Assembly (NCBI GenBank): GCA_029864405.1
Contig: JAOTTP010000006.1
Span: 1-64,000 of the forward strand
DNA from: Nitrospirota bacterium
GTDB taxonomy: Bacteria; Nitrospirota; Nitrospiria; Nitrospirales; UBA8639
Direction: 5' to 3'
DNA length: 64,000 bases
Below the pieces are notes generated by a model. It made no database searches, was not told the DNA's origin, and was given only the letters and a program-made list of their open reading frames with translations. Each line of letters starts with the position of its first letter. Within the stretch, counting starts at the first letter, position 1. Positions 1 to 64,000 of the stretch are shown here, piece by piece. A program made the translations under genes and the position numbers.

Positions 1-386
1 GGTTCTTTACTTATCAAGCTGTCCAGAAATCGGGGTCCACTTCTCTACTTTCCGCCAACAAGCGGTTGAACACCGCCTATCTGCTCAAGGAGTCCTTTGG
101 CCAGTTGTGGGACTATGAGCAGGAAGGTTGGGCCCGACGCTTCTTTGAGAACTGGCGGGCCGCCCTGAAGTGGCAGGGTCTAAGACCTTACGAGGATTTT
201 GCCATGATGATTGATCGCCACGGAGATGGCATTTCGGCCTATTGCCAGCCCGAGAACAAAGTCGCCTTGGCCTTTGTCGAGGGTCTCAACAATAAGATCC
301 GCGTTCTCCAACGACGGGCCTACGGACTGCGCGACGAGGAGTATCTACGATTGAAGATACTTGCCTGCCTGCTCCCTGAGATCTGA
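1..386 (+). CDS. ISL3-type transposase, C-terminal end (cut by window edge)
   Basis: The reading frame is open from the first bases of the window, so the gene begins to the left. The visible C-terminus carries the typical ISL3-family tail: an AYLLKESFGQLWDY stretch, then FVEGLNNKIRVLQRRAYG, then LRLKILACLLPE. This lies after the last catalytic acidic residue of the DDE nuclease fold. A TTG at 66 could serve as a start but only because the real N-terminus is missing. About 20 residues before the AYLLKE block do not look like the family, so a frameshift near position 50 is possible. Whether the element is active cannot be judged from this piece. Confidence 0.75.
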   Translation, partial: FFTYQAVQKSGSTSLLSANKRLNTAYLLKESFGQLWDYEQEGWARRFFENWRAALKWQGLRPYEDFAMMIDRHGDGISAYCQPENKVALAFVEGLNNKIRVLQRRAYGLRDEEYLRLKILACLLPEI

Positions 387-473
387 AATGCCCCAAAATC
401 ACCAACTCACCTTGCAGAAGAGCCAGAAAGTTATTGGGGAAGTTAGCTGGAGGAAAGGGGAGATGCTGTGCCT

Positions 474-1880
474 TCAAGGAATGATGCTCACGAGCAACAT
501 GGCAGAGGTTTGGCCGGACTGGGCTTGTGAAGCGGAGGCGTTCACGTGCTGATTGTGTGAGATTTTGAGGCTAAGGGTTTGTTGGCGATGGTTGAGATGC
601 AAGTAGTCACGCACGTCTTTTTTGAATAATAGTGAGACGTCATAGACCTGAGGGTTCACGCTGGTATTGGACCGTTGATTGAGAATATATTGCCCGAGAA
701 TTGAAACATGCAGGGAGTCATCCACTGCAAGGTAGGCATACCCTAGTTTAGCCGAAAGCGTATCAGTCCGAAGTGCATCAAAACGATTCAGGTCTCGGGT
801 AAATTCAACTCCCGGTTTGAGGGTCGATGTTGGGGAGACCCGAAAACTCGAGCCAAGCTTGGCAAAAAATCGATCCCTGGCCATAGTGCCACGGGAATTG
901 ACCCTCCGAGTAAACCCCCACTGCGGTGTGAGATCCACCGGTTCTAGGAGATTCAAGGTGCCACCCATTTTTGATCCAATTTCTTCCTCCGTCCCATTCT
1001 CTCCAAATTCACGTTGAGACGTTTTGTAGTATGAGGACCAATCTCCCTTCCCCGCCCCGTGCAGAAATGACAGGTTCGCCGAAACGGATTCAGTGGTAAT
1101 AGCATTCGAGAGGGGTCCATCAGGTCGAGTAAAGATGTCTGTCTGCTGCCGGGTGTACCCAATTGATAGGCTGGGCCAATCGGGAGCGGCCCAGAGTAAG
1201 GAAAATTTTTGCTGGTTAGCGACGGTTTGGGCACGAGACAGGTCTCCTTCAACATTACTAGTGAATCGGCTGAGTTCTATCTTGGGAGTGACGAGCGGAA
1301 GATTCCATTCCCACATCAGTTTTCCTCCAACTCGATCACTTGGTGTCGTAAATGCCGTGTTCCCGGTTTCTTGCCCGGAATATCCATATTGAGCTTGGTA
1401 CTTCATGCTGGCCGTGGTCCCCTTGATGACGAATTGAGCTCCCGTGCGGTTGGTGATGGGTGTTGCGGAGTTGTCCGTTATGAAGGGATCCCGATACACC
1501 ATCTGGACTCCAGCGGTCAGGGCTTCATGAAAAAGAGAAATGTCATTTGAGGCTTCATAAAGACTGCTGCCACCTTGGCTCGCTACGGAAGGCATATCTC
1601 GAGCGCCCTGAAGGTTGTAGGGTTCACGTCTTTGGGTAAAGTTGAAACGAGTGAGAGAATATTCACCCATGGATTCAGTACAGGGAGTGGTTGGGGTAAA
1701 AAAAGGTGAAGAACGTCCTAAAGAAGAATAGGTTGGAGAACCACACGCATTGGAATGTGAGTCTGTTCGCAGACCTAGCCGATCAACGAGCGGGATCGAG
1801 TCCTCCGAAAAGGCTGGGCCGCTCATCAACGGGAGAAACAGACATCCAAGAACCAACCAGAGAACAGTCCGCACCATCAT
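474..1880 (-). CDS. Putative outer-membrane beta-barrel protein
   Basis: A 468-residue exported protein I cannot assign to a family. An N-terminal signal peptide (hydrophobic residues 4-20, cleavage probably after GPAFS) is followed by about 60 residues of serine/proline-rich linker. The remainder consists of many short alternating polar/hydrophobic strands with aromatic ends, of the kind seen in outer-membrane barrels, ending in a hydrophobic strand LLVSIIP. No lipobox and no internal hydrophobic helices are seen. It stands alone: the ISL3 remnant lies downstream and about 800 bases of apparently empty DNA lie upstream. A role as porin or surface structure is inference from strand pattern only. 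Confidence 0.55.
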   Translation of the reverse strand: MMVRTVLWLVLGCLFLPLMSGPAFSEDSIPLVDRLGLRTDSHSNACGSPTYSSLGRSSPFFTPTTPCTESMGEYSLTRFNFTQRREPYNLQGARDMPSVASQGGSSLYEASNDISLFHEALTAGVQMVYRDPFITDNSATPITNRTGAQFVIKGTTASMKYQAQYGYSGQETGNTAFTTPSDRVGGKLMWEWNLPLVTPKIELSRFTSNVEGDLSRAQTVANQQKFSLLWAAPDWPSLSIGYTRQQTDIFTRPDGPLSNAITTESVSANLSFLHGAGKGDWSSYYKTSQREFGENGTEEEIGSKMGGTLNLLEPVDLTPQWGFTRRVNSRGTMARDRFFAKLGSSFRVSPTSTLKPGVEFTRDLNRFDALRTDTLSAKLGYAYLAVDDSLHVSILGQYILNQRSNTSVNPQVYDVSLLFKKDVRDYLHLNHRQQTLSLKISHNQHVNASASQAQSGQTSAMLLVSIIP

Positions 1881-2680
1881 CTGCCCCCTTCTTTTGTAAT
1901 TTTTCTCCTATCCTTATCGGTAAGCAACCCAGATGCCGTAGTGCAAAATGGGCAGAAATTTCCTCCCTAATTACTGATTTTCGTCAGAAGAAAAAAGAAA
2001 AGAGTTGATCTCATTGCTAATTTCAGATTGTCACAATTCTGGAGTCGGAAAATTTTTCCTATGTGCCAAAAATATGAGTAGAGCTGAGGGATTCCAGACA
2101 CAGATTCCCTGTGCTTTTACAACCACAAAGGAATTGAGGTGATACGTGACCAAAATAAAGTAAAGGCAGAGTGCGGACACACCCTGATATAGGTGAACCC
2201 GGCTTTCCATCTCGTGTCCGCATATCTCAAAATAATCGAATATATGTATCCAATAGTCATAAAGAATAAACAAAACGATACAAATGACATTTCTGGCTAT
2301 TCATTGATTCATCACTAAGACAATCCAAAAGCTGGCCCACAAAAACCCCTTGGATTCGTCAAACCCGGAAGGGATGAGTATTTGGAAAATGGGACATACA
2401 GTTGGCCAGTTGGCGCACAAATAAATTCAGCGCCTATCGATTCTGATAAAAAACCGTCATATTCTCAATGGCTTACACACTCAAAGCGATGTAAGGGGTT
2501 TAATGGGTTGGGTCGTTAATAAGAACGTCTTTTCACTCCAAGAATCAGAACGCGTAATGGTCAGTAATCTCTCAGGACTAATCTGTGAAGGTGGGTTCGT
2601 GAGAATGATAATATATTCAAACAACGGAGCATCCCTCGAGTTTTTGATGGGATGAGGAAAGAAGATGGAGGGAGAGAATT
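1881..2680. other. Gene-free stretch of about 0.8 kb
   Basis: Between the divergent barrel-like gene and msrA. Short open frames here have no recognisable protein features and no good ribosome-binding sites. The DNA is AT-richer than its surroundings. It presumably holds the two divergent promoters, but I cannot place them with confidence. Confidence 0.5.
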
Positions 2681-3313
2681 ATGCGAACAACGTCCTTGTT
2701 CATCATTCTGGGATTGGCCGCCTTATTGATAGGGGGAATGACGGCCATGCCGCCAGGAAATCTCGCTGCGGAAGGGAGTCAACATGCCAAGGCGACCTTT
2801 GCCGGAGGCTGCTTCTGGTGTATGGAAGAAGTGTATGAAAAAGTCGAGGGGGTGATATCCGTCATCTCAGGGTACACAGGAGGACAGCTGCCCAATCCGA
2901 CGTATGAGCAAGTTTCAGCCGGAGGCACCGGACATACTGAATCCGTTGAAGTGACCTACGATCCTACCAAGGTCACGTATCAACGCCTGTTGGAGGTATT
3001 TTGGCATAATGTTGACCCTACGACACCAAATGCCCAATTCTGTGATCATGGCAGCCAATATCGAACAGCAATTTTCTATCACGATGAAACGCAGAAACGG
3101 GATATCGATACATCCAAGCAAGCGGTAGAGGCTTCCAAATCCTTTCCACAGCCAATTGTGACTGAGATTGTCCCGGCTTCGATTTTCTATCCTGCTGAAA
3201 ACTATCACCAGGATTTTTATCAAAAGAATCCCGTCCGCTACAAATTTTATAAATGGAACTGCGGCCGTTCTCAGCGTTTGGAACAGTTATGGGGAACGCC
3301 CGGGACTTCCTAG
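2681..3313 (+). CDS. msrA: Peptide methionine sulfoxide reductase A, exported
   Basis: Reduces the S-epimer of methionine sulfoxide in proteins. The catalytic motif GGCFWC lies at about residues 42-47, with Cys44 expected to be nucleophilic, followed by the family blocks GYTGG, GHTESVEVTYDP and DHGSQYRTAIFY, and AENYHQDFY near the C-terminus. A hydrophobic N-terminus (about residues 5-25) looks like a signal peptide, so the enzyme probably acts in the periplasm, which is less common than the cytosolic form. An AGGGAGAG ribosome site lies just before the ATG. No electron-donor partner (msrB or thioredoxin-like gene) is next to it. Confidence 0.93.
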   Translation: MRTTSLFIILGLAALLIGGMTAMPPGNLAAEGSQHAKATFAGGCFWCMEEVYEKVEGVISVISGYTGGQLPNPTYEQVSAGGTGHTESVEVTYDPTKVTYQRLLEVFWHNVDPTTPNAQFCDHGSQYRTAIFYHDETQKRDIDTSKQAVEASKSFPQPIVTEIVPASIFYPAENYHQDFYQKNPVRYKFYKWNCGRSQRLEQLWGTPGTS

Positions 3314-3617
3314 AAATCTCCTCGCCGCCATTTCAGTCTGGGATGGCATGGCTATTCTTTTACCTCTAGAAAAGAGGAAGAGGTGAGGGAAGTAACGCGT
3401 CATGCGAGCTTATGACTGTTGGTTGAGATTTTCCCATCCTGAGACGTCTTCATCCAAGGATTCGTCTCCAATCCATTCAATTGCGATCTCATATGTATGG
3501 CTCACGGGATGAGCCCAGATTACTTTGTCCCTGCTCTACCAATTTAATCGTATGAAAAACTTATTTAGAAATATGGGCTCGAACCATACCAGGCTTTCTG
3601 GATTGAACCGTCACGTG

Positions 3618-4784
3618 ATGCGTGTGTGGGGGTGGGTGGCAGTGGTGCTCTCTCTGTCTATTCTGGGTTGCCCAATGAGAGAGGTGCAACCAACATTTCA
3701 TGATGAATGTGGGATTCTGAGTTCCAACGTCGATTGGTCCAATCGGATTAAAGTGTTGAACCTCTTAAGCCTGGCCTTTTCTCAGAAATGTGATGCCGCG
3801 GTCATTGAGTATGCGGAACAAGCCCAATATGACTTTCGCCATAAGACTTTCTCGTTCTCTCGAGAAATGGCCGGGGTCTTTTTATCAGATGGGGTGCTCA
3901 CGGAGTATGTGTTGGAATCATATGAGCGGGCATATTTAAGCGTATTGCTTGCAGCGAGCTATCTGAGGACCGGAAACGTCGAGGATGCCAAAGTGGAATT
4001 ACGGCAGTTGGACCATGAACTGTTCGCCCCGCTATATAATTTTGGTGAAGACCCTGTCAATTTGGTGCTCTCAGCCGTACTATGGGAAGTCCTTGGTGAA
4101 CCAGGAGATGCCAGAACCGATTGGTTCCGGGTGGCGGAGCCCACCAGTTCTTCTCCTTTGCAAGTGGATCCTACTCTCCAAGCGTTTGCCCAGGAGCAGG
4201 TCATCCGGCTGGATCAGGGTGGCCACCCTACCCCCCGGTGGCAGGTCTATGGGCTTGGTCGCTTTCCTGAGGTCGATTGGGATTTTAAATTATTTGGCTC
4301 CCCAAACGGATACTTTGTGATCCATCCCAAGCCACCCTTTCGGGAGTCGTGTGTTTCTGAAACCGGGTTTCGTCTTTCAACGAAAAGTTGGTTTGCCAAA
4401 ATCGCACACCGGCATGATCGTGCCTACCACCCCCTCTTGAACATTCAAAGTTGGATCCGTTTGCCTATCGGTGTGGTGTATGGATTGGTGCCTTTTTCGC
4501 TTGGGGCCGGAGTGGCCGTTGGTGGATGTGCTGGAGCCGCTTCCCTTGGAGGAAGAGGCAGTGGAGATTTGTGTGCCCTGTCCCTTCTGGGTGGGGCGCA
4601 TTTAATGCAAATGGCTCCCACTGTGTTTCAAGACACCGTACGTCCGGATTTACGACACTGGGAGCTTCTTCCTGCAGCGATCGTCTTGACCCAGGCAGTC
4701 GATCTGGAGTCTGAGTCCTGTCACACCGATCAATCTCGGTTGCATCTCTTAGTAACTCAGCCCCTTAGCCCTCCCTCCCAATAA
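3618..4784 (+). CDS. Lipoprotein of unknown function, COG3014-like
   Basis: The frame is open from a TTG at 3525, but the ATG at 3618 puts a clean lipoprotein signal at the very N-terminus (hydrophobic core, then LSILGC as lipobox), so I prefer that start; the ATG at 3552 is the other option. After the acylated cysteine comes a helical region with paired helices like tetratricopeptide repeats (YERAYLSVLLAASYLRTGN, then NLVLSAVLWEVLG), about residues 60-190. A glycine-rich hydrophobic stretch (about 300-340) follows and could associate with membrane. This layout resembles the poorly known COG3014 lipoproteins. It is probably anchored to the periplasmic side of a membrane; function unknown. Confidence 0.6.
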   Translation: MRVWGWVAVVLSLSILGCPMREVQPTFHDECGILSSNVDWSNRIKVLNLLSLAFSQKCDAAVIEYAEQAQYDFRHKTFSFSREMAGVFLSDGVLTEYVLESYERAYLSVLLAASYLRTGNVEDAKVELRQLDHELFAPLYNFGEDPVNLVLSAVLWEVLGEPGDARTDWFRVAEPTSSSPLQVDPTLQAFAQEQVIRLDQGGHPTPRWQVYGLGRFPEVDWDFKLFGSPNGYFVIHPKPPFRESCVSETGFRLSTKSWFAKIAHRHDRAYHPLLNIQSWIRLPIGVVYGLVPFSLGAGVAVGGCAGAASLGGRGSGDLCALSLLGGAHLMQMAPTVFQDTVRPDLRHWELLPAAIVLTQAVDLESESCHTDQSRLHLLVTQPLSPPSQ

Positions 4785-5184
4785 TTCGAAAATGGGACCG
4801 CCTTTCCTAACCCTTTCTTCTCAGCCGTAGGTCTTACTTCCCAGTCAGTGTGCAAGGGCTCGTTCAAGGAAGAATGGAAAGTTCGATATAAATTTAGATA
4901 TTTGGGACTGTTGGAAAAAGCGGTGTGCTGCCTCCGGTGAGACGATGATGGCCAAAACGATCTCGTCAAAGGGCTTCGAGGAACTCCTCTTCGCTATGCA
5001 CTCCCCGTAGGGTGCTCCTGAGTTGGTATCTGTGAGGGGCGGGACCCCCCTTGAGGCGAGGTCCGTGGACCTTCCCCTGCGTTTAGGCGGCCACCAGAGA
5101 GGTGGCCCCGGGAAATTTGACACCGTCTTCAGTGGATAAGTAGACCTGTTTCAATCATCTTCATGTCATTCACAGGAGCTTATC

Positions 5185-5490
5185 ATGAGTAGACGAATCA
5201 GACGCAATCACAACCCCGTGTTCAAGGCGAAAGTGGCGTTGGCTGCCCTGAAGGGCGATTTAACCACCGCCGAGTTGGCGAAGAAATTTGAGGTTCACCC
5301 GAACCAGATTGCCCAATGGAAAACACCGCTACTGGAGCATGCACCCGGAGCATTCGATGAGAAGTGGCGCGAGACGACCCCTGCCGTCGATATCAAAACC
5401 CTGCATGCGAAGATCGATCAACTGACGCTGGAGAATGATTTTTTAGAAGTGGCGCTCGGCAGGGCCGGACTGCTGAGCGTAAAGAAATGA
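5185..5490 (+). CDS. IS3-family transposase OrfA
   Basis: A 101-residue DNA-binding subunit. The N-terminal half is a helix-turn-helix ([22 protein letters not shown], then HPNQIAQWK), and the C-terminal half is a leucine-zipper-like coiled coil ending in the block [16 protein letters not shown] that is typical of this group. The stop overlaps the start of orfB in ATGA, so orfB is either made by translational coupling or joined to OrfA by frameshifting. A run of six T at 5439-5444 is a possible slippage site, though it lies rather far upstream of the overlap. Confidence 0.9.
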
Positions 5491-6314
5491 TCGACCGGAA
5501 CCATAAACTACCCATCTCGCACCAAGCGAAGTTACTCGGATTGTCTAGAGGCAGTATCTACTACCAACCAGTGCCATTCAGGGAGAGTGAACTCTCGTTG
5601 ATGCATCGTCTGGATCAACTGCATCTGGCACACCCGTTTGCCGGTTCGCGGATGTTGAGAGATCTGCTGCGATTGGAGGGTTTTCGCGTCGGTCGTCAGC
5701 ACGTCAGAACACGGATGAAGCGTATGGGCATAGAGGCGCTCTATTGCCAGCCCAGGACGACTCACCCGCATCGGGGACATGCCATTTACCCGTACTTACT
5801 CAGGAATCTGTCCATGACGCGCCCCAATCAGGTGTGGGCCTCAGATGTCAGCTACATCCCGATGGCTCATGGATTTGTCTATCTGACAGTGATCCTGGAC
5901 TGGTATAGTCGCCGAGCCCTGTCATGGCGGGTATCGGTGACGATGGATGTGGAATTTATCATGGACGCCTTGGAAGAGGCGATTGAGCAATATGGCTGTC
6001 CAGCAATCATGAACACCGATCAAGGCAGCCAATATACCAGTGACCGCTTCACTCAATCGCTCAAGAATCGAGACATTCAAATGAGCATGGACGGCAAAGG
6101 AGCCTGGCGTGACAATGTTTTTGTAGAACGACGGTGGCGCTCAGTGCAATATGAGGACATTTACTTACATGCCTATGAGACTCCGAGTGAGGTCAAACAA
6201 GGCCTGAAACGGTATTTTGCATTCGACAATACCAGTCGTCCACATCAGGCACATACTGGGCAGACACCAGATACAGCGTATTTCAGCCTATTGCCAGTAG
6301 CCGAAGTCGCATAA
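5487..6314 (+). CDS. IS3-family transposase OrfB (DDE integrase core)
   Basis: A 275-residue catalytic subunit. An N-terminal HTH_21-like region (about 40-100, [13 protein letters not shown]) is followed by the integrase core: WASDVSYIP carries the first Asp, [10 protein letters not shown] the second Asp and [13 protein letters not shown] the Glu. The C-terminus [10 protein letters not shown] is also typical of the family. Overlap with orfA by four bases indicates coupled expression. All catalytic residues are present. Confidence 0.93.
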
Positions 6315-6344
6315 TTCATTGGGACACTTTCCACTTAAGGCTTG

Positions 6345-7325
6345 GCTTGGGGTGTTCAGATAAAGGGGGCCACCTCTCAGATCTGCGTCGAGGATCAGCA
6401 AGCCCCTGAGGGTAAAGGTCATGGCCTGCAAGAAGGCCGCAAATTGATTCTTGGCGATACCCCGATAGCGCACGCGCTTGGGGCGCTGCGAGAAGACGCG
6501 CTCATAGGGTGCCCGCAGATGGGTCTACCAGCGATCACGGTCTCGGTTCTTCGTTTTCATGTTGTGCCGTTGGATGGCCGCGAGATGGCAGCCCCGCTGG
6601 GCCGCCGTCTGCCGCGCGGGGGCCGTGCAATAGCCTTTATCTCCCTAGATCGCTCCCTGCGTAGGACAGATATGGCGCAGGCCTTGGGCATCTGGCAGAT
6701 TGGCGGGCGTGGTCGCCACTTTGTTGATCAGGCCCGACTGCATATCCACACTGACATGTTCCTTATACCCGTACCAATACTTCTTCTTGCCCTTGCACCC
6801 AATGCGGGCTTATGGATCAGCCGCCACTTTCGGCAACACGTCATTATTGAATGTCTCGATTTTCTGTTGTCGCGCCTTGTCCCCCTCTTCCCACAGGGTG
6901 GCTTTCGCAATCAGATGGGTGGCATCCACCAAGGTGCCCCCTGCACTCATGAGCCCCGCGGCCTTCAGTTGGTCACGCATCGTCGCAAACAGTGGGGAGA
7001 GCCGTGTTGGCCCCATGCGGGTACGGACACGGGTGAACAGGCTATAGTCGGGGGTGGGCTCGGACAAGGTAAACCCACAGAACCATTTGGCCGCGAGAGT
7101 CTCTTCCAGATAGCGTTCGAGTGCTCGATCCGAGAGGTCTTCCATGAATTTGGAGCAGCAGACAGCGAAACAATCGCTCGACGCCATAGCCGTCAGCCCC
7201 TTTGAGCTGACTCACCTCCGCCAAGGCCTGGGTGGTCTCGGGGAGAGAGGCCTGAAACCGGCGAAAGGGAGCGTGGACGAGAGGAAACTGTCGAGATCAA
7301 CCATTTCCATTTGGGACATGTGAAA
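6345..7325 (-). pseudogene. IS5-type (DUF772) transposase, broken
   Basis: Reading the minus strand from about 7320 gives an IS5-like transposase in pieces. The start MSQMEMVDLDSF is followed by a frameshift into the APFRRFQASLPET...LKGADGYGVERLF part, then a second frameshift near 7155 into MEDLSDRALERYLEE. In-frame stops occur after KVAADP (about 6815), before GDKGY (about 6640) and before THLRAPYE (about 6515). The three catalytic acids of the family (in DATHLIAK, GDKGY, PYERVF) are still recognisable. The C-terminal end is cut by the IS3-type insertion at about 6340. Confidence 0.85.
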
Positions 7326-7516
7326 CTCCAAGGCGAAGAGGACGGGAAAGACCAGTGGACGGGGTGGAGTATAGCAAAAGGTTCAATCAATGACTCTATT
7401 ATTCAACAGTCCCATATTTATATGTGGTGGCTGAGGAAGTCTCATGGGGCATGAAGAGTTACATGCCAACAAGGGCATCTCATCCGAGTGTGATTTTCTC
7501 TGATGAGTTTATCCCC

Positions 7517-7537
7517 TTGGATACAGCATGTATCCAA
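7517..7537. repeat. Perfect 8-bp inverted repeat
   Basis: TTGGATAC, a 5-base spacer, then GTATCCAA. It lies in the gap between the transposon and the gene at 7690. No T-run follows on either strand, so a terminator is unlikely. It could be a protein-binding site or chance. Confidence 0.4.
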
Positions 7538-7689
7538 AAGGATAACGGTTGATATTGAAGTGGGATAAAGAGTCATGTTGAAATAAAAGAATAATGGTTA
7601 AAAATTTCATAGGTTTGTTCTTCACATCCTGACTCATGTCATACTTCATCATGGCACTGGGTCTTGCCTGTGAATGAAAGGAACAACAT

Positions 7690-8130
7690 ATGACACACGC
7701 ACAATTGGAAGATGCTGGACTGTTTCCTTTTAGGCGGAGGGGGTTGGTTGGTTCCCTGAGGTTTTGTCTGACCTTGTTGGTCATGGGGTTCATGATGATG
7801 GGGGCTAGCAAGGGATGTGTGGAGGCCAAGCCCACGGAACCCTTAGCTCCTGCTCCACAAAGTATTTCGGTGTACGCACTTTCGCGTGGGAAAGGTGTGC
7901 CTGATCAGGCCAGGGAGGTACTAGCCCAATCTCGAACTCTCCTGAAGGCTGCCCAGGAACGCGGAGAGGTCCTGCGAGTAGTTGAGCAACGTATTGGAAT
8001 AGAAGGAGAGACCAGGCTCTGCGCGGAATTTTCTCCGGCGGAATCGGCCCGGACCATATTCGATCAGATCCAACAGCTAGGCCAGGGGGTGGATTTGCTC
8101 AACGTGAAAGTCGAGCCGTGTCCACCATGA
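7690..8130 (+). CDS. Hypothetical exported protein
   Basis: A 146-residue protein I do not recognise. A basic N-terminal stretch (FRRRG) followed by about 20 hydrophobic residues (25-45, LLVMGFMMMGAS) suggests a signal peptide or membrane anchor; the Cys in SKGC is a poor lipobox. The rest (about 60-146) is a small mixed alpha/beta domain with two cysteines near the end (LCAEF and EPCPP). It lies 113 bases upstream of the metalloprotease gene in the same direction, so the two may be co-transcribed, which is inference from spacing only. Confidence 0.55.
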   Translation: MTHAQLEDAGLFPFRRRGLVGSLRFCLTLLVMGFMMMGASKGCVEAKPTEPLAPAPQSISVYALSRGKGVPDQAREVLAQSRTLLKAAQERGEVLRVVEQRIGIEGETRLCAEFSPAESARTIFDQIQQLGQGVDLLNVKVEPCPP

Positions 8131-8243
8131 CGGATTCCTCCCCCTGCACGAACCTGGTTGGCCGTATACGGCATCAATGAGGTCCTAGGGTTCTCGTGTC
8201 CATCAACAAGGATGTTCATCACTACTTTCAAAGGAGTTGAATC

Positions 8244-9560
8244 ATGAAACATTGTCGTTTCCCTTTCATTCGGGCATTACTCCTGTCAGGGATGGTCGTT
8301 GGATTAGCTGCCTGTTCCCATCACCACTCACCCCAATCGCCAAGTGTGGACACTGGACCCAAAAATTCTCCGGAACAGGGCAAGCAAATTTTGTCGGATA
8401 ATGCGCAACAGAAACGAGACGAGTGGAAAACCAAAACCTTTGAAGAGTTTAAAGCCCAAACCTATAAAGAACCATTTGAAGGTGGGAAATATATTGTGAA
8501 CGGTGATACCCCGATTCTTAATGAAAAATTCCTGCAGGAATTTTTTGAAACCCGTATCAAGGAATCGATCAGCCCCGCCGAAGGCGGTCGAAAGAAATTA
8601 ACTGTTCATCAAGTCAATGGCCAGGACGCGGTTTGGAATTCTATAGAAAAACGGCAGTTGACCTACTGTGTCAGCAAAACATTCGGCACGAATTACAATC
8701 AAATGGTGTCGGATATGCAGTCGGCGGGAGGGGCATGGGAAGCCGTGGCTGCGGTCGATTTCATTCATGTGGCGGGAGAGGATGACTCGTGCACGGCGTC
8801 CAACCCCAATGTGATTTTTGATGTGCGGCCGGTCAACGTGAATGGACAATATCTGGCTCGAGCCTTTTTCCCGGATGAGCCACGGTCTACACGAAATGTC
8901 TTAGTGGATAACAGTTCGTTTCAATTGGATCCCAACGGGAAATTAAGCCTGCAAGGGATATTGCGGCATGAATTAGGCCATACAATCGGATTCCGGCATG
9001 AACATACACGACCGGATTCAGGCGCATGCTTCGAAGATAATAACTGGCGACCGTTGACCAGTTACGATGCCTTCTCGGTCATGCATTATCCCCAATGTAA
9101 CGGCAAAGGGGATTGGTCGCTGACCCTGACCAACATCGATAAAAATGGGACAGCGTGTTTGTATGGACCCGCGCAGGGGTTCACCATTGATTCCTCAATT
9201 TGTCAGGGACCAGAAGAGCCCGCTGGGCCTGTGGCCTGCGGACCCAAAGCGGAAAGCTTTACTGGGCAGAGTGTGGCCAAAAACGAAGAGAAAACCTATG
9301 GCCCCTTTGCGGTGGTTCCGGGAACATTAGTTGAAGTGGTTATGCATGGAGAAGCCAATCCCGGCGATCCGGATCTGTATGTACGGTTCAACCAGGATCC
9401 AACAACGACTGCCTACGATTGCCGCCCCTATCTTTCGGGTGCGGAAGAAAAGTGTACCCTGGATGTGCCAACGAATGGGACTGACGTCCATGTGAAAGTC
9501 CGGGGATATTCAGACGCGCATTTCAATCTCACGGTGACTCACACCCCTACGCATCAATAG
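8244..9560 (+). CDS. Astacin-like zinc metalloprotease lipoprotein with PPC domain
   Basis: A 438-residue secreted protease. A lipoprotein signal ends in GLAAC (Cys24). The catalytic domain holds the astacin-type zinc motif HELGHTIGFRHEHTRPD at residues 242-258 (three His ligands and the general-base Glu243), followed by the Met-turn SVMHYP at 278-283. The C-terminal 110 residues match a bacterial pre-peptidase C-terminal (PPC) domain: GPFAVVPGTLVEVVM, DPDLYVRF and HVKVRGYSDAHFNLTV. Such domains are usually found at the end of secreted proteases. A strong AAAGGAG site precedes the ATG. It probably sits on the outer surface or faces the periplasm; substrate unknown. Confidence 0.88.
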   Translation: MKHCRFPFIRALLLSGMVVGLAACSHHHSPQSPSVDTGPKNSPEQGKQILSDNAQQKRDEWKTKTFEEFKAQTYKEPFEGGKYIVNGDTPILNEKFLQEFFETRIKESISPAEGGRKKLTVHQVNGQDAVWNSIEKRQLTYCVSKTFGTNYNQMVSDMQSAGGAWEAVAAVDFIHVAGEDDSCTASNPNVIFDVRPVNVNGQYLARAFFPDEPRSTRNVLVDNSSFQLDPNGKLSLQGILRHELGHTIGFRHEHTRPDSGACFEDNNWRPLTSYDAFSVMHYPQCNGKGDWSLTLTNIDKNGTACLYGPAQGFTIDSSICQGPEEPAGPVACGPKAESFTGQSVAKNEEKTYGPFAVVPGTLVEVVMHGEANPGDPDLYVRFNQDPTTTAYDCRPYLSGAEEKCTLDVPTNGTDVHVKVRGYSDAHFNLTVTHTPTHQ

Positions 9561-9577
9561 CTCACCGCATCTGACAC

Positions 9578-9609
9578 CAGGGCAAGGAGGCACTAGCCTC
9601 CCTGCCCTG
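9578..9609. terminator. Hairpin between convergent genes, probable bidirectional terminator
   Basis: CAGGGCAAGGAGGC, loop ACTA, GCCTCCCTGCCCTG: 13 of 14 pairs form. It lies just after the metalloprotease stop and before the end of the convergent FGE-like gene. No clear T-run follows on either strand, so termination is inferred from position and stem strength. Confidence 0.5.
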
Positions 9610-9671
9610 ATCTTGTTGAGAATCTAGCGTGAAGACAGGTTTCTGATAAATTGAGGAGAGAATTAACGGTG

Positions 9672-10622
9672 TTAAGGGGAAGTTTGAACACAGCGGAAGC
9701 CGATGTTTGCGGAACGTTCTTCTGGAAAGGCCCCTCCCCGGGTAGCCGCACGCAGCATGACCGGACGACTTTTCCATGATCCGCCGCGAACAACCTTGTA
9801 ACGCCCCATTTTGGGACCGGGCGGATTTTTTTCCGGCATGATGGGATAGTAATCCGGTCCCAGCCAATCATTGACCCATTCCGCGATATTACCGGCCAAA
9901 TGAAATACTTTATAAATACTTTGGCCATCCTCGAAGCTGTCCACTGTGGCGACCAGCGGGATTTCATGGACATGGTATTGCCCGAACACGGCTAAGTCCG
10001 CTGTCGGGTCCATTTCACCCCATGGGAAAATCCGTGCAGACTCTCCCCTCGCAGCTTTCTCCCATTCAGCTTCAGAAGGTAGTCGCTTGTGATGATATTC
10101 GCAAAAAGCTTTAGCCTCTTCCCATGTCACATAGAGAGCCGGCCATGGTGCCAGAGCCTGATCCGGGATGAAATGCACACTAATGAGATGCAAAATAAGT
10201 CCTCTTAATTCCCTCGAAACCGGCCGGTTGGTGTCCAAGAGAAATGCGAGATATTCTCCAAGGCTGGCTTCATATTTGTCGATTGAAAATTCATCTACCC
10301 AAATGCGCCGTTGAGGGAATTCCGTGTCGTCGTAATGCATTTCAAAACCGTGTCGCAAATCATCGCGACGGTTGGTTCCCATTAAAAACAGTCCCTCAGG
10401 AATGGCGATTTTGGGTGAAGATTTGGCAAAGCCGGCGATGCGAGTGATATGCTCATCGACCTCGGGGGGCAGTGGGTCGTTGTCTCCTATCGCAAAACCG
10501 GGTAGTCCCAAGATAAGCCATATGGCCCAAAATGGGGTAAACAGAGGATAATACGGGAAAAAAGCTGGTGCGAAAGGCATGAAGATTTGGTGCATGGCTC
10601 TTGATTGTTTATGGGAATACAA
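9672..10622 (-). CDS. Formylglycine-generating-enzyme (SUMF1) family protein, exported
   Basis: A 316-residue protein with a hydrophobic N-terminus and then the FGE-sulfatase fold: IPEGLFLMGTN, DEFSIDKYEASLGEY, LYVTWEEAKAFCEYHHKRLPSEAEWEKAARG, FHLAGNIAEWVNDW, VVRGGSWKS and IGFRC at the C-terminus. True formylglycine-generating enzymes use two active-site cysteines near the end; here I see only the FRC cysteine, so it is more likely one of the many SUMF1-like proteins with a binding or other role. No sulfatase gene lies nearby. It is convergent with the metalloprotease gene. Confidence 0.85.
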   Translation of the reverse strand: MYSHKQSRAMHQIFMPFAPAFFPYYPLFTPFWAIWLILGLPGFAIGDNDPLPPEVDEHITRIAGFAKSSPKIAIPEGLFLMGTNRRDDLRHGFEMHYDDTEFPQRRIWVDEFSIDKYEASLGEYLAFLLDTNRPVSRELRGLILHLISVHFIPDQALAPWPALYVTWEEAKAFCEYHHKRLPSEAEWEKAARGESARIFPWGEMDPTADLAVFGQYHVHEIPLVATVDSFEDGQSIYKVFHLAGNIAEWVNDWLGPDYYPIMPEKNPPGPKMGRYKVVRGGSWKSRPVMLRAATRGGAFPEERSANIGFRCVQTSP

Positions 10623-10704
10623 ACGAGGGCAGTCTACGTGAATGCCACTTTTTTGAGCAAGCTAGGGGTAGATGAAGCCATAACATAAGGTGAAGGATGT
10701 GTCG

Positions 10705-11862
10705 ATGAAAAGATTTGGAAATCGGCGGTTAACGGGATTGGTGCAATCGGAAATTCGGGCAATGACCACAGCCTGTAACCGGGTTGAGGGAATCAATCTG
10801 GCGCAGGGAGTTTGTGATACAGGAGTTCCAGAGCCAGTTATACGTGCTGCGAAAGAGGCTATGGACAAGGGGATCAATACCTATACGAGATTTGATGGCC
10901 TGGCCAACTTGCGGCAGGCATTGGCTCACAAGTTGACCACGTATAATGCCATCAAGGCTAACCCCGAAACGGATATCACCGTGAGCAATGGCGCAACTGG
11001 TGCATTTCAATGTGCATGCATGGCCTTATTGAATCCCGGCGATGAAATTATTGTGTTTGAGCCGTATTATGGCTATCACATCAGTACCCTTTTGGCGATA
11101 GAGGCTGTGCCACGCCTGGTTCCCTTACAAGGCCAGAATTGGGAATTTTGCCTGGATGATGTGGTGCACGCCTTGACCGATCGGACCAGAGCAATCCTGG
11201 TCAATACTCCCGGTAACCCTTCAGGGAAAGTGTTTACCAAAAATGAATTGGAAACCCTTGCGGCGTTAGCCCAACAACATGATCTGCTGGTCTTCACCGA
11301 CGAAATCTATGAATATTTTCTCTATGACCAGCATGAGCATCTCAGTATCGCCTCGTTGGCGGGGATGACCGATCGGACCATCACCATTTCCGGATATTCC
11401 AAGACTTTCAGTATTACGGGGTGGCGTATCGGACATTCAGTGGCGCCCGCTCCATATGCCGAATTAATTGGAGCCATGAATGACTTACTCTACGTCTGCG
11501 CACCTGCACCGCTCCAATACGGTGTAGCAATAGGCATTCAAGAATTAGGGCCTTCTTTTTACCAGGAAGTGCGTCAATCATTTCAGGGCAAACGGGATCT
11601 TTTTTGCGCGGTTCTGGAACGGGTGGGTCTCCCACCCACGATTCCGCAAGGAGCCTATTATGTGTTAGCTGATGTATCCAGAATTCCAGGCCGAACGGGA
11701 AAGGAGCGAGCCATGTGGATCCTAGGGAAGACCGGGGTAGCCGGAGTTCCCGGGGAAGCCTTTTTTCAAGCAGACCGGGGCCGGCAATATATACGATTTA
11801 GTTTTGCCAAAACGGATGGTGACTTAAATGAGGCATGCGAACGGTTACAAAAGTTAGCCTGA
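10705..11862 (+). CDS. Class I PLP-dependent aminotransferase (AspC-like)
   Basis: Fold-type I aminotransferase. Seen motifs, numbered from this start, are VNTPGNPSGK (about 166-175), DEIYEYF (about 199) and GYSKTFSITGWRIG with the PLP-binding Lys at about 233. A GTG at 10690 is also in frame, but the ATG at 10705 has a GAAGG ribosome site eight bases before it. The family includes aspartate, aromatic and kynurenine aminotransferases, and the substrate cannot be told from the sequence. Its end overlaps the upstream open frame of the next lipoprotein gene, whose likely start is 27 bases downstream of the stop, so they may form an operon. Confidence 0.88.
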   Translation: MKRFGNRRLTGLVQSEIRAMTTACNRVEGINLAQGVCDTGVPEPVIRAAKEAMDKGINTYTRFDGLANLRQALAHKLTTYNAIKANPETDITVSNGATGAFQCACMALLNPGDEIIVFEPYYGYHISTLLAIEAVPRLVPLQGQNWEFCLDDVVHALTDRTRAILVNTPGNPSGKVFTKNELETLAALAQQHDLLVFTDEIYEYFLYDQHEHLSIASLAGMTDRTITISGYSKTFSITGWRIGHSVAPAPYAELIGAMNDLLYVCAPAPLQYGVAIGIQELGPSFYQEVRQSFQGKRDLFCAVLERVGLPPTIPQGAYYVLADVSRIPGRTGKERAMWILGKTGVAGVPGEAFFQADRGRQYIRFSFAKTDGDLNEACERLQKLA

Positions 11863-11891
11863 TTATCACTCTCAACAGGAAAGAGGCTCAC

Positions 11892-12413
11892 ATGAAAAAC
11901 CCGTTCTTGCTATACTGTCGTTCAATGAAGAAGAGCACGTGTTTGAAAATTCTCGGTGGTCTCCTTATTGTGACCAGCTTTTCCGGATGCGCAGGAGACA
12001 GGCATCAGCAACAAGCGGAGGCCATCAAAGGCCATGTGGAAACCTTCTATGGCCATTTGCAATCCCATCAGGTTGACCAAGCCGTATCTGAAAATGAACA
12101 GATCGAAGTGATAGCCTTAAGCGCGGAAGAACGCTTACTCCGTCGTGTCGGCCAGATGAATCATGGTGAGAAAACGCAGGAATGGAAAATCATAAAAACA
12201 GCCAAAGAAACGGCTGCGGAAAATTGGTTAGCTCTCGCCCGTTATTTTTCGGAAGCCAAACAATATAACAAAGCCCGTGGCACCTACCGACGGATTATTG
12301 AAACCTACCAAGACTCTCCCTACCACTCGTATGTCGATCGTGCGAAAATGGGATTGCGGGATGTGGAAACTATTCTGAGTCCTGAGCCCCTTCCTTCACT
12401 CCCCGTAAAGTAA
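11892..12413 (+). CDS. Lipoprotein with TPR-like helices, hypothetical
   Basis: The start at 11892 has the AGGAAAGAGG ribosome site. A basic N-terminus precedes a hydrophobic segment ending in SFSGC, a good lipobox; initiation at the internal Met before KKSTC would give a cleaner signal. The mature part is charged and helical with one tetratricopeptide-like pair (ENWLALARYFSEAKQYNKA then YRRIIETYQDSP). Probably a periplasmic lipoprotein that contacts other proteins; nothing more specific can be said. Confidence 0.6.
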   Translation: MKNPFLLYCRSMKKSTCLKILGGLLIVTSFSGCAGDRHQQQAEAIKGHVETFYGHLQSHQVDQAVSENEQIEVIALSAEERLLRRVGQMNHGEKTQEWKIIKTAKETAAENWLALARYFSEAKQYNKARGTYRRIIETYQDSPYHSYVDRAKMGLRDVETILSPEPLPSLPVK

Positions 12414-12585
12414 CCTAATCGATTTCTGATTTTTCTTTTCAACTTTTTCAACTGGGTGGGCTTGGTTATTTATCCGGCTTTATTGGGGGAATGGAAAAAT
12501 TTTTCGTAACATGTACCGAATAAGTAATTTTATCTAAAAGGAGTAATGTGTGGAAGGTTCTTAGAAAGCAGGTGAGAACGTGGAT

Positions 12586-13065
12586 TCATTCTGCATAAAG
12601 ACTTTCTCCTTTTAGTGGTGGGCACCAAGCCTTTACGATTTGAACATTCTGAATTGTGCAAGGGGAAAATTTGGTGCAGTACACTTGAGGGGCGACAGCA
12701 GTCATATGTGACCCCACTTTGGAATCAGACGCAAGCCCCTCGGGCCACGGAGCTATACCAAAGGTCCACTCTCCTTCCGGGCTTCTGGTGTCTTCATAAT
12801 AAACGTTAAAGGCAATGTATCCTGCCCCAGTTGTTGTGCAATAAACATTGTAGGGCGGTAATTGAATATCAACATGAAAAATGTAGCCATCTTCCACCCA
12901 GGAATCCCCAAATTCGATTTGTAGTTCATTAGCCTGGGCTGAGGTCATCAGGCTCAAGGAACAAAAAAACGCCACAAAAACGCCACAACTCAGGTTTATA
13001 TACTTCCATGATACTGGAGTCTTCCTATGCAAAAAATGCAAGGATGATATGACGTGTACATTCAT
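12586..13065 (-). CDS. Hypothetical secreted protein
   Basis: A 159-residue protein with a long N-terminus and a signal sequence ending in TSAQA (about residue 45). The mature part of about 110 residues is rich in aromatic residues and short strands and has five cysteines that could pair outside the cytoplasm (VYCTTT, VYCTKFSPC, KAWC). No family recognised. It stands alone between two intergenic gaps. Confidence 0.5.
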   Translation of the reverse strand: MNVHVISSLHFLHRKTPVSWKYINLSCGVFVAFFCSLSLMTSAQANELQIEFGDSWVEDGYIFHVDIQLPPYNVYCTTTGAGYIAFNVYYEDTRSPEGEWTFGIAPWPEGLASDSKVGSHMTAVAPQVYCTKFSPCTIQNVQIVKAWCPPLKGESLYAE

Positions 13066-13279
13066 TAGGATAGCCTCCCCACCGTTTTGACGGATTAGAC
13101 AGAACGAATTCTATTCATCTGGCTCATGGCCCGATTGGCAGCTTCCTCCACTATACCGATCATTTTTCAGATACCGTCAATACATCAAAGGAGGGGTTGG
13201 AATAGGAAGATTTTTCTTAATGAAGGGGAGAGAGAAAAAAAGAAAGTCGGGTAGATTTCAGGGAGAAGGGAAGACCTTC

Positions 13280-14293
13280 TCAGATGCCTGTAGAAAAGAG
13301 ATTGGGATTTTCCCCAAAATGTTGCAAAGCTTTTGAGGTAATTTGTCGGCCTCGGGCCGTTCGATCCAGATATCCAGATTGAAGTAGAAAGGGTTCGTAC
13401 ACATCTTCTAAGGTGGATTTTTCTTCTTGGACGGCTGCGGCCAATGCCTCGATGCCAACCGGTCCTCCTTTAAATTTTTGGATAATAGTCAAGAGAATTT
13501 TGCGATCCATTTCATCAAACCCTGCTTGATCAACTCCTAACCATTGCAAGGCTTCCTTTGCGACCCGTCTTGTGATGTGTCCTTGAGCTTTGACTTCTGC
13601 AAAGTCACGCACACGTTTGATTAACCGATTGGCAATACGGGGAGTCCCACGAGCCCGGCTGGCAATTTCTCCTGCCCCATCATCATCAATGAGGATTCCG
13701 AGCAGTCTGGCAGAGCGGGCAACGATGATCTGCAGTTCTTCAGGAAGATAAAAGTCCAATCGATAGACAAGCCCAAAGCGTTCTCGTAGAGGGGAGGTGA
13801 GGGAGCCCGCTCGCGTGGTGGCTCCTATCAGGGTAAAAGGAGGAAGATCTAATTTCATCGTTCGCAGGGAGGGGCCCTGTCCAATCACCAAATCAATTTG
13901 GTAATCCTCCATTGCGGGATACAATACCTCTTCAGCTGCTGGTGGCAATCGATGAATTTCGTCGATAAATAAAACATCTCGCGGTTGGAGATTGGCCAAA
14001 ATGGCGGCCAGGTCTCCCGCATGAGTGAGTACCAGCCCGGAGGTAGAGCGAATTGTTCCTCCCATTTCTTTGGCGATGATATGGGCGATGGTCGTTTTGC
14101 CCAATCCAGGAGGCCCGTAAAAAATGGCGTGGTCCAAGGCTTCCCCTCGTCCCGTTGCCGCGTCAATACAGACTCGAAGCGATTCCTTCATCCGCTCCTG
14201 TCCGATATATTCCGCTAAACGTTGAGGCCTCAGAGTCCCCTCAAGGCTTTGCTCTTCTTCTATGAGATGAGTGGTAAGAATTCGGTCGTCCAT
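13280..14293 (-). CDS. ruvB: Holliday junction branch migration helicase RuvB
   Basis: The AAA+ motor of the RuvABC resolvasome; it drives branch migration of Holliday junctions in the cytoplasm. The protein is 337 residues, the normal length. Walker A is GPPGLGKTT (60-68), Walker B is LFIDEIHRL, and sensor and arginine-finger blocks ([19 protein letters not shown]) are present. The C-terminal winged-helix domain is present too ([29 protein letters not shown] split by normal residues). ruvA and ruvC are not adjacent. A strong hairpin terminator separates it from the upstream gene. Confidence 0.97.
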
Positions 14294-14351
14294 TAAGTGG
14301 GATCAGTCTAAAGAGAACAATAAGAAATACTGCATTCCTGATGACGTTGGG

Positions 14352-14381
14352 AAAAGAGAAGAGGGAGGATGCCTCCCTCTT
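14352..14381 (-). terminator. Rho-independent terminator upstream of ruvB
   Basis: On the minus strand, AGAGGGAGG, CAT, CCTCCCTCT then TTCTCTTTTCC. It is a nine-pair stem and fits termination of the gene at 14451-15008 before ruvB begins. Confidence 0.6.
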
Positions 14382-14450
14382 TCGAGAAATGTCTCAAAAA
14401 TTTGAAACAGACTGGGAAGTGAGATGAAACCGCGGCCCCCAAGAGGGTTC

Positions 14451-15008
14451 CTAGAATCCTGAAAATAAATCCTGACATCCAAGACAGAATTCAACATTCA
14501 CTTGTCGTTCAAGGAAATTCACGAGAAACCCTTGCTTTTCATACAAGAGTTTCGCACCCATAAGCGTTTCATTGGGGAAGTCCTCTGGTCCTAATAGGTC
14601 TCGGATTTCTTTTGTGGATTTGGCCCCAAGGATGTGCCGGAAGACGCCACGGACTTTATGGGCAAATCGATTATTAATAAATATTAAATCCACTTTGCCG
14701 TCCGTGATACGGACTCCTGCCATCGCGCCAGTAGGATTGTCTTTGTCCCACAGCAGGATGAAGGTACCCTCTTGCTCTGCCCGAACACCCGAAATCCTTG
14801 CTTCGACGAGGGCTTCAACGGCGGTCGCTTCAGGGTCTCCTAGTTTCACGCGGAAGAGGGAAATGTCTCCGGCATTGACCTCTTTGGCCTCTTCAACGCT
14901 GTTTCGAGTAAGTTCGTATTTTTCAGCCCATGCTGGTGGAGAAAGTGACAAAAGACTCATCAGAATAATAGAGGCAGTCCAGATACACTCTGCTTTCAGA
15001 TTCTTCAT
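14451..15008 (-). CDS. Hypothetical periplasmic protein
   Basis: The frame opens at 15080, but the ATG at 15008 has an AGAGGAA ribosome site and starts directly with a signal peptide (MKNLKAE, hydrophobic stretch, cleavage after SPPAWA), so it is preferred. The mature protein of about 155 residues has a conserved-looking block of strands (ISLFRVKLGDPEATAVEALV, GAMAGVRITDGKVDLIFINNRF) and ends with a CLGC motif. No family recognised. The two cysteines near the end could bind metal or form a disulfide. Confidence 0.55.
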   Translation of the reverse strand: MKNLKAECIWTASIILMSLLSLSPPAWAEKYELTRNSVEEAKEVNAGDISLFRVKLGDPEATAVEALVEARISGVRAEQEGTFILLWDKDNPTGAMAGVRITDGKVDLIFINNRFAHKVRGVFRHILGAKSTKEIRDLLGPEDFPNETLMGAKLLYEKQGFLVNFLERQVNVEFCLGCQDLFSGF

Positions 15009-15190
15009 GAAATTCCTCTTGATAAGGGAAATAATAATAAAGCCTGATAATGAGAAAATCGAAAGATTCTGTCTATTCAAAATGACTCCTTGGACCTGAA
15101 AGAGTGTATCCGACCGTTCGTATAAGGGTCAATTCCAAAGGTCAAAGAGAGGCCACAGTCCAGTGGATTCGTATGATATAATTCCCTCCC

Positions 15191-17707
15191 ATGAAAAACT
15201 CCATCGTCATAAAAGGCGCCCGCCAACATAATCTCAAGAACCTCGACCTGGAGATTCCTCGTGATCAGTTGGTGGTGATCACCGGTTTAAGTGGATCAGG
15301 GAAGTCGTCTTTGGCCTTTGATACCATCTATGCCGAAGGCCAGCGGCGATACGTTGAATCACTGTCCGCTTATGCCAGGCAATTCCTTGAGCAGATGACC
15401 AAACCCGATGTGGATTCCATTGAAGGGCTTTCGCCTGCCATTTCCATCGAACAAAAGACGACGAGTCACAATCCTCGCTCTACAGTGGGGACCGTGACGG
15501 AGATTTATGATTATTTTCGTCTGTTGTTTGCCAGGATCGGACAACCCTTTTGTTATCTCTGTGGGAATGCCATTGCGGCCCAAACGGTGCAACAAATGGT
15601 GGATGCCATTCTCGGGCTTCCTCTGGGCACAAAATTTCATATTCTGGCTCCCATTGTGCGAGGACGTAAAGGCGAGTATCGAAAAGAATTACTGGCAGCT
15701 CGCAAGGCTGGGTTTGTTCGCGTGCGGATTGATGGGGTGATTCGGGATCTCGGGGAGTCTATTAGTTTACATAAGCAACGTAAGCATACAATTGAGATTG
15801 TGATTGATCGCCTCATCGTCAAGGCAGAGACCGGTGTGGCGCGTCGTTTGGCAGATTCGGTAGAAACGGCGCTCAAGATGGCGCAGGGTCTCGTTGGGGT
15901 GCTGACAGAAGATGATCAAGTGCGAGTCTATAGCGAACACCTGGCATGTATTCAGTGTGGTGTCAGCTATTCAGAAATTTCCCCAAGAATTTTTTCATTT
16001 AACAGCCCCCATGGCGCGTGTGATGGATGCGATGGCATTGGGTATGAAGCTTCCAGTCATTCGGAATGGGAGGAGTGGACCTTCGACACCCCCTGCAAGA
16101 TGTGTAGTGGAGGCCGACTTAAGAAGGAAAGTCTTGCCATCAAAATCGGAGGGCAGTCCATTGCAGAAGTGACCCATATGTCTGTGCGGAACACCTTGTC
16201 ATTTATCGATGCGTTAGCTCTCACCGATCGCGAACAGATGATTGGGCAGCGGGTTCTGAAGGAGATTCGGGAACGGTTGGAATTTTTGCTCAACGTCGGA
16301 TTGGCCTATCTCACCTTGGATCGTCCTTCTGCCACATTATCCGGAGGAGAAGGGCAACGGATTCGATTAGCCACGCAAATCGGATCGGGATTGGTAGGGG
16401 TGTTGTATATCCTGGATGAACCCAGTATCGGATTGCATCAGCGGGATCACCGACGGTTACTCCAAACGTTGTTACGGTTGCGGGATATGGGGAATACCGT
16501 CGTGGTGGTAGAACACGACGCCGAGACCATGCGTGCTGCCGACTATTTATTGGATTTAGGGCCAGGGGCCGGTGTGGAAGGCGGACAGTTAGTCGCCCAT
16601 GGCCCTCCCTCGGTTGTGATGGCGCATCCAGGTTCGTTGACCGGCCAATACCTGAATGGAAGTCGACGCGTGTCATTGCCTCATCGCGCCAGGCAAGCCA
16701 AAGGGTTTTTGACCGTCGTGGGTGCGGAAAAGCACAATCTTCAGCACGTGACCGTAAACTTTCCATTGGGTCTGTTGACCTGTGTCACCGGTGTGTCAGG
16801 GTCAGGGAAAAGTACCCTGGTCATTGATGTGTTGTTCCGATCCTTGGGACAGGGGTTCTCCCAGAAGAAGCCAGTGCTTGAGGGATGTCGGGAAATACGT
16901 GGACTTGACCAGCTGGATAAGCTTATTGACATTGATCAGTCCCCGATTGGACGGACTCCTCGTTCGAATCCCGCCACCTATACCGGCCTTTTTAGTTTCA
17001 TTCGTGATCTGTTCGCGCAATTACCGGAGTCTCGGGTGCGAGGCTACAAACCGGGCCGCTACAGTTTTAATGTCAAAGGTGGGCGATGCGAGGCTTGCCA
17101 AGGTGATGGACTGATTAAAATTGAAATGCATTTTCTCCCGGATATTTATGTGACCTGTGAGGCCTGCAAGGGCCAACGGTACAATCGAGAAACCTTGGAT
17201 GTGACGTACAAGGGGAGAACGATTGCAGAAGTGTTGGACATGACGGTGACCGAAGCCCTGGAGTTTTTCGTGAACATTCCGCCACTCCGCATCCGACTGC
17301 AAACGTTATCAGATGTGGGTCTGCATTACATTAAACTCGGGCAATCGGCGACAACCTTGTCTGGGGGGGAAGCCCAGCGGGTTAAGCTTTCCAAGGAACT
17401 CTCGAAACGTCCCACTGGTCGGACGCTCTATATTCTAGATGAACCGACGACGGGACTGCATTTTGTGGATATTCAACGGTTGTTGGATGTGCTCGATCGG
17501 TTGGTGGAGACCGGAAATACGGTCCTCGTCATTGAGCATAATATAGATGTGATTCAGAACGCGGATTGGGTCATTGACTTGGGACCGGAAGGAGGAGATC
17601 AAGGAGGATTTGTGGTGGCGGAGGGAATCCCCCAATCCGTGATGCAGGTCAAGACATCACGGACAGGGCAGGTGCTACTAGAAGATTCTAAAAGTCGATC
17701 TTCCTGA
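15191..17707 (+). CDS. uvrA: Excinuclease ABC subunit UvrA, shortened form
   Basis: The damage-recognition ATPase of nucleotide excision repair; it loads UvrB on DNA. Both ABC modules are present: Walker [10 protein letters not shown] (32-40) and GVSGSGKST, signatures [12 protein letters not shown] and [11 protein letters not shown], and Walker [15 protein letters not shown] and [13 protein letters not shown]. Zinc-binding pairs CIQC/CDGC, CKMC and CEAC/CEAC are retained. At 838 residues it is about 100 shorter than usual: the stretch that normally separates the [13 protein letters not shown] block from the [10 protein letters not shown] block is reduced to about 17 residues. The frame is intact, so this is a compact form and not a broken gene. 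It converges on a small gene at 17714. Confidence 0.95.
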
Positions 17708-17713
17708 GGAAAT

Positions 17714-17893
17714 CTAGGCTTTTTTCTTATAAATATTCAGCCCGATTTTCTCTTCTCGATCGGGTATCGAGACATTGCCTTCGGTTGAGGCAATGATTGT
17801 TGTTTTGCCCGATGAAGAAGGGCCAAAATCTTTCGACAGATCTACCGTAATCGTCAGCATCGTTCCGTCGACGGTCAATTCTACATTTTTCAT
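17714..17893 (-). CDS. Small conserved protein, 59 residues
   Basis: The frame is open from 18121, but a GGAGAGGAC site sits before the ATG at 17893, and only the part from there looks like protein: MKNVELTVDG, then LTITVDLSKDFGPSSSGKT and KIGLNIYKK. I recall closely similar 55-60 residue proteins in many environmental bacteria, Nitrospira included, with no known function. It is an all-beta, soluble, cytoplasmic protein by appearance. It is convergent with uvrA, with only six bases between the stops. Confidence 0.75.
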   Translation of the reverse strand: MKNVELTVDGTMLTITVDLSKDFGPSSSGKTTIIASTEGNVSIPDREEKIGLNIYKKKA

Positions 17894-17957
17894 GGTTGTG
17901 TCCTCTCCATAAGTGCAAATCAATACAGGTTCAAGGGTACTTGGCAGTAGAGCTGCC

Positions 17958-18299
17958 TTATTCTGATAGGCCCGCGAGGACCAAGAGTGCTCCGGCTCCA
18001 ATCGTATAGGGTAGGACGCAGGTATAGAATACCGATTCAAAGGAAGAATATTTCCATGTGGAAGTAGGACGTGACGACTGGTTCTTATAAATGAATTCAT
18101 AGGAAAAAATGAGCATACCAATGGTCAGGACAATCACCCGACTGGTTCGAGGCCACGTGTAGAGACCAGCGACGAGATAGCTGGCTGTATGGAATCCACT
18201 AAATGCACAAAGGACTGGAGCCAGAAGGAAATGGAGGAATGATGCTGAAAATCGAGGAAAGCCCATAGCTTGTGGAGATGAAAGCCCTGGATGTTCCAT
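17958..18299 (-). CDS. Small membrane protein, hypothetical
   Basis: 113 residues with about three membrane segments (SFLHFLLAPVLCAFSGF, VIVLTIGMLIFSYEFI, VLPYTIGAGALLVLAG). The start ATG overlaps the stop of the upstream zinc-binding protein by one base (TAATG), so the two are very probably translated together. No family recognised. Confidence 0.6.
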   Translation of the reverse strand: MEHPGLSSPQAMGFPRFSASFLHFLLAPVLCAFSGFHTASYLVAGLYTWPRTSRVIVLTIGMLIFSYEFIYKNQSSRPTSTWKYSSFESVFYTCVLPYTIGAGALLVLAGLSE

Positions 18300-18583
18300 T
18301 ATTTGACTTCGGCAGGCACCGAAGGCGTGGACATGTCAGGTTGGGAGAAAGTTTGTTGGGCTGCGCAAGTTTTGCACACACGCGGGCGCCTTTTCAGGTA
18401 AGAGACCTTCCCGCTGGCCAGACAACTATAATGGACGAACCGTTCACAGATGCTGCAACGAGACCATCCTCCACGGAGCATGGTGAGGTTCCGGTACAGG
18501 CCTTCCTGACATACGCCGCACATTTCTGGTTCGATCCCCAGTAACAGGGGTTCCCAATCTCCGGCTCGATTTCGAATGCTCAT
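18299..18583 (-). CDS. Small zinc-binding protein with PHD/RING-like cysteine pattern
   Basis: 94 residues. The spacing CGVC, then CSIC, then HYSC, then CKTC gives eight potential zinc ligands in the C4-H-C3 order of PHD/RING-like cross-brace fingers, which is unusual for a small bacterial protein. It has no signal or membrane segment. It forms a coupled pair with the downstream membrane protein (TAATG overlap). Role unknown; protein or nucleic-acid contact is a guess from the fold type. Confidence 0.6.
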   Translation of the reverse strand: MSIRNRAGDWEPLLLGIEPEMCGVCQEGLYRNLTMLRGGWSRCSICERFVHYSCLASGKVSYLKRRPRVCKTCAAQQTFSQPDMSTPSVPAEVK

Positions 18584-18756
18584 GGTGCAAAAGTATACTG
18601 AGTGGCACCAATGAAAACAATGAGGAAACCTCTGGGGAACCGTTTACTGAACGTATGCCCCCATGCTTGAGGCTCGCAATTTGACACTCCAAAAATCCTT
18701 TTGATAGGGTCACCAACGATTTTTTCTATCCTTCCACAGCGTATATTCGCTTCTTT

Positions 18757-19647
18757 GTGAACATTCAAGCCTATTTAGACCGACAGCGCCAACGGGTTGA
18801 ACAGTTTTTGGAGCGGAGCGTTCCATTGCCCTCGGTCCATCCTCAACAACTGTACGAATCTATGCGGTATAGCCTGCTGGGTGGAGGCAAACGCATTCGT
18901 CCGATTTTGACTATTGCCGCTGCCCAGGCTCTGGGATATGACCGCGATGCCATGTTGCCGTTCGCCGCTTCTTTGGAGTTTGTTCATACGTATTCCCTTA
19001 TTCATGATGATCTCCCGGCTATGGATGATGATGATTATCGGCGAGGCCGGTTAACCAACCACAAAGTATTTGGCGATGGTATGGCAATCTTGGCGGGTGA
19101 TGCGTTGTTGACCATGGCGTTTGAGTTATGCAGTCGTGGTGATGATACCGATGGTTTCTCGGCTGCTCAACAGTTAGGCATTGTGCGGGAATTGTCCATT
19201 GGTTCTGGTCACCAGGGAATGGTGGGCGGGCAGGTGATGGATATCCAGGCCGAAAACCAGGAGATTGATTTGTCTCATCTCCAGCAAATCCACACCTTTA
19301 AAACGGGGCGTCTGATTCGAGCCGCGGTCCGGATCGGCAGCATTATCGGCGAGGCCACGACTCAGCAAATGCAATGCTTAACCGACTATTCCGAGGATAT
19401 TGGGCTGGCTTTTCAAATTGCCGATGATGTCTTGGACATGGTGGGGACCCGGGATGAATTGGGGAAGGACGCAGGGGCGGATGAAAAAAGAGGGAAGCAG
19501 ACCTATCCTTCATTTTTTGGGGTTGAAGGCGCCAGGCAACTGGGAGAGGAATGTGTCCAGCGCGCGATAATGCGATTAAATACTTTTGATAACCAGGCCG
19601 ATCCCTTACGGCATATTGCCACCTATATAATGGCGCGACGGTCTTGA
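18757..19647 (+). CDS. ispA: Polyprenyl (farnesyl/geranylgeranyl) diphosphate synthase
   Basis: Condenses isopentenyl diphosphate with allylic diphosphates to give C15 or C20 chains, the precursor of squalene and hopanoids. The first aspartate-rich motif is LIHDDLPAMDDDDYRRG (82-97) and the second is IADDVLD (about 223), with LLGGGKRIRP at 41-50. The length, 296, is normal. The start is GTG. Chain length is not certain, so ispA is the family name and not proof of farnesyl product. It precedes hpnA and hpnB in the same direction, in keeping with hopanoid synthesis. Confidence 0.93.
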   Translation: MNIQAYLDRQRQRVEQFLERSVPLPSVHPQQLYESMRYSLLGGGKRIRPILTIAAAQALGYDRDAMLPFAASLEFVHTYSLIHDDLPAMDDDDYRRGRLTNHKVFGDGMAILAGDALLTMAFELCSRGDDTDGFSAAQQLGIVRELSIGSGHQGMVGGQVMDIQAENQEIDLSHLQQIHTFKTGRLIRAAVRIGSIIGEATTQQMQCLTDYSEDIGLAFQIADDVLDMVGTRDELGKDAGADEKRGKQTYPSFFGVEGARQLGEECVQRAIMRLNTFDNQADPLRHIATYIMARRS

Positions 19648-19779
19648 GCCTCTGTTGTATGGCGCTTCGGTAATGAAAATGACTTTACGCCATTTCCCCC
19701 CCCCTTCTAATTTGAAACAGTTTTGTCGGTGGGTGTCATGCTGTATCGTTGCTGAACGCCTTGGTAACGTCAGATTTTT

Positions 19780-20766
19780 ATGAAAGTACTCATTACAGGG
19801 GCTACGGGTTTCATCGGGGCGGCGGTGACACGAGCGGTCGTTGCCAAGGGCGATGAGGTCCGTGTACTGGTTCGGCCCACCAGCGACCTGAAAAATCTTG
19901 AAGGGGTGCAGGTCGAAACCGTTCAGGGAGATTTGCAGGATCCCCCGTCACTCAAGAAAGCCATTGCCGGCTGCCAAGGCCTCTATCATGTTGCCGCGCA
20001 TTATGCATTGTGGGATCAGGACCCCTCCACCTTTTATGCCATCAATGTCGAGGGCACAAAAAATTTGCTAGGCGCAGCTGTAGAGGCGGGTGTTCAACGA
20101 ATCGTCTATACCAGTACGGTTGGTGCGATTGGATTGCCTGATCAAGGGGGACTTGGAAATGAAGCACTCTTCCCAACGTTGGCCCAACTTTCAGGCGATT
20201 ACAAGCGATCAAAGTTCTTGGCCGAGCAAGAAGTCCTCCGGATGGCTCAACAGGGATTGCCCGTGGTTATTGTGAATCCAACGGCTCCGGTGGGAGCGCG
20301 GGACGTCAAACCTACTCCAACAGGGCAAATTATTGTGGATTTTCTGCGTGGCCGAATGTTGGCCTATATTGAGACCGGGATGAATCTAGTGGATGTTGAG
20401 GATATCGCCATAGGGCATGTCCGGGCGATGGAGCGCGGTCGGGTGGGTGAGCGGTATATTCTGGGCAATCAGAATCTTACACTGAAAGAAATTTTTCAGA
20501 TACTCAGTCGACTAACGGGAGTGCCAGCCCCGCGTCTTCGATTGCCTTGGCGGCTGGTGCTTCCCCTGGCCCATGCGAATCAATGGATTGCCAACCTGGT
20601 GACCCACAGCCTCCCCCGAATTCCTTTAGAAGGGGTGCGGATGGCCAAGTACCACATGCATTATGATTGCAAGAAGGCGCGGCAGGAATTGGCTCTTCCC
20701 CAAAACCCGGTAGAAACGGCTCTAAAAAAATCGGTAGAGTGGTTTCGTCAATACGGATACGCCTGA
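19780..20766 (+). CDS. hpnA: Hopanoid-associated sugar epimerase HpnA
   Basis: An extended short-chain dehydrogenase of the NAD-dependent epimerase group. The nucleotide site is GATGFIG (7-13) and the catalytic pair is Tyr141-x3-Lys145 (GDYKRSK), with Ser/Thr at TSTVG (111-115). The sequence matches the hopanoid-associated subgroup in the IPLEGVRMAKY and ARQELALPQNPVE parts. It is thought to modify the sugar-derived side chain of extended hopanoids. It sits between ispA and, after a broken carotenoid gene, hpnB, and that context supports the name. Confidence 0.9.
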   Translation: MKVLITGATGFIGAAVTRAVVAKGDEVRVLVRPTSDLKNLEGVQVETVQGDLQDPPSLKKAIAGCQGLYHVAAHYALWDQDPSTFYAINVEGTKNLLGAAVEAGVQRIVYTSTVGAIGLPDQGGLGNEALFPTLAQLSGDYKRSKFLAEQEVLRMAQQGLPVVIVNPTAPVGARDVKPTPTGQIIVDFLRGRMLAYIETGMNLVDVEDIAIGHVRAMERGRVGERYILGNQNLTLKEIFQILSRLTGVPAPRLRLPWRLVLPLAHANQWIANLVTHSLPRIPLEGVRMAKYHMHYDCKKARQELALPQNPVETALKKSVEWFRQYGYA

Positions 20767-20799
20767 TTACTCCTTCTCAAGTCTTAGTCATCTCCATCG

Positions 20800-21400
20800 A
20801 CGAAGCCAAGTTTTGGAATTATTTTTTCTATTTGCCAACACCCTCCTTCTCCGGCCCTATGTTGTTGCCTTTTTCGCGGTCATTTAGTATGGCGGGCAAA
20901 AAATCTTAGGGTGGCGGCGGACTGGTCAGCTGTTTGGTCTCGCGTGGGCTATGGGATTTATCTGTGAATATGCCTCAACCTGGATCGGGATTCTCTTTGG
21001 CGAGTATTTTTATACCAGGTTAACTCAAGGCCAAGAGTTGCACCTTTCTAATATCCCTTTCATGGATTCCCTCTCCTTCACCTTTGTATTGTTTGCCAGC
21101 TACTGACTGGCCCTGGTGTTCGTGCTACCTCCTGCGAAGCAGGCCGGGCAACATGGATGGCGATTTGATCAGACGCTACGGACTTCGTGGCCTGTTGTGG
21201 GCTTAACCGTGATCTTATTTACCTTTTTAGATGTCGTAATCGATCCAGTGGCTCTTCAAGGGGAACGATGGTTTTTGGGGAAAATTTACGGGTATCCATA
21301 GGAGGCTGTGTATTTTGGTGTTCCCCTCGCCAATTTTGTGGGATGGGCTGTCGTCGGATTCCTCGCGCTCCCGGGCTACCGTTGGTTGGAATGAGGCTCT
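20800..21400 (+). pseudogene. Carotenoid biosynthesis (DUF422/CruF-like) gene, broken
   Basis: The plus strand encodes pieces of a polytopic membrane protein: FGLAWAMGFICEYASTWIGILFGEYFYT, split only by normal residues, then IPFMDSLSFTFVLFASY, a stop (about 21105), LALVFVLPP, LTVILFTFLDVVIDPVA, a stop (about 21299), and EAVYFGVPLANFVGWAVVGF. The order of motifs (FGEY, DVVIDP, YFGVPLxNFxGW) is that of the DUF422 family, which includes carotenoid hydratases such as CruF. The 5' end near 20870 is also shifted in frame. At least two stops and one frameshift make it non-functional. It lies between hpnA and hpnB. Confidence 0.8.
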
Positions 21401-21533
21401 TATCTCAGATCCCAATCCCCGGTTTGTAATACTTTTTAATATGAAAACACTAAAGGAAAGCAGACAAAATGCTGGTTTATGAGTTATATCTGACGATTCA
21501 TAGTCTGATAAATTTTATGCATTTGAAGGCCCT

Positions 21534-22745
21534 ATGAGTTTTTGGCCCATAAATTTATTACCTCTTGAATCCTCTCTCTTTTTGCTCACAGCCTTCTCTT
21601 TGGCAGCCTGGCTCTACCTCTTGTTTGGGCATGGCCGCTTCTGGTATGCCGATCAGCGACTCGGTAGGGATAAGCCAATTTCTCCCAAGACCACGCAATG
21701 GCCTACTGTCGTCGTCGTGGTTCCCGCTAGGAATGAAGCGGATGTCATCGAACGAACGCTGCGTTCCCTCTTAGAGCAAGATTACCCAGGTGAATTCCAC
21801 GTTGTGATGGTGGATGATCAAAGTGATGACCGTACCGGCGACATTGCACGACAGCTTGCTATCGAACATCCAGCGCGAGCGCACCTCACAGTGAAAGCAG
21901 CCGAAGATCGCCCCTCTGGCTGGCTGGGAAAGGTGTGGGCCCTCCACACCGGATTACAGTACGCTGAGAATCATTGGTCTGATGCCGCGTATCGATATTT
22001 GACAGATGCTGACATTGAGCACAGCCGGGGAAATCTGCGTGAGCTGGTTTCCAAAGCCGAATTCGAGGGGCTTGATCTTGTGTCGCTCATGGTCCGACTG
22101 CACTGTGAAAACACCTGGGAGAAGCTGCTGATTCCCCCATTCGTCTATTTCTTTCAACAGGTATATCCCTTTCCGCTCATCAATAATCCCAACTCACCTG
22201 TCGGAGGGGCAGCTGGGGGCTGCATCCTCGTGAGGAAGCGTGCGCTGAAACAGGCAGGAGGGATAGCAGTCATTCGCGGTGAGGTCATTGATGATTGTGC
22301 CCTGGGTTTAGAGATCAAGCGGATAGGAAAGATCTGGGTAGGGCTTACGGATTCGGAGCACAGCATTCGACCCTATGTAGGGCTTGCTGACATCTGGAAA
22401 ATGGTGACACGGACCGCCTATACGCAACTGAGATATTCCCCTTTGATCCTGATGGGCACGATCATCGGTCTGGCCCTTGTCTATCTGTTACCACCACTTG
22501 TCACCCTGACCTGGCCTCTTCATGGAAATGCCCCGGCGGGAGGACTGGCGGTATTCGCTTGGCTTATCATGATGTATACCTTTCAACCCACCTTGCGTCT
22601 ATACGCATTGCCTCCATCCTATGGTGTTGTGTTACCCGTAGCAGCTTTGCTCTATCTGGGCATGACGGTAGACTCGGCTTGGCGACATTGGTTGAAGGTA
22701 GGGGGACAATGGAAAGGACGGACGGGAATTGGCTTTACTGATTGA
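21534..22745 (+). CDS. hpnB: Hopanoid-associated glycosyltransferase HpnB
   Basis: A membrane-bound family 2 glycosyltransferase, 403 residues. An N-terminal membrane segment (about 12-32) is followed by the GT2 domain (VVVVVPARNEADVIERTLRSLL, split normally; DDQSDDRTG; LTDADIEHS; GEVIDDCALG) and three membrane segments at the C-terminus (about 305-390). The arrangement and the presence of hpnA nearby match the HpnB family, which is thought to act on polar hopanoid head groups in the inner membrane. The original operon with hpnA is now split by the broken carotenoid gene. Confidence 0.9.
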   Translation: MSFWPINLLPLESSLFLLTAFSLAAWLYLLFGHGRFWYADQRLGRDKPISPKTTQWPTVVVVVPARNEADVIERTLRSLLEQDYPGEFHVVMVDDQSDDRTGDIARQLAIEHPARAHLTVKAAEDRPSGWLGKVWALHTGLQYAENHWSDAAYRYLTDADIEHSRGNLRELVSKAEFEGLDLVSLMVRLHCENTWEKLLIPPFVYFFQQVYPFPLINNPNSPVGGAAGGCILVRKRALKQAGGIAVIRGEVIDDCALGLEIKRIGKIWVGLTDSEHSIRPYVGLADIWKMVTRTAYTQLRYSPLILMGTIIGLALVYLLPPLVTLTWPLHGNAPAGGLAVFAWLIMMYTFQPTLRLYALPPSYGVVLPVAALLYLGMTVDSAWRHWLKVGGQWKGRTGIGFTD

Positions 22746-22860
22746 GCCTTGGCCGCCGTTCAGTACCGTGGGCGGGTATGGACAGCGGCTGGGGGCAGAA
22801 GGAAATAAAACGGCGGCTCCTAGGAGCCCCCGCTGTGCCGCTCAAGTTGTGCGGTTGCGG

Positions 22861-23201
22861 TCAGCGCGCCTGACGTTGTCGTGCGGCGAGTCCGAGTCCA
22901 ATCAGGCCGAGGCTGAACAGGCCGGGTGTGGGGGGCTCGTGGACTGTGGTCATTCCTGCGATCTGGATCACTGGACCGAGCTTCTGCGTGTTTCGGACTG
23001 GGATGTCCTGCTTGCCGGGTGGGGGGGGGAGATGTGTGTCTCGACGGACTCGCCGACCACGAAAGTGTCTCCGAAGCTCGCTAGGATGCTCCACGGCCAC
23101 TCCCCCACAGCTTCGCTCCCCCCGTGGCATGTCTGTGTCCTCCCCCCCTGGTTGGTCCCAATAGAGAATTCCGGCGCCGGAAAAGAGGAGTCGAAAAACA
23201 A
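22861..23201 (-). pseudogene. Remnant of a PEP-CTERM-type exported protein
   Basis: The minus-strand frame that ends at 22861 finishes with VHEPPTPGLFSLGLIGLGLAARQRQ, the layout of a PEP-CTERM sorting tail (xPEP-like motif, hydrophobic helix, arginine cluster); the sequence here is EPP and not PEP. Upstream, a different frame holds ILASFGDTFVVGESVETHI, as in beta-sandwich parts of such proteins. The two frames meet at a run of eight G/C near 23023-23030, so a frameshift there broke the gene, unless the tract varies. No good start is seen. The overlapping plus-strand frame at 22729 is probably not real in this part. Confidence 0.5.
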
Positions 23202-23220
23202 ACCGATGCTAGTCGCAAGG

Positions 23221-23436
23221 ATGGCGCCGGAAAAAATTTCGAAGGTCGTGAAATGGGAGTTGCTCCTGGGTATTGGCCTCTATTACGGTGTTCTGGCCTT
23301 TAGCTTGAGTATGACCTTTTGGATCGGTGAAATGCTGATGGGCATGGTGGGTTGCTTTATTCTCATCCCGCTCACCGCGGTTCTTCTCTGTACATTGTGG
23401 CGAGGATGGTCCTATTCCAGAATTGACGAACCTTGA
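23221..23436 (+). CDS. Small two-helix membrane protein, hypothetical
   Basis: 71 residues from the ATG at 23221 (an in-frame ATG at 23206 is the other option). It has two hydrophobic segments, LLLGIGLYYGVLAFSLSMTF and MGMVGCFILIPLTAVLLCTLW, with a basic C-terminus. The open frame extends back to 22729, but that upstream part reads as low-complexity antisense of a PEP-CTERM remnant and is left out. No family recognised. Confidence 0.45.
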   Translation: MAPEKISKVVKWELLLGIGLYYGVLAFSLSMTFWIGEMLMGMVGCFILIPLTAVLLCTLWRGWSYSRIDEP

Positions 23437-23523
23437 GGGGAGAAACCTTTTCCCAAAGAGGCCTCCGATATCATGGGGGCTTAAGGCTTGAGGCCACGAC
23501 CGCAGGGTCGGTATGATGCAGCC

Positions 23524-23925
23524 ATGAAGGGATTTTTTATTCGATGTGCGATCACCGGGTTCGCCGTGTTATTGGCAAGCCAGGTGATCCCTGGCATTGA
23601 AATCACCGGGGTCGCTTCCGGGATCGCGGCAGTGGTCATCCTTGCATTTCTTAACGCCATCATCCGCCCCGTTCTCTATCTGCTTTCGGCTCCGTTTATT
23701 CTTGTAACATTAGGGCTATTCATGGTTCTCATTAATGGATTCCTCCTCTATCTGGTATCGATCCTGGTTAAAGGCTTCATTGTCTCCGGATTTTGGCCGG
23801 CGGTGGGGGGCGCGCTTATCATTAGTTTGGTCAGTGGAGTATTAAATCTCTGGATTTCTGAGCAAGGCCGAATAGAAATTGTCACGCATTCTTCACACGG
23901 TCGAAAAATTCGACATATTAATTAA
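23524..23925 (+). CDS. Phage-holin-4_2 superfamily membrane protein
   Basis: 133 residues, four membrane segments, with the family motif FLNAIIRPVLYLLSAPFILVTLGLF (divided by normal residues) in the middle. Members are common in bacterial chromosomes away from phages, so a lytic role should not be assumed. The frame opens at 23488; the ATG at 23524 gives the usual N-terminus MKGFFIRCAITGFAV. No phage genes are nearby. Confidence 0.82.
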   Translation: MKGFFIRCAITGFAVLLASQVIPGIEITGVASGIAAVVILAFLNAIIRPVLYLLSAPFILVTLGLFMVLINGFLLYLVSILVKGFIVSGFWPAVGGALIISLVSGVLNLWISEQGRIEIVTHSSHGRKIRHIN

Positions 23926-24070
23926 CGAAACTACTCCTTGGATGTCTCATCGTGGCTTTGATGAGAGGTCCACGAATATATCGAGGGATTGGCAAAGAAC
24001 CCTTCCTCTGTATCCATAAGGCATACCTGACAATCACTGTGCGCAAATATTCTGGAGAGGAAACGCATGC

Positions 24071-25873
24071 ATGGCCAATCGTCTTGAATCCACATTAGCC
24101 ACCAAGCAACAAAGTACGCTTCAAAAGATTCTGACCTCTGTGGTCAATGAGGTTGGGATGGAAGCGGTCTTGGTCGCGATCATGACGCATGATGGCGGAC
24201 CATTAGTCGAGCAGGTCTCCCGAGGATTTTCTCCCAGAGAAATCCGCGCGATTCTACGTGCGCTGTCGATAGAGGACTTGCAAAGTGTCACTATCCGTAA
24301 TGGAACGGGCGCGGAACTGGAGAGCGTGCTCCGAATTCGCATGGTGACTCCGGGAAGCAAAGTCGCGTTGGTCATTCCTTTAAAGTTTGGCGGTCGAGTG
24401 TATGGCACGCTGGTGCTGGCCAGGCGAGAAAATGGCACGCTGACCAAACGAGAAAAGACGACTCTCTCAGCCAATGTCACGCATATTTCTACAGAATTAA
24501 AGAAAGCAGGACTCTTTGGCTCCTCGCTCATTTTGAGCAAGCCATTAGTGGCGCATGAACCTTTGGCAGTGGCAGTGGCTGGGGAAGAGGGGCATGCGCC
24601 TGCGGCTCGAACCTATTCGAATGCGGATGTTCAAGAGCGGATAGGGAGCATTTTGACAGAAGTGGATGGGGAATTATCTTTTGATCGGGGATGGGTCAGC
24701 ATTTATGACCCTCTTGCCGCGACACTAGAAGTGTTGGGTGTATTCGGAACTCAGAAACGGGATGTCAGCCCAGGCCAGCTTCTCTCTTTGGATGATTCGG
24801 CTTCCGGGTGGTCTGTCCGTCATCGAAAGCCACGCTGTGACAATAATTTGGCCTCGACCCAAGGGCGGTTTCACGACTATAAACAGCTGTATCGTGAACG
24901 ATTTGCGTCGACTATTGTGGTGCCTTTTTACGTCAGGGGGCGAGTGGCGGGTACGGTCACGTTAGCGTCAAAAACTCCTAATAATTTTGATCAAATTGGT
25001 AGCGATTCCAAAAGCCTCGAGGCCGTCACGACCAAATTGGTGGAATTGTTTGAAGACCCGTCGTGTCACCTCTCCGTCATGGATTCCGCTCCGATTCAAC
25101 CGGAACAGCCAGCTCTCAAAGGGCAGGTGATTGCCGCTCCTCCGGAAGGGGGGGATGTGCGCAAAGAAGAGCGGCGTGTCGCCCTGCATGAAGTGAGCTC
25201 GTTCCTGGCCACAGAAATCCGCGAACCTATTGGGTTTATCAGGGCTCAGCTAGAAGAAATTACGACCGACGCCGACCTTGATTTCGATTCGCAAACCCGG
25301 GTGGAAAATGCCATGCGGGATATGATTCGTATCGAAACAGTATTAAATGAAATTCTGGACTTTGCCAAACCGTTAGAACTTGATCGAAAGATGTGCCGGG
25401 TTCAGGATTTATTGGATAAGGCCTTTTCGTTGGTTTCGACTGACCTACGCGTGAATCGCATTGAGGTTATCAAGAAGGTGCCGGCTCGGTTGGCCCAAGT
25501 CCGGTGGGACGAAGTGAAAATGCAGCATGTATTTCTGTGTATTTTCAAAAATGCTATTGAAGCTATGTCTCCAGGAGGGCATTTGCGGGTGGAAGTTATG
25601 CTCACCAGAGCTCGCAAGCCGGAACTTCAGGTAATTATTGCCAACGATGGTGTTCCCATTCCGGCCGAATTTGTGGATAAAGTGTTTGAACCCTATTTCA
25701 CCACAAAGCGATCAGGGACCGGGTTGGGTTTGGCGACCGTGAAAAAAGTTGTTGAGGAACACCAGGGGCAGATCAGTATCGCTAGTGAGCCAGAAAAAGG
25801 AACGACCGTCACCATTCTCATGCCGGCCCCACGGCCAAGAACTCCATATCGGCCTCGCCGTCCAGTTAATTGA
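24071..25873 (+). CDS. GAF-domain sensor kinase lacking the phospho-acceptor histidine
   Basis: 600 residues, no membrane segment. Two GAF-like sensor domains (about 20-155 and 190-340) are followed by a HisKA-like dimerisation helix pair (about 370-440) and a HATPase domain (about 460-590) with N-box KNAIEAM, G1 ANDGVPIP, F-box FEPYFTTK and G2 GTGLGLATVKKVVEEH. In the H-box, where AHEIRNP is usual, this protein reads ATEIREP, with Thr381 (codon at 25211) at the place of the histidine. It therefore cannot autophosphorylate in the normal way and may be a regulator or heterodimer partner. No response regulator is adjacent. A GGAGAGGAAAC site precedes the ATG. Confidence 0.85.
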   Translation: MANRLESTLATKQQSTLQKILTSVVNEVGMEAVLVAIMTHDGGPLVEQVSRGFSPREIRAILRALSIEDLQSVTIRNGTGAELESVLRIRMVTPGSKVALVIPLKFGGRVYGTLVLARRENGTLTKREKTTLSANVTHISTELKKAGLFGSSLILSKPLVAHEPLAVAVAGEEGHAPAARTYSNADVQERIGSILTEVDGELSFDRGWVSIYDPLAATLEVLGVFGTQKRDVSPGQLLSLDDSASGWSVRHRKPRCDNNLASTQGRFHDYKQLYRERFASTIVVPFYVRGRVAGTVTLASKTPNNFDQIGSDSKSLEAVTTKLVELFEDPSCHLSVMDSAPIQPEQPALKGQVIAAPPEGGDVRKEERRVALHEVSSFLATEIREPIGFIRAQLEEITTDADLDFDSQTRVENAMRDMIRIETVLNEILDFAKPLELDRKMCRVQDLLDKAFSLVSTDLRVNRIEVIKKVPARLAQVRWDEVKMQHVFLCIFKNAIEAMSPGGHLRVEVMLTRARKPELQVIIANDGVPIPAEFVDKVFEPYFTTKRSGTGLGLATVKKVVEEHQGQISIASEPEKGTTVTILMPAPRPRTPYRPRRPVN

Positions 25874-26054
25874 ACTAGGGGAAGCATCTGAAATGACTTC
25901 ATTACGCATTTTTAGCCATTTTGGTTAGGTAAGCTTGACACTACCGGCTAATCTGAATAAGATCGCGGTTTCAATTTGAAGAGCAGGCGAGATAGGCGTA
26001 TATCCAGACCATTTTCTATTGTTAACCAGTCATAACCAACAAAGGAGCGGTCTT

Positions 26055-26408
26055 ATGAAAGGGATTGGAATTTTTCTTGGAACGGTGGGTGCTAGCACCT
26101 TCGCCCTATCAATGGCCTTTGCCAATCCAGGGTTGTTGCCAGCTCACCCAGGGTATCCGGCTGCTGGGAAGTCTCCAGTGACGGGTCAAGCTACCGCCAA
26201 TGATCCTGGCCAAACGAATGCAGGAGGAGAGAAGAGTCTGTTGTCTTCTCAAGGATTTGGCAGCAAAGCTGCTATGAATGATGTTAATGATCCTAATCGT
26301 GGACGGATCCTTAAATCGGGTGGTGCCGGTCGTTTACCAGAAGTTGAAGGCCCGCTCAACAAAACCAACCCGAATCCGGCCGGGGCCAAATCGACTGTAA
26401 TTAAGTAG
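26055..26408 (+). CDS. Small exported protein, hypothetical
   Basis: The start at 26055 has an AAAGGAGCGG ribosome site and gives a clean signal peptide (hydrophobic residues 4-20, cleavage after AMAFA). The mature part of about 95 residues is rich in Gly, Pro, Asn and Ala without predicted core, so it is probably disordered. It has its own strong terminator 30 bases downstream, which suggests a well-expressed single gene. No family recognised. Confidence 0.6.
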   Translation: MKGIGIFLGTVGASTFALSMAFANPGLLPAHPGYPAAGKSPVTGQATANDPGQTNAGGEKSLLSSQGFGSKAAMNDVNDPNRGRILKSGGAGRLPEVEGPLNKTNPNPAGAKSTVIK

Positions 26409-26437
26409 TTTCCTTTTTGCAGTTTGAATACTTAGAA

Positions 26438-26467
26438 AAAGGGTGCCAGAAATGGCACCCTTTTTTT
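26438..26467 (+). terminator. Rho-independent terminator
   Basis: GGGTGCCA, loop GAAA, TGGCACCC followed by seven T. The flanking AAA/TTT can extend the stem. It ends the small exported protein gene. Confidence 0.92.
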
Positions 26468-26568
26468 GTGTGGCTCTTTACTCCCCGCATATTTTTTCAG
26501 GACTTGTCCATGCTTCATCTCACTGTTCTTTTTCAATTTTGCCATCAACGAATTAGGCTAGGCTTGCC

Positions 26569-27636
26569 TTGAACCGGATTGATACGGAACTTGGCAATGT
26601 TTTGAAGGACAAAATTCGATCGCAAGGGCCAATGACCTTCAGGGATTTTATGTCTGCGGCCTTATATGATGAAACCATGGGATTTTATGCAAAGGGACCA
26701 AAAATTGGGAGTCCTGATGGGCCGTTTGACACCAATGCAAGATTCCAAGCTTTTGGATATGCCATAGCCCAAGCCATCAATTATGCAGAGAAGGCAATAG
26801 GTTTTCCGCTCCGGATTTTGGAATTAGGTGGAGGAACTGGCCAGTTGGGGAACAGTATTATTTCTTGTCTTGAAAACACTCATGAGTACGTAGTCCTTGA
26901 CCCAAGCCCTGGGTTGCGAGCCAATCAAAAACAAAGAGGATTGCATGCAATCCAAAATATCGACCGTCTATCCCCAAGGCCGACATTTGTCTTCGGGAAC
27001 GAAGTGCTTGATGCGTTGCCCGTTCATCGAGTGATGGGGATGGGCCATAAGGAAGTTGTAGAATTATATGTGGATCTTGATGAAAATGGGGAGTTTTGTG
27101 AACAACCGAGTTTCCTTTCAACTGTTGAATTAGCCGATCGGCTAAAGGGCGAAAGGGTGCAGCTTGGGCGAGGGCAAGTCGCAGAAATTTGTTTGGAGTT
27201 GAAAACCTTTCTCCAAAGCATAGGGAAGGTTGTGGAGCCAGGGTATGTGATTTTTGTCGATTACGGTGACAGCGCGTCAAATTTATATTCACACCGGCAT
27301 CGAAATGGGACCCTTCGTTCTTACTATCACCAGCAACAAGTGTATGACCCGTTTTTTGCTGTGGGGCAACAAGATTTGACAGCTGATGTGGATTATACCG
27401 CCGCATGTTTCATCGCAGAAGAGATAGGTTTTGAGGTAGAGGGTCCTGTGCCGCAAGGAACATGGCTGCGAAATCTTGGGATTCAGGCTTACAAGGGATC
27501 TACCGGTGATAGGGAGTCTGATCAAGAAGAGATTGATGTGTTGACCAGGCCAGCGGGTTTGGGGAGTGCCTTCGACGTTCTCATATTCAAAACAAAGGGT
27601 CTGCCTGTTGGACCAGGTCTGCAGCCAGCGCCATAA
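26569..27636 (+). CDS. SAM-dependent methyltransferase, MidA/NDUFAF7 family
   Basis: 355 residues. Family blocks are GPMTFRDFMSAALYDETMGFYA split normally (about 20-42), the SAM-binding loop ILELGGGTGQLG (about 84-95), FGNEVLDALPVHRV (about 142-155) and GYVIFVDYGD. Mitochondrial NDUFAF7 dimethylates an arginine of complex I; the bacterial substrate is not established. The start is TTG at 26569. It stands between a terminator and a gap, so it is probably a single gene. Confidence 0.87.
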   Translation: MNRIDTELGNVLKDKIRSQGPMTFRDFMSAALYDETMGFYAKGPKIGSPDGPFDTNARFQAFGYAIAQAINYAEKAIGFPLRILELGGGTGQLGNSIISCLENTHEYVVLDPSPGLRANQKQRGLHAIQNIDRLSPRPTFVFGNEVLDALPVHRVMGMGHKEVVELYVDLDENGEFCEQPSFLSTVELADRLKGERVQLGRGQVAEICLELKTFLQSIGKVVEPGYVIFVDYGDSASNLYSHRHRNGTLRSYYHQQQVYDPFFAVGQQDLTADVDYTAACFIAEEIGFEVEGPVPQGTWLRNLGIQAYKGSTGDRESDQEEIDVLTRPAGLGSAFDVLIFKTKGLPVGPGLQPAP

Positions 27637-28012
27637 ATGATCCTGTCAAAATCTCCACCAGCCTGCCAAATCTCACCACAGTTTTCTTTGAACTGATAGG
27701 CGAAGGGAAGAGAAATAGGGTTAGAGGAACGTCCTTAAAATTAATACCTTGCAAAGCCAAAAAGGTGCCTAAAAAACAGTCAATGTTTCTAGGACCCACA
27801 AAATGTATGTTTACTCTATTTTTTTATCACAAAATATTGTACACTCCAAAAATTCATTCGATTGTCTAGTGATCCCCTTACATTTTCCGCAATCATACAC
27901 ACCCAATTAATTGGTGTTTTTTCGAGATCTACGTGGTGCGTGGCACGCGTGATGCACTGACTCACCTGTTGAGAAAAGTGGGAAGCAGGAGGCTTTCAAA
28001 GGAGGTAGAGTT
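27637..28012. other. Gene-free stretch of about 0.4 kb
   Basis: AT-rich DNA between the methyltransferase and the small zinc-ribbon gene. No protein-like frame, repeat or clear promoter seen; AAAGGAGG at 28000-28007 is the ribosome site of the next gene. Confidence 0.5.
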
Positions 28013-28243
28013 ATGAAGTGTGTACGATGTAATGGGCTTATGGTGGTTGATGATTGTCTGGACATTAAAGGAGGGATGGGAGAACTCTGGATTAAAGCGT
28101 ATCGATGTATTATGTGCGGGAACCTGATGGACCCCGTGATTAATCATCATCGCACTGATGGTCCCGTTCAGGCGCAGGTTATTCCATTTCGTAAGCGGCT
28201 GCGGAGAGCCCCCCGGACTCCTGTTGCTCGTTTGACGGCCTGA
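28013..28243 (+). CDS. Small zinc-ribbon protein
   Basis: 76 residues with two cysteine knuckles, CVRC at 3-6 and CIMC at about 36-39, then GNLMDPVINHHR and a basic tail (FRKRLRRAPR). The pattern is that of a small zinc ribbon. A frameshifted gene at 45023-45246 encodes a related protein (CPRC, CLNC, GETFDPMILQNR), so this is a small family in the genome. Ribosome site AAAGGAGG. Function unknown; nucleic-acid binding is possible from the basic tail. Confidence 0.72.
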   Translation: MKCVRCNGLMVVDDCLDIKGGMGELWIKAYRCIMCGNLMDPVINHHRTDGPVQAQVIPFRKRLRRAPRTPVARLTA

Positions 28244-28855
28244 AAAAACTCCAAGCCCCGTTGTGCCTGGGGAAGAAAGCCTTTTCCAGGGACCGATTAA
28301 ATCATGATTCAGGATGAAAGTCGTATCCTGCTTTGTGGCGAGGACCTATCAAGAATTTGATTATTTTCTTGGTTCTCCTGACGTTTCTGAAGCGGGTTCG
28401 TTTAGGAGTAAACTCTTCCTAATCACACAGCCCTGGCATGGCGCTTTCCTCGAATCTCCGCACTTCTTTCATCTGCTACTATTCACGCGTGACTACTTGA
28501 GTTTGCCTGACATTCTTGATTGAATTCCCTACTGAACATGCCATATGGGGATGGTGAAAAATCTCCAAGATGGCATTCCACCTGCTTGCCCGTGTTCACG
28601 TCTTTGACTGAGCATTCCAACCCAGTCCGTACATGTTTCGACTCGCTCAAGACAGGACTGGATGGGAATTTTGGTAACATTCCAATCCCAACATTGATAC
28701 ACTATAGGGTCCAAGATGCTTCAATATGACCTGAATGACCTGAGTAGGGAATAGAGTACAGTTTTCTTATGGTCTGGTCTTAATGGGTAGTTTGCTATTT
28801 TCTTCCGTTTCCCGACCACATCATCTATGCCCTGAAAAAAGGATTCTTCCCGTTT
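28244..28855. other. Gene-free stretch of about 0.6 kb
   Basis: Several short frames on both strands (28314-28729) lack ribosome sites and recognisable features. The part 28530-28700 is slightly more GC-rich and has open frames on both strands, which could be the trace of a decayed gene, but I could not identify it. Confidence 0.4.
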
Positions 28856-30676
28856 GTGAACAGTGACCACCTCTTTTTCCTGGGCCTAATGGGAATCCTG
28901 TTAGTGTTCTTTATCTGGGAACGATGGCGCTACGATTTGGTTGCCCTCAGTGCCTTGCTCCTCTGCACAGTTTTGGGATTCGTTCCCTCCGAAGAGGCAT
29001 TTTTAGGATTTGGTCATCCTGCGGTGGTCACCGTGGCGGCTGTGTTGATTATCAGTCGTGGGTTGAGTAACACGGGGGCTGTGGAATTTCTCACGCGCTA
29101 TGTCAAGGTTGCCACGTCTTCTTCCCCGTCCCTTCATGTGGCCGTCTTATCCTCACTGGGTGGATTGATTTCGACCGTCATGAATAATGTGGGCGCCTTG
29201 GCGTTACTGATGCCAGTGGCTATTCAATCGTCCGTTGACGCCAAACGTTCCCCGGCCGTGGTGTTGATGCCCTTGGCTTTTGGAACGATTTTGGGTGGAA
29301 TGGTTACCCTTATTGGGACACCTCCCAATATCATCGTGGCCCATTACCGCGCAGAAGTTGCCGGCGAGCCATTCGGAATGTTCGATTTCACTCCTGTGGG
29401 AGGAGTCATGGCACTGGTGGGAATTCTCTTTGTGGCACTAGTGGGTTGGCGCCTCATTCCCATTGCTCGACGATCTCAAAATGCTCCACAAGACCTGTTT
29501 CATATCCAGGAATATTTAACAGAAGTTGAAGTGCCTGAAAATTCTAAGGCAATAGGAAAGTCCCTGTCAGAACTGGAAATGGCCACTGAGGATTCCGACG
29601 CCTTAATTATTGGACTCGTGCGGGGTGACCAATCTATTCGGGGGGCGGCTTGGAGGGAACACATTCAAGTCGGCGATGTCCTCATCCTCGAGGCGGGACC
29701 ACAAGGCATTAATAAATTTGTGTCCACATTGGGCTTAAAGTTAACGGGAACCCAACCAAAGGAAGAAATTCCGAATCCTGATCAAAAGCAATCCCCGGGT
29801 AAGGATGAAGATATGTTGTTGGAGGCCGTGGTGCCTCCTGATCGTTCTTGGTTGGTTGGGCGGCTGGCGGGTTCTCTGAAGCTGCGAAGCCGGTTCGGGA
29901 TTAACTTGTTAGGGGCATCTCGTCAAGGCACTCCTTACCGTGGCAGGCTGAGGGAATTTCGGTTCAAAGCCGGTGATGTGCTCCTGTTGCAGGGAGAAAA
30001 AGAACGGGTGTTGGAAGTGATTGGACAGCTTGGATGCCTTCCCTTGGCGGAGCGAGGACTTCAGTTGGGAAAGCCCGGACAGGCGTGGCTAGCTGTAGGG
30101 CTATTCGCCATGGCCCTTGGCAGCGGTATGGCCGGATTGGCGACATTGCCAATTGCGTTAATGTGTGCCGCATTGGTGATGGTACTGTTGAGCATTGTTT
30201 CTCCGAGGGATGTCTATCAGGCTGTCGATTGGCCTGTCCTTGTATTGTTAGGATCCATGATTCCTATCGGGCAAGCACTTGAGCAAAGTGGAGCCACTGC
30301 CGTGTTGGCTCAGTTCATGGTGAGTATGGCAGAAGGATTTCCTCCCATTATACTTCTGGGACTAATTATGTTGTTGACGATGACGTTGTCGGCTGTCCTA
30401 AATAATGCGGCGACGGCGTTGGTAATGGCCCCATTGAGCGTGGCGGTGGCTCAGCATCTGGGTGTCAATACCGATCCCTTTCTCATGGCGGTGGCTATCG
30501 GGGCATCTTGTGCGTTTTTGACACCAATTGGTCATCAAAACAATTTGTTGGTGATGGGGCCAGGGGGGTATCGATTTGGGGACTACTGGCGTATGGGGTT
30601 GCCTTTAGAACTATTAATCCTCCTGGTCTCGCTTCCGCTCTTAGTCTTTGTTTGGCCCTTAACGGGACAAGGTTAA
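28856..30676 (+). CDS. SLC13/ArsB-type permease with two TrkA-C domains
   Basis: 606 residues. About five membrane helices at the N-terminus and six to seven at the C-terminus flank a central soluble part with two RCK C-terminal (TrkA-C) domains (about 215-300 and 325-400). Conserved transport motifs are the hairpin TLIGTPPNIIVA in the first half and NNAATALVMAP and TPIGHQNNLLV in the second. Such proteins move divalent anions (sulfate, dicarboxylates) with Na+. Substrate is not decided by sequence; sulfate is attractive given the sulfur genes downstream but is only inference. GTG start. The K+ channel gene follows after 30 bases. Confidence 0.85.
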   Translation: MNSDHLFFLGLMGILLVFFIWERWRYDLVALSALLLCTVLGFVPSEEAFLGFGHPAVVTVAAVLIISRGLSNTGAVEFLTRYVKVATSSSPSLHVAVLSSLGGLISTVMNNVGALALLMPVAIQSSVDAKRSPAVVLMPLAFGTILGGMVTLIGTPPNIIVAHYRAEVAGEPFGMFDFTPVGGVMALVGILFVALVGWRLIPIARRSQNAPQDLFHIQEYLTEVEVPENSKAIGKSLSELEMATEDSDALIIGLVRGDQSIRGAAWREHIQVGDVLILEAGPQGINKFVSTLGLKLTGTQPKEEIPNPDQKQSPGKDEDMLLEAVVPPDRSWLVGRLAGSLKLRSRFGINLLGASRQGTPYRGRLREFRFKAGDVLLLQGEKERVLEVIGQLGCLPLAERGLQLGKPGQAWLAVGLFAMALGSGMAGLATLPIALMCAALVMVLLSIVSPRDVYQAVDWPVLVLLGSMIPIGQALEQSGATAVLAQFMVSMAEGFPPIILLGLIMLLTMTLSAVLNNAATALVMAPLSVAVAQHLGVNTDPFLMAVAIGASCAFLTPIGHQNNLLVMGPGGYRFGDYWRMGLPLELLILLVSLPLLVFVWPLTGQG

Positions 30677-30706
30677 CGGGTTCTCGAAAAGGGACGAGGG
30701 AAATAC

Positions 30707-31780
30707 ATGGCATTCTCATTCCGAACCCATTCTTCCCGAAAGGCCTCCCGTCTCTTTTTTAGGCGGGTGGTCTACATGCCAACTGATCTTGATCCGTTTC
30801 GCACGCTTCTGAGCCGAATCGTATTGGTAGGAATACTATTTTGTTTATTGACAGGGATACTCTGGGTGGATCGAGAGGGTCTCAGGGATCAAATTGATGG
30901 AGAAATCTCATTTTCAGATGTGATCTATTTTACGATGGTCACGGTTACGACAGTCGGCTATGGGGATATTGTGCCGGTCTCCACACGGGCGCGACTGATT
31001 GATGCGTTAGTGGTCACGCCGGTCCGCATCTTTATTTGGGTGATTTTTTTAGGAACTGCCTATCAATTGGCGTTCAGACAATTTACCGAGGTATTTCGCA
31101 TGGCAAAACTCCAAAGGCATCTTGTTCACCATGTCGTCATCTGCGGATTCGGTCATACCGGGTACTCGACCGTCAAAGAACTGCTCGCCAAGGGCACGAA
31201 CCCTGACCATATTCTGGTCATCGATCCTGGCGAGGAACGAGTACGTATTGCGGGAGAATTGGGCGTCGTGGCTTTGAGAGGCGATGCAACTCAGGAAGGA
31301 CTGTTGAAGTATGGGGCATTCCTCAATGAAGCCAAAGCCGTCATTATTGCCGCCGGACGGGACGATACCAATGCCCTCATTTTGTTAACCGTCCGTAATC
31401 TGAATTCACGTTGCCGGGTGATTGTCAGTGCGAAGGAAGAAGAAAACGTCAAACTGTTTCGTCAAGGCGGGGCGCAAACCATTATTTCCCCGGCGACTTA
31501 TGGCGGATATATGTTAGCGGCTGCGGTGGATCAGCAATATTTAGCGGATTATTTAGAAGATTTCTTAACAGCTGGCGGAAAGGTTAATATTGAGGAGCGA
31601 ACAGTGGAGAAACAGGACGTCGGAAAGTCGGCGCTAGATTTACAGCCGGATGTGCTTCTTCGAGTGTATCGGCAAGGAACGATTATTTCCCCCTGGGAAT
31701 TTCAAAAAAACCACATGCTGGAAGAGGGCGACGTGATGTTATTATTCAAACAGGTTTCGGAGGATGCGGCTTCCTCCTGA
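30707..31780 (+). CDS. Two-helix potassium channel with RCK (TrkA-N) domain
   Basis: 357 residues. The first membrane helix is LVGILFCLLTGILWV, the pore loop TMVTVTTVGYGDIVPVS holds the K+ selectivity filter with Gly84, the second helix is FIWVIFLGTAYQLAF, followed by an RCK domain (VVICGFGHTGYSTVKELL; Rossmann fold, about 145-260) and a TrkA-C tail. This is the MthK/Kch-like layout. The start at 30707 has GAGGG seven bases upstream; the ATG at 30778 would also retain the whole pore. It probably shares an mRNA with the permease before it. Confidence 0.9.
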   Translation: MAFSFRTHSSRKASRLFFRRVVYMPTDLDPFRTLLSRIVLVGILFCLLTGILWVDREGLRDQIDGEISFSDVIYFTMVTVTTVGYGDIVPVSTRARLIDALVVTPVRIFIWVIFLGTAYQLAFRQFTEVFRMAKLQRHLVHHVVICGFGHTGYSTVKELLAKGTNPDHILVIDPGEERVRIAGELGVVALRGDATQEGLLKYGAFLNEAKAVIIAAGRDDTNALILLTVRNLNSRCRVIVSAKEEENVKLFRQGGAQTIISPATYGGYMLAAAVDQQYLADYLEDFLTAGGKVNIEERTVEKQDVGKSALDLQPDVLLRVYRQGTIISPWEFQKNHMLEEGDVMLLFKQVSEDAASS

Positions 31781-31800
31781 CGTACCCCACCTGTTCTGAG

Positions 31801-31833
31801 CGCCCACCAAAGTCATACGTTTCGTCGTGGGCG
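31801..31833. terminator. Possible terminator between convergent genes
   Basis: CGCCCAC and GTGGGCG separated by 19 bases, between the stops of the K+ channel and the TauE gene. The long loop and weak T-run make this tentative. Confidence 0.35.
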
Positions 31834-31845
31834 GTTATTAAAAAC

Positions 31846-32631
31846 TCACAGGAGATGCCAGCCATTGGCCACGACCAATAACACCCCGATCACACCTATT
31901 AAGATGGCCACTCCCCGTCTCAGATGATGAGCAGGAATGGATCGAGTCACTTGTGCCCCAAAGATCAATCCGAGAAGGCTGCCGAGTAACAACAATCCCG
32001 TTAACACCACATCCAGGTGCGCCACCTTTAAATGGCCGACCACACCGCCAATGGAAATAAGGGCGATGATGAAAAGCGACGTTCCTATAGCTAAACGAAT
32101 GGGAAACCCCATGAGAAACATCAGGGCGGGAACAATGAGAAACCCTCCTCCAACCCCAAAAAATCCGGTCAACAGGCCCACTCCCCATCCGAAGGCCAAG
32201 GCTTTCAATGCACAACGCCCCGAAAATTCTTTTGCGCACCCGCTCGGGATGTCGTTGTGTTCTCCTTCATTATTTTTCCAAAACGTCCACACGCTGATAA
32301 ACAGGAGAAGATTGCCAAATAAAAAAAGGACCAAGGTTTCCGGAACAAGCTGCTGTCCATGAGCGCCAACCCACGCCCCGATCATACCAGTCAGGCTAAA
32401 CAAAATGGCGGAGACAACATGAACCCGCTGCTGCCGGCTTTCCTTCCATGCCCCAAAGAGTGAGGAATACCCCACGACGATAAGCGACATGGCCGTGGCA
32501 TTTTGTACCGGTACGCCGACCACATAGACCAATAAGGGAATGGCCACTAACGATCCGCCTCCCCCTGTAGTGCCCAATAACAGACCGACGAGTCCACCAG
32601 ACAGAAGCGCCAACAAATAGTGGAAGTCCAT
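31846..32631 (-). CDS. TauE/SafE-family anion exporter
   Basis: 261 residues, about eight membrane helices in two repeats, with the family's glycine-rich motifs GTTGGGGSLVAIPLL near the N-terminus and GFFGVGGGFLIVPALMF in the second half. Family members export sulfite, sulfoacetate or related sulfur anions through the inner membrane. It is the last gene of the sulfur-oxidation island on this strand, so export of sulfite or sulfate, or import of a sulfur substrate, is likely. Convergent with the K+ channel gene. Confidence 0.87.
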   Translation of the reverse strand: MDFHYLLALLSGGLVGLLLGTTGGGGSLVAIPLLVYVVGVPVQNATAMSLIVVGYSSLFGAWKESRQQRVHVVSAILFSLTGMIGAWVGAHGQQLVPETLVLFLFGNLLLFISVWTFWKNNEGEHNDIPSGCAKEFSGRCALKALAFGWGVGLLTGFFGVGGGFLIVPALMFLMGFPIRLAIGTSLFIIALISIGGVVGHLKVAHLDVVLTGLLLLGSLLGLIFGAQVTRSIPAHHLRRGVAILIGVIGVLLVVANGWHLL

Positions 32632-32855
32632 TAGAAGCTCAGATGCCAGATGGAAAAGGTAGAAAGAAAAGGTGAAAGAATAATGTCTGAGCCGTCACAA
32701 TCTGAGGACACTTTTTAAGCAGCACGGAGCGCATGCAGCCATCGTGGACGGCAACGAACTGTCGCAAAAAGCATGATTAGGAAAGAAGGGAGGAGGAGAA
32801 TGCCCCTCTTTCCTTAGATTACCCTAGAAAGACAGAAAGGGGGAAAGTTCCTTCC

Positions 32856-33098
32856 TCATTGAAGTAACGAATCCCGCTTAATCTGATCAATGCGAACGTC
32901 CCGCTCCTTTTCATCGATTTTCCCATCTTTGAAATCTTGTTCGACCTGATTTTTCTGGTTATTCAAGTGTAACTCATACCCGCCGGCACCAGCAGCGGCC
33001 CCACCGAGCGCCCCAAGTCCAATATTCCCACCAGTCCCACAACCTGTCAAACTGAACATGGCTAAACCGATAATCAATACTGAAGATGCGTTTTTCAT
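32856..33098 (-). CDS. Small lipoprotein with glycine-zipper
   Basis: 80 residues. Signal ends at SLTGC (Cys20). A Gly/Ala-rich segment GLGALGGAAAGAGGY (glycine zipper, membrane-inserting type) is followed by a charged helix rich in Lys, Asp and Glu. Similar small lipoproteins are common in the outer membrane; function unknown. An AGGAGGTATGTATG site precedes the start on this strand. Confidence 0.72.
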   Translation of the reverse strand: MKNASSVLIIGLAMFSLTGCGTGGNIGLGALGGAAAGAGGYELHLNNQKNQVEQDFKDGKIDEKERDVRIDQIKRDSLLQ

Positions 33099-33229
33099 AC
33101 ATACCTCCTGGAATGAGAAAAATTATGAATAGAGGAGGGGGATAATGAAGAATATTGTAGGAGAAAGTGGATCAGGAGACAAGGCGATGGGAACTCAGGA
33201 AAGAGGTTATCGAGAGTCTGTTAATCCGA

Positions 33230-33490
33230 CAGCGGAAGAGCACTCGAATTTCCCACGAAAAAAAATTGCAATCCCTCTAACCCTTTCATTACGTCATAGC
33301 ATCCCAGTGAGTGCCCTCGTCTCACGAATACAACACATAATCAATCCCGCAACCCTGATCAAAGGACATTCCTTGAACCAAAGGTTTGGGGCTACCGGAA
33401 ATAGATTCGCCATTTGAGAGAGTGAGAACAAAGAAACAAACTGAAATTGTCGAAATGGGAAGCATGTACTTGTGGTTCTCACCGCATGAG
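33230..33490 (-). pseudogene. Remnant of a second SorA-like sulfite dehydrogenase
   Basis: One minus-strand frame reads LPISTISVCFFVLTLSNGES, then GKP-like SPKPLVQGMSFDQGCGIDYVLYS, a stop, DEGTHWDAMT, a stop. It aligns without gaps to the part of SorA (gene at 41469-42713) that reads VPIGKMTVRSFITNLEND..., KPCTIKGITFDQGYGIDRVLFS, VDGGQQWQSAQ. This is the C-terminal Mo-cofactor dimerisation domain. No start, at least two stops, and the molybdenum domain is absent. It lies directly after the PAS kinase gene. Confidence 0.75.
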
Positions 33491-33596
33491 CGCCACACAC
33501 AAAAATTATCTGGAAAGCATTCGGGGAGACTCATTCGGATCAAGGGGTTGGCTTTTTCGGCAAGGCCTGAGGAATACATAATATTCCACGCTTCTA

Positions 33597-35549
33597 TTAG
33601 GTGTCTTCAGGCCCTGATGACCGAGATGCTCCGATTTGAGATACGGGAAGGACCAGACGAAAAATTGTTCCGCAGCCTTCCTCACTTTCTACCGTGATGT
33701 GACCGCGATGGAGATCGATGGCATCTTTGACGATTTTGGTACCGAGGCCAGTTCCTTCTTTTTTGGTGCTAATGGCCCGAGTAGTAAAGAGGCGATCTCG
33801 AACTTCAGGCGGCATTCCTCTCCCGGTATCGGCCACAGCTAACTCTACCGTCTCGGGACGCGGTCCCGGAGATCCGCTGACGGTGACTGATCCTCCACGG
33901 GGCACTTCGGGGACGGCATTGTTGATGAGATTGTAAAAGGCATTGAATAATCGACGTTCATCTGCATCGATAACAGGCAGGGCATCAAGCCCATCGGTCA
34001 AGAGGGTAATGCCTTTTTCTGCGGCGTATGTGCGAAGAGTGTCGAGCACGCCATCCACAATAACTTCAATGCGACAGGGTGTGAAATGTGGAGGACTGGT
34101 GACACCTTTTACGGCATCTGCAATTTCCCGCACACGGTCCTGAATGCGTCGGGCATTGGTGACGATCATTCGTATCAGGTCCAGACTGTTGGCATAACTA
34201 GTCTCCGCACCTTTAGCCTTTTCTCGGATTAAGGTGGGGAATTGTTCGTCCAATTCATCCTTTAACAAATCTGCACCCGACAGCACAGGCATCAACATAT
34301 TTTTAATATCGTGCCCGATATCTCCAAGGACTCGTGTGACCTCCGCCAATTTGGCTTCCTCCAATAACTGAGTGGCCATACGTTTCTTCTCTGTGATGTC
34401 CTGAAACGTGACCACGGCTCCCGCTAAATTCCCTTGGTCATCCCAAATTGGGGTACTAGTATACTGAGCCGGAAAGCTTGTCCCATCCTTTCTCCAGAAC
34501 ATCTCATCATCTCCCTGATGGACCAGACCGTCCTTGTACGCTCCATAAATGGGACATTCTTCTTTGGGGTAAGAGCTGCCATCAGCCTTGGTGTGATGCC
34601 AGAGGGAATGGCTTGGTTGTCCAATTAATTCCTGCAGGTCATAGCCCAACAGGGTGGCGGCGGCGGGGTTAACAAAGGTATGTTGCCCATTCAGGTCAAG
34701 ACCAAAAATGCCTTCCCCGGCGGCAGTGAGAATTCGCTCGGTATGCAGGCGAAGTTCCGTGATGGCGCGTTCGGCCGCTTTACGTTCGGAGATATCTCGA
34801 AATGTCACCACGGCGCCAACAAGAGTTCCTTGCTCATCCCTCATCGGGGTGCTGGTATATTCGGCCGGAAAACTCGTGCCATCTTTACGCCAGAATACTT
34901 CTGTGTCGCCATGATGAACCTGTCCATCTTTATACGCCCCATAAATGGGGCAGTCTTCTTTGGGGTAGGGACTACCATCAGCTTTAGTATGATGCCAGAG
35001 GGAATGACTAAACCGTCCGATCAATTCCTGCGGGTCATAGCCCAGTATGGACGCGGCGGTAGGGTTGACAAAAGTCGTCTTCCCCTCCAAATTCAATCCC
35101 ATGATCCCTTCTCCCGCGGCTTCTAGGATGAGTGCGTTTTGCCGTTCCAGACTTTGAATGGTCTGACGAGCCAGGTGGCGTTCACGTTCATCCCGGACGA
35201 ACGCGCAAATATAATCCTGCCCTTCAAAGGAAAAATTTTTACAGGAAACCTGGACAGGAATAAGCTCTCCTGACTTACTTTTGAGGGTGGATTCAAAATT
35301 ATGGAGGTCTCCGGTTTTGAGGTGTTCCCAACGGTCTGGCCATGCCTCAGATGGCAAGCTCGGGCAAAAGGCATGGACCGCCATACCTTCCATTTTCTCG
35401 GAAGAATATCCTAATAACTGGCTGGCCACCGAATTGGCCCGATGGCATCGGCCCTCTTTGTCGACCCAGAAAATAGCATCAGGGGCATTCAGGATGGTGA
35501 AGTGCGCCAACTGGGCATCTCGATCGAAATTCTTAGGAAAGTCTGGCAT
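33597..35549 (-). CDS. PAS-domain sensor histidine kinase
   Basis: 650 residues, no membrane segment, so it senses inside the cell. Three PAS domains (about 15-125, 135-255, 260-390); the second and third are near copies, sharing LWHHTKADGS, YPKE-CPIYGAYKDG and FWRKDGTSFPA-YTSTP. The H-box GHDIKNMLMP carries His413, and the HATPase domain has N-box NLINNAV, ADTGRGMP, and GTGLGTKIVKDAIDLH. PAS with FRDI/FQDI ends are often haem or flavin binding, but no ligand can be read here. No response regulator is adjacent; the sigma-54 activator at 47561 has no receiver domain, so it is not an obvious partner. Confidence 0.88.
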   Translation of the reverse strand: MPDFPKNFDRDAQLAHFTILNAPDAIFWVDKEGRCHRANSVASQLLGYSSEKMEGMAVHAFCPSLPSEAWPDRWEHLKTGDLHNFESTLKSKSGELIPVQVSCKNFSFEGQDYICAFVRDERERHLARQTIQSLERQNALILEAAGEGIMGLNLEGKTTFVNPTAASILGYDPQELIGRFSHSLWHHTKADGSPYPKEDCPIYGAYKDGQVHHGDTEVFWRKDGTSFPAEYTSTPMRDEQGTLVGAVVTFRDISERKAAERAITELRLHTERILTAAGEGIFGLDLNGQHTFVNPAAATLLGYDLQELIGQPSHSLWHHTKADGSSYPKEECPIYGAYKDGLVHQGDDEMFWRKDGTSFPAQYTSTPIWDDQGNLAGAVVTFQDITEKKRMATQLLEEAKLAEVTRVLGDIGHDIKNMLMPVLSGADLLKDELDEQFPTLIREKAKGAETSYANSLDLIRMIVTNARRIQDRVREIADAVKGVTSPPHFTPCRIEVIVDGVLDTLRTYAAEKGITLLTDGLDALPVIDADERRLFNAFYNLINNAVPEVPRGGSVTVSGSPGPRPETVELAVADTGRGMPPEVRDRLFTTRAISTKKEGTGLGTKIVKDAIDLHRGHITVESEEGCGTIFRLVLPVSQIGASRSSGPEDT

Positions 35550-35651
35550 GGTGTTTTTATGCTGAGTCCCCGAGAACAGGGAAACAAGTCCCCGGCTCTC
35601 GGGATAATAATGAATGTCGAGATCTCACGTGAATTTCAGGCCACTCTCCGT

Positions 35652-37082
35652 TTATTGAGCCAAAGTCCGGATGTATTGAATGAGTTGCCATACCTGTTCG
35701 TCAGGCAATCCAGTGAAGGCCATCATACCGGTTCCAGGTGAGCCATTCTTGATAACCCAGAACAATTGGCCGTCAGGAAGATTGCTCATCGTCTGACCAC
35801 AGGTGAAGTTGCGAGGGGGCGGAACTAACCCACCACCTAATGGCCCTCGCCCATCACCTTTTTCGCCATGGCATTGTTTGCAGGCCAAGGGTTGGGCTGT
35901 TTCATGGAACAGTTTTTTCCCGGCATTCACATTGGCGTTGCTTGCCTGGAGCGGATTCACCATCTTCCGGAAATCTGCAGGGGCATTCGGGGTCTTGCGT
36001 GGCTGTGGGCAAACACCCGACGGACCCGCCCCAGGAGTCCCGCTCATGATAGATGGAGGTGCACCCTTAAATGTGGTTCGTAAAAAGGCAATCACATCCG
36101 CTACACCCTGTTGTCCGATGGTAAGGCCCCAATAGGGCATTGAGGGGGATTTCCCGACGCTACGCCCTCCGTGATTGACCACGTTGTAGAGGTAGTCCAT
36201 GGGGAGCTGATCAAAAGCGATGTTGGCATGGATAGCGGGCTTGGGATTTAAGCCCGATGCCGCCGGACCATCCCCTTTGCCTTCCGGGCCATGACATTGT
36301 GAGCAGTATTCTTTATAAATCAGTTTCCCTCGGTCCGCACTGGGTTGGGAAAATTCAGTGCTTATCCAGGGTTCGTAGTACGTGAAATCTTTCACCCCCA
36401 GGGTCATCAAGTACCCAATCACGCTTCGCAGTTGTGGCTCGGTGGCATCTGCTAAAAACTCTCCGCTATGGGGCGTGAAATCTTGGGGATTGATGCCAAA
36501 GCGGAACAACCAATCAGCATTATAGCGGTTTCCCGAATCGGCTAAATTGGCGCTTTGCGGGCCGCCCAAGAGTTGCCCGTTTTCTTCAATCGTGTGGCAA
36601 CCGATGCATGCATGTTCCTTAAAAATGAACGCCCCAACCTCCCCATCTTTTTTGGTGACTTTTGTCAGATCAAAGGCGCCGACGGTCACCCGGGGATCAA
36701 CAAAATGGTTTTCAAAATAATCGGCGAGGGCATTCGCCTGCGCGGGCGTCACGGCAATGTGCACATCCGGCTCTTGCCCTTGATCCCAACGATAATTCTT
36801 GGCATACAGCATCGGTTCTTTCCCTGTCAGCCATCGAATCAGCCAATCCCGTTGATACTTGCTGCCACCCCACATTAGATCCGGAGCTTTCAAATTGAAC
36901 CGGCTCTCCCCCTCTCCTTGGAACTTATGACACGTGGAGCAGTTCGTTTTAATGAGCGACTCCGCCTCTTGCCCATCAGAGGCCAAGAGAGAAGCTGGGA
37001 ATACAAAAGGGACGAAAACACTCAAGGCGAAAGCGAAAAGCATCAAGGGCCGTTTAGGGACCAGGAGTAAAAAACGGTTCAT
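35652..37082 (-). CDS. Tetraheme cytochrome c, exported
   Basis: The start at 37082 has the GCGGAGG site and a signal peptide (ending near SLLAS); longer in-frame starts add only unlikely sequence. Four CxxCH haem sites are seen: CSTCH (48), CIGCH (159), CSQCH (260) and CKQCH (401), each in its own cytochrome-c-like domain, giving a 476-residue periplasmic protein. The last domain (LFWVIKNGSPGTGMMAFTG) is closely related to the small cytochrome at 43889-44362 and to a relic at 42819. Probably carries electrons from sulfur oxidation to the respiratory chain. Preceded by a possible sigma-54 promoter and palindrome. Confidence 0.88.
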   Translation of the reverse strand: MNRFLLLVPKRPLMLFAFALSVFVPFVFPASLLASDGQEAESLIKTNCSTCHKFQGEGESRFNLKAPDLMWGGSKYQRDWLIRWLTGKEPMLYAKNYRWDQGQEPDVHIAVTPAQANALADYFENHFVDPRVTVGAFDLTKVTKKDGEVGAFIFKEHACIGCHTIEENGQLLGGPQSANLADSGNRYNADWLFRFGINPQDFTPHSGEFLADATEPQLRSVIGYLMTLGVKDFTYYEPWISTEFSQPSADRGKLIYKEYCSQCHGPEGKGDGPAASGLNPKPAIHANIAFDQLPMDYLYNVVNHGGRSVGKSPSMPYWGLTIGQQGVADVIAFLRTTFKGAPPSIMSGTPGAGPSGVCPQPRKTPNAPADFRKMVNPLQASNANVNAGKKLFHETAQPLACKQCHGEKGDGRGPLGGGLVPPPRNFTCGQTMSNLPDGQLFWVIKNGSPGTGMMAFTGLPDEQVWQLIQYIRTLAQ

Positions 37083-37261
37083 TGTGAAAACCTCCGCAGT
37101 TGGAAACAGGAGTGAAATTCTTATATTGGATCTCAGGCGAAATTTTCTCGGAAATGGTCTTTCTGTTGGATGTGAGGAAAAATCCCCCCTCACTCTCAGG
37201 ATAGCCTCTGAGGTGTTTTGCCCCAAAGAGGCAAGTTCCAATCTCCTCATAAGGAAGCATA

Positions 37262-37276
37262 GCAAAATTAACACCA
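37262..37276 (-). promoter_or_regulatory. Possible sigma-54 (-24/-12) promoter
   Basis: On the minus strand TGGTGTTAATTTTGC then T: GG and GC are exactly ten bases apart and the -12 half TTGCT is perfect, though the -24 half is weak (TGGTG for TGGCA). It lies 180 bases before the tetraheme cytochrome start and about 120 bases downstream of a TTAACTGTTAAG element, the same order as at 47396. Confidence 0.45.
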
Positions 37277-37378
37277 TCTTGAGTACCAACACGATAAAAA
37301 GGAAAATCACCAGAATTAGGGCAGTTTTGGTAGAAGAGAGGAGAAAAATTAAAAATTATTGGCAGGGATCTTCCAGAT

Positions 37379-37402
37379 GTTAACTCTTAACAGTTAAAGA
37401 GA
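37379..37402 (-). promoter_or_regulatory. Possible enhancer site, TTAACTGTTAAG type
   Basis: On the minus strand TTTAACTGTTAAGAGTTAAC. It shares TTAACTGTTAAG plus TTAAC with the palindrome at 47524-47549. It is placed about 120 bases upstream of the possible sigma-54 promoter, as expected of an activator site. Confidence 0.45.
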
Positions 37403-37454
37403 TTAACAAAGTAAGGAAACAAAATTTTCACAGGAATAAATGCGGCATGATTAT

Positions 37455-39110
37455 CTATTTTCCCTGAAAACTCAAATAGCCGCCGGTGAGGTTAAAAACG
37501 TTGGTGAAACCATGTTGAAGGAGAATGCGTGCTGCGAGATAGCCGCGTAAGCCCACATGGCAATAGACGACCGTTTCTTGGGAGGGATCGAGTTCCGATA
37601 GGTGGTCTCTCAAATCATCCACGGGCACGAGACGGGCTTGTGGAAGATGCGTTTTCTGGTATTCGGCAGGGGTTCGGACATCTAATAATTGAAGAGAAGG
37701 GTTCATCGCCAATTTCTTTTGTAATTCCTCTCCGGTAATCGTTTTCACTTCTCCTCGTAAGGTATTGGCTGCGACAAAGCCAGCCATGATAACCGGGCCT
37801 TTGGCTGAGTTAAACTGCGGGGCATAGGCCAAATCCAATTGTTCTAATTCTTGGACCCTCATCTTGCCGTGTAACGCGGTAGCTAGGATGTCAATGCGCT
37901 TATCAACTCCCTGCTCCCCGACGATTTGAGCTCCGAGCAGTCTTCCGGTTTCCTGCTCCACCACCAATTTCATATGCAGAGCTGCAGCTCCGGGGTAGTA
38001 ACCCGCATGGTCTAAGGGGTGGGTGAGTGAGACGAAATACTTCAAGCCGTGAATTTTAGCTTCCTGTTCAGTGAGCCCTGTTTTGGCGGCCGTGAGGCCC
38101 ATGCTCTCAACAATGGCTGTTCCGAGTGCTCCGTGAAATCGTAAATCTCCACCGGCAGCATTGGCTCCGGCAACCCGCCCCTGTTTATTCGCGGGTCCGG
38201 CTAGAGGAATCCGGGTTCGCTTGCCGGTCACCAAGTGCCTGGTTTCCACCGCGTCCCCTGCGGCATAAATATCGGGATCCGAGGTTTGCTGGTGGTCATT
38301 GACCGAAATCCCGCCCGAATCACCTATGGCGAGTCCGGCCTCTCTGGCCAGCTGTAATTCGGGACGAACTCCGATCGAGAGAATGGCTATGTCCATGGGA
38401 AGCCGAATACCGCTTTCCAACTCGGCTTCTTTCGCCAACTCGCCAATTGGATGAAAACTTTTAATCCCATCGCCGACAATGATCTCCACATGTTTCTCTT
38501 GTAAGTGAGCAGCCACGAATTTGGCCATATCAGGATCAAATGGAGGAAGGATTTGAGGAGCCTTTTCCACGATCGTCACCGTCCGGCCTCGGTTTTTCAG
38601 GGCCTCAGCCGTTTCCAGTCCAATAAATCCCCCACCAATGATTAGCGCTTGTTGAGTGGGATAATTTTTCAGATAGGCCTTGATGGCGTCGGAATCTGGT
38701 ACGGTTTTGACTGTAAAGATGTTTTTGGCATGAATGCCGGGTAGGTCGGGTACGATGGCCCCCGCGCCAGGAGCCAAAATCAATGTGTCATAGGGGTGGG
38801 AGGTGATCTCCTGAGTCATCAAATTTTTCACATGGACGCATTTAGCGGGTCGATCAATTTTGAGGACTTCGTGTAAGACGTGGACCTGAACCCTGAATCG
38901 TTTCCAAAACCGCTCTGGAGTTTGAAGCAGAAGGTCATCACGATCCTGAATGGTCTCTCCGATATAGTACGGGAGGCCACAGTTGGCAAAGGACACATAC
39001 GGCCCTTTTTCAAACATCACGATGTCTGCAGCTTCGTTGGTTCGGCGTGCCTTGGCGGCCGCGCTCGCCCCGCCGGCCACCCCTCCGACAATAATGATTT
39101 TGATGGACAT
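37455..39110 (-). CDS. CoA-disulfide-reductase-type flavoprotein with C-terminal rhodanese
   Basis: 551 residues. FAD-binding GGVAGGASAAA (9-19), the single active-site cysteine in SFANCGLPYYIG (Cys44), NADH-binding IIGGGFIGLE, the second FAD motif DIYAAGDAVE, a dimerisation domain (about 330-440) and a rhodanese domain (about 455-551) with the catalytic loop CHVGLRG. This is the CoADR-RHD layout. Known members reduce CoA persulfide, CoA disulfide or polysulfide with NAD(P)H. In a sulfur-oxidising island it may shuttle sulfane sulfur from CoA or glutathione carriers. 27 bases separate it from pyruvate kinase upstream. Confidence 0.92.
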   Translation of the reverse strand: MSIKIIIVGGVAGGASAAAKARRTNEAADIVMFEKGPYVSFANCGLPYYIGETIQDRDDLLLQTPERFWKRFRVQVHVLHEVLKIDRPAKCVHVKNLMTQEITSHPYDTLILAPGAGAIVPDLPGIHAKNIFTVKTVPDSDAIKAYLKNYPTQQALIIGGGFIGLETAEALKNRGRTVTIVEKAPQILPPFDPDMAKFVAAHLQEKHVEIIVGDGIKSFHPIGELAKEAELESGIRLPMDIAILSIGVRPELQLAREAGLAIGDSGGISVNDHQQTSDPDIYAAGDAVETRHLVTGKRTRIPLAGPANKQGRVAGANAAGGDLRFHGALGTAIVESMGLTAAKTGLTEQEAKIHGLKYFVSLTHPLDHAGYYPGAAALHMKLVVEQETGRLLGAQIVGEQGVDKRIDILATALHGKMRVQELEQLDLAYAPQFNSAKGPVIMAGFVAANTLRGEVKTITGEELQKKLAMNPSLQLLDVRTPAEYQKTHLPQARLVPVDDLRDHLSELDPSQETVVYCHVGLRGYLAARILLQHGFTNVFNLTGGYLSFQGK

Positions 39111-39137
39111 GCTTTCTAATGCTCTCCTTGTAGGAAT

Positions 39138-40577
39138 TTACACGACCAAATGGGCTTTGATGATATTGGTTCCGAAGGACTGCCCCAATCGTTCCCCGGT
39201 GACGATGACAATGAGCCGGCCTTCTTGAAGGAGGCCTAGTGTTTTTAAATGATCCTGGGCGGCCTTGATTCGTTCATCGGTGTCATCAATTTGAGGAAAG
39301 ACACATGAGACAACGCCCCACACTAAAGCCAATTGACGGGTGACGGTTTGGGAGGGAGTCAGCGCAAAAATCTTGACCGTCGGTCGATTGCGGGCCAATA
39401 ACATGGCTGTATGGCCAGACTCGGTGAATACCATAATGGCTTGGGCGTCAATAGATGTTGCAAGAGAGACGGCAGCCTCACAGACCGATTCGGGAGTAGA
39501 ACGTACGGTCCTGTTTGTCGAATCAAATTTTTGGCGTTGGCGAAAAATTTCTTTTTCTGTTTGTCGAATAATCCTATCCATGACCTGGACCGATTCGATT
39601 GGAAAGTTCCCCGTCGACGTTTCGGCCGACAACATGACGGCATCCGTTCCGTCCAGCACCGCGTTCGCCACATCTGAAGCTTCGGCGCGAGTGGGAGATG
39701 GATTTCGAGTCATCGATTCCAGCATTTGCGTGGCTGTGATCACGGGCTTTCCCATACGATTGGCCTGTGCGATGATTTGCTTTTGCAGAAGCGGGACTTC
39801 TTCGGGGCTTATCTCCAAAGCCAGGTCCCCTCTGGCAATCATCACCCCATCTGCCACATCAAGTATTTCATCAAGGCATGTCAGGGCTTCAGGCCTTTCG
39901 ATTTTAGCAATGACGGGAATTAGCATTGATCGATCGGCCAGAGCCATTTGGAGTGTTTGAATATCCTGCGGACTTCGAACAAAGGAGAGGGCGACATAAT
40001 CGGCTTGACCATCAATGGCCACTTGAAGATCATCCGCGTCTTTCTCCGTAAACCCCGGAATGTCGAGCGGGAGGCCAGGGAAATTTACACCTTTATGTGA
40101 GGTGACCTTCCCTCCAACCAATATTTTGCAGATCAGTCGTTCCGTTTCCTGTCTTTCCACGGTGAGGGAAATGTTCCCGTCATCAATTAACACGATTTGA
40201 CCGATTTCCATTCGATCCGGGAAATGGGAAAGATTGACCGGCAGCTCATCACGCCAGTCGTTTTGGCTTGAGAGTTGATGTTGGAAGCCTGGTTTCGTCA
40301 CCAGTGCGATATTCCGGCCTTGCTGCAATAGGGTTCCTTGGCCCGGGATGACCCCGACGCGGATTTTGGGACCTGCCAAATCTACGAGGATGGCGAGTGG
40401 AGTCTTTTCCTCAAGAGCAAGGTGACGAAGGCGTTGAATCGTTGTCCTGTGCCAATCGGCGGTTCCATGAGACATATTGAATCTGGCGACATTGATCCCG
40501 GCATTCAGGAGTCGTTTCAAAATTTCGGGGGAGGAAGTCGCAGGGCCAATCGTGGCAACGATTTTAACTTGGCGCAT
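39138..40577 (-). CDS. pyk: Pyruvate kinase
   Basis: Makes pyruvate and ATP from phosphoenolpyruvate and ADP. Family motifs are VKIVATIGPATSS at the N-terminus, FNMSHG, the catalytic lysine block VIPVIAKIERPEAL, MIARGDLALEISPEEVPLLQK and TATQMLESM, and GTDAVMLSAETS. The length is normal. In-frame ATGs at 40619 and 40577 are both possible; 40577 gives the usual N-terminus. Its place between sulfur genes is unexpected; it may share their transcript, which is inference from spacing. Confidence 0.95.
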   Translation of the reverse strand: MRQVKIVATIGPATSSPEILKRLLNAGINVARFNMSHGTADWHRTTIQRLRHLALEEKTPLAILVDLAGPKIRVGVIPGQGTLLQQGRNIALVTKPGFQHQLSSQNDWRDELPVNLSHFPDRMEIGQIVLIDDGNISLTVERQETERLICKILVGGKVTSHKGVNFPGLPLDIPGFTEKDADDLQVAIDGQADYVALSFVRSPQDIQTLQMALADRSMLIPVIAKIERPEALTCLDEILDVADGVMIARGDLALEISPEEVPLLQKQIIAQANRMGKPVITATQMLESMTRNPSPTRAEASDVANAVLDGTDAVMLSAETSTGNFPIESVQVMDRIIRQTEKEIFRQRQKFDSTNRTVRSTPESVCEAAVSLATSIDAQAIMVFTESGHTAMLLARNRPTVKIFALTPSQTVTRQLALVWGVVSCVFPQIDDTDERIKAAQDHLKTLGLLQEGRLIVIVTGERLGQSFGTNIIKAHLVV

Positions 40578-40793
40578 CGGGTAAGTCCCAAAATTGGCTA
40601 AATGTGAGCTAACAGACATGGGTGGGGAAACGTGAGAGATTTTATGACAACAACCGTCAATATGTTTTCGACGTATTGTTCATGATTTATGGATCCATGA
40701 AGGGGAAATACTCGTGTGAGTGGGGAAATCTGAGCAATATATTGCGTTGCCGATGGGGTAGCTGATTGGTAAGGCGAGCAAGATTCATCGGTT

Positions 40794-41459
40794 TTATTGA
40801 GATAATGTTCGAAGAAAAACAAGAAGGTCATTCATGTCTGATTGATTCGGTTCATTCTTCCAGGAAGGCATGGCTGTTCCGGGACGCCCGTTTCGAATCG
40901 TATCAAGAATGGCTTTGTCCGATTTCTTGCCCAGTAAGGTGAGGTTGGCCGCTGGAGGAATGAGAGACTGTCCAATCGGCCCATCTCCTTTGCCGCCTGC
41001 CCCATGGCAATTGAGACAATATTGTTCATAGAGGGTTTTCCCTTTTTGGGGATCGCCAGGGTGATTGAGCGCTTCGCCGGCAATTTCATTCTGGACCTCT
41101 TGTTGAACAGGAGTACCTCCAGGTGAAGGTTGGATGGAATTTTGACTGATCAAATAATCGACCAAGCGAGAAATCTGCTCATCAGGGATTGGACACCCAA
41201 ACGTTGTTTTCATTTTGTTCACGATTTCCATCCATTGGTCACGGAGATGAGGCGGCTGCATGTACACATACTCTGCCGAGTGACAAATCAAACAGTAACT
41301 GTTGGCGATATCACTCCCCGGACCCGCTTGAAACGAAATCGGGTCAGGAGGAAGATCGAGAATGGATACGCGTTCTTGGTCATCGCCTCTGGCCGGAAGT
41401 CCCCAAGCTAATCCGGTGACACCCAAAGACACAAAAAGGAGAATGCGAAAAAGAATCAT
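40794..41459 (-). CDS. sorB: SorB-like sulfite dehydrogenase cytochrome subunit with an added haem domain
   Basis: 221 residues with signal peptide (ending near LPARG). The first half is SorB-like: LPPDPISFQAGPGSD, CLICHSAEYVYMQPPHLRDQW with haem Cys56-Cys59, and GCPIPDEQISRLVDYL. The second half is a further cytochrome c domain with CLNCHG (Cys148-Cys151) and the distal Met region AMPSWKNEP. Classical SorB holds only the first haem. It is ten bases after sorA and surely co-translated; it accepts electrons from the molybdenum subunit in the periplasm. Confidence 0.85.
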   Translation of the reverse strand: MILFRILLFVSLGVTGLAWGLPARGDDQERVSILDLPPDPISFQAGPGSDIANSYCLICHSAEYVYMQPPHLRDQWMEIVNKMKTTFGCPIPDEQISRLVDYLISQNSIQPSPGGTPVQQEVQNEIAGEALNHPGDPQKGKTLYEQYCLNCHGAGGKGDGPIGQSLIPPAANLTLLGKKSDKAILDTIRNGRPGTAMPSWKNEPNQSDMNDLLVFLRTLSQ

Positions 41460-41468
41460 GGGCTGGCC

Positions 41469-42713
41469 TTAGGTTGTATGAACATTCACCGTTTCGATCA
41501 CATTACGGAGATATCCACTCGGATTCCATCGGGCGCTGAACCGCTGTGATTCTCCAATCCGATTGATGGCCAATGACTGAAGTGCATAAGAACTGCCAGG
41601 CTCCGGTATAAATTTCGCTTCCCATGGTCGGAAGCTGAAATCCCCATAATCCTTTCCTAATTGAGCGGATTGCCATTGTTGGCCTCCATCCACGGAGAAC
41701 AATACGCGATCAATGCCATACCCCTGGTCAAAGGTAATGCCTTTAATGGTGCAAGGTTTCCCTCCTGGTATGGTTCGATCATTTTCCAGGTTTGTGATAA
41801 AGGAGCGAACGGTCATTTTGCCAATCGGAACGGTACCCGTTAAGGCTTCTCCTGGTTGCACGCAGTGGCAAGGATCAGCCGGCAGGCGATAGGCATGTGT
41901 CGTCCAAAAATTTTGATCCGCCTGATTCAACACTTCAATGTCATTCAGCATCTTCACCCAATAGGTCGCATACCATCCAGGTACAACGAGGCGAAGCGGA
42001 AAACCGTTCAGCATGGGAAGTGCCTCCCCATTCATGGAATGGGCGACCAACACTTCCTCCAGAAGCGCATCCTCAAGGTTCAGCGATTTTCGAAAATCGG
42101 GCGTGGCTGTTGCGACCGGTTGATCAAGGCCATCGAACCGGACCTGCACCGCGTCCCCTTCTATTCCTGCCCTGCGAAGGAGATCACGGAGTCTGATTCC
42201 CTTCCAATTGGCATTTCCCATTGCCCCATTCCCCCATTGTCCTCCGGGTACCCGGGGTTGGAAAAATCCGCGACTATTTCCCCCGCATTGGCAGACAGCC
42301 GCAATTTCAACTTGTTCAAATTGCGTTTTCAGTTCTTCAAGGCTCAGAGACAAGGATTGATTGACCCGCCCGCGAATGTTCAGTCGGAAAGTGTTCACAT
42401 CAATTTCACGTGGGATATTGGCAAGATGCCAGCGAACAAAAAATGCATCATTGGGCGTGAAGATGTCGTCATTAAAAATATGAAAGGGTGTTTCTAATTG
42501 TGGAGGCCTCGTGGTCATTACCATGAGCGGTCGCTTTTGTCGAAAAGCGACCAGGGGTCGACGGCCCCGCTCAAAAGGAAGATTCGCATACGGGGCCATA
42601 TTTGGGGACTGATTAGCCCAAAGACCTTTGGGATTGATAAGTATAGTAGCTCCAAGAGCCAGGCTCCCCTTTAAAAATCGTCGGCGGTGTATTCCCGGCT
42701 TTATTTCATCCAT
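41469..42713 (-). CDS. sorA: Sulfite:cytochrome c oxidoreductase molybdenum subunit SorA
   Basis: Oxidises sulfite to sulfate in the periplasm. The start at 42713 gives a twin-arginine signal (RRRFLKG at 10-16), so the folded cofactor protein is exported by Tat. The molybdopterin domain (about 65-290) has the Cys ligand in VCQCGGNSRG (Cys143 by alignment), HSMNGEALPMLNGFPLRLVVPGWYA split normally, and the C-terminal dimerisation domain (about 300-410) has IKGITFDQGYGIDRV and WEAKF. Sulfite oxidase and SorA/SoxC-like proteins share this fold; the sorB partner decides for SorA. Partial copy at 33230-33490. Confidence 0.9.
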   Translation of the reverse strand: MDEIKPGIHRRRFLKGSLALGATILINPKGLWANQSPNMAPYANLPFERGRRPLVAFRQKRPLMVMTTRPPQLETPFHIFNDDIFTPNDAFFVRWHLANIPREIDVNTFRLNIRGRVNQSLSLSLEELKTQFEQVEIAAVCQCGGNSRGFFQPRVPGGQWGNGAMGNANWKGIRLRDLLRRAGIEGDAVQVRFDGLDQPVATATPDFRKSLNLEDALLEEVLVAHSMNGEALPMLNGFPLRLVVPGWYATYWVKMLNDIEVLNQADQNFWTTHAYRLPADPCHCVQPGEALTGTVPIGKMTVRSFITNLENDRTIPGGKPCTIKGITFDQGYGIDRVLFSVDGGQQWQSAQLGKDYGDFSFRPWEAKFIPEPGSSYALQSLAINRIGESQRFSARWNPSGYLRNVIETVNVHTT

Positions 42714-42818
42714 GGGGATTTTTTCCTTTTTTTTAAGGGAAACCAAGGGCGGGCTACAGGCTGTAAATCAACTAATTACTTTTCAAGGGAAACACGTAAA
42801 ACCCCCCGGTTGTTATCC

Positions 42819-43130
42819 TTATCTCGCCGATGTAGGAAGACAATGCCTCAATTGACATATCTGGTCATCAGGCATTCCAGCGAACGCCATCATGCCCATT
42901 CCTGGCGATCTATTTTTGATAATCCAATACAATTGTTCATTGAAATACTCTGCCTTGTTTCGAACGGGTAAGATTTCTGGAGGGAGATTCACTGCGGCCC
43001 AACGAACTTTTTCCGTCTCCCTTGGCTCCAGGAGGTTGTTTGAATGTTGTGAAGGAACGGATAGTATCTTCGGGCGAAAACCCTTGATGCCACCAGCTGC
43101 GAACAAATTGATCGTTGAGTGAAAGGACCT
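42819..43130 (-). pseudogene. Relic of a small cytochrome c
   Basis: The frame ending near 42840 reads EQLYWIIKNRSPGMGMMAFAGMPDDQICQL, clearly the end of a cytochrome like those at 35652 and 43889 (QLFWVIKNGSPGTGMMAFTGLPDEQ). Upstream, a second frame has GAKGDGKSSLG and PSRNLT, where a haem-site continuation is expected, but the CxxCH itself is lost (QPPGAKGDG). A frameshift joins the pieces near 42990. It lies between sorA and the membrane-anchored protein at 43151. Confidence 0.7.
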
Positions 43131-43150
43131 TGGAGCTACAACCGCTGCTC

Positions 43151-43624
43151 CTAGCAGGGTTGTCCGTTAAATACGCAAGGCTTGTATCGGCTCACATCGA
43201 AGTCCATTTCTTCCTGGTAGACCAATTCGTTGCCATTGACACCATCCACAAACGGGTCATTCCACATCGTATGGTTCCACCAATAAAAAATGGGAAACTC
43301 TATGGTGTAGTACACAGGATTGCCATAGGTGCTTCGAACATGTTGTTCGACTGTCCGTCCGGTGACGTAGTCGGCTTTTCCATTCCCTTTTAAGGAATAC
43401 AGAGACAGCAGTAGGCGAGATTCCTGATCGTAGATTTCATCGATACGCGTACTTTCATCGGGTTCTGAAGGCAAGGACGAGGTCAGAGGGGGGGAAGGCG
43501 TTTCAACGGAAGTAAACACCAGCCAGGTTGTCAGAATGACTAGAGGCATAACCGTCATGAGCCAAGTCCTCCTTCCAAAATGTGGTCCGGAGGATGGCCT
43601 CGATACGGAGCCTTCCTCGCGCAC
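43151..43624 (-). CDS. Membrane-anchored periplasmic protein, hypothetical
   Basis: 157 residues, GTG start. One N-terminal helix (RRTWLMTVMPLVILTTWLVF, about 18-37) followed by a Pro/Ser linker and a compact domain rich in Tyr and Trp (ESRLLLSLYSLKGNGKADYVTG, split normally; YYTIEFPIFYWWNHTMWNDPFVDGVNG). The domain carries Asp/Asn-Gly loops that could bind calcium. No family recognised. It sits among cytochromes and sulfite oxidation genes, so a role in that electron chain is possible but unproved. Confidence 0.6.
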   Translation of the reverse strand: MREEGSVSRPSSGPHFGRRTWLMTVMPLVILTTWLVFTSVETPSPPLTSSLPSEPDESTRIDEIYDQESRLLLSLYSLKGNGKADYVTGRTVEQHVRSTYGNPVYYTIEFPIFYWWNHTMWNDPFVDGVNGNELVYQEEMDFDVSRYKPCVFNGQPC

Positions 43625-43633
43625 GTGACAAAT

Positions 43634-43888
43634 TAATGAGGAACAACCTCAAACCTGTGCGGATCAACGGTTTCTTTGCCGTCCACCATATTGGTGAAGC
43701 GGGTCATGCCAATTAACCCACCGTTTTTCGGGCATTCACTGCCTTATTACGGCCATGCCAGGCGTGGATCATTTGGCATTATGGACATTCTTGTGAGGTC
43801 CGGTCAACGGATTCGGAACCCACAAGGCGACAAACGCATAGTTGTGGGCGGGAGCAAATTCAATGAGGTCGATGGCCGGATCATCGTT
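43634..43888 (-). pseudogene. Fragments of an unidentified gene
   Basis: Three minus-strand frames in succession look like protein: IDLIEFAPAHNYAFVALWVPNP followed by LTGPHKNVHNAK and a stop, then SECPKNGGLIGMTRFTNMVDG with KETVDPHRFEVVPH and a stop at 43634. No frame is long and none has a good start. It looks like a gene broken by at least one frameshift. I do not recognise the family. Confidence 0.4.
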
Positions 43889-44362
43889 TTATTCTTTTCT
43901 TGATTCTACGCCATTGCCAAATGATCTCACGTACAATATCACATGCCAGGCTTCGTCCTCAGTCAAGACCAGGGGAATGAACGAGGCCATATCCGTCCCC
44001 GGACTCCCGTTTTTTAAAATCCAAAAGAGTTCCCCATCGGTGCGGGCCGCTTGCCAGGTCTTGTCGGTAAAATTCCGGGGAAGTTTTCCCACTAACCCAG
44101 GGATATTTCCCAACCCTTTTCCGTCGCGTCCATGACAGGTAACACAAAACGCTTTACCGTGAAAAATATGTTTGCCCTTTTCTATATTCTCTTCCATGAA
44201 AGAGATGGGGTTCTTCCAAGATTTGGCTTCTTCGATCTGACCGACCGGCACACGCGGTTTGAGGACTTCGGGATCGGCCGCGAAGGTCAAGAGTGGAGTG
44301 CCCAAGGCAAAGAGAAATACCCCAAGCCATCGCTGTAGTTGTACTAGATCGACTCTTTTCAT
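43889..44362 (-). CDS. Monoheme cytochrome c, exported
   Basis: 157 residues from the ATG at 44362 with a signal peptide (about 12-29, ending TFAA). One haem site CVTCHGRDGKG (Cys73) in a class I cytochrome domain, with the block LFWILKNGSPGTDMASF that supplies the Met ligand side and a tail HVILYVRSFG. It is a close relative of the last domain of the tetraheme protein at 35652. Probably a soluble periplasmic electron carrier in the sulfur island. Confidence 0.85.
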   Translation of the reverse strand: MKRVDLVQLQRWLGVFLFALGTPLLTFAADPEVLKPRVPVGQIEEAKSWKNPISFMEENIEKGKHIFHGKAFCVTCHGRDGKGLGNIPGLVGKLPRNFTDKTWQAARTDGELFWILKNGSPGTDMASFIPLVLTEDEAWHVILYVRSFGNGVESRKE

Positions 44363-44382
44363 GGTTATGCTCTGTTCAAGAG

Positions 44383-44410
44383 CATGGGGGATCCGGTTGG
44401 ATCCCCCATG
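44383..44410. repeat. Perfect 12-bp hairpin between two genes of the island
   Basis: CATGGGGGATCC, loop GGTT, GGATCCCCCATG. It lies 26 bases after the DUF1264 gene and 20 bases before the cytochrome start. No T-run follows on the minus strand, so rather than a classical terminator it may be an mRNA-stability or partial-termination element. Confidence 0.6.
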
Positions 44411-44435
44411 CATGGAATCGTTATTGAATGATGAG

Positions 44436-44954
44436 TTATTCGGACCTGGTGAAAATATGTCCCAAGGATTGCGGGAATGTCACCGTCCCATCGGGAAACT
44501 CTTGGCCCTTTTGCCACAAATGGTAGATTACGCCATCGGTCTTGGAAGCGGCCTCAGCAATCTCTGCGGCTTTTTCAGCAGGGGCAATTACTTGAACACG
44601 TCCTGTTGCAATTTCCACTTTGTGGTCATGGAAAAACCGGTGCCACTGGATCAAGGGGAGTTTTCTCGAAAGATCCTTGGCAACAAAATATTCGATGGCA
44701 ACGAGGGGAGCGCTGTGGTCGGTTGATTCAAACAAGAGGCATTGCAGGATTTTGTCTGAAATACCCTTACAAAAGTGATGAAAGGGGCCCCCCACAGTCC
44801 CATCATGCATCAGGTGTGGAGCCGTCACGTGAATGTCATAACCTGCAGCAGGACTTGGGCTTCCCTCTTCACTCATAGCCGGAGTGGTCATACACCCCAT
44901 AGCCAGTAAGCTCAAAACCCCTAGTAATAAACATGAACGGATTGAACGATACAT
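44436..44954 (-). CDS. DUF1264 protein, exported
   Basis: 172 residues. Signal sequence at the N-terminus (about 5-30; a lipobox-like LAMGC at 17-21 suggests a lipoprotein). The mature part follows the DUF1264 pattern: DIHVTAPHLMHDG, HHFCKGISDKILQCLLFES, APLVAIEYFVAKDL, LIQWHRFFHDHKVEIATGRV and FPQSLGHIFTRS at the end. The plant members are oil-body-associated proteins; bacterial function is unknown. The many His and Cys could bind a metal. Island position suggests a periplasmic sulfur or electron-transfer accessory, which is inference. Confidence 0.8.
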   Translation of the reverse strand: MYRSIRSCLLLGVLSLLAMGCMTTPAMSEEGSPSPAAGYDIHVTAPHLMHDGTVGGPFHHFCKGISDKILQCLLFESTDHSAPLVAIEYFVAKDLSRKLPLIQWHRFFHDHKVEIATGRVQVIAPAEKAAEIAEAASKTDGVIYHLWQKGQEFPDGTVTFPQSLGHIFTRSE

Positions 44955-45022
44955 ACCGACCTCCTTGTTTTGAATAGATAATGAACGATAGGAACTTCTG
45001 GTTGCCCGTAATTATAGGTCTT

Positions 45023-45246
45023 CTATCGTGTGTTAGCTAATGGCCTTCTTCTTTCCGCCCATTTCGTTGATTTTGGCTGTTCGGTAACTCCCTTCTGCTC
45101 TTGACATGTTCGGTTTTGTAGAATCATGGGGTCGAAGGTTTCTCCACAGTTGAGACAGCGCCATATGGATAACGCAGATAAGGCTTCATTTGGTTATAGA
45201 CTTGATCGCTCATTAACAAGCCTTCGCATCGTGGACAATGCATCAT
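45023..45246 (-). pseudogene. Small zinc-ribbon gene with a frameshift
   Basis: A good start (AAGGAGATCG, then ATG at 45246) opens MMHCPRCEGLLMSDQVYNQM, continues to LRYP, and then the coding sense moves to another frame with WRCLNCGETFDPMILQNRTC, ending at a TAG at 45023. Read in one piece it resembles the zinc-ribbon protein at 28013. The shift falls near 45165. It may be a real mutation or an error in the sequence. Confidence 0.6.
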
Positions 45247-45271
45247 CGATCTCCTTTCTTCCCCTTTAATA

Positions 45272-45832
45272 TTAGGGGGAGTTTCTAATTCGGTTCATGG
45301 GTAGCTTGGATAACAGCATGCCCATTACACACGAATCTGTTAATCCGGCGTGAAGGAGCCCGGCTCCAACCATTGCGGGGAGGAAAAAGAATCCACTATG
45401 AACTGTGAAGCCTAAGGCTACCCCTATCAGAATCAGCCCCCCTGCGATGGCTCGAACCTGTCCTTCAAGGGAAATTCGATGTTGCCCTCGGACCACAGGT
45501 TTGCCTTGATCAACCCAGGCAGTGATGCCTCCTTCCAGAATTTCACAATTCGTCAGGCCATGCTTGGACAAATATTCGTAAGCAATCTTCACCCGGTTCT
45601 GTGTTCGACACACCAATATGATGGGGTGTTCATGAGAGAGGGTCTTCAGTTCGTCCAGATATGCATGTAAATCTGGCAAAGGAATATTTCGAGCGCCCGA
45701 AATATGCACACCTTCAAATTCTTGCGGTGTTCTGACATCGATATAGATAGGGGCTTTTGCGGGGTTAGAACGTTCCCGCTGAGCGCTTAGCTTTTCGGAT
45801 TTTTCTTCTAGGTGTTCTAGCATCGTGCTCAT
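45272..45832 (-). CDS. Rhodanese with membrane (DUF2892) tail
   Basis: 186 residues from the ATG at 45832 (GGAGGAGAACAT site). The rhodanese domain is at about 20-125 with catalytic Cys75 in LVCRTQNR, followed by a DUF2892-type part with two membrane helices (AIAGGLILIGVALGFTV and FFFLPAMVGAGLLHAGL). The loop CRTQNR places it among sulfurtransferases. It lies 28 bases after the persulfide dioxygenase gene and is probably translated from the same mRNA, passing sulfane sulfur at the inner membrane. Confidence 0.87.
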   Translation of the reverse strand: MSTMLEHLEEKSEKLSAQRERSNPAKAPIYIDVRTPQEFEGVHISGARNIPLPDLHAYLDELKTLSHEHPIILVCRTQNRVKIAYEYLSKHGLTNCEILEGGITAWVDQGKPVVRGQHRISLEGQVRAIAGGLILIGVALGFTVHSGFFFLPAMVGAGLLHAGLTDSCVMGMLLSKLPMNRIRNSP

Positions 45833-45860
45833 ATGTTCTCCTCCATCTATTGGGTAAATC

Positions 45861-47291
45861 TTATCTGCTGCAACTGGTGGTGCATGTGGATTGAAGCTTT
45901 TGCCCATGATGACCCCAGGTGGTGAGCCAGGCGTCATATCCCCCGATAAGATCCATCGCTTGGGATCGTCCGGCTTTTTCCAGAATTCCTATTGCGGTGG
46001 ATGAGCGATATCCACTGGCGCAATGTACAACCACCGGGCCGTCTAGCGGGATTTTGTGAATCTGTTCTGCCAGATGCGGCAACGGGATATTGATGCTCTG
46101 GTCAATATGGCCAGACTCCCATTCTTTTTCTGATCTCACGTCGACGACCATTGGTGGATGGGTGGTCGTCAACAGTTCTGCGAGAGCTTGGGCGCCGATC
46201 CGTTGGACCTTTTGAACCAAATCGGGCCTCTCCATAAGGGCCTGCATCCCGCCGCTTAGATATCCCACCACGCGGTCAAACCCAATACGGCCTAACCGTT
46301 GAATCGCCTCCCTTTCGTACCCGGGCTCGGCAATAATGACGATGGGGCATTTGGGGGCAAGAACGGTTCCGGCCCAGGTCGCAAATTTCCCCACTAATCC
46401 GATGTTGAGACTCTCTTTGAGATGCCCTCCCGCATAATCAACCGCGTTTCGGACATCGAGTACCTGAGCCACGTTTTTCTGATAATCAAGGACTGTTTCC
46501 AGAGAAAGAGGGGTTAAGCTTTTTTGCAGGACATCATCCAGAACAGGATGCTTTTCCCTATTCATCTTGGCGTCATAGCCAAAGTACGAAGGGGCTTCTG
46601 GTTGGTCGGCCGTGACCAATCCCACAAATTCTTCTTTAGTCATGGGTTGAAGCGCATAATTTTCCCATCGCTGCTTGCCCAATGTGGAGACGGTTTCATT
46701 GCTCAAATTTTTCCCGCACATGGACCCCGCTCCGTGGGCGGGATAGATCAGCGTTTCATCGGGGAAGCGCATGAGTTTATTTCGCAACGAATCAAATAAT
46801 TGTTCCCCTAATTCTTCTGCGGTAACGCCAACAGAGGCCATGAGATCCGGTCTGCCTACATCCCCAATGAACAGGGTGTCTCCAGTCAGCACGCAGTGCG
46901 GATGATCGGCACTCCTACTCAGGTCGTAGACGGCAAGCGAAATGCTTTCCGGGGTATGCCCTGGGGTTTCCAATACCTGAATTCGCACAGACCCAAACTC
47001 AAGAACCTCTCCGTCCTGAAAGGTTCGGATGGGGAAGTCGGTTTGCGCTTTGGCGCCCAGACAAATCTCAGCACCAGTTTGTCGTTGCAGTTCCAGATGC
47101 CCGGCTAAAAAGTCTGCATGGAAGTGGGTAAGAAAAACATAACGAATCTTCCACTCGTGGCGTCGAGCTTCCTGCAGATATTGCTCGACGTCGCGTTGGG
47201 GATCCACGACCACAGCGGTTGAGGTTTTGTTATCGCCAATCATGTAAGACGCGTGGGCTAAACAATTTAGATAAAATTGTTTCACAATCAT
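45861..47291 (-). CDS. Persulfide dioxygenase (metallo-beta-lactamase fold) with two rhodanese domains
   Basis: 476 residues. The beta-lactamase-like domain (1-250) has the metal motif THFHADFLAGH (His56, His58, Asp60), ETPGHTPESIS, LTGDTLFIGDVGRPDL and YPAHGAGSMCG, the pattern of ETHE1-type enzymes that turn glutathione persulfide and oxygen into sulfite. Two rhodanese domains follow: the first (about 265-360) lacks a catalytic Cys (AEPGYERE), the second (about 370-470) has it in VVHCASGYRSS. Similar fusions are known in bacteria (e.g. CstB). First gene after a strong sigma-54 promoter; its product sulfite is the substrate of SorAB. Confidence 0.92.
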   Translation of the reverse strand: MIVKQFYLNCLAHASYMIGDNKTSTAVVVDPQRDVEQYLQEARRHEWKIRYVFLTHFHADFLAGHLELQRQTGAEICLGAKAQTDFPIRTFQDGEVLEFGSVRIQVLETPGHTPESISLAVYDLSRSADHPHCVLTGDTLFIGDVGRPDLMASVGVTAEELGEQLFDSLRNKLMRFPDETLIYPAHGAGSMCGKNLSNETVSTLGKQRWENYALQPMTKEEFVGLVTADQPEAPSYFGYDAKMNREKHPVLDDVLQKSLTPLSLETVLDYQKNVAQVLDVRNAVDYAGGHLKESLNIGLVGKFATWAGTVLAPKCPIVIIAEPGYEREAIQRLGRIGFDRVVGYLSGGMQALMERPDLVQKVQRIGAQALAELLTTTHPPMVVDVRSEKEWESGHIDQSINIPLPHLAEQIHKIPLDGPVVVHCASGYRSSTAIGILEKAGRSQAMDLIGGYDAWLTTWGHHGQKLQSTCTTSCSR

Positions 47292-47395
47292 GATGAATAC
47301 CCTCCCCTCCTTCTTGAAAAGGAGCATTGGTCAAAATCAACTGAGCTCACTTCGAAATGTTCTTTTAAGAGTTTTTCCATTGAGCAGAGTAATAC

Positions 47396-47410
47396 GCATG
47401 GATTGTGCCA
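47396..47410 (-). promoter_or_regulatory. Sigma-54 (-24/-12) promoter
   Basis: On the minus strand TGGCACAATCCATGC: full -24 half TGGCAC, GG and GC ten bases apart, -12 half ATGC. It lies about 105 bases before the persulfide dioxygenase start, with a palindrome about 130 bases upstream and a sigma-54 activator gene just beyond. Confidence 0.8.
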
Positions 47411-47523
47411 GATTTTTTTTCGAAGCCATATTTAAAAAATCTCAATAAAAACAATGTATTAGTGAAATGCTCATACCATGGAAAAGCCTGAGGATGGCCT
47501 AAAAAACAGAGGAAGTGAACGGA

Positions 47524-47549
47524 ATGCGTTAACTGTTAAGTTAACGCAT
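47524..47549. promoter_or_regulatory. Palindrome, likely activator binding site
   Basis: ATGCGTTAAC, six bases TGTTAA, GTTAACGCAT: ten perfect pairs. It is about 130 bases upstream of the sigma-54 promoter at 47396 and 12 bases after the activator gene, the normal distance for an enhancer site. No T-run follows, so a terminator role is less likely. A related sequence lies at 37379-37402. Confidence 0.6.
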
Positions 47550-47560
47550 GAACGATTTGG

Positions 47561-48946
47561 TTATGCGTTGGGAGGAGTGTGAAGCTGTTTAATTTTCTTC
47601 CACAGGGTGACTCGACTCACCCCGAGAAGCTTGGCTGCTTCCGTTTTGTTCCCTTTGGCCTGTCGGAGAGCTTCTACGATACGAGCTTCCTCATCCTGGG
47701 GAAGGGAGGGTTCTGCGTTGGATGAGAGGTTTTTGGGGCTTCTGGGTGTTGGAGGACGTTGAACTTCTGTAGGGAGATCCCACAGGGTGAGACAATCGCC
47801 ATTAACAGTAACGAAGGCGTGTTCGATCGCATTCTTCAATTCGCGGACGTTGCCGGGCCAGCCATATTCCATTAATCGGTTGAGGGCATCCTGGGCAATG
47901 TCTCCTATTTCGCGATGAAACGCCTTGGAATTGGCAGCCATGAAATGGTGAACTAAGAGGGGAATATCTTCTCGTCTTGCTCGCAAGGGCGGAAGAGTAA
48001 TCTCGAAGACATGAATCCGATAATAAAAATCTTCCCGAAGCGTGCCTTCGGCCATGAGAGCTTTTAAATCCCGATTGGTGGCCGTAATGAGACGGACATC
48101 GACCCGCATGCCCCGTTCATCTCCTACCCGGCGAATCTCACTTTCTTGCAGGACCCTGAGCAATTTTAACTGCAAAAGAGGGCTGGTATCTCCGATTTCA
48201 TCTAAAAATAACGTCCCACCGTCAGCGGCTTGAAAGACTCCGATTTTATCGCGTATGGCGCCAGTGAATGCGCCCTTCACATGCCCAAAGAGTTCGCTTT
48301 CAAGCAAGGTTTCTGGAATGGCTGAGCAATTGATGGCGAAAAACGGTTTGTCTTTTCGACCACTCAGGGTGTGAATGGCTCGCGCCGCCAGTTCCTTCCC
48401 TGTCCCGGATTCCCCGGTGAGTAGCACCGTGACATCGCTTTGCGCAGCCAGCCTGAGCCGGCGAAACACTTCTTGCATCGCAGGGCTTTTGCCGATGAGC
48501 TGTTGAAAGGCCTCACGGGATTTCGCCTGTTCCTCCAGCACGGCAATTTTCTGGTTATTCAAAAGAAACGTGGTCAGGTCGGTAAAGGTTCCCACGGCGC
48601 CCGCGACCTGGCCTTGTTCATCCCGGATGATTGAGACGTTGCCGAAGAGATAGAGTTCGCGGCCGTCTTTCCCAAGAACTTTGCATTCCTGGTTGCAGAT
48701 ACCCCATGGATACGGGGAGGGGTTGTCCAAAAAATCCGTGAGGATGCCAAAGCCCTTACAATTTTGACCTTCTAAAATATGACAGGATTGTCCCAGGACA
48801 TCCTGACTGGAATATCCCGTAATGCGAGCCGCCCCGGTGCTCCAGGCCACAATGTGACCCTTGGCATCAACGGTGAACACGCCATCAGCCATCACGTCTA
48901 CCATGTTGCTGAGAATGGCGGGATTTTTCCGGAAATCTAATTCCAT
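47561..48946 (-). CDS. Sigma-54-dependent activator with cysteine-rich PAS domain
   Basis: 461 residues. An N-terminal PAS domain (about 10-125) with four cysteines (55, 63, 84, 88: [10 protein letters not shown] and ICNQEC) that could bind metal or react with sulfur species. The AAA+ domain has Walker A GESGTGKE (178-185), the sigma-54 contact loop GAFTGA (225-230), [11 protein letters not shown] and [12 protein letters not shown] Fis-type helix-turn-helix ([23 protein letters not shown], split normally) ends the protein. No receiver domain, so it senses the signal itself. It lies upstream of the promoter and palindrome it probably controls. Confidence 0.93.
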
Positions 48947-48997
48947 GACATGTGATCCAAATAAGAGCTGTCTGAGGGGAGGAGATTGACCGGGTTG

Positions 48998-49066
48998 AAA
49001 AAAAGAGGGCTGGTAAAGCCATAAGGCTGGAGGACGTTCATTGAGATAGTAAGGTTCTCCAGCCTT
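48998..49066 (-). terminator. Rho-independent terminator of the 49138-50886 gene
   Basis: On the minus strand the stop at 49138 is followed by AAGGCTGGAG...CTCCAGCCTT (49023-49066) and then GGCTTTACCAGCC with CTCTTTTTTT (48998-49020). The second hairpin with the T-run is the terminator proper; the first can form an extra stem. Confidence 0.65.
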
Positions 49067-49137
49067 GCGTAATCGTTAGATTACCCGGACACGCATGTGT
49101 CAATCTCATGAGGCCGCTCACCCATGCGTTGTCGGTT

Positions 49138-50886
49138 CTATTTTGCGGCTAACAATGATTTGAAGGAAGGATCGGTCTCAACCAATCCCTTCAGCGTATC
49201 GTTGTTCAACATATACGCCCAGCTTTGGGGGCTTGAGCCGGGGATTTTCTCAAACCAGTCACGGGCTTGCTGAAGCAGATCCAGCATAGCGTGATTGTCA
49301 CGGGGTACGTGAAACGCCAGGCTATAGGCCATGGCATAGGCTGCCGTAAATTTGTTGAGCGGATCTTTCGTGAGATCGAAGGCTTTTTGAGCCGCCTCAT
49401 AACCTTTATGAATATCCGGATCGTCAAAGTGACGATTCCAGGCTACTTTCCCAATTCGTGCCCACGCCAATTCTAAGAGCACTTGTGCGCGGATCTCTTC
49501 TTGTTCGGTTGGCACTTCAGTCAATAATTCCTGTGGTGAGGACAGTGCGGCCATTTGATCGTTCGTCCAGCGGTACGTCGAGGATAGTCGAATCCGGTTG
49601 TTGAAATCACCTGGCTCCAGAGATGCCAGGGCTTCCATGACGGGAATCATTCGATACAGATAATCAGCGGGCATCGGCTCAGGCTTTCCGCCTATTTCCA
49701 TTCCCAAAGACATATCAAATCGATCGGTTTGGGATTTCACCGTCCAATAGAGTTCGTTAAACCGTTGGGCCAGACGTTCGTCTCCCAATTGTACGCCGTG
49801 CAAATAACCCCCAAAATCCAGAAACCCTTTGTACAGTTGATCTGCAAAAACTTCCAGGGTGGGTTTGTGGGCCGGCCCAATCATCAAAACCCGGTTCAGT
49901 CTCATCACGGCTTCTAGTCTGGTCGGGGCTGCTTGTGCCTGTTGAATGCCTGCTTGGATGGTCTCCAGACTCTCTGGAAGGCTAAACCATTCTGTGGAGC
50001 GAGGCACATACCCACCAGGATCCACGACGAATGGAATGGTGGTGCCACGAGGGCCATCCAGAATCAGATCCAGCACGGCACGGTCCGTAGGAAACCCCAA
50101 CCGCTTCAGATCTGAGAGTACGACCCACTTCACGTTAACGGATTTCACCACTCGCTGCGCTTTTTTATAGGGCACGGCCCAATCCTCTGCTCCAGGGGCA
50201 TTGGCAATGGGTGCCGTCAAGGCATTCGGGTAGGAAACCTTGGTGGTCAGAAAGGCTGTGGGTGCGGCTAAGACTCCGGATTCATCTGGAGAAGGAAACG
50301 AAGCATGGGGCAAGGTTCCGGATTCCACGGCCTCAATGATAAATGGAGTCGTTGGTTCCTGAGCCGCAATGGCCGGCATGACGAAAAACGACGGAGCTAA
50401 TTGCTGATTGAGGGTTTCTGCAATAAAAAACCGTTGGAAATCTGAAAAATCGACCAGTTTCCCTGGTCCCGGCCAGACATTGTCCAATGCCCGGTCTTTT
50501 TGTTGAATCGCTCGTTGGTGGGCTTCCTGCCGACGGTGGTCACACCATTCATAGATGGGGTTTGACGAGTCGGGAAAGTTTCCGTTGGAGAACAACTGCT
50601 GTTGGGCCATCTGATGTAAGCACACAAAATCCAGTTGGCCGGCCGCGACTCGATCGCCCTTCCCCACGGCATCGGCATATTCCCGAATGGTGGTGAGCAA
50701 GGCTTCTTCATTGACGGCCAATGGCTCGGCGGCCCACACGGGAGTGAAGGCCAACAGCCAGGAACAGCATAGGATGCCTACCCATCTTGGTGTAGACCTC
50801 ATCTGGGAAACAGGGGAACCGAGGGCATGATCTGCCTCAGCTTGAAGGGTATCTGTCAGAATTGATTGACGACGAACAATACTCAT
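49138..50886 (-). CDS. Large exported protein, hypothetical
   Basis: 582 residues with a long N-terminal extension and a signal segment (about 36-52, WVGILCCSWLLAFTPVWA). The mature protein is helical, with C-terminal repeats like tetratricopeptides (AQVLLELAWARIGKVAWNRH, EAAQKAFDL, DLLQQARDWFEKIP) at about 460-570. The middle (about 180-300) is strand-rich. No family recognised. It is transcribed alone and ends at a strong terminator. An exported scaffold is a plausible but unproved role. Confidence 0.6.
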   Translation of the reverse strand: MSIVRRQSILTDTLQAEADHALGSPVSQMRSTPRWVGILCCSWLLAFTPVWAAEPLAVNEEALLTTIREYADAVGKGDRVAAGQLDFVCLHQMAQQQLFSNGNFPDSSNPIYEWCDHRRQEAHQRAIQQKDRALDNVWPGPGKLVDFSDFQRFFIAETLNQQLAPSFFVMPAIAAQEPTTPFIIEAVESGTLPHASFPSPDESGVLAAPTAFLTTKVSYPNALTAPIANAPGAEDWAVPYKKAQRVVKSVNVKWVVLSDLKRLGFPTDRAVLDLILDGPRGTTIPFVVDPGGYVPRSTEWFSLPESLETIQAGIQQAQAAPTRLEAVMRLNRVLMIGPAHKPTLEVFADQLYKGFLDFGGYLHGVQLGDERLAQRFNELYWTVKSQTDRFDMSLGMEIGGKPEPMPADYLYRMIPVMEALASLEPGDFNNRIRLSSTYRWTNDQMAALSSPQELLTEVPTEQEEIRAQVLLELAWARIGKVAWNRHFDDPDIHKGYEAAQKAFDLTKDPLNKFTAAYAMAYSLAFHVPRDNHAMLDLLQQARDWFEKIPGSSPQSWAYMLNNDTLKGLVETDPSFKSLLAAK

Positions 50887-50970
50887 GGAACCAAACTCCT
50901 CCTCACAAACATGCTTGGTTAATGATTTTGTGTAATAGCAGCGAGGGGAATGTCCCTCAAACCAAGAGGG

Positions 50971-51453
50971 CTACTCTACCATACCCTCATTCTTGTGTAC
51001 CACGATGGTACCCCGCATCACATGGCCCGGTAAATCGCAAAAATAGGGAAATGTGCCGGGGTGAGAGGGGATAAAGACAATGTCGGTTTGGCCTCTGGTG
51101 GGAAGCAGGACTCGGCTAAGACCTTCTTTCGAAAATTGTGGGGCACCACTGCCGCTGACATTCAGGTGGATATCTGTCAGCAAGCCGACCGGCAGAAAGG
51201 CATGAAGCTCGCCATCCAAATTTTTGAGGATCAGCCGGGTTTTTTGCCCCATGGTGATTGAAAGGGTGTTGGGGCTGAACTCTCGGGATTTAATATTGAT
51301 GGTCACCACAGTTTCTTGGGTATCAGTGGCAGGAGCAAGGCTGACCGGTGTGGCTCCCCGGGCAACGTCCACATCCAGGGGTGAGAACATCAGAAGACTC
51401 AACGCCAGAATCCAGCCGCAAAGAACTCTGAACGAGTGCAGGGGGAAGGTCAT
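50971..51453 (-). CDS. Cupredoxin-domain protein, exported
   Basis: 160 residues from the ATG at 51453, with a signal peptide (about 8-33). The mature protein is a single cupredoxin domain with type-1 copper ligands: His in GELHAFLP and Cys, His and Met in FPYFCDLPGHVMRG. It probably carries electrons in the periplasm or binds copper. The frame opens earlier (51522), but the 51453 start gives a normal signal. A TATAAT box lies only ten bases before the start, so the mRNA may have almost no leader. Confidence 0.87.
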   Translation of the reverse strand: MTFPLHSFRVLCGWILALSLLMFSPLDVDVARGATPVSLAPATDTQETVVTINIKSREFSPNTLSITMGQKTRLILKNLDGELHAFLPVGLLTDIHLNVSGSGAPQFSKEGLSRVLLPTRGQTDIVFIPSHPGTFPYFCDLPGHVMRGTIVVHKNEGMVE

Positions 51454-51456
51454 GAT

Positions 51457-51491
51457 GGATGCATTATACCGGTTGGCGATTCTGGCGCGAA
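51457..51491 (-). promoter_or_regulatory. Possible promoter giving a near-leaderless mRNA
   Basis: On the minus strand TTCGCG, 17 bases, TATAAT (51463-51468). The -10 is perfect, the -35 weak. Initiation about seven bases further would be three to five bases from the ATG at 51453. No ribosome site precedes that ATG, which fits. Confidence 0.45.
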
Positions 51492-51651
51492 ACGAGGGAG
51501 AGAAATTGCTCGTTAATTCCATGAAAAATTATGGAACAGCCGTAAGTGAAAATATGTATAAATGGAAAAAGATTGGAAATGGAAGAGGAAATCTCAAGAT
51601 CGTGAGGAACCGACCGAATAACATGAGTATACATCAGGAGAACGGTCCACG

Positions 51652-51840
51652 GTGCATCTCTTTGAATTATTTATCGGTCATGATCCCCTTTCGATGGGCA
51701 TAGCCCTCTTGTTGGTACTGGGTGTGTTGGCGTATGGATGGTTTGAGGTTCGTCGAACGTCTCGCCTCCCTCATATCGGGATGGTTCTCATCAAAAACCG
51801 CTTAAAGAGTACCAGCCAATTTCCAACTCGGCGCCGATAG
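51652..51840 (+). CDS. Small membrane protein, hypothetical
   Basis: 62 residues, GTG start, AGGAG about a dozen bases upstream. A single membrane helix (MGIALLLVLGVLAYGWF, about 15-31) with a basic C-terminus (RRTSRLPHIG, KNRLKS, FPTRRR). Divergent from the cupredoxin gene. No family recognised. Confidence 0.45.
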   Translation: MHLFELFIGHDPLSMGIALLLVLGVLAYGWFEVRRTSRLPHIGMVLIKNRLKSTSQFPTRRR

Positions 51841-52013
51841 CGAACCTTACCTTCGTCTTCTCTATTGTCTGCCTCAAGACACAACCCCGATAAACCGTAG
51901 CTGCTCAAGTTCCCATGCGCGCAGTCGTGTGGCGTGTTATGCCTTCCAGGCCGGGCCAAACATCCCTGAAAATCAGCAACCGGAATTTTAGCACCAGACT
52001 GGATGAAGGTTGT

Positions 52014-52217
52014 CTAGAAGGAAACCGGTGACGGGGAGAGGGTGTTTGGAAGAGGTTGATGGACAAGGTTTCGTGTGAATGTCTGTCGAAGGCGGAGTCC
52101 GTGTTCGTGGCAGATACCGTGCGATTCCGGTTCATTAATCTCCCCAGGCTCCCCAGGGCTTGTTCCAAGCATTCCGGTCTTACCTTCCTGTCGGCACCAG
52201 GCACAAATCCGAATCAT
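52014..52217 (-). CDS. Small zinc-binding protein, conserved
   Basis: 67 residues; the ATG at 52217 has a perfect AAAGGAGATCGC site, while the longer frame to 52292 adds nothing. CAWC at 5-8 and a second part ESHGICHEHGLRL give four ligands. Small proteins with MIRxCAWC and SHGIC are common in environmental bacteria, function unknown. Single gene. Confidence 0.7.
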   Translation of the reverse strand: MIRICAWCRQEGKTGMLGTSPGEPGEINEPESHGICHEHGLRLRQTFTRNLVHQPLPNTLSPSPVSF

Positions 52218-52836
52218 GCGATCTCCTTTTCTCTTTCGGGGTTGCGAGAAAAAATACACGAACCATATATCCGCAATTACTTGTGAAAGCAATAATCAAA
52301 CCTGAAATTATTCCATTCGTAAGATGCTGTATTTGCGCTAGTTTTTGGCATTTTAATGGAACAGATGTCATGGGTGTTGAGAAAATACCACACGCAGTTG
52401 AATCGAAAGAGATACAAAGTCCTGCCAGCCAGGATAGGACGGATTGACCAAAAATGTGGGGCTGGAATACACGTCATCATCTTCACGGAGTGTGAGACGT
52501 TCTTTGCCCGACGGGTAACCGTGAAGAAGGTCCATGAGAATGGGCCTGGCGGTGCCGATCCCATGGTTCAGCAGCCCACTCCTGCCAGGGATTCCAGTGA
52601 TCGTCGCTAGCCTGCCCTTAGATAAAATTTGGAAGTGTCTCTAAACCAAGAAAACACGAGGCGTCATGCCCGTATTTTTAGCCCGGGCTCTCTGTCGCCA
52701 TCGGCAGAAGGGCATCCATATCCAGAAATCACAAAAGATTCCTGATTGCAGATGCCGGAGATGACGAGGGATTGGTCTCTTAGGGGTTGGTTGATAACCG
52801 GAGTTAGGTCTTACGCAGTGGAATGCGCGGCGCGAC
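52218..52836. other. Gene-free stretch of about 0.6 kb
   Basis: Short frames here have no ribosome sites or known features. The part 52640-52830 follows the end of the lipoprotein cytochrome gene. No repeat or terminator seen with confidence. Confidence 0.45.
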
Positions 52837-53232
52837 TTACGGCTCGATGAGTAACTGCTTAATCTGGGAGCCGTTTTTATCATAGGTTTTTTGCAACGTG
52901 AATAAGTGATCAGTGATGACCTTGGCTTCAGCAATTGGCATTGCGCTAAAGACGGGCATCTCTCTTTCCTGGCCTGTTCCCGTGGTGATGTATGCGACGA
53001 TCTCTTGGTGACTTTTTTGTGTAAGGATATTGGCGGGAATCCCATTGAAAAGGTTTCCTGTTCCCTGCACCCCATGGCACTCTGCGCAATGATAATTAAA
53101 TAGTTGTTCTCCTGTGGTGAGGTTGGGATGATCATGCTGATCTCGTGAACATCCAGACAAACTCACGACAACCATGGTCCATAGCAACAAAGACCTTATG
53201 AGTTTTCCTTGAATATGTGTTGTTTGAGACAT
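52837..53232 (-). CDS. Lipoprotein monoheme cytochrome c
   Basis: 131 residues. Signal ends in VSLSGC (lipid-carrying Cys28). One haem site CAECHG (Cys49) at the start of a class I cytochrome domain, with the Met ligand probably in MPVFSAMP. Membrane-anchored periplasmic electron carrier. It is divergent from selO and away from the sulfur island, though the same organism's respiratory chain probably uses it. Confidence 0.87.
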   Translation of the reverse strand: MSQTTHIQGKLIRSLLLWTMVVVSLSGCSRDQHDHPNLTTGEQLFNYHCAECHGVQGTGNLFNGIPANILTQKSHQEIVAYITTGTGQEREMPVFSAMPIAEAKVITDHLFTLQKTYDKNGSQIKQLLIEP

Positions 53233-53382
53233 AAATACCCAAAGAGGAAGAGGAATAGGCCGGCTATTTCCGATCTTTCTGGACGGTCAACATTTGTCCT
53301 TCAAACCATACCATGCTTTATGAGTACCAGCTAACTTAGGTCGTGGCTTGTGGAAGAAGTGGTTACCGGGGATAATGTCTCA

Positions 53383-54852
53383 ATGAACACACTTGAAGAT
53401 CTCCAATTCCAGAATACCTACGCCTCCTTGCCTGACGTGTTCCATGAACGGGTCAAGCCCACGCCTTTTCCTAATCCGTACCTTGTGAGCGTCAATCCGG
53501 CAGCCGCCAAATTGCTCAATATTGACGTCAAGGAATGGACACGTCCGGAGTTTGCCGAATATTTCTGCGGGGCCAAATTGTTGCCTGGCAGTGATCCCAT
53601 TGCCATGTTGTATTCCGGGCACCAATTCGGGCATTACGTGCCGCAGCTCGGCGATGGGCGGGCCATTCTGCTGGGAGAGGTGCGAAACCAAAAAGGGGAG
53701 CGGTGGGAGCTGCAATTGAAAGGCGCGGGGCTGACGAGATTCTCACGCGATGGCGATGGCCGGGCGGTGATGCGCTCGACCATTCGGGAATATCTCTGTG
53801 GCGAAGCCATGCATGGGTTAGGGATTCCTACCACAAGAAGTTTGTGTATTGTGGCCGGGGAAGAAGTGGTCTGGCGGGAAACACCGGAACCAGGGGCGAT
53901 GCTGCTCCGGATGGCGCCGACCCATGTGCGGTTTGGCAGTTTTGAAGTATTTTACTATCGCCGCCAACACGAATATCTGAAAACGCTGGCAGACTATGTC
54001 ATCGAATATCATTATCCGCATTTGGTAGGAGAAGAAAATGGATATGCCAGGCTGCTGCATGAAGTAGCGGTTCGCACCGGGCATCTCGTGGCTCAATGGC
54101 AAGCCGTGGGGTGGGCCCATGGCGTCCTGAATACCGATAACATGTCCATCCTCGGGTTAACGATGGATTACGGCCCATTCGGATTTATGGAACGCTATGA
54201 CCCAACGTTTATCTGCAATCATTCGGACCATCACGGGCGGTATTCATTCCAGAACCAACCCGACATCGGCTATTGGAATATTCGGGCTCTGGCGCGGGCC
54301 TTGTCACCGTTCGTGGAAGAAGCCGACGTCAATGCCACGCCTGAAGTCTATGAAAAGGCGATGACCGGGAAATATGCCGAACTGATGCGGGCCAAGCTTG
54401 GACTGGTCGAAGCGCATGCGGGAGATGACAAACTCGTGACCGATCTGTTGAACCTCATGGACTCCAGCCGGGCGGATTACACCACCTTGTTTCGTGTACT
54501 GGGAACCATTCGTCAGGTGAGTTCCACGGTGCCCTCCGAGTTCCGAGACCAATTCCTTCACCGGGAAGCGTGCGATGACTGGACCGCACGGTATCGGGAA
54601 CGGCTTCGGGCGGAAAAAAGCGATGATGCTGAGCGCCAAGCCAGAATGGACCACGTGAATCCAAAGTACATCCTCCGGAATCATCTCGCGCAACGGGCCA
54701 TCACCCAAGCCGTTCAGCAGAAGGACTATTCGGAAATAGATCGGTTGTTGAACTTGCTGAGTGATCCGTTTACCGAACAACTCGGCATGGAAGCCTATGC
54801 CGCGCCTCCACCTCCCGGCGAACCATCGATTATCGTGTCGTGCTCTTCTTAA
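53383..54852 (+). CDS. selO: Protein adenylyltransferase SelO
   Basis: A pseudokinase-fold enzyme that transfers AMP from ATP to proteins and takes part in redox control. Features are FPNPYLVSVNPAAA, SGHQFGHYVPQLGDGRA split normally, WELQLKGAGLTRFSRDGDGRAV split normally, GIPTTRSLCIV, HGVLNTDNMSILG and DYGPFGFME. The C-terminus is IIVSCSS, with the redox cysteine where mammals have selenocysteine. Start taken as the ATG at 53383; the GTG/TTG-type start at 53350 would add 11 residues. Normal length. Confidence 0.92.
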   Translation: MNTLEDLQFQNTYASLPDVFHERVKPTPFPNPYLVSVNPAAAKLLNIDVKEWTRPEFAEYFCGAKLLPGSDPIAMLYSGHQFGHYVPQLGDGRAILLGEVRNQKGERWELQLKGAGLTRFSRDGDGRAVMRSTIREYLCGEAMHGLGIPTTRSLCIVAGEEVVWRETPEPGAMLLRMAPTHVRFGSFEVFYYRRQHEYLKTLADYVIEYHYPHLVGEENGYARLLHEVAVRTGHLVAQWQAVGWAHGVLNTDNMSILGLTMDYGPFGFMERYDPTFICNHSDHHGRYSFQNQPDIGYWNIRALARALSPFVEEADVNATPEVYEKAMTGKYAELMRAKLGLVEAHAGDDKLVTDLLNLMDSSRADYTTLFRVLGTIRQVSSTVPSEFRDQFLHREACDDWTARYRERLRAEKSDDAERQARMDHVNPKYILRNHLAQRAITQAVQQKDYSEIDRLLNLLSDPFTEQLGMEAYAAPPPPGEPSIIVSCSS

Positions 54853-54958
54853 CGAAACAAAAATTAGCCATGACGTTGGGTGTGAAGCCGAAGGGGAAAG
54901 AAACACCCGGCTTATCCCTTCACGCCTCACGCTTTACGGTTTTTCCTAGGATCATCTC

Positions 54959-55642
54959 ATGCGCATGATTCTTCTCTTTCTCCTGCTTATGATCATCGTG
55001 TTGGGACCACAACTCTGGGTATGGTGGGTCTTTCGCCAATACCGTCAACATCGTGAGGATCTTGGGGGAACCGGTGGGGAATTAGCGCGTCATTTGCTCA
55101 ATCGGTTTGGTCTGCAACAGGTGCGCGTGGAACCCACGCCGATCGGGGACCATTACAACCCCGAAACCAAACTCGTCGGCCTGACTCCGCAACATTACAG
55201 CGGCAAATCCCTGACCGCCGCGGTCATCGCGGCGCACGAAGTGGGCCATGCCTTGCAAGATCATGAAGGCTATGCACTCTTAAAAGATCGAACTCACCTG
55301 ATCAAATTCGCGCAGAAAGCCGAAAAGGCCGGGTCGTATTTGATGCTGGGGATTCCTGTCCTGGCTGGCGTGACCAGGATTCCTGCAGTAGGTCTTGCCT
55401 TATTAGTCGTGGCAATTGGGACCATGAGCGTTTCCGCCATGGTGCATCTCATCACCTTACCCGTGGAATGGAATGCCAGTTTTCGTCGGGCCCTGCCGAT
55501 CCTCAGAGAAGGGGGCTACCTGGCACCTCCGGATTTGCACGCCGCCAAACGTATCCTCACCGCCGCCACCCTCACCTATGTCGCCTCATCACTCTTCAGC
55601 TTGGTTAATATGTGGAGGTGGATTCGCCTGGTTCGGCGGTAA
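54959..55642 (+). CDS. Membrane zinc metallopeptidase (Zn_peptidase_2, YugP-like)
   Basis: 227 residues. An N-terminal helix (about 4-25), the zinc site AAHEVGHALQDHEGY (HExxH at about 97-101) with conserved YNPETKLVGLTPQHY upstream, and two to three further membrane helices (about 120-165, 200-220). Family members are membrane proteases of unknown substrate. The DUF1614 gene follows after 176 bases. Confidence 0.85.
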   Translation: MRMILLFLLLMIIVLGPQLWVWWVFRQYRQHREDLGGTGGELARHLLNRFGLQQVRVEPTPIGDHYNPETKLVGLTPQHYSGKSLTAAVIAAHEVGHALQDHEGYALLKDRTHLIKFAQKAEKAGSYLMLGIPVLAGVTRIPAVGLALLVVAIGTMSVSAMVHLITLPVEWNASFRRALPILREGGYLAPPDLHAAKRILTAATLTYVASSLFSLVNMWRWIRLVRR

Positions 55643-55818
55643 AGGTAAGTGAGAGGCACCGTTGGAAAAATCTAAGACTGAAAAACCTATCGAAAATTTT
55701 CCTCTCTCTTTCACGGCTTCAGGCCTGTTGTTTCACTGATTCAAGGAACACCCCCCCTCCTGGATTCTTATAACACCATTTTTCAGATTAACCGCCGGGC
55801 AGAAATGGGATCTCTTTC

Positions 55819-56499
55819 ATGAACGGGCGATTGGGCTGCCTTCCGATTTTCCTGTTTCTGCTGCTGCTATTCCTGCTTCCACTTGTCTTTGTCCAATTTA
55901 TGGGCCTGGCTTTGGCAAAACTTCGATTGGATCCCTATGTTGCCATGATAGTGATCATGGGGATTTTTTTGGGGAGTGTAGTCAATATTCCCATTACACG
56001 AATGGTTCGCCAGGAGGATGTCATTGCCCACCCCTACCCCCTCTTCGGCTTCCTGGATATTTGGCCGCACCTTCAACGGAGCCGGCGGGAAACCATCCTG
56101 GCCGTAAATCTTGGAGGCTGCGTCATCCCCACGCTAGTTGCGGTTTATGAAATTTTTCAGCTTCTGGGGGATTCCTGGAGCTATCTATTCCCTTTAGGGC
56201 TGGCAGTGGCGATCAATACTGTTGTGTGTTATCGGCTGGCTAAGCCGGTCGAGGGGATTGGTATCGCGATGCCGGCATTCGTGCCACCAATGGTCGCAGC
56301 TCTGACGGCGCTACTCCTTGCCCCCGACGAAGCGCCGTCGGTGGCCTTTGTTGGGGGGGTATTCGGTCCCCTCTTGGGCGCTGATATCTTCCACATACGG
56401 GAGGTACCGCGCATCGCCACCGGCATGGCCAGCATCGGTGGTGCCGGTACCTTTGACGGCATCGTCCTCTCCGGAATCCTGGCCGCATACCTCGCTTGA
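55819..56499 (+). CDS. DUF1614 membrane protein
   Basis: 226 residues, six to seven membrane helices. Family blocks: GSVVNIPITRM (about 52-62), NLGGCVIPTLVAVY, INTVVCYRLAKPVEGIGIAMPAFVPP split normally, and GADIFHIREV, ASIGGAGTFDGIVLSGILAAYLA at the end. Function unknown; the family is found in archaea and bacteria. Convergent with the DUF2459 gene. A degraded copy of its last codons is at 58388. Confidence 0.82.
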   Translation: MNGRLGCLPIFLFLLLLFLLPLVFVQFMGLALAKLRLDPYVAMIVIMGIFLGSVVNIPITRMVRQEDVIAHPYPLFGFLDIWPHLQRSRRETILAVNLGGCVIPTLVAVYEIFQLLGDSWSYLFPLGLAVAINTVVCYRLAKPVEGIGIAMPAFVPPMVAALTALLLAPDEAPSVAFVGGVFGPLLGADIFHIREVPRIATGMASIGGAGTFDGIVLSGILAAYLA

Positions 56500-56550
56500 T
56501 CTCCTCAGGAAACCCGACGGGATTCTCTGGCGTTGACGATAACCAACGGC

Positions 56551-57210
56551 TCAATTCGACCTGAGAGAAGAATCGTTGGAGGTTGGTAGAAGGCTGTTCA
56601 ATTGCCACCCCAGCATGGTCCGGTTAAAGGCCAGCGCGGGCGTGAGCGGAAGGCCGGCAGCTTGCAGAGCACGAGCAGCATACTGATGGCAGGTGTGAAA
56701 AAGATGATAGGACCTGACCGACGGGTAAAAGGCGGAACCTCCAAAATGGGCAAGAGGCGTTCGGGATCCGAGAGTGGAGTCGAGAAATTGCCGTAATTGC
56801 CGGTAGGGTTCTGGTTCAAGATGAAGCACAAATACGTCGGCCGGGGGTTGCGGAGTCCGCTCCGCCCAGATTGAGGGATGCTGCCCCACCTCGACAACCC
56901 CGTCCGTGGGCCAGAGCAGCGCGCGGAATATCCCGCCGATGCCAGTCTTCCCTTCCACATACCAGGCGCGTTCGGCATATCCCCATTCTTCAAATTCTTG
57001 GGCACCGTTGCGTGAAGCGTTCGGGGAGGAAACGGGAAACGCCAGCATAGCGTGCCAGGTATCGAGGGACACGATCACGGTTTGAGAAGGAAAATGTTTG
57101 GGAAGAGACGAGAGGCTATGAGGCGAAGTCGTGCAAGCGGCTGAAAAAATGAGGCAGCCGACGATGAGGAGAAGGGCCACACAAGAGAGGTTTTTTCTCA
57201 ACCTGAACAT
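56551..57210 (-). CDS. DUF2459-like lipoprotein
   Basis: 219 residues. Signal ends in IFSAAC (Cys about 26). Matching blocks: SLDTWHAMLAFP, EWGYAERAWYV, VFVLHLEPEPYRQL and FHTCHQYAARALQAAGLPLTP near the end with His and Cys where this group may have a catalytic pair. Function of the family is not established. Convergent with DUF1614. Confidence 0.75.
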   Translation of the reverse strand: MFRLRKNLSCVALLLIVGCLIFSAACTTSPHSLSSLPKHFPSQTVIVSLDTWHAMLAFPVSSPNASRNGAQEFEEWGYAERAWYVEGKTGIGGIFRALLWPTDGVVEVGQHPSIWAERTPQPPADVFVLHLEPEPYRQLRQFLDSTLGSRTPLAHFGGSAFYPSVRSYHLFHTCHQYAARALQAAGLPLTPALAFNRTMLGWQLNSLLPTSNDSSLRSN

Positions 57211-57270
57211 AGAAGCTAATCGTTGGATTCGCGATTTCCCGGAGTCTGCTACGGGGGTGACTATTTAAAT

Positions 57271-57294
57271 CCCCCTTTGAAAGGGGAAAGGGGG
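57271..57294. repeat. Inverted repeat CCCCCTTT / AAAGGGGG
   Basis: CCCCCTTT, eight bases GAAAGGGG, AAAGGGGG, with further flanking AT pairs. It lies just upstream of the DUF2459 gene. This type of simple G/C palindrome is found dispersed in many genomes. No function is clear. Confidence 0.5.
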
Positions 57295-57385
57295 AGATTT
57301 GAAGATGAGGTTTTTCGCCTGAATACGTCGTAGTCTTGCGGCGAAGATCGTTTATTGATCGGGACACTCGCGGTGCCCCACGCGG

Positions 57386-57817
57386 CTATCTCAATCGAAT
57401 AATATCCTCGATCCAAATGATTTTAGGGCCATAGGGCCCATTGGAAAGTGCCAGGTAGAACTTACGATCGGCCGTGATCACAGCACCATCGATCGTCTCG
57501 GCCAAGGCAAGATAGAGACAATCGTACAAACTTTGATGAGTCACAAGGGCCAGCGCATAGGCCGGGTGAAAGAGTCGTTCATTGGGATGGTATTGGAGCG
57601 GGAGGTGCCTGAACTCTTTGAGTATGACATCACCTTCGTCCCTCGTGAGTTCTTCGCGTCGGATCTTTTTGGCAAGAACGCTGCCCACCTCCAACTGGAT
57701 AAAAGCCGGCACGTGAAGTCGGGCCTGTAACCGGCTGACATGCAGCGCGGCATTCGAATGAATTTCGGGAATAAACCACTTGATCGCGACACTCGCATCA
57801 AGCACATAGACCTTCAC
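57386..57817 (-). CDS. PIN-domain toxin (FitB/VapC type)
   Basis: 143-residue ribonuclease of a type II toxin-antitoxin pair. Acidic residues of the PIN active site are seen in YVLDASVAIKWF (Asp7), the QLEVGS Glu near residue 42, YDCLYLALAE (Asp about 97) and VITADRKFY (Asp about 115). It overlaps the antitoxin gene by four bases (ATGA), so synthesis is coupled and the antitoxin comes first. Confidence 0.9.
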   Translation of the reverse strand: MKVYVLDASVAIKWFIPEIHSNAALHVSRLQARLHVPAFIQLEVGSVLAKKIRREELTRDEGDVILKEFRHLPLQYHPNERLFHPAYALALVTHQSLYDCLYLALAETIDGAVITADRKFYLALSNGPYGPKIIWIEDIIRLR

Positions 57818-58047
57818 CGGTCTCGATCCTCACGGATCAGCTCCGCACTATCGCTGAATGTCCGGCCAGACTTCTTTAATCGCTTGTGAAACTGTTCGAT
57901 CCGTTTCCATGCTCCCTCATAGTCGGGCACGGCTTCTTCAAGAATAGTTCTGACCTCCGATTCAAGGGAACGACCATGCTCCCTGGCCAGCTTCTTGAGC
58001 CGATCCACGACTTTCTCATCGAGTTGCCGAACCAGAACCTGTGCCAT
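57814..58047 (-). CDS. Ribbon-helix-helix antitoxin (FitA type)
   Basis: 77 residues. N-terminal ribbon-helix-helix DNA-binding part (AQVLVRQLDEKVVDRLKKLA, REHGRSLESEVRTILEEA) as in FitA, followed by a C-terminal tail that should wrap the toxin. A palindrome 27 bases upstream of the start is the likely operator. GGAGG site before the ATG. Confidence 0.9.
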   Translation of the reverse strand: MAQVLVRQLDEKVVDRLKKLAREHGRSLESEVRTILEEAVPDYEGAWKRIEQFHKRLKKSGRTFSDSAELIREDRDR

Positions 58048-58073
58048 AGCCTCCTCCGATCTTTGGTAATAGC

Positions 58074-58115
58074 GCTATCATTATGATAGCACTTGACCTG
58101 GCATCCATCAATGCA
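58074..58115 (-). promoter_or_regulatory. Promoter and operator of the toxin-antitoxin pair
   Basis: GCTATCATTATGATAGC (58074-58090) is a perfect palindrome around one base. On the minus strand TTGATG, 17 bases, TATCAT form a promoter whose -10 lies in the palindrome, so binding of the antitoxin would shut off transcription. Confidence 0.7.
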
Positions 58116-58810
58116 CCCATTCCCTCAACACATCGGTCGGGAGGGGATACTGGTTTCTTTTTATCGTTGAGGGAACATAGAACGCAAAGAGAAGAAAAAC
58201 GACATCTAGCTTATGGTGTGGGGCATAATCCACGAGCGGAATAAGATCGAACAGGTCGGTCTCTTGAGCTTATGGGGCTGGATCCCCCTCATCCGTCGGT
58301 GAGCCTGGTAGAGAACTTCTGCCGATTTAACAAAATTTTTCATAAAAAAATGTTCCTGACACCTTATTTTCCTTTCCAGAAACCTGACTGCATACCTCGC
58401 TTAATCTGCTGAAAAAACTGGCGGGATCTTGTGGCGTTGTAAAATAAGAGGTCAAATTCGAAGGTAAGAAGAATCGTGGGATTTCTGTGCAGTTTTCCTC
58501 TGGCCCTCCGCACGTGAAAATACGTTTTACGGCCAGGAGGAAAGCCAGCAACAAAAAAAGCGGATAGAAGTGTTTACCTGCGAGAGTTCATCCTCTAATT
58601 TTGGAATCTTGGAGAGACTTTAGGATTCCCACTTCCCTCCCGTGGGCCTTCACACTACCTCTGCACTCGATCCCTTCTTCTGTTTGTGTTCCTCTAGGCA
58701 ACACCTTCATCCACTCAAGATTTAGATAACCATTTCTTAGAGTGTTTCAAGCCTTACACCAAAACTCCCAGAGAGTGCCATACTCCGAATCTGCCCCGAC
58801 ATGAGGAAAA
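58091..58810. other. Gene-free stretch of about 0.7 kb
   Basis: Apart from the toxin-antitoxin promoter and the degraded copy at 58388-58482, nothing is recognised. Short frames (for example on the minus strand at 58327-58554) look like debris of the copied segment. Confidence 0.45.
58388..58482. repeat. Degraded copy of the DUF1614/DUF2459 junction
   Basis: This sequence follows 56483-56580 base by base with about one quarter changed and small gaps (CATACCTCGCTT-AT, CGGGAT-CT-TGGCGTTG, then AGAAGAATCG). The original covers the last codons of DUF1614 and the end of the DUF2459 gene. It suggests a duplication that has decayed, now on the far side of the toxin-antitoxin genes. Confidence 0.6.
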
Positions 58811-59170
58811 TTAAAACGAGATCACTTTGTCACGTTCAGCCACAGCCTGGATATAGGCCGGCATGCCTTTGATCGTGGCCCCTGCGACCAGGTCCTGTTC
58901 TGTCACCTGACGAGCTACCGCACAAGCCCCGCAGACCCAAAGGGGAATATTGGCAGCCTGCACCGCCGCCAGCAGGTCTTTGAGGGGAGTCAGGTTCACG
59001 CCGATCACATGGTCCGCCGTCCCTTTTCGTCCCAACGTCACCGCCTCGCTCCACAGCCACAGGACCACATCATGGCCTTGTTCCTTGGCGGTTTTCGCCG
59101 CCATAAATGGAAGTGTCGCCAATGTGGGATCATCCGTGCCTCGGCTCCCGGAAATGAGAAATCGTGCCAT
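58811..59170 (-). CDS. DsrE-family sulfur-carrier-like protein
   Basis: 119 residues from the ATG at 59170 (GGAGGACAGG site). A DsrE/DsrF fold: MARFLISGSRGTDDPTLATLPF split normally, AAKTAKEQGHDVVLWLWSEAV, and a cysteine pair in WVCGACAVARQV (about 78-83) at the place where DsrE proteins hold the active cysteine. These proteins pass sulfane sulfur between partners. It follows a TsdA-type thiosulfate dehydrogenase by 33 bases and is probably in the same operon. Confidence 0.82.
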   Translation of the reverse strand: MARFLISGSRGTDDPTLATLPFMAAKTAKEQGHDVVLWLWSEAVTLGRKGTADHVIGVNLTPLKDLLAAVQAANIPLWVCGACAVARQVTEQDLVAGATIKGMPAYIQAVAERDKVISF

Positions 59171-59203
59171 GTACCTGTCCTCCTCTGTGATAATGATGAA
59201 CAA

Positions 59204-60109
59204 TTAATACGGGGAATCGACTGGTTTATCTTCCTTTGGCCAATCGAAGGCCTTCAGCGCATAATCAGGTCGCGAATGGCTGTTCATAAAAGCCGCGACA
59301 TCATAGGCCTCCACATCGCTTAACACGCCGGGTTGGGACAACGGCATATTGCCTTTGATGAAAGCGGCCGCTTTGCTCACCCGTGCCAGACCTGAAGCAA
59401 TATTGAACGACTGTGGCCCCCAGAGTGGTGGAGCAACCATCGTGCCGTGGCCGTCAGAGCCATGACAACCTGTGCAAGAGCCTGTAAAAACGCGCTGTCC
59501 ATTTTGCCTGTCCGGTTTTCGTGTCATATTCATGAGAGGAAATCCCAACCACGATAGATTGGCAGAAGGCGGAACGTCTTGAGAAAGCCACGACATGTAG
59601 GCTTGAATCGCGTCCATTTCAGGGCTGTGGGGTGGCAAGGCTTTCCCATTCAAGCTGCGTTCAAAGCATTCGTTGATCCGCTCCTCTAATGAAATCTCCT
59701 TGCCGACACGAGCTTTATATTGAGGGTACGCATAGGGAACTCCTACATAGGTCCCGGCTCCGACTTTCCGCCCGGCATCCAAATGACAATTGGTGCAAGT
59801 TAAGGCATTGCCCACGAATGCCTTGGCATAGGTTTGAGTATTCACGACCAGATTATAGCCAAGCCGGATGCGATCCCCTTCAGAAGTTGAGGGAATGGAA
59901 TCCAAGGAAGGAATGGCAGGCATTACACCCGAAGAAAGGGGCGTGCCATCGGTTCCCGAATATGTTGGCTCCGGCCATAACCCCACCGCCCCGCAAACCA
60001 GGATTCCCATACAACAGATAAACGTCCGGGTTCGCTGAATGACATGATTCGTTATCACATGCCAGGATTTTCGCAAGACTTGGTGACTCTGGTCTCTAGT
60101 ATGCACCAT
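59204..60109 (-). CDS. tsdA: Thiosulfate dehydrogenase-like diheme cytochrome c (TsdA)
   Basis: 301 residues from the ATG at 60109 (GGAGG ten bases upstream); an in-frame start at 60211 is possible. A hydrophobic export signal (about 28-50) precedes two cytochrome domains with CTNCH (105-109) and CTGCH (212-216). Family blocks are YNLVVNTQTYAKAFVGNALTCTNCHLDAG split normally, ERINECFERSLNG with Cys148 where TsdA has the cysteine ligand of haem 1, PPLWGPQSFN and NMPLSQPGVLSDVEAYDVAAFMNSH split normally. TsdA joins two thiosulfates to tetrathionate in the periplasm. The DsrE gene is next. Confidence 0.88.
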   Translation of the reverse strand: MVHTRDQSHQVLRKSWHVITNHVIQRTRTFICCMGILVCGAVGLWPEPTYSGTDGTPLSSGVMPAIPSLDSIPSTSEGDRIRLGYNLVVNTQTYAKAFVGNALTCTNCHLDAGRKVGAGTYVGVPYAYPQYKARVGKEISLEERINECFERSLNGKALPPHSPEMDAIQAYMSWLSQDVPPSANLSWLGFPLMNMTRKPDRQNGQRVFTGSCTGCHGSDGHGTMVAPPLWGPQSFNIASGLARVSKAAAFIKGNMPLSQPGVLSDVEAYDVAAFMNSHSRPDYALKAFDWPKEDKPVDSPY

Positions 60110-60669
60110 TCGAAAGTGGCCTCCTTTGCACGGTTCCATCCTAACCCTGCTCATGAAGCACCACAAGGATGCCAACTCCTTTATTCTTCTATGGCCACGC
60201 AAAAACGACACCAGGTGCCAACATCAGCAGAGAAAGTGCTTTCAGAGGACGATGGGAGCCTTAGTTTAAAAAAACCGGCCCCTCAGGCTCTGTCCGTAGG
60301 GAAATTTGAGACAGAATCAAAGTATTGTGACGTGGCAATGAGCCACAATGACAGGGTCGTATGAAAGGCCAGAGGCTCCCACGTTTCACTCCGTGCCATC
60401 CGATCTGCTACATGGACCCATTTCATAATCGGTACAGTCTGTGCGTTCGCTGTTGCCACCGCTCAAATGATATGGATTCCTCGCCTCTACCCATGGGTCT
60501 CTCCGACGTACAACAAACCGAACTAGATTACCGCCGGAGCGAACGAGCTTCGCAATGTTGCATTGCAAGACCCGACCCCCGGTCATATTGGGGCCTTTTT
60601 CCGATGGGGTTTGGGTAGATTAGAGCACTGGTGCTTACCTGGAGCTGCTCTCGAACGCTTCGACGCACG
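60110..60669. other. Gene-free stretch and 3' flank of the group II intron
   Basis: No protein-like frame with a ribosome site. Minus-strand bases near 60260-60300 read GCCTGAGGGGCCGG then TTTTTTT, a weak terminator candidate. The part 60430-60660 is the presumed 3' exon side of the intron; I could not identify a gene in it. Confidence 0.4.
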
Positions 60670-61341
60670 CGTCTACCGGGAACCACAGCAGTCAGTAATG
60701 ACCAGCGCCCCCTCATCAAACCGTGCGTATGGTTTTCCCATACACGGCTTTCCGATGTTCTTCCTCAGGAGGCATGCGCCCATGTCCAGCGAGCCGGATT
60801 CAGGCTTGGCCTTCCGAGACAGTTTCCTCTGTAGTCTCCTGATCGTGAATGGGGTTGATAGCACGAAGGCAATCCCCTGATCCTCCACTCGTCGGACAAC
60901 ATGAACAAAGTAGGGCCCCTTCCCTCGGGCCGGGTTGTGTTGGCCCAAGCCCTCCAGCGGTACTATGCACCCCTCCGACTCCCACGACAGCCCTCGGCGA
61001 TTTCGGTTGCCCTTATACGCCGCAGTTGCGGGCTCCAGCCCCGCACCGCCGTGGGTCTCCCGTCCTGCACGGTGTCTCTTCCGTCACATGCCGCCCCTGC
61101 TACCCCGGAAGATCCTGAAGGTGGGTGTTCGTTCGAGTCCCTCAGGTTGCGGCCTTCCCCTTCTGACCACAGGGTCGGCATCTCCAGTTCATTGACGAGG
61201 CTACAGCTAGGTTCGCTTGCGCTACGGCCTGCAGCTTTGCCCATGGGAAACTTCAACCCCGGATTACTCCGACGCTGCTTCCCGGTACGAGAAAGGTGTA
61301 CGAACAACTCCTTTCGCGGGACTTCAACCCGCTAGACACAC
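60670..61341 (-). mobile_element. Group II intron with nearly all of the reverse transcriptase gene deleted
   Basis: The minus strand begins with GTGTGTC at 61341, a normal 5' end, runs through about 400 bases of structured RNA-like sequence, then has a short trace of the reverse transcriptase start (IRRLQRKLSRKAKPE, as in intron-encoded proteins), and directly afterwards domain V (60718-60750) and a domain VI-like hairpin to about 60670. Usual intron proteins of 400-plus residues are gone. Exact 3' end not fixed. It can no longer move without help but may still splice. Confidence 0.75.
60718..60750 (-). ncRNA. Group II intron domain V
   Basis: AAGCCGTG pairs with CACGGTTT (with the G-U pair of the catalytic AGC triad), then a two-base CG bulge, then TATGG pairs with CCATA and closes on a GAAA loop. 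This is the highly conserved catalytic hairpin of group II introns. Confidence 0.85.
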
Positions 61342-61765
61342 CGCCGATGACGGCATGCGGTCAGGCATGAGTATTTACTTACTCCAGTGCACCGAATCCA
61401 AAAAGTTAAGCAGCAATCGGCGCAATGGCTATGTCTCAGCGACGCCGGATTTGCGCAGCGGTTCAGGAGCAAGGGCTACGTTCGGGGAGCTTCCACGCCC
61501 TGTCGCTTTCAAAGGGACATTCGACAAACCTGGGAATTACGCGCTGCAATCAGAGGACCATCAGGCAGAGGTGGCATTGACCGCCGCAAGCATTCCAAGT
61601 CTTTCACGACATGAATCCCCCATTCCGGATAAATTCCCTTCACTTTTCCACTCGCTGGGTGCGCCACATAAGGGATAAGATAATTGTGTGCTTGATCTGT
61701 TCGTCCCAAACCTGACAAGCGGACGCTCAAGACCTACTACGAAATGTTAGAGAATATTCTGGAAG
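61342..61765. other. 5' flank of the group II intron, no clear gene
   Basis: A minus-strand frame (61509-61730) reads DQAHNYLIPYVAHPASGKVKG and more, but it has no ribosome site and I cannot identify it; the following bases toward the intron have several stops. It may be the remains of the gene the intron entered. Confidence 0.35.
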
Positions 61766-62380
61766 ATGCCGAACAATTTCCCCGGTGGGCCAAACACGCC
61801 AGCCGAATCTCACCCTCCTAAGCCAACCATATCTCCCGTACTGCGGACCATCGGCCATTCGAGGCGGCCCATTGAGGAATTTATCGAGCTCCTCCAGACG
61901 CACGGGATTCAAGTGCTGACCGACGTGCGGATAACTCCATATTCGCGCCGCAATCCTCAATTTCATTCAGAAGCTCTGGCCAAGAGCCTTGCAAATAGGG
62001 GAATCCAGTCTCGGCACATGCCGTCGTTGGGTGGCCGGAGGAAAAGCCGGCCGGATTCAGTGAATGTGGGATGGCGGAATGAGGGTTTCCGGAGTTACGC
62101 GGATTATATGCAAACCCAAGATTTTTGGGATGCCCTGGATGACCTAATGGCGACTGGTCATCGTCTACCAGTGGCCATCATGTGCGCCGAAGCGGTGCCC
62201 TGGCGCTGCCACCGCACGCTGATCTCGGATGCATTGGTCAGCCGTGGATGGACCGTCCAGCACATTATCTCACCCAACTCCATCCAGACTCATACGCTCA
62301 CCCCGTTTGCCAAACTTGAGGACGGTCGCCTTACCTACCCAGCCGAAGGTCCTAATAATTCCACCCTGCCTCTATTCTAA
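61766..62380 (+). CDS. DUF488 family protein
   Basis: 204 residues. Family blocks TIGHSRRPIEEFIELL (about 28-43), VLTDVRITPYSRRNPQF, GIQSRHMPSLGG, and AIMCAEAVPWRCHRTLI (about 135-151), with two cysteines in the MCAE...CHR part that are conserved in the family. Function unknown; the conserved Arg and Cys suggest nucleotide or nucleic-acid work. Single gene. Confidence 0.88.
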   Translation: MPNNFPGGPNTPAESHPPKPTISPVLRTIGHSRRPIEEFIELLQTHGIQVLTDVRITPYSRRNPQFHSEALAKSLANRGIQSRHMPSLGGRRKSRPDSVNVGWRNEGFRSYADYMQTQDFWDALDDLMATGHRLPVAIMCAEAVPWRCHRTLISDALVSRGWTVQHIISPNSIQTHTLTPFAKLEDGRLTYPAEGPNNSTLPLF

Positions 62381-62420
62381 ACAGAGCCTGAAAAGGCACT
62401 CAGTTGGGCCCTAATGAGGC

Positions 62421-62507
62421 TGTCATTCTGAGCCACCGGCGAAGAATCTGTGCCCAGGTTAAAGATGTCACGGCTCAGCGAGATCCTTCGTTTCACTCAG
62501 GATGACA
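62421..62507. repeat. MITE-like element with inverted ends
   Basis: TGTCATTCTGAG at the left and CTCAGGATGACA at the right pair in 11 of 12 positions. The inside (GAAGAATCT, AGATCCTTCG) has further complementarity. The same right half occurs at 63138. Similar 'TCATTCTGAG...CTCAGGATGA' sequences are dispersed in many bacterial genomes. Confidence 0.7.
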
Positions 62508-62677
62508 TAGTCTCTCAGGAAGTGAGCTTTTCATTGATGGCGGACCATTCGGCATACAGCGTCTGGCTGGTGAAACAATTAAGCTTTTAGAGATGCTTTG
62601 AACGGGAAACAGATTTAAAGGATAACGGATAAAGCTGACCAGACGGAAAAGTCTAGTTCCAGAAAAAGCGCACTGGC

Positions 62678-62995
62678 TTAGGTTGCTTTGTCCCGTATCT
62701 GATCGAGGATGGTTTCAACGGGGGTGGTGAGGTTTTTGTTGCGGTTGCAGGCCTGACAGGCCGGGACGACATTGCCTCTCGTGCTTTTTCCTTTTCTGGC
62801 TAATGGCACCACATGATCCATGGTCAGGTTTTCCGCTCCCACCAGTTGATGGCAGAAGTGGCACTCCCCTTTCTGAATCTGGGCTTTCCACCATGCCGTC
62901 TTCCGTAATTTTTTTCCGCTCTCGCGCTCAATCCGAATATGCCGTCGGATGGCGTCATCGTCACCTAGTGAGTAGAACTGTTCTGGTTGGGTCAA
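62678..62995 (-). CDS. HNH endonuclease domain protein
   Basis: 105 residues. Zinc knuckles CHFC (about 46-49) and CQAC (about 81-84) frame the HNH motif: LTMDHVVPLARKGKSTRGNVVPACQACNRNK (split by normal residues) has the catalytic His of DHV and the Asn of GNVVPAC. Free-standing HNH proteins are found with introns, phages and restriction systems; it lies about 1.3 kb from the group II intron. Target unknown. Confidence 0.88.
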   Translation of the reverse strand: MTQPEQFYSLGDDDAIRRHIRIERESGKKLRKTAWWKAQIQKGECHFCHQLVGAENLTMDHVVPLARKGKSTRGNVVPACQACNRNKNLTTPVETILDQIRDKAT

Positions 62996-63137
62996 AAGGG
63001 TAGAGAGCCTCTGTTAAAAAAAACTTTATATGGACAGGTGACCATGGAGGTCATGCGCCGAGGTCATTTGCTTTGGAAGATTGTAGCGCTTGGCTCCTGG
63101 CTTTTTAAAGCCACAGAGGTTTTTCTCCCTGGGCACA

Positions 63138-63164
63138 GATCCTTCGCGGGGCCTCAGGATGACA
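63138..63164. repeat. Half copy of the MITE-like repeat
   Basis: AGATCCTTCG, a few changed bases, CTCAGGATGACA, the same as the right half of the element at 62421-62507. It is probably a truncated copy. Confidence 0.6.
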
Positions 63165-63237
63165 CGGTGGGTGGGGGCCATTGTCGTCAGATTGTGTTCG
63201 TCAAATGTCTGATCGGAGAACACGACGTTTTGACAAT

Positions 63238-64000
63238 TTAATCCAATGCCAGGGTCAGGCATTTGGCGGAGCCGCCGGCTTTTAGAAATTCATCAAGCTC
63301 AACCGGATGGGTGGTGTAGCCATGTTTGTGTAACCATGCCATCGTTTCCGGACATCCGGTCGGCAGCACGACATGACGATCGATGCACACCGCATTGCAG
63401 GCAAACCGCTCGCCTTCTTGGGATGGGACTGCGAATCGTTTGTCCTGTTCTATACGAGAAGCCAGCACGGTTTGGGCGTACGAATCAAACGCGGGAGGAA
63501 AGTACAGGAGTTCTCCCCCAATGAGGGGACAAAAGCAGGTATCCAGATGGTAAAACCGTTGATCCACCAGTTCCACCGGCATGATTTCTTTCTGGAAAAT
63601 TTCCGACAACTGGGCATAAGCGCGGATATCACTCCGTTGCCGGTAGCCCCCAATCCAGAAATCTGGAAATCCCAATAAGTCCCCAGCGCCTTCAAAGTTT
63701 ATTTCGGGGTAAAGGTTGATGACTTCATAGCCCTTCTTGGTGAACCAATCAATGAAATGCCGTTCCTCACCCTGCCGTTCCGGGTGGCGGAATTGACTGG
63801 GAACGGCCTTGCCCTCGTGGATGACACCCGCATTGGCGGTAAACACCAAATCAGGTAGTCCCGGTATCGGTTCCATAAATTCGAGTTTGGCTCCAACCTC
63901 GTTTTCGAGTACCTGGGTCAGCGTTTTCCATTGGGTCCTGGCGCGTTCTTCATTAGATTGATTGGACACTCTCATCCATGGGTTAATCTCATATTCGATA
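63238..64000 (-). CDS. Dimethylargininase / amidinotransferase family protein (cut by window edge)
   Basis: The frame stays open to the last base, with IEYEINPWMRVSNQS at the edge, so the N-terminus is outside. Family blocks: EPIPGLPDLVFTANAGV, NFEGAGDLL, GYRQRSD, YHLDTCFCPL with the catalytic His, and GGSAKCLTL with the nucleophilic Cys near the end. The arginine-deiminase superfamily includes dimethylargininase, arginine deiminase and amidinotransferases; here the pattern fits dimethylargininase-like enzymes that release citrulline. Substrate not certain. Confidence 0.87.
   Translation of the reverse strand, partial: IEYEINPWMRVSNQSNEERARTQWKTLTQVLENEVGAKLEFMEPIPGLPDLVFTANAGVIHEGKAVPSQFRHPERQGEERHFIDWFTKKGYEVINLYPEINFEGAGDLLGFPDFWIGGYRQRSDIRAYAQLSEIFQKEIMPVELVDQRFYHLDTCFCPLIGGELLYFPPAFDSYAQTVLASRIEQDKRFAVPSQEGERFACNAVCIDRHVVLPTGCPETMAWLHKHGYTTHPVELDEFLKAGGSAKCLTLALD

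Follow-up and report, generated by a model that had tools for sequence, protein, structure and literature searches.

The closest described relatives of the locus analysed here are the FisR-PDO system, the persulfide dioxygenase (PDO) CstB of Staphylococcus aureus and the SorAB sulfite dehydrogenases. In the available text on FisR-PDO of Cupriavidus pinatubonensis and Acinetobacter baumannii, a sigma-54 activator with regulatory-domain cysteines (those of Cupriavidus) lies beside a PDO gene that has a sigma-54 promoter, and TauE belongs to the set (PMC7315123, PMC9774590); the A. baumannii protein is described as controlling PDO, sulfide:quinone oxidoreductase (SQR) and TauE (PMC7315123). Available excerpts give thiosulfate as the product of CstB (PMC9774590) and state that energy is not conserved by PDO itself (PMC12345210). 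SorAB, a putative sulfite:cytochrome c oxidoreductase, has already been published for lineage IV (marine) Nitrospira (PMC12342949, PMC10579370, PMC8115632). The available text of these papers mentions no dioxygenase, activator or promoter linked to it, the terms 'dioxygenase' and 'rhodanese' having 0 occurrences each in the main text of PMC12342949, and in nitrite oxidisers sorAB is presented there as lacking any linked phenotype (PMC10579370). Published comparisons thus leave the role of SorAB in nitrite oxidisers open. A limited literature search, which does not imply absence from print, found no account of a locus linking these genes.

Gene organisation and conservation

The window is a stretch of 64,000 nucleotides of a Nitrospirota draft genome (GCA_029864405.1, contig JAOTTP010000006.1, positions 1 to 64,000). 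Between 31846 and 48946 its minus strand carries the following genes, all open and, in order of transcription:

47561..48946, minus strand: sigma-54-dependent activator (PAS with Cys55, 63, 84 and 88, AAA+ domain, Fis-type HTH)
45861..47291, minus strand: PDO, CstB-like (metallo-beta-lactamase, Cys-less rhodanese-like and Cys rhodanese domains)
45272..45832, minus strand: membrane rhodanese (rhodanese and YgaP-like membrane segment)
44436..44954, minus strand: DUF1264 protein (hydrophobic, export-signal-like N-terminus, by eye)
43889..44413, minus strand: monohaem cytochrome c, constantly paired with DUF1264 (family match)
43151..43624, minus strand: conserved, family-less protein of 157 aa (family searches, relatives)
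41469..42746, minus strand: SorA, sulfite dehydrogenase catalytic subunit, Tat-type signal (family and PDB match)
40794..41459, minus strand: SorB with an additional cytochrome c domain fused to it, giving two haem sites (family match)
39138..40619, minus strand: pyruvate kinase (family match)
37455..39110, minus strand: CoA-disulfide reductase-like protein with C-terminal rhodanese (Pyr_redox and rhodanese family match)
35652..37310, minus strand: cytochrome c with four CxxCH, here cyt4 (family match, motif count)
33597..35549, minus strand: PAS histidine kinase (family match)
31846..32631, minus strand: TauE/SafE-type exporter (family match)

The initial annotation had named these genes in this order, and family searches back it; the gene at 43151-43624 is an addition to its list, and the likely true start codons are at 47291 for the dioxygenase and 45832 for the membrane rhodanese. 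The order activator-PDO-rhodanese-DUF1264-cytochrome c-SorAB is kept in two same-genus genomes, each on a single contig, and in a second genus. Some members of the same genus have the genes parted by contig ends and rearrangements, and in other genera the activator unit and the SorAB unit are separate. Gene order in related Nitrospirota, which the initial annotation had proposed to compare, is thus conserved within the genus, and for the genus as a whole the homologues are not scattered. Because the block recurs in relatives, it is not a chance assembly.

Family searches assign a metallo-beta-lactamase and two rhodanese domains to the PDO, which resembles PDB 3tp9 and 3r2u, the latter being CstB of S. 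aureus. With CstB and 3tp9 it has in common the metallo-beta-lactamase domain, the Cys-less rhodanese-like domain, the Cys rhodanese and an HGAGS-CGK segment; it differs from CstB in its host, a nitrite oxidiser, and in its predicted control by a sigma-54 activator. SorA aligns end-to-end with the solved SorA 2blf (437 bits), with its cysteine on Cys104, the Mo ligand, and SorB has the expected motif. Both score just under the NCBI thresholds, however (SorA 577 bits, cut-off 600; SorB 84 bits, cut-off 93), and SorB differs from that of known sulfite dehydrogenases in its second haem domain, with two CxxCH motifs in SorB and four in cyt4. The YgaP-like segment of the membrane rhodanese (22.6 bits, cut-off 25.3) and the CoA-disulfide reductase (NCBIfam score 479, threshold 579) likewise fall below their limits.

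The host is a nitrite oxidiser, as had been suspected: contig C4 of the window's draft genome, which is 66% complete, encodes a 1145-aa NxrA, which matches PDB 7b04 ('Nitrite oxidoreductase subunit A') at 1575 bits, adjoined by an NxrB of 429 aa.

A putative sigma-54 control system with GTTAAC sites

The putative control system, comprising the cysteine-PAS activator, its promoter and GTTAAC arrays, is the new part of the finding. Its elements in the window are:

47525..47548, no strand: perfect palindrome containing GTTAAC half-sites, possible upstream activator site (0.02 expected in the window)
47395..47410, minus strand: -24/-12 (sigma-54) promoter before the dioxygenase (position conserved in relatives)
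37379..37397, no strand: GTTAAC array, remnant of a second promoter (comparison with relatives)

Family searches found PAS, AAA+ and Fis-type HTH families in the activator. The four PAS cysteines are invariant in 39/39 loci having the residue, and rpoN is present. We compared 43 activator loci from 41 genomes (G001 contributes two pieces and G004 two loci). A sigma-54 promoter lies 3' of the activator gene in 38 of the 43; in a separate count, the -24/-12 promoter stood behind the activator in 22/23 loci, with 0.008 expected per 450 bp. Arrays of GTTAAC half-sites occur upstream of this promoter, and in relatives GTTAAC and -24/-12 elements also head the cytochrome/kinase/SorAB unit. Since the same elements head both units, they tie SorAB and the dioxygenase into one predicted regulon, much like FisR-PDO.

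A search for the composite site gave 36 merged places in the 29 genomes of family f1, and 7 control matches outside that family. Of the 36, 32 lie at one of two units, that of the activator or that of cytochrome/kinase/SorAB (23 assigned from loci read, 9 by coordinates), and SorAB stands behind a composite-type promoter in G006 and G020. The four places at neither unit are G024 C75 and G009 678823, whose neighbourhoods were read, and G024 C135 and G021 C193. No composite site was found in 5 of the 29 genomes. In the window it occurs once only, and at the second promoter the response-regulator gene and the -24/-12 box of relatives are missing; for SorAB in this genome this counts against the proposed regulon.

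On its own the palindrome occurs in 8 of 78 genomes, against 9 of 78 for its reversed control, so that only its position supports it. A palindrome in G023 was dropped as a regulon site, having no -24/-12 box behind it and being accounted for by the control rate. Taken alone, matches to the sigma-54 consensus with two mismatches number 29 in the window against 34 expected, and are worthless without relatives. Transcription units are not settled by the 21 sigma-70-like promoters (17 expected) or the 30 terminator-like sites (20 expected, sd 4.4).

In comparison with FisR-PDO, the block has four invariant PAS cysteines where the available descriptions of FisR give three, and its activator is co-directional with PDO, that of A. 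baumannii being divergent. It further differs in its DUF1264-cytochrome c core, in SorAB and in a further unit that shares its sites, and no SQR gene was seen in it. A search among plasmids for a FisR sequence to align yielded, across 16 records, nothing beyond weak PAS matches.

A constant DUF1264-cytochrome c core

The genes behind the activator were counted in the 33 loci with at least 4 kb of sequence there, the 10 of 43 with less than 4 kb being left out. DUF1264 and cytochrome c follow in 32/33, the membrane rhodanese in 20/33, PDO in 17/33, and SorA, within 7 kb, in 7/33. The most constant members of the block are thus a putative exported, unstudied DUF1264 protein and a small cytochrome, not the sulfur enzymes. 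The pair is also found more widely in the order, beyond family f1: 17 genomes of family f3 have a DUF1264 match, and in all seven loci read there the pair occurs without an activator of this type.

DUF1264 has ten near-invariant His/Cys residues. Sequence comparison with the PDB gave nothing convincing (best E 0.13), and structure prediction from six sequences reached pLDDT 52. The literature available on it gives no function; its one mention concerns cold-shock fusions in Beggiatoaceae.

These counts alter the initial reading of a sulfur-oxidation island running from persulfide to sulfate. The gene identities stand, as does the tie between dioxygenase and SorAB through gene order in the genus and common promoter elements; the island as a unit is not supported, because the constant partners of the activator are DUF1264 and cytochrome c rather than PDO or SorA.

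Proposed function and alternatives

We lean, by a modest margin over even chances, towards reading the block as a reactive-sulfur regulon under sigma-54 control that grew up around an older DUF1264-cytochrome c pair. The inducing signal, thiol-reactive and most probably sulfane sulfur, would modify the PAS cysteines, upon which the activator would bind the GTTAAC array and open the -24/-12 promoter. The cytoplasmic CstB-like dioxygenase would convert persulfide to sulfite or, with its rhodanese, thiosulfate, and the membrane rhodanese and CoA-disulfide reductase-rhodanese could pass persulfide on or reduce it. Sulfite would be exported by TauE and oxidised to sulfate by periplasmic SorAB, whose electrons would pass by way of SorB's second haem domain and small cytochromes into a pool also fed by nitrite oxidation. 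The main use is most likely detoxification of reactive sulfur, with electrons recovered into the cytochrome pool.

The block order in relatives, the promoters and composite sites, the PAS cysteines and rpoN support the regulon. Further support comes from the structure matches of PDO and SorA, the replacement of SorAB, the analogy with FisR and a rise of Nitrospirota pdo transcripts in sediment after sulfide, given at phylum level only in the available text (PMC12345210). It is weakened by the modest frequencies of PDO and SorA, the f1 genomes lacking the composite site and the absence of SQR among the proteins read. In nine g4 genomes, moreover, the activator locus as read comprises the activator with its promoter, DUF1264 and cytochrome c; a PDO match at E 1e-30 and a nearby SorA are both lacking, so that the signal need not be sulfur.

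There is perhaps one chance in a few that the activator responds to a different kind of stress (nitrosative, metal or redox), its real target being DUF1264-cytochrome c and the sulfur genes later local additions. The constancy of the pair argues for this, as does its occurrence without the activator in family f3. However, the further genes directly behind the activator are often those of sulfur transfer (PDO, membrane rhodanese), and the same sites occur on the SorAB unit.

It is rather unlikely that the block is a lithotrophic persulfide-to-sulfate pathway serving the nitrite oxidiser as an extra energy source. PDO, TauE, SorAB and cytochromes do occur together, and SorA has been maintained by replacement. 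Against this, no SQR was seen in the block or among the genome proteins read (in G018, 12 of the 14 PF07992 matches, with 4107241 and 555176 judged by likeness to G000 proteins; in other genomes, part of each PF07992 list), and sulfide is therefore not an obvious substrate. Neither SoxB nor DsrA exceeded its cut-off in any of 48 genomes, the window's included, in keeping with the initial statement that sox and dsrAB genes are absent; weaker SoxB-like matches reached at most 268 bits (cut-off 550). By analogy with CstB, the dioxygenase may yield thiosulfate rather than sulfite (PMC9774590), and the lack of a linked sorAB phenotype, in the text available, also speaks against an energy source (PMC10579370).

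Slimmer still is the prospect that DUF1264 and cytochrome c are a novel exported redox couple which, standing in for the missing SQR, oxidises sulfide or sulfane sulfur in the periplasm, or senses and relays it; in this family a persulfide-sensing sigma-54 activator would have taken control of the pair, and PDO and SorAB would have carried the pathway on to sulfate. That SorAB and TauE, both present, merely dispose of sulfite from sulfonates such as taurine is very improbable, as no sulfonate-cleaving gene was found among the block proteins scanned, and PDO and the activator would be left unexplained.

The promoter code common to SorAB and the dioxygenase offers a precise test of the role of SorAB in cultured relatives, and singles out DUF1264 and the small cytochrome as a constant, unexplained core. 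Should the proposed regulon operate in this way, nitrifiers that encounter reactive sulfur would gain electrons from it, which would bear on nitrification at oxic-anoxic borders.

Gene remnants in the block

Three relics lie between the intact genes:

33232..33513, minus strand: older sorA relic at the kinase-TauE site (37% over 94 aa, E 2e-12)
42822..42941, minus strand: remnant of the end of a gene like cyt4, shortly before SorA (sequence comparison)
43642..43888, minus strand: relic of a beta-propeller-like gene (intact in relatives)

The sorA and cyt4-like relics point to replacement of SorAB rather than loss. For the 157-aa protein, family searches returned no family, and a structure prediction from five sequences (pLDDT 42) was discarded. 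The beta-propeller protein has no PDB match by sequence; its gene is intact in G009, G018, G019 and G026.

Gene content of the block

The window corresponds to contig C166 in a 2.89-Mb draft genome (186 contigs, 66% complete), and contig C4 of the same genome encodes NxrA and NxrB. The host is therefore a nitrite oxidiser, as the initial annotation had suspected. The minus-strand genes listed there, from a cysteine-PAS sigma-54 activator and a persulfide dioxygenase through sorAB to TauE, are present as named, and Pfam and NCBIfam family matches back the names. NCBIfam thresholds are narrowly missed by SorA (577 of 600 bits), SorB (84 of 93 bits) and the CoA-disulfide reductase-like protein with rhodanese (CoADR; 479 of 579 bits). 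The solved SorA structure 2blf matches the window SorA at 437 bits, with residues 54-422 aligned. The dioxygenase aligns along its length to 3tp9 and 3r2u; its first rhodanese domain is without the cysteine, which the second carries. Taken as a whole, the block is real, conserved and regulated. The block and minor features in or next to it are:

31846-48946, minus: the block
43642-43888, minus: what is left of a 434-aa gene that G009, G018, G019 and G026 have in intact form; its Pfam match is only a sub-threshold YNCE beta-propeller
45060-45250, minus: small Cys-rich (zinc-ribbon-like) protein in two non-joining frames, by eye a pseudogene or an assembly error
49138-50886, minus: 582-aa protein with no Pfam family, upstream of the activator, recurring there in many relatives
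50971-51522, minus: cupredoxin-like protein upstream of the activator, in the same place in many relatives

Gene order in relatives

The comparison set includes Nitrospirales MAGs such as NPIRA03, NPIRA06, HKST-UBA08 and SZUA-312. Of the 20 same-genus genomes (G000-G019), 18 have SorA at 66% identity or more (it is absent from G010 and G014) and 16 have the dioxygenase at a minimum of 74%; in 17 the dioxygenase comes directly after the activator. A single contig carries activator, dioxygenase and SorA in the same direction in seven cases: the window, G009 and G018 (both single-contig genomes), G013, G015, G016, and G027 from another genus. Pyruvate kinase and the four-CxxCH cytochrome c (cyt4) come next in all seven stretches, as does CoADR, which is a fragment only in G009. 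TauE is found in the G009 and G018 stretches, the other relatives' stretches stopping short of its position, and SelO, cupredoxin, TrkA and citrate-transporter genes flank the block in part of the seven stretches. In the remaining same-genus genomes the genes are parted by contig ends or rearrangements. SorA lies about 19 kb from the activator in G031 and more than 1 Mb away in G023.

The closest dioxygenases found outside Nitrospirales (57-60%) come mostly from Acidobacteria-type MAGs (stretches L089-L095, L101, L107), which hints at exchange.

Promoter sites and the two units

The activator-dioxygenase gap of the window holds a perfect 24-bp palindrome and a -24/-12 box. With at most two mismatches allowed, the palindrome is found in 8 genomes out of 78. 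In seven, all of the same genus, it immediately precedes the dioxygenase. Since the reversed control turns up in 9, the number of hits is no evidence by itself; the position is what counts. The box search in the window sequence alone is worthless as evidence. Across relatives, 22 of 23 loci have a box 134-197 bp past the stop codon of the activator gene; the expectation, computed with those 22 set aside, is 0.008 per 450 bp. In a wider set of 43 loci, 38 have it at a distance of 110-229 bp; the exceptions are G004b, G001b (at a contig end), G012 (a box with one mismatch), G030 and G038. Ordered GTTAAC-type repeats accompany 19 of the 23 activator loci, and a sigma-54 factor is encoded in 46 of 48 genomes, the window's among them.

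A composite pattern (GTTAAC, 97-127 bp, -24/-12 box) was searched in 48 genomes. The 29 genomes of the window's family, f1, gave 45 raw matches, whereas the backwards pattern gave 10 there; in the genomes outside f1 the figures are 2 and 7. Once overlaps are merged, 24 of the 29 f1 genomes hold 36 places, and 32 of these lie at the activator unit (unit A) or at a response-regulator/cytochrome/kinase/SorAB unit (unit B). Unit B comprises cyt4, kinase, SorA, SorB and TauE in G006, and response regulator, cyt4, kinase, cytochrome c, SorA and SorB in G020; SorAB thus stands behind a composite-type promoter there. Unit B of the window has lost the response regulator and the -24/-12 box and keeps one element:

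37379-37397: GTTAAC array

The DUF1264-cytochrome c core

Conservation behind the activator was counted in the 33 loci with at least 4 kb there. DUF1264 with the monohaem cytochrome c is found in 32 (the exception is G028), the membrane rhodanese in 20, the dioxygenase and a 157-aa protein in 17 each, and SorA within 7 kb in 7. Nine genomes of another genus, g4, all have the activator, the promoter and the DUF1264-cytochrome c pair; a search for the dioxygenase at 1e-30 gave no match in them, and their SorA-like matches are distant or none. From the SorAB distribution given in PMC12342949 we infer that family f1 corresponds to lineage IV, with g4 as its sponge branch.

Ten His/Cys positions of DUF1264 are kept across 28 sequences, which suggests metal or haem binding. 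DUF1264 also adjoins the same cytochrome c in all seven loci read from another family, f3 (L243-L249: G061, G065, G074, G049, G069, G063, G067), and in these genomes no window-type activator was found at E 1e-140. The pair is thus a wider one that also occurs without the activator.

Probable replacement of sorAB

A 20-row tree splits SorA by site into two clades (supports 100/96 and 100/100), one from the position it has in the window, flanked by the 157-aa gene and pyruvate kinase, the other from the kinase-TauE site. The window retains a trace of the second:

33232-33513: remains of a kinase-TauE-type SorA (37% over 94 aa, E 2e-12)

A dead cyt4-like end lies just upstream of the present SorA, matching the order in those genera where cyt4 precedes SorA. 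Judged by the separate clades, the relic and the dead end, sorAB has apparently undergone replacement and not loss, an argument that its function is wanted. Two haem sites are present in SorB of the window type, in all 9 of the aligned sequences; the sequence of the G007 form shows one.

Relation to known systems and the entry step

The nearest known system is FisR with a persulfide dioxygenase, SQR and TauE (PMC7315123), and the nearest enzyme to the dioxygenase is CstB (PMC9774590). SorAB of these bacteria is already published, with no phenotype attached in the portions available (PMC10579370, PMC8115632, PMC12342949). The additions made here are the promoter code, the predicted regulon that joins the dioxygenase with SorAB, the DUF1264-cytochrome core as its constant part, and the probable sorAB replacement; a literature search of limited depth found no published account of them. 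The sulfur reading of the block is the best one, and we hold it somewhat probable. The inducing signal and the role of the core are putative, and the energy gain that the initial annotation had proposed is hypothetical.

The statement that sox and dsrAB are missing holds for SoxB and DsrA, neither of which exceeds the cut-off in 48 genomes. A SoxB-like protein of 269 bits (cut-off 550) is encoded in L173 of G009 (1327-2937, minus), and five same-genus genomes have such matches of 258-268 bits. No SQR turned up in the PF07992 proteins that were read (12 of the 14 rows for the single-contig G018 and parts of the G000, G007, G009 and G013 lists), a search in which an SQR scoring under the limit would be missed. 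This agrees with the available parts of PMC12342949, which place SQR in few lineage IV genomes, and of PMC8115632, which give none for N. marina. The two flavoproteins nearest to SQR in build, from G018 and G007, match NADH dehydrogenases best. L237 (G018) and L170 (G007) encode NADH-dehydrogenase-like flavoproteins with terminal cyclic-nucleotide-binding-like domains, one of which also carries CBS-like domains.
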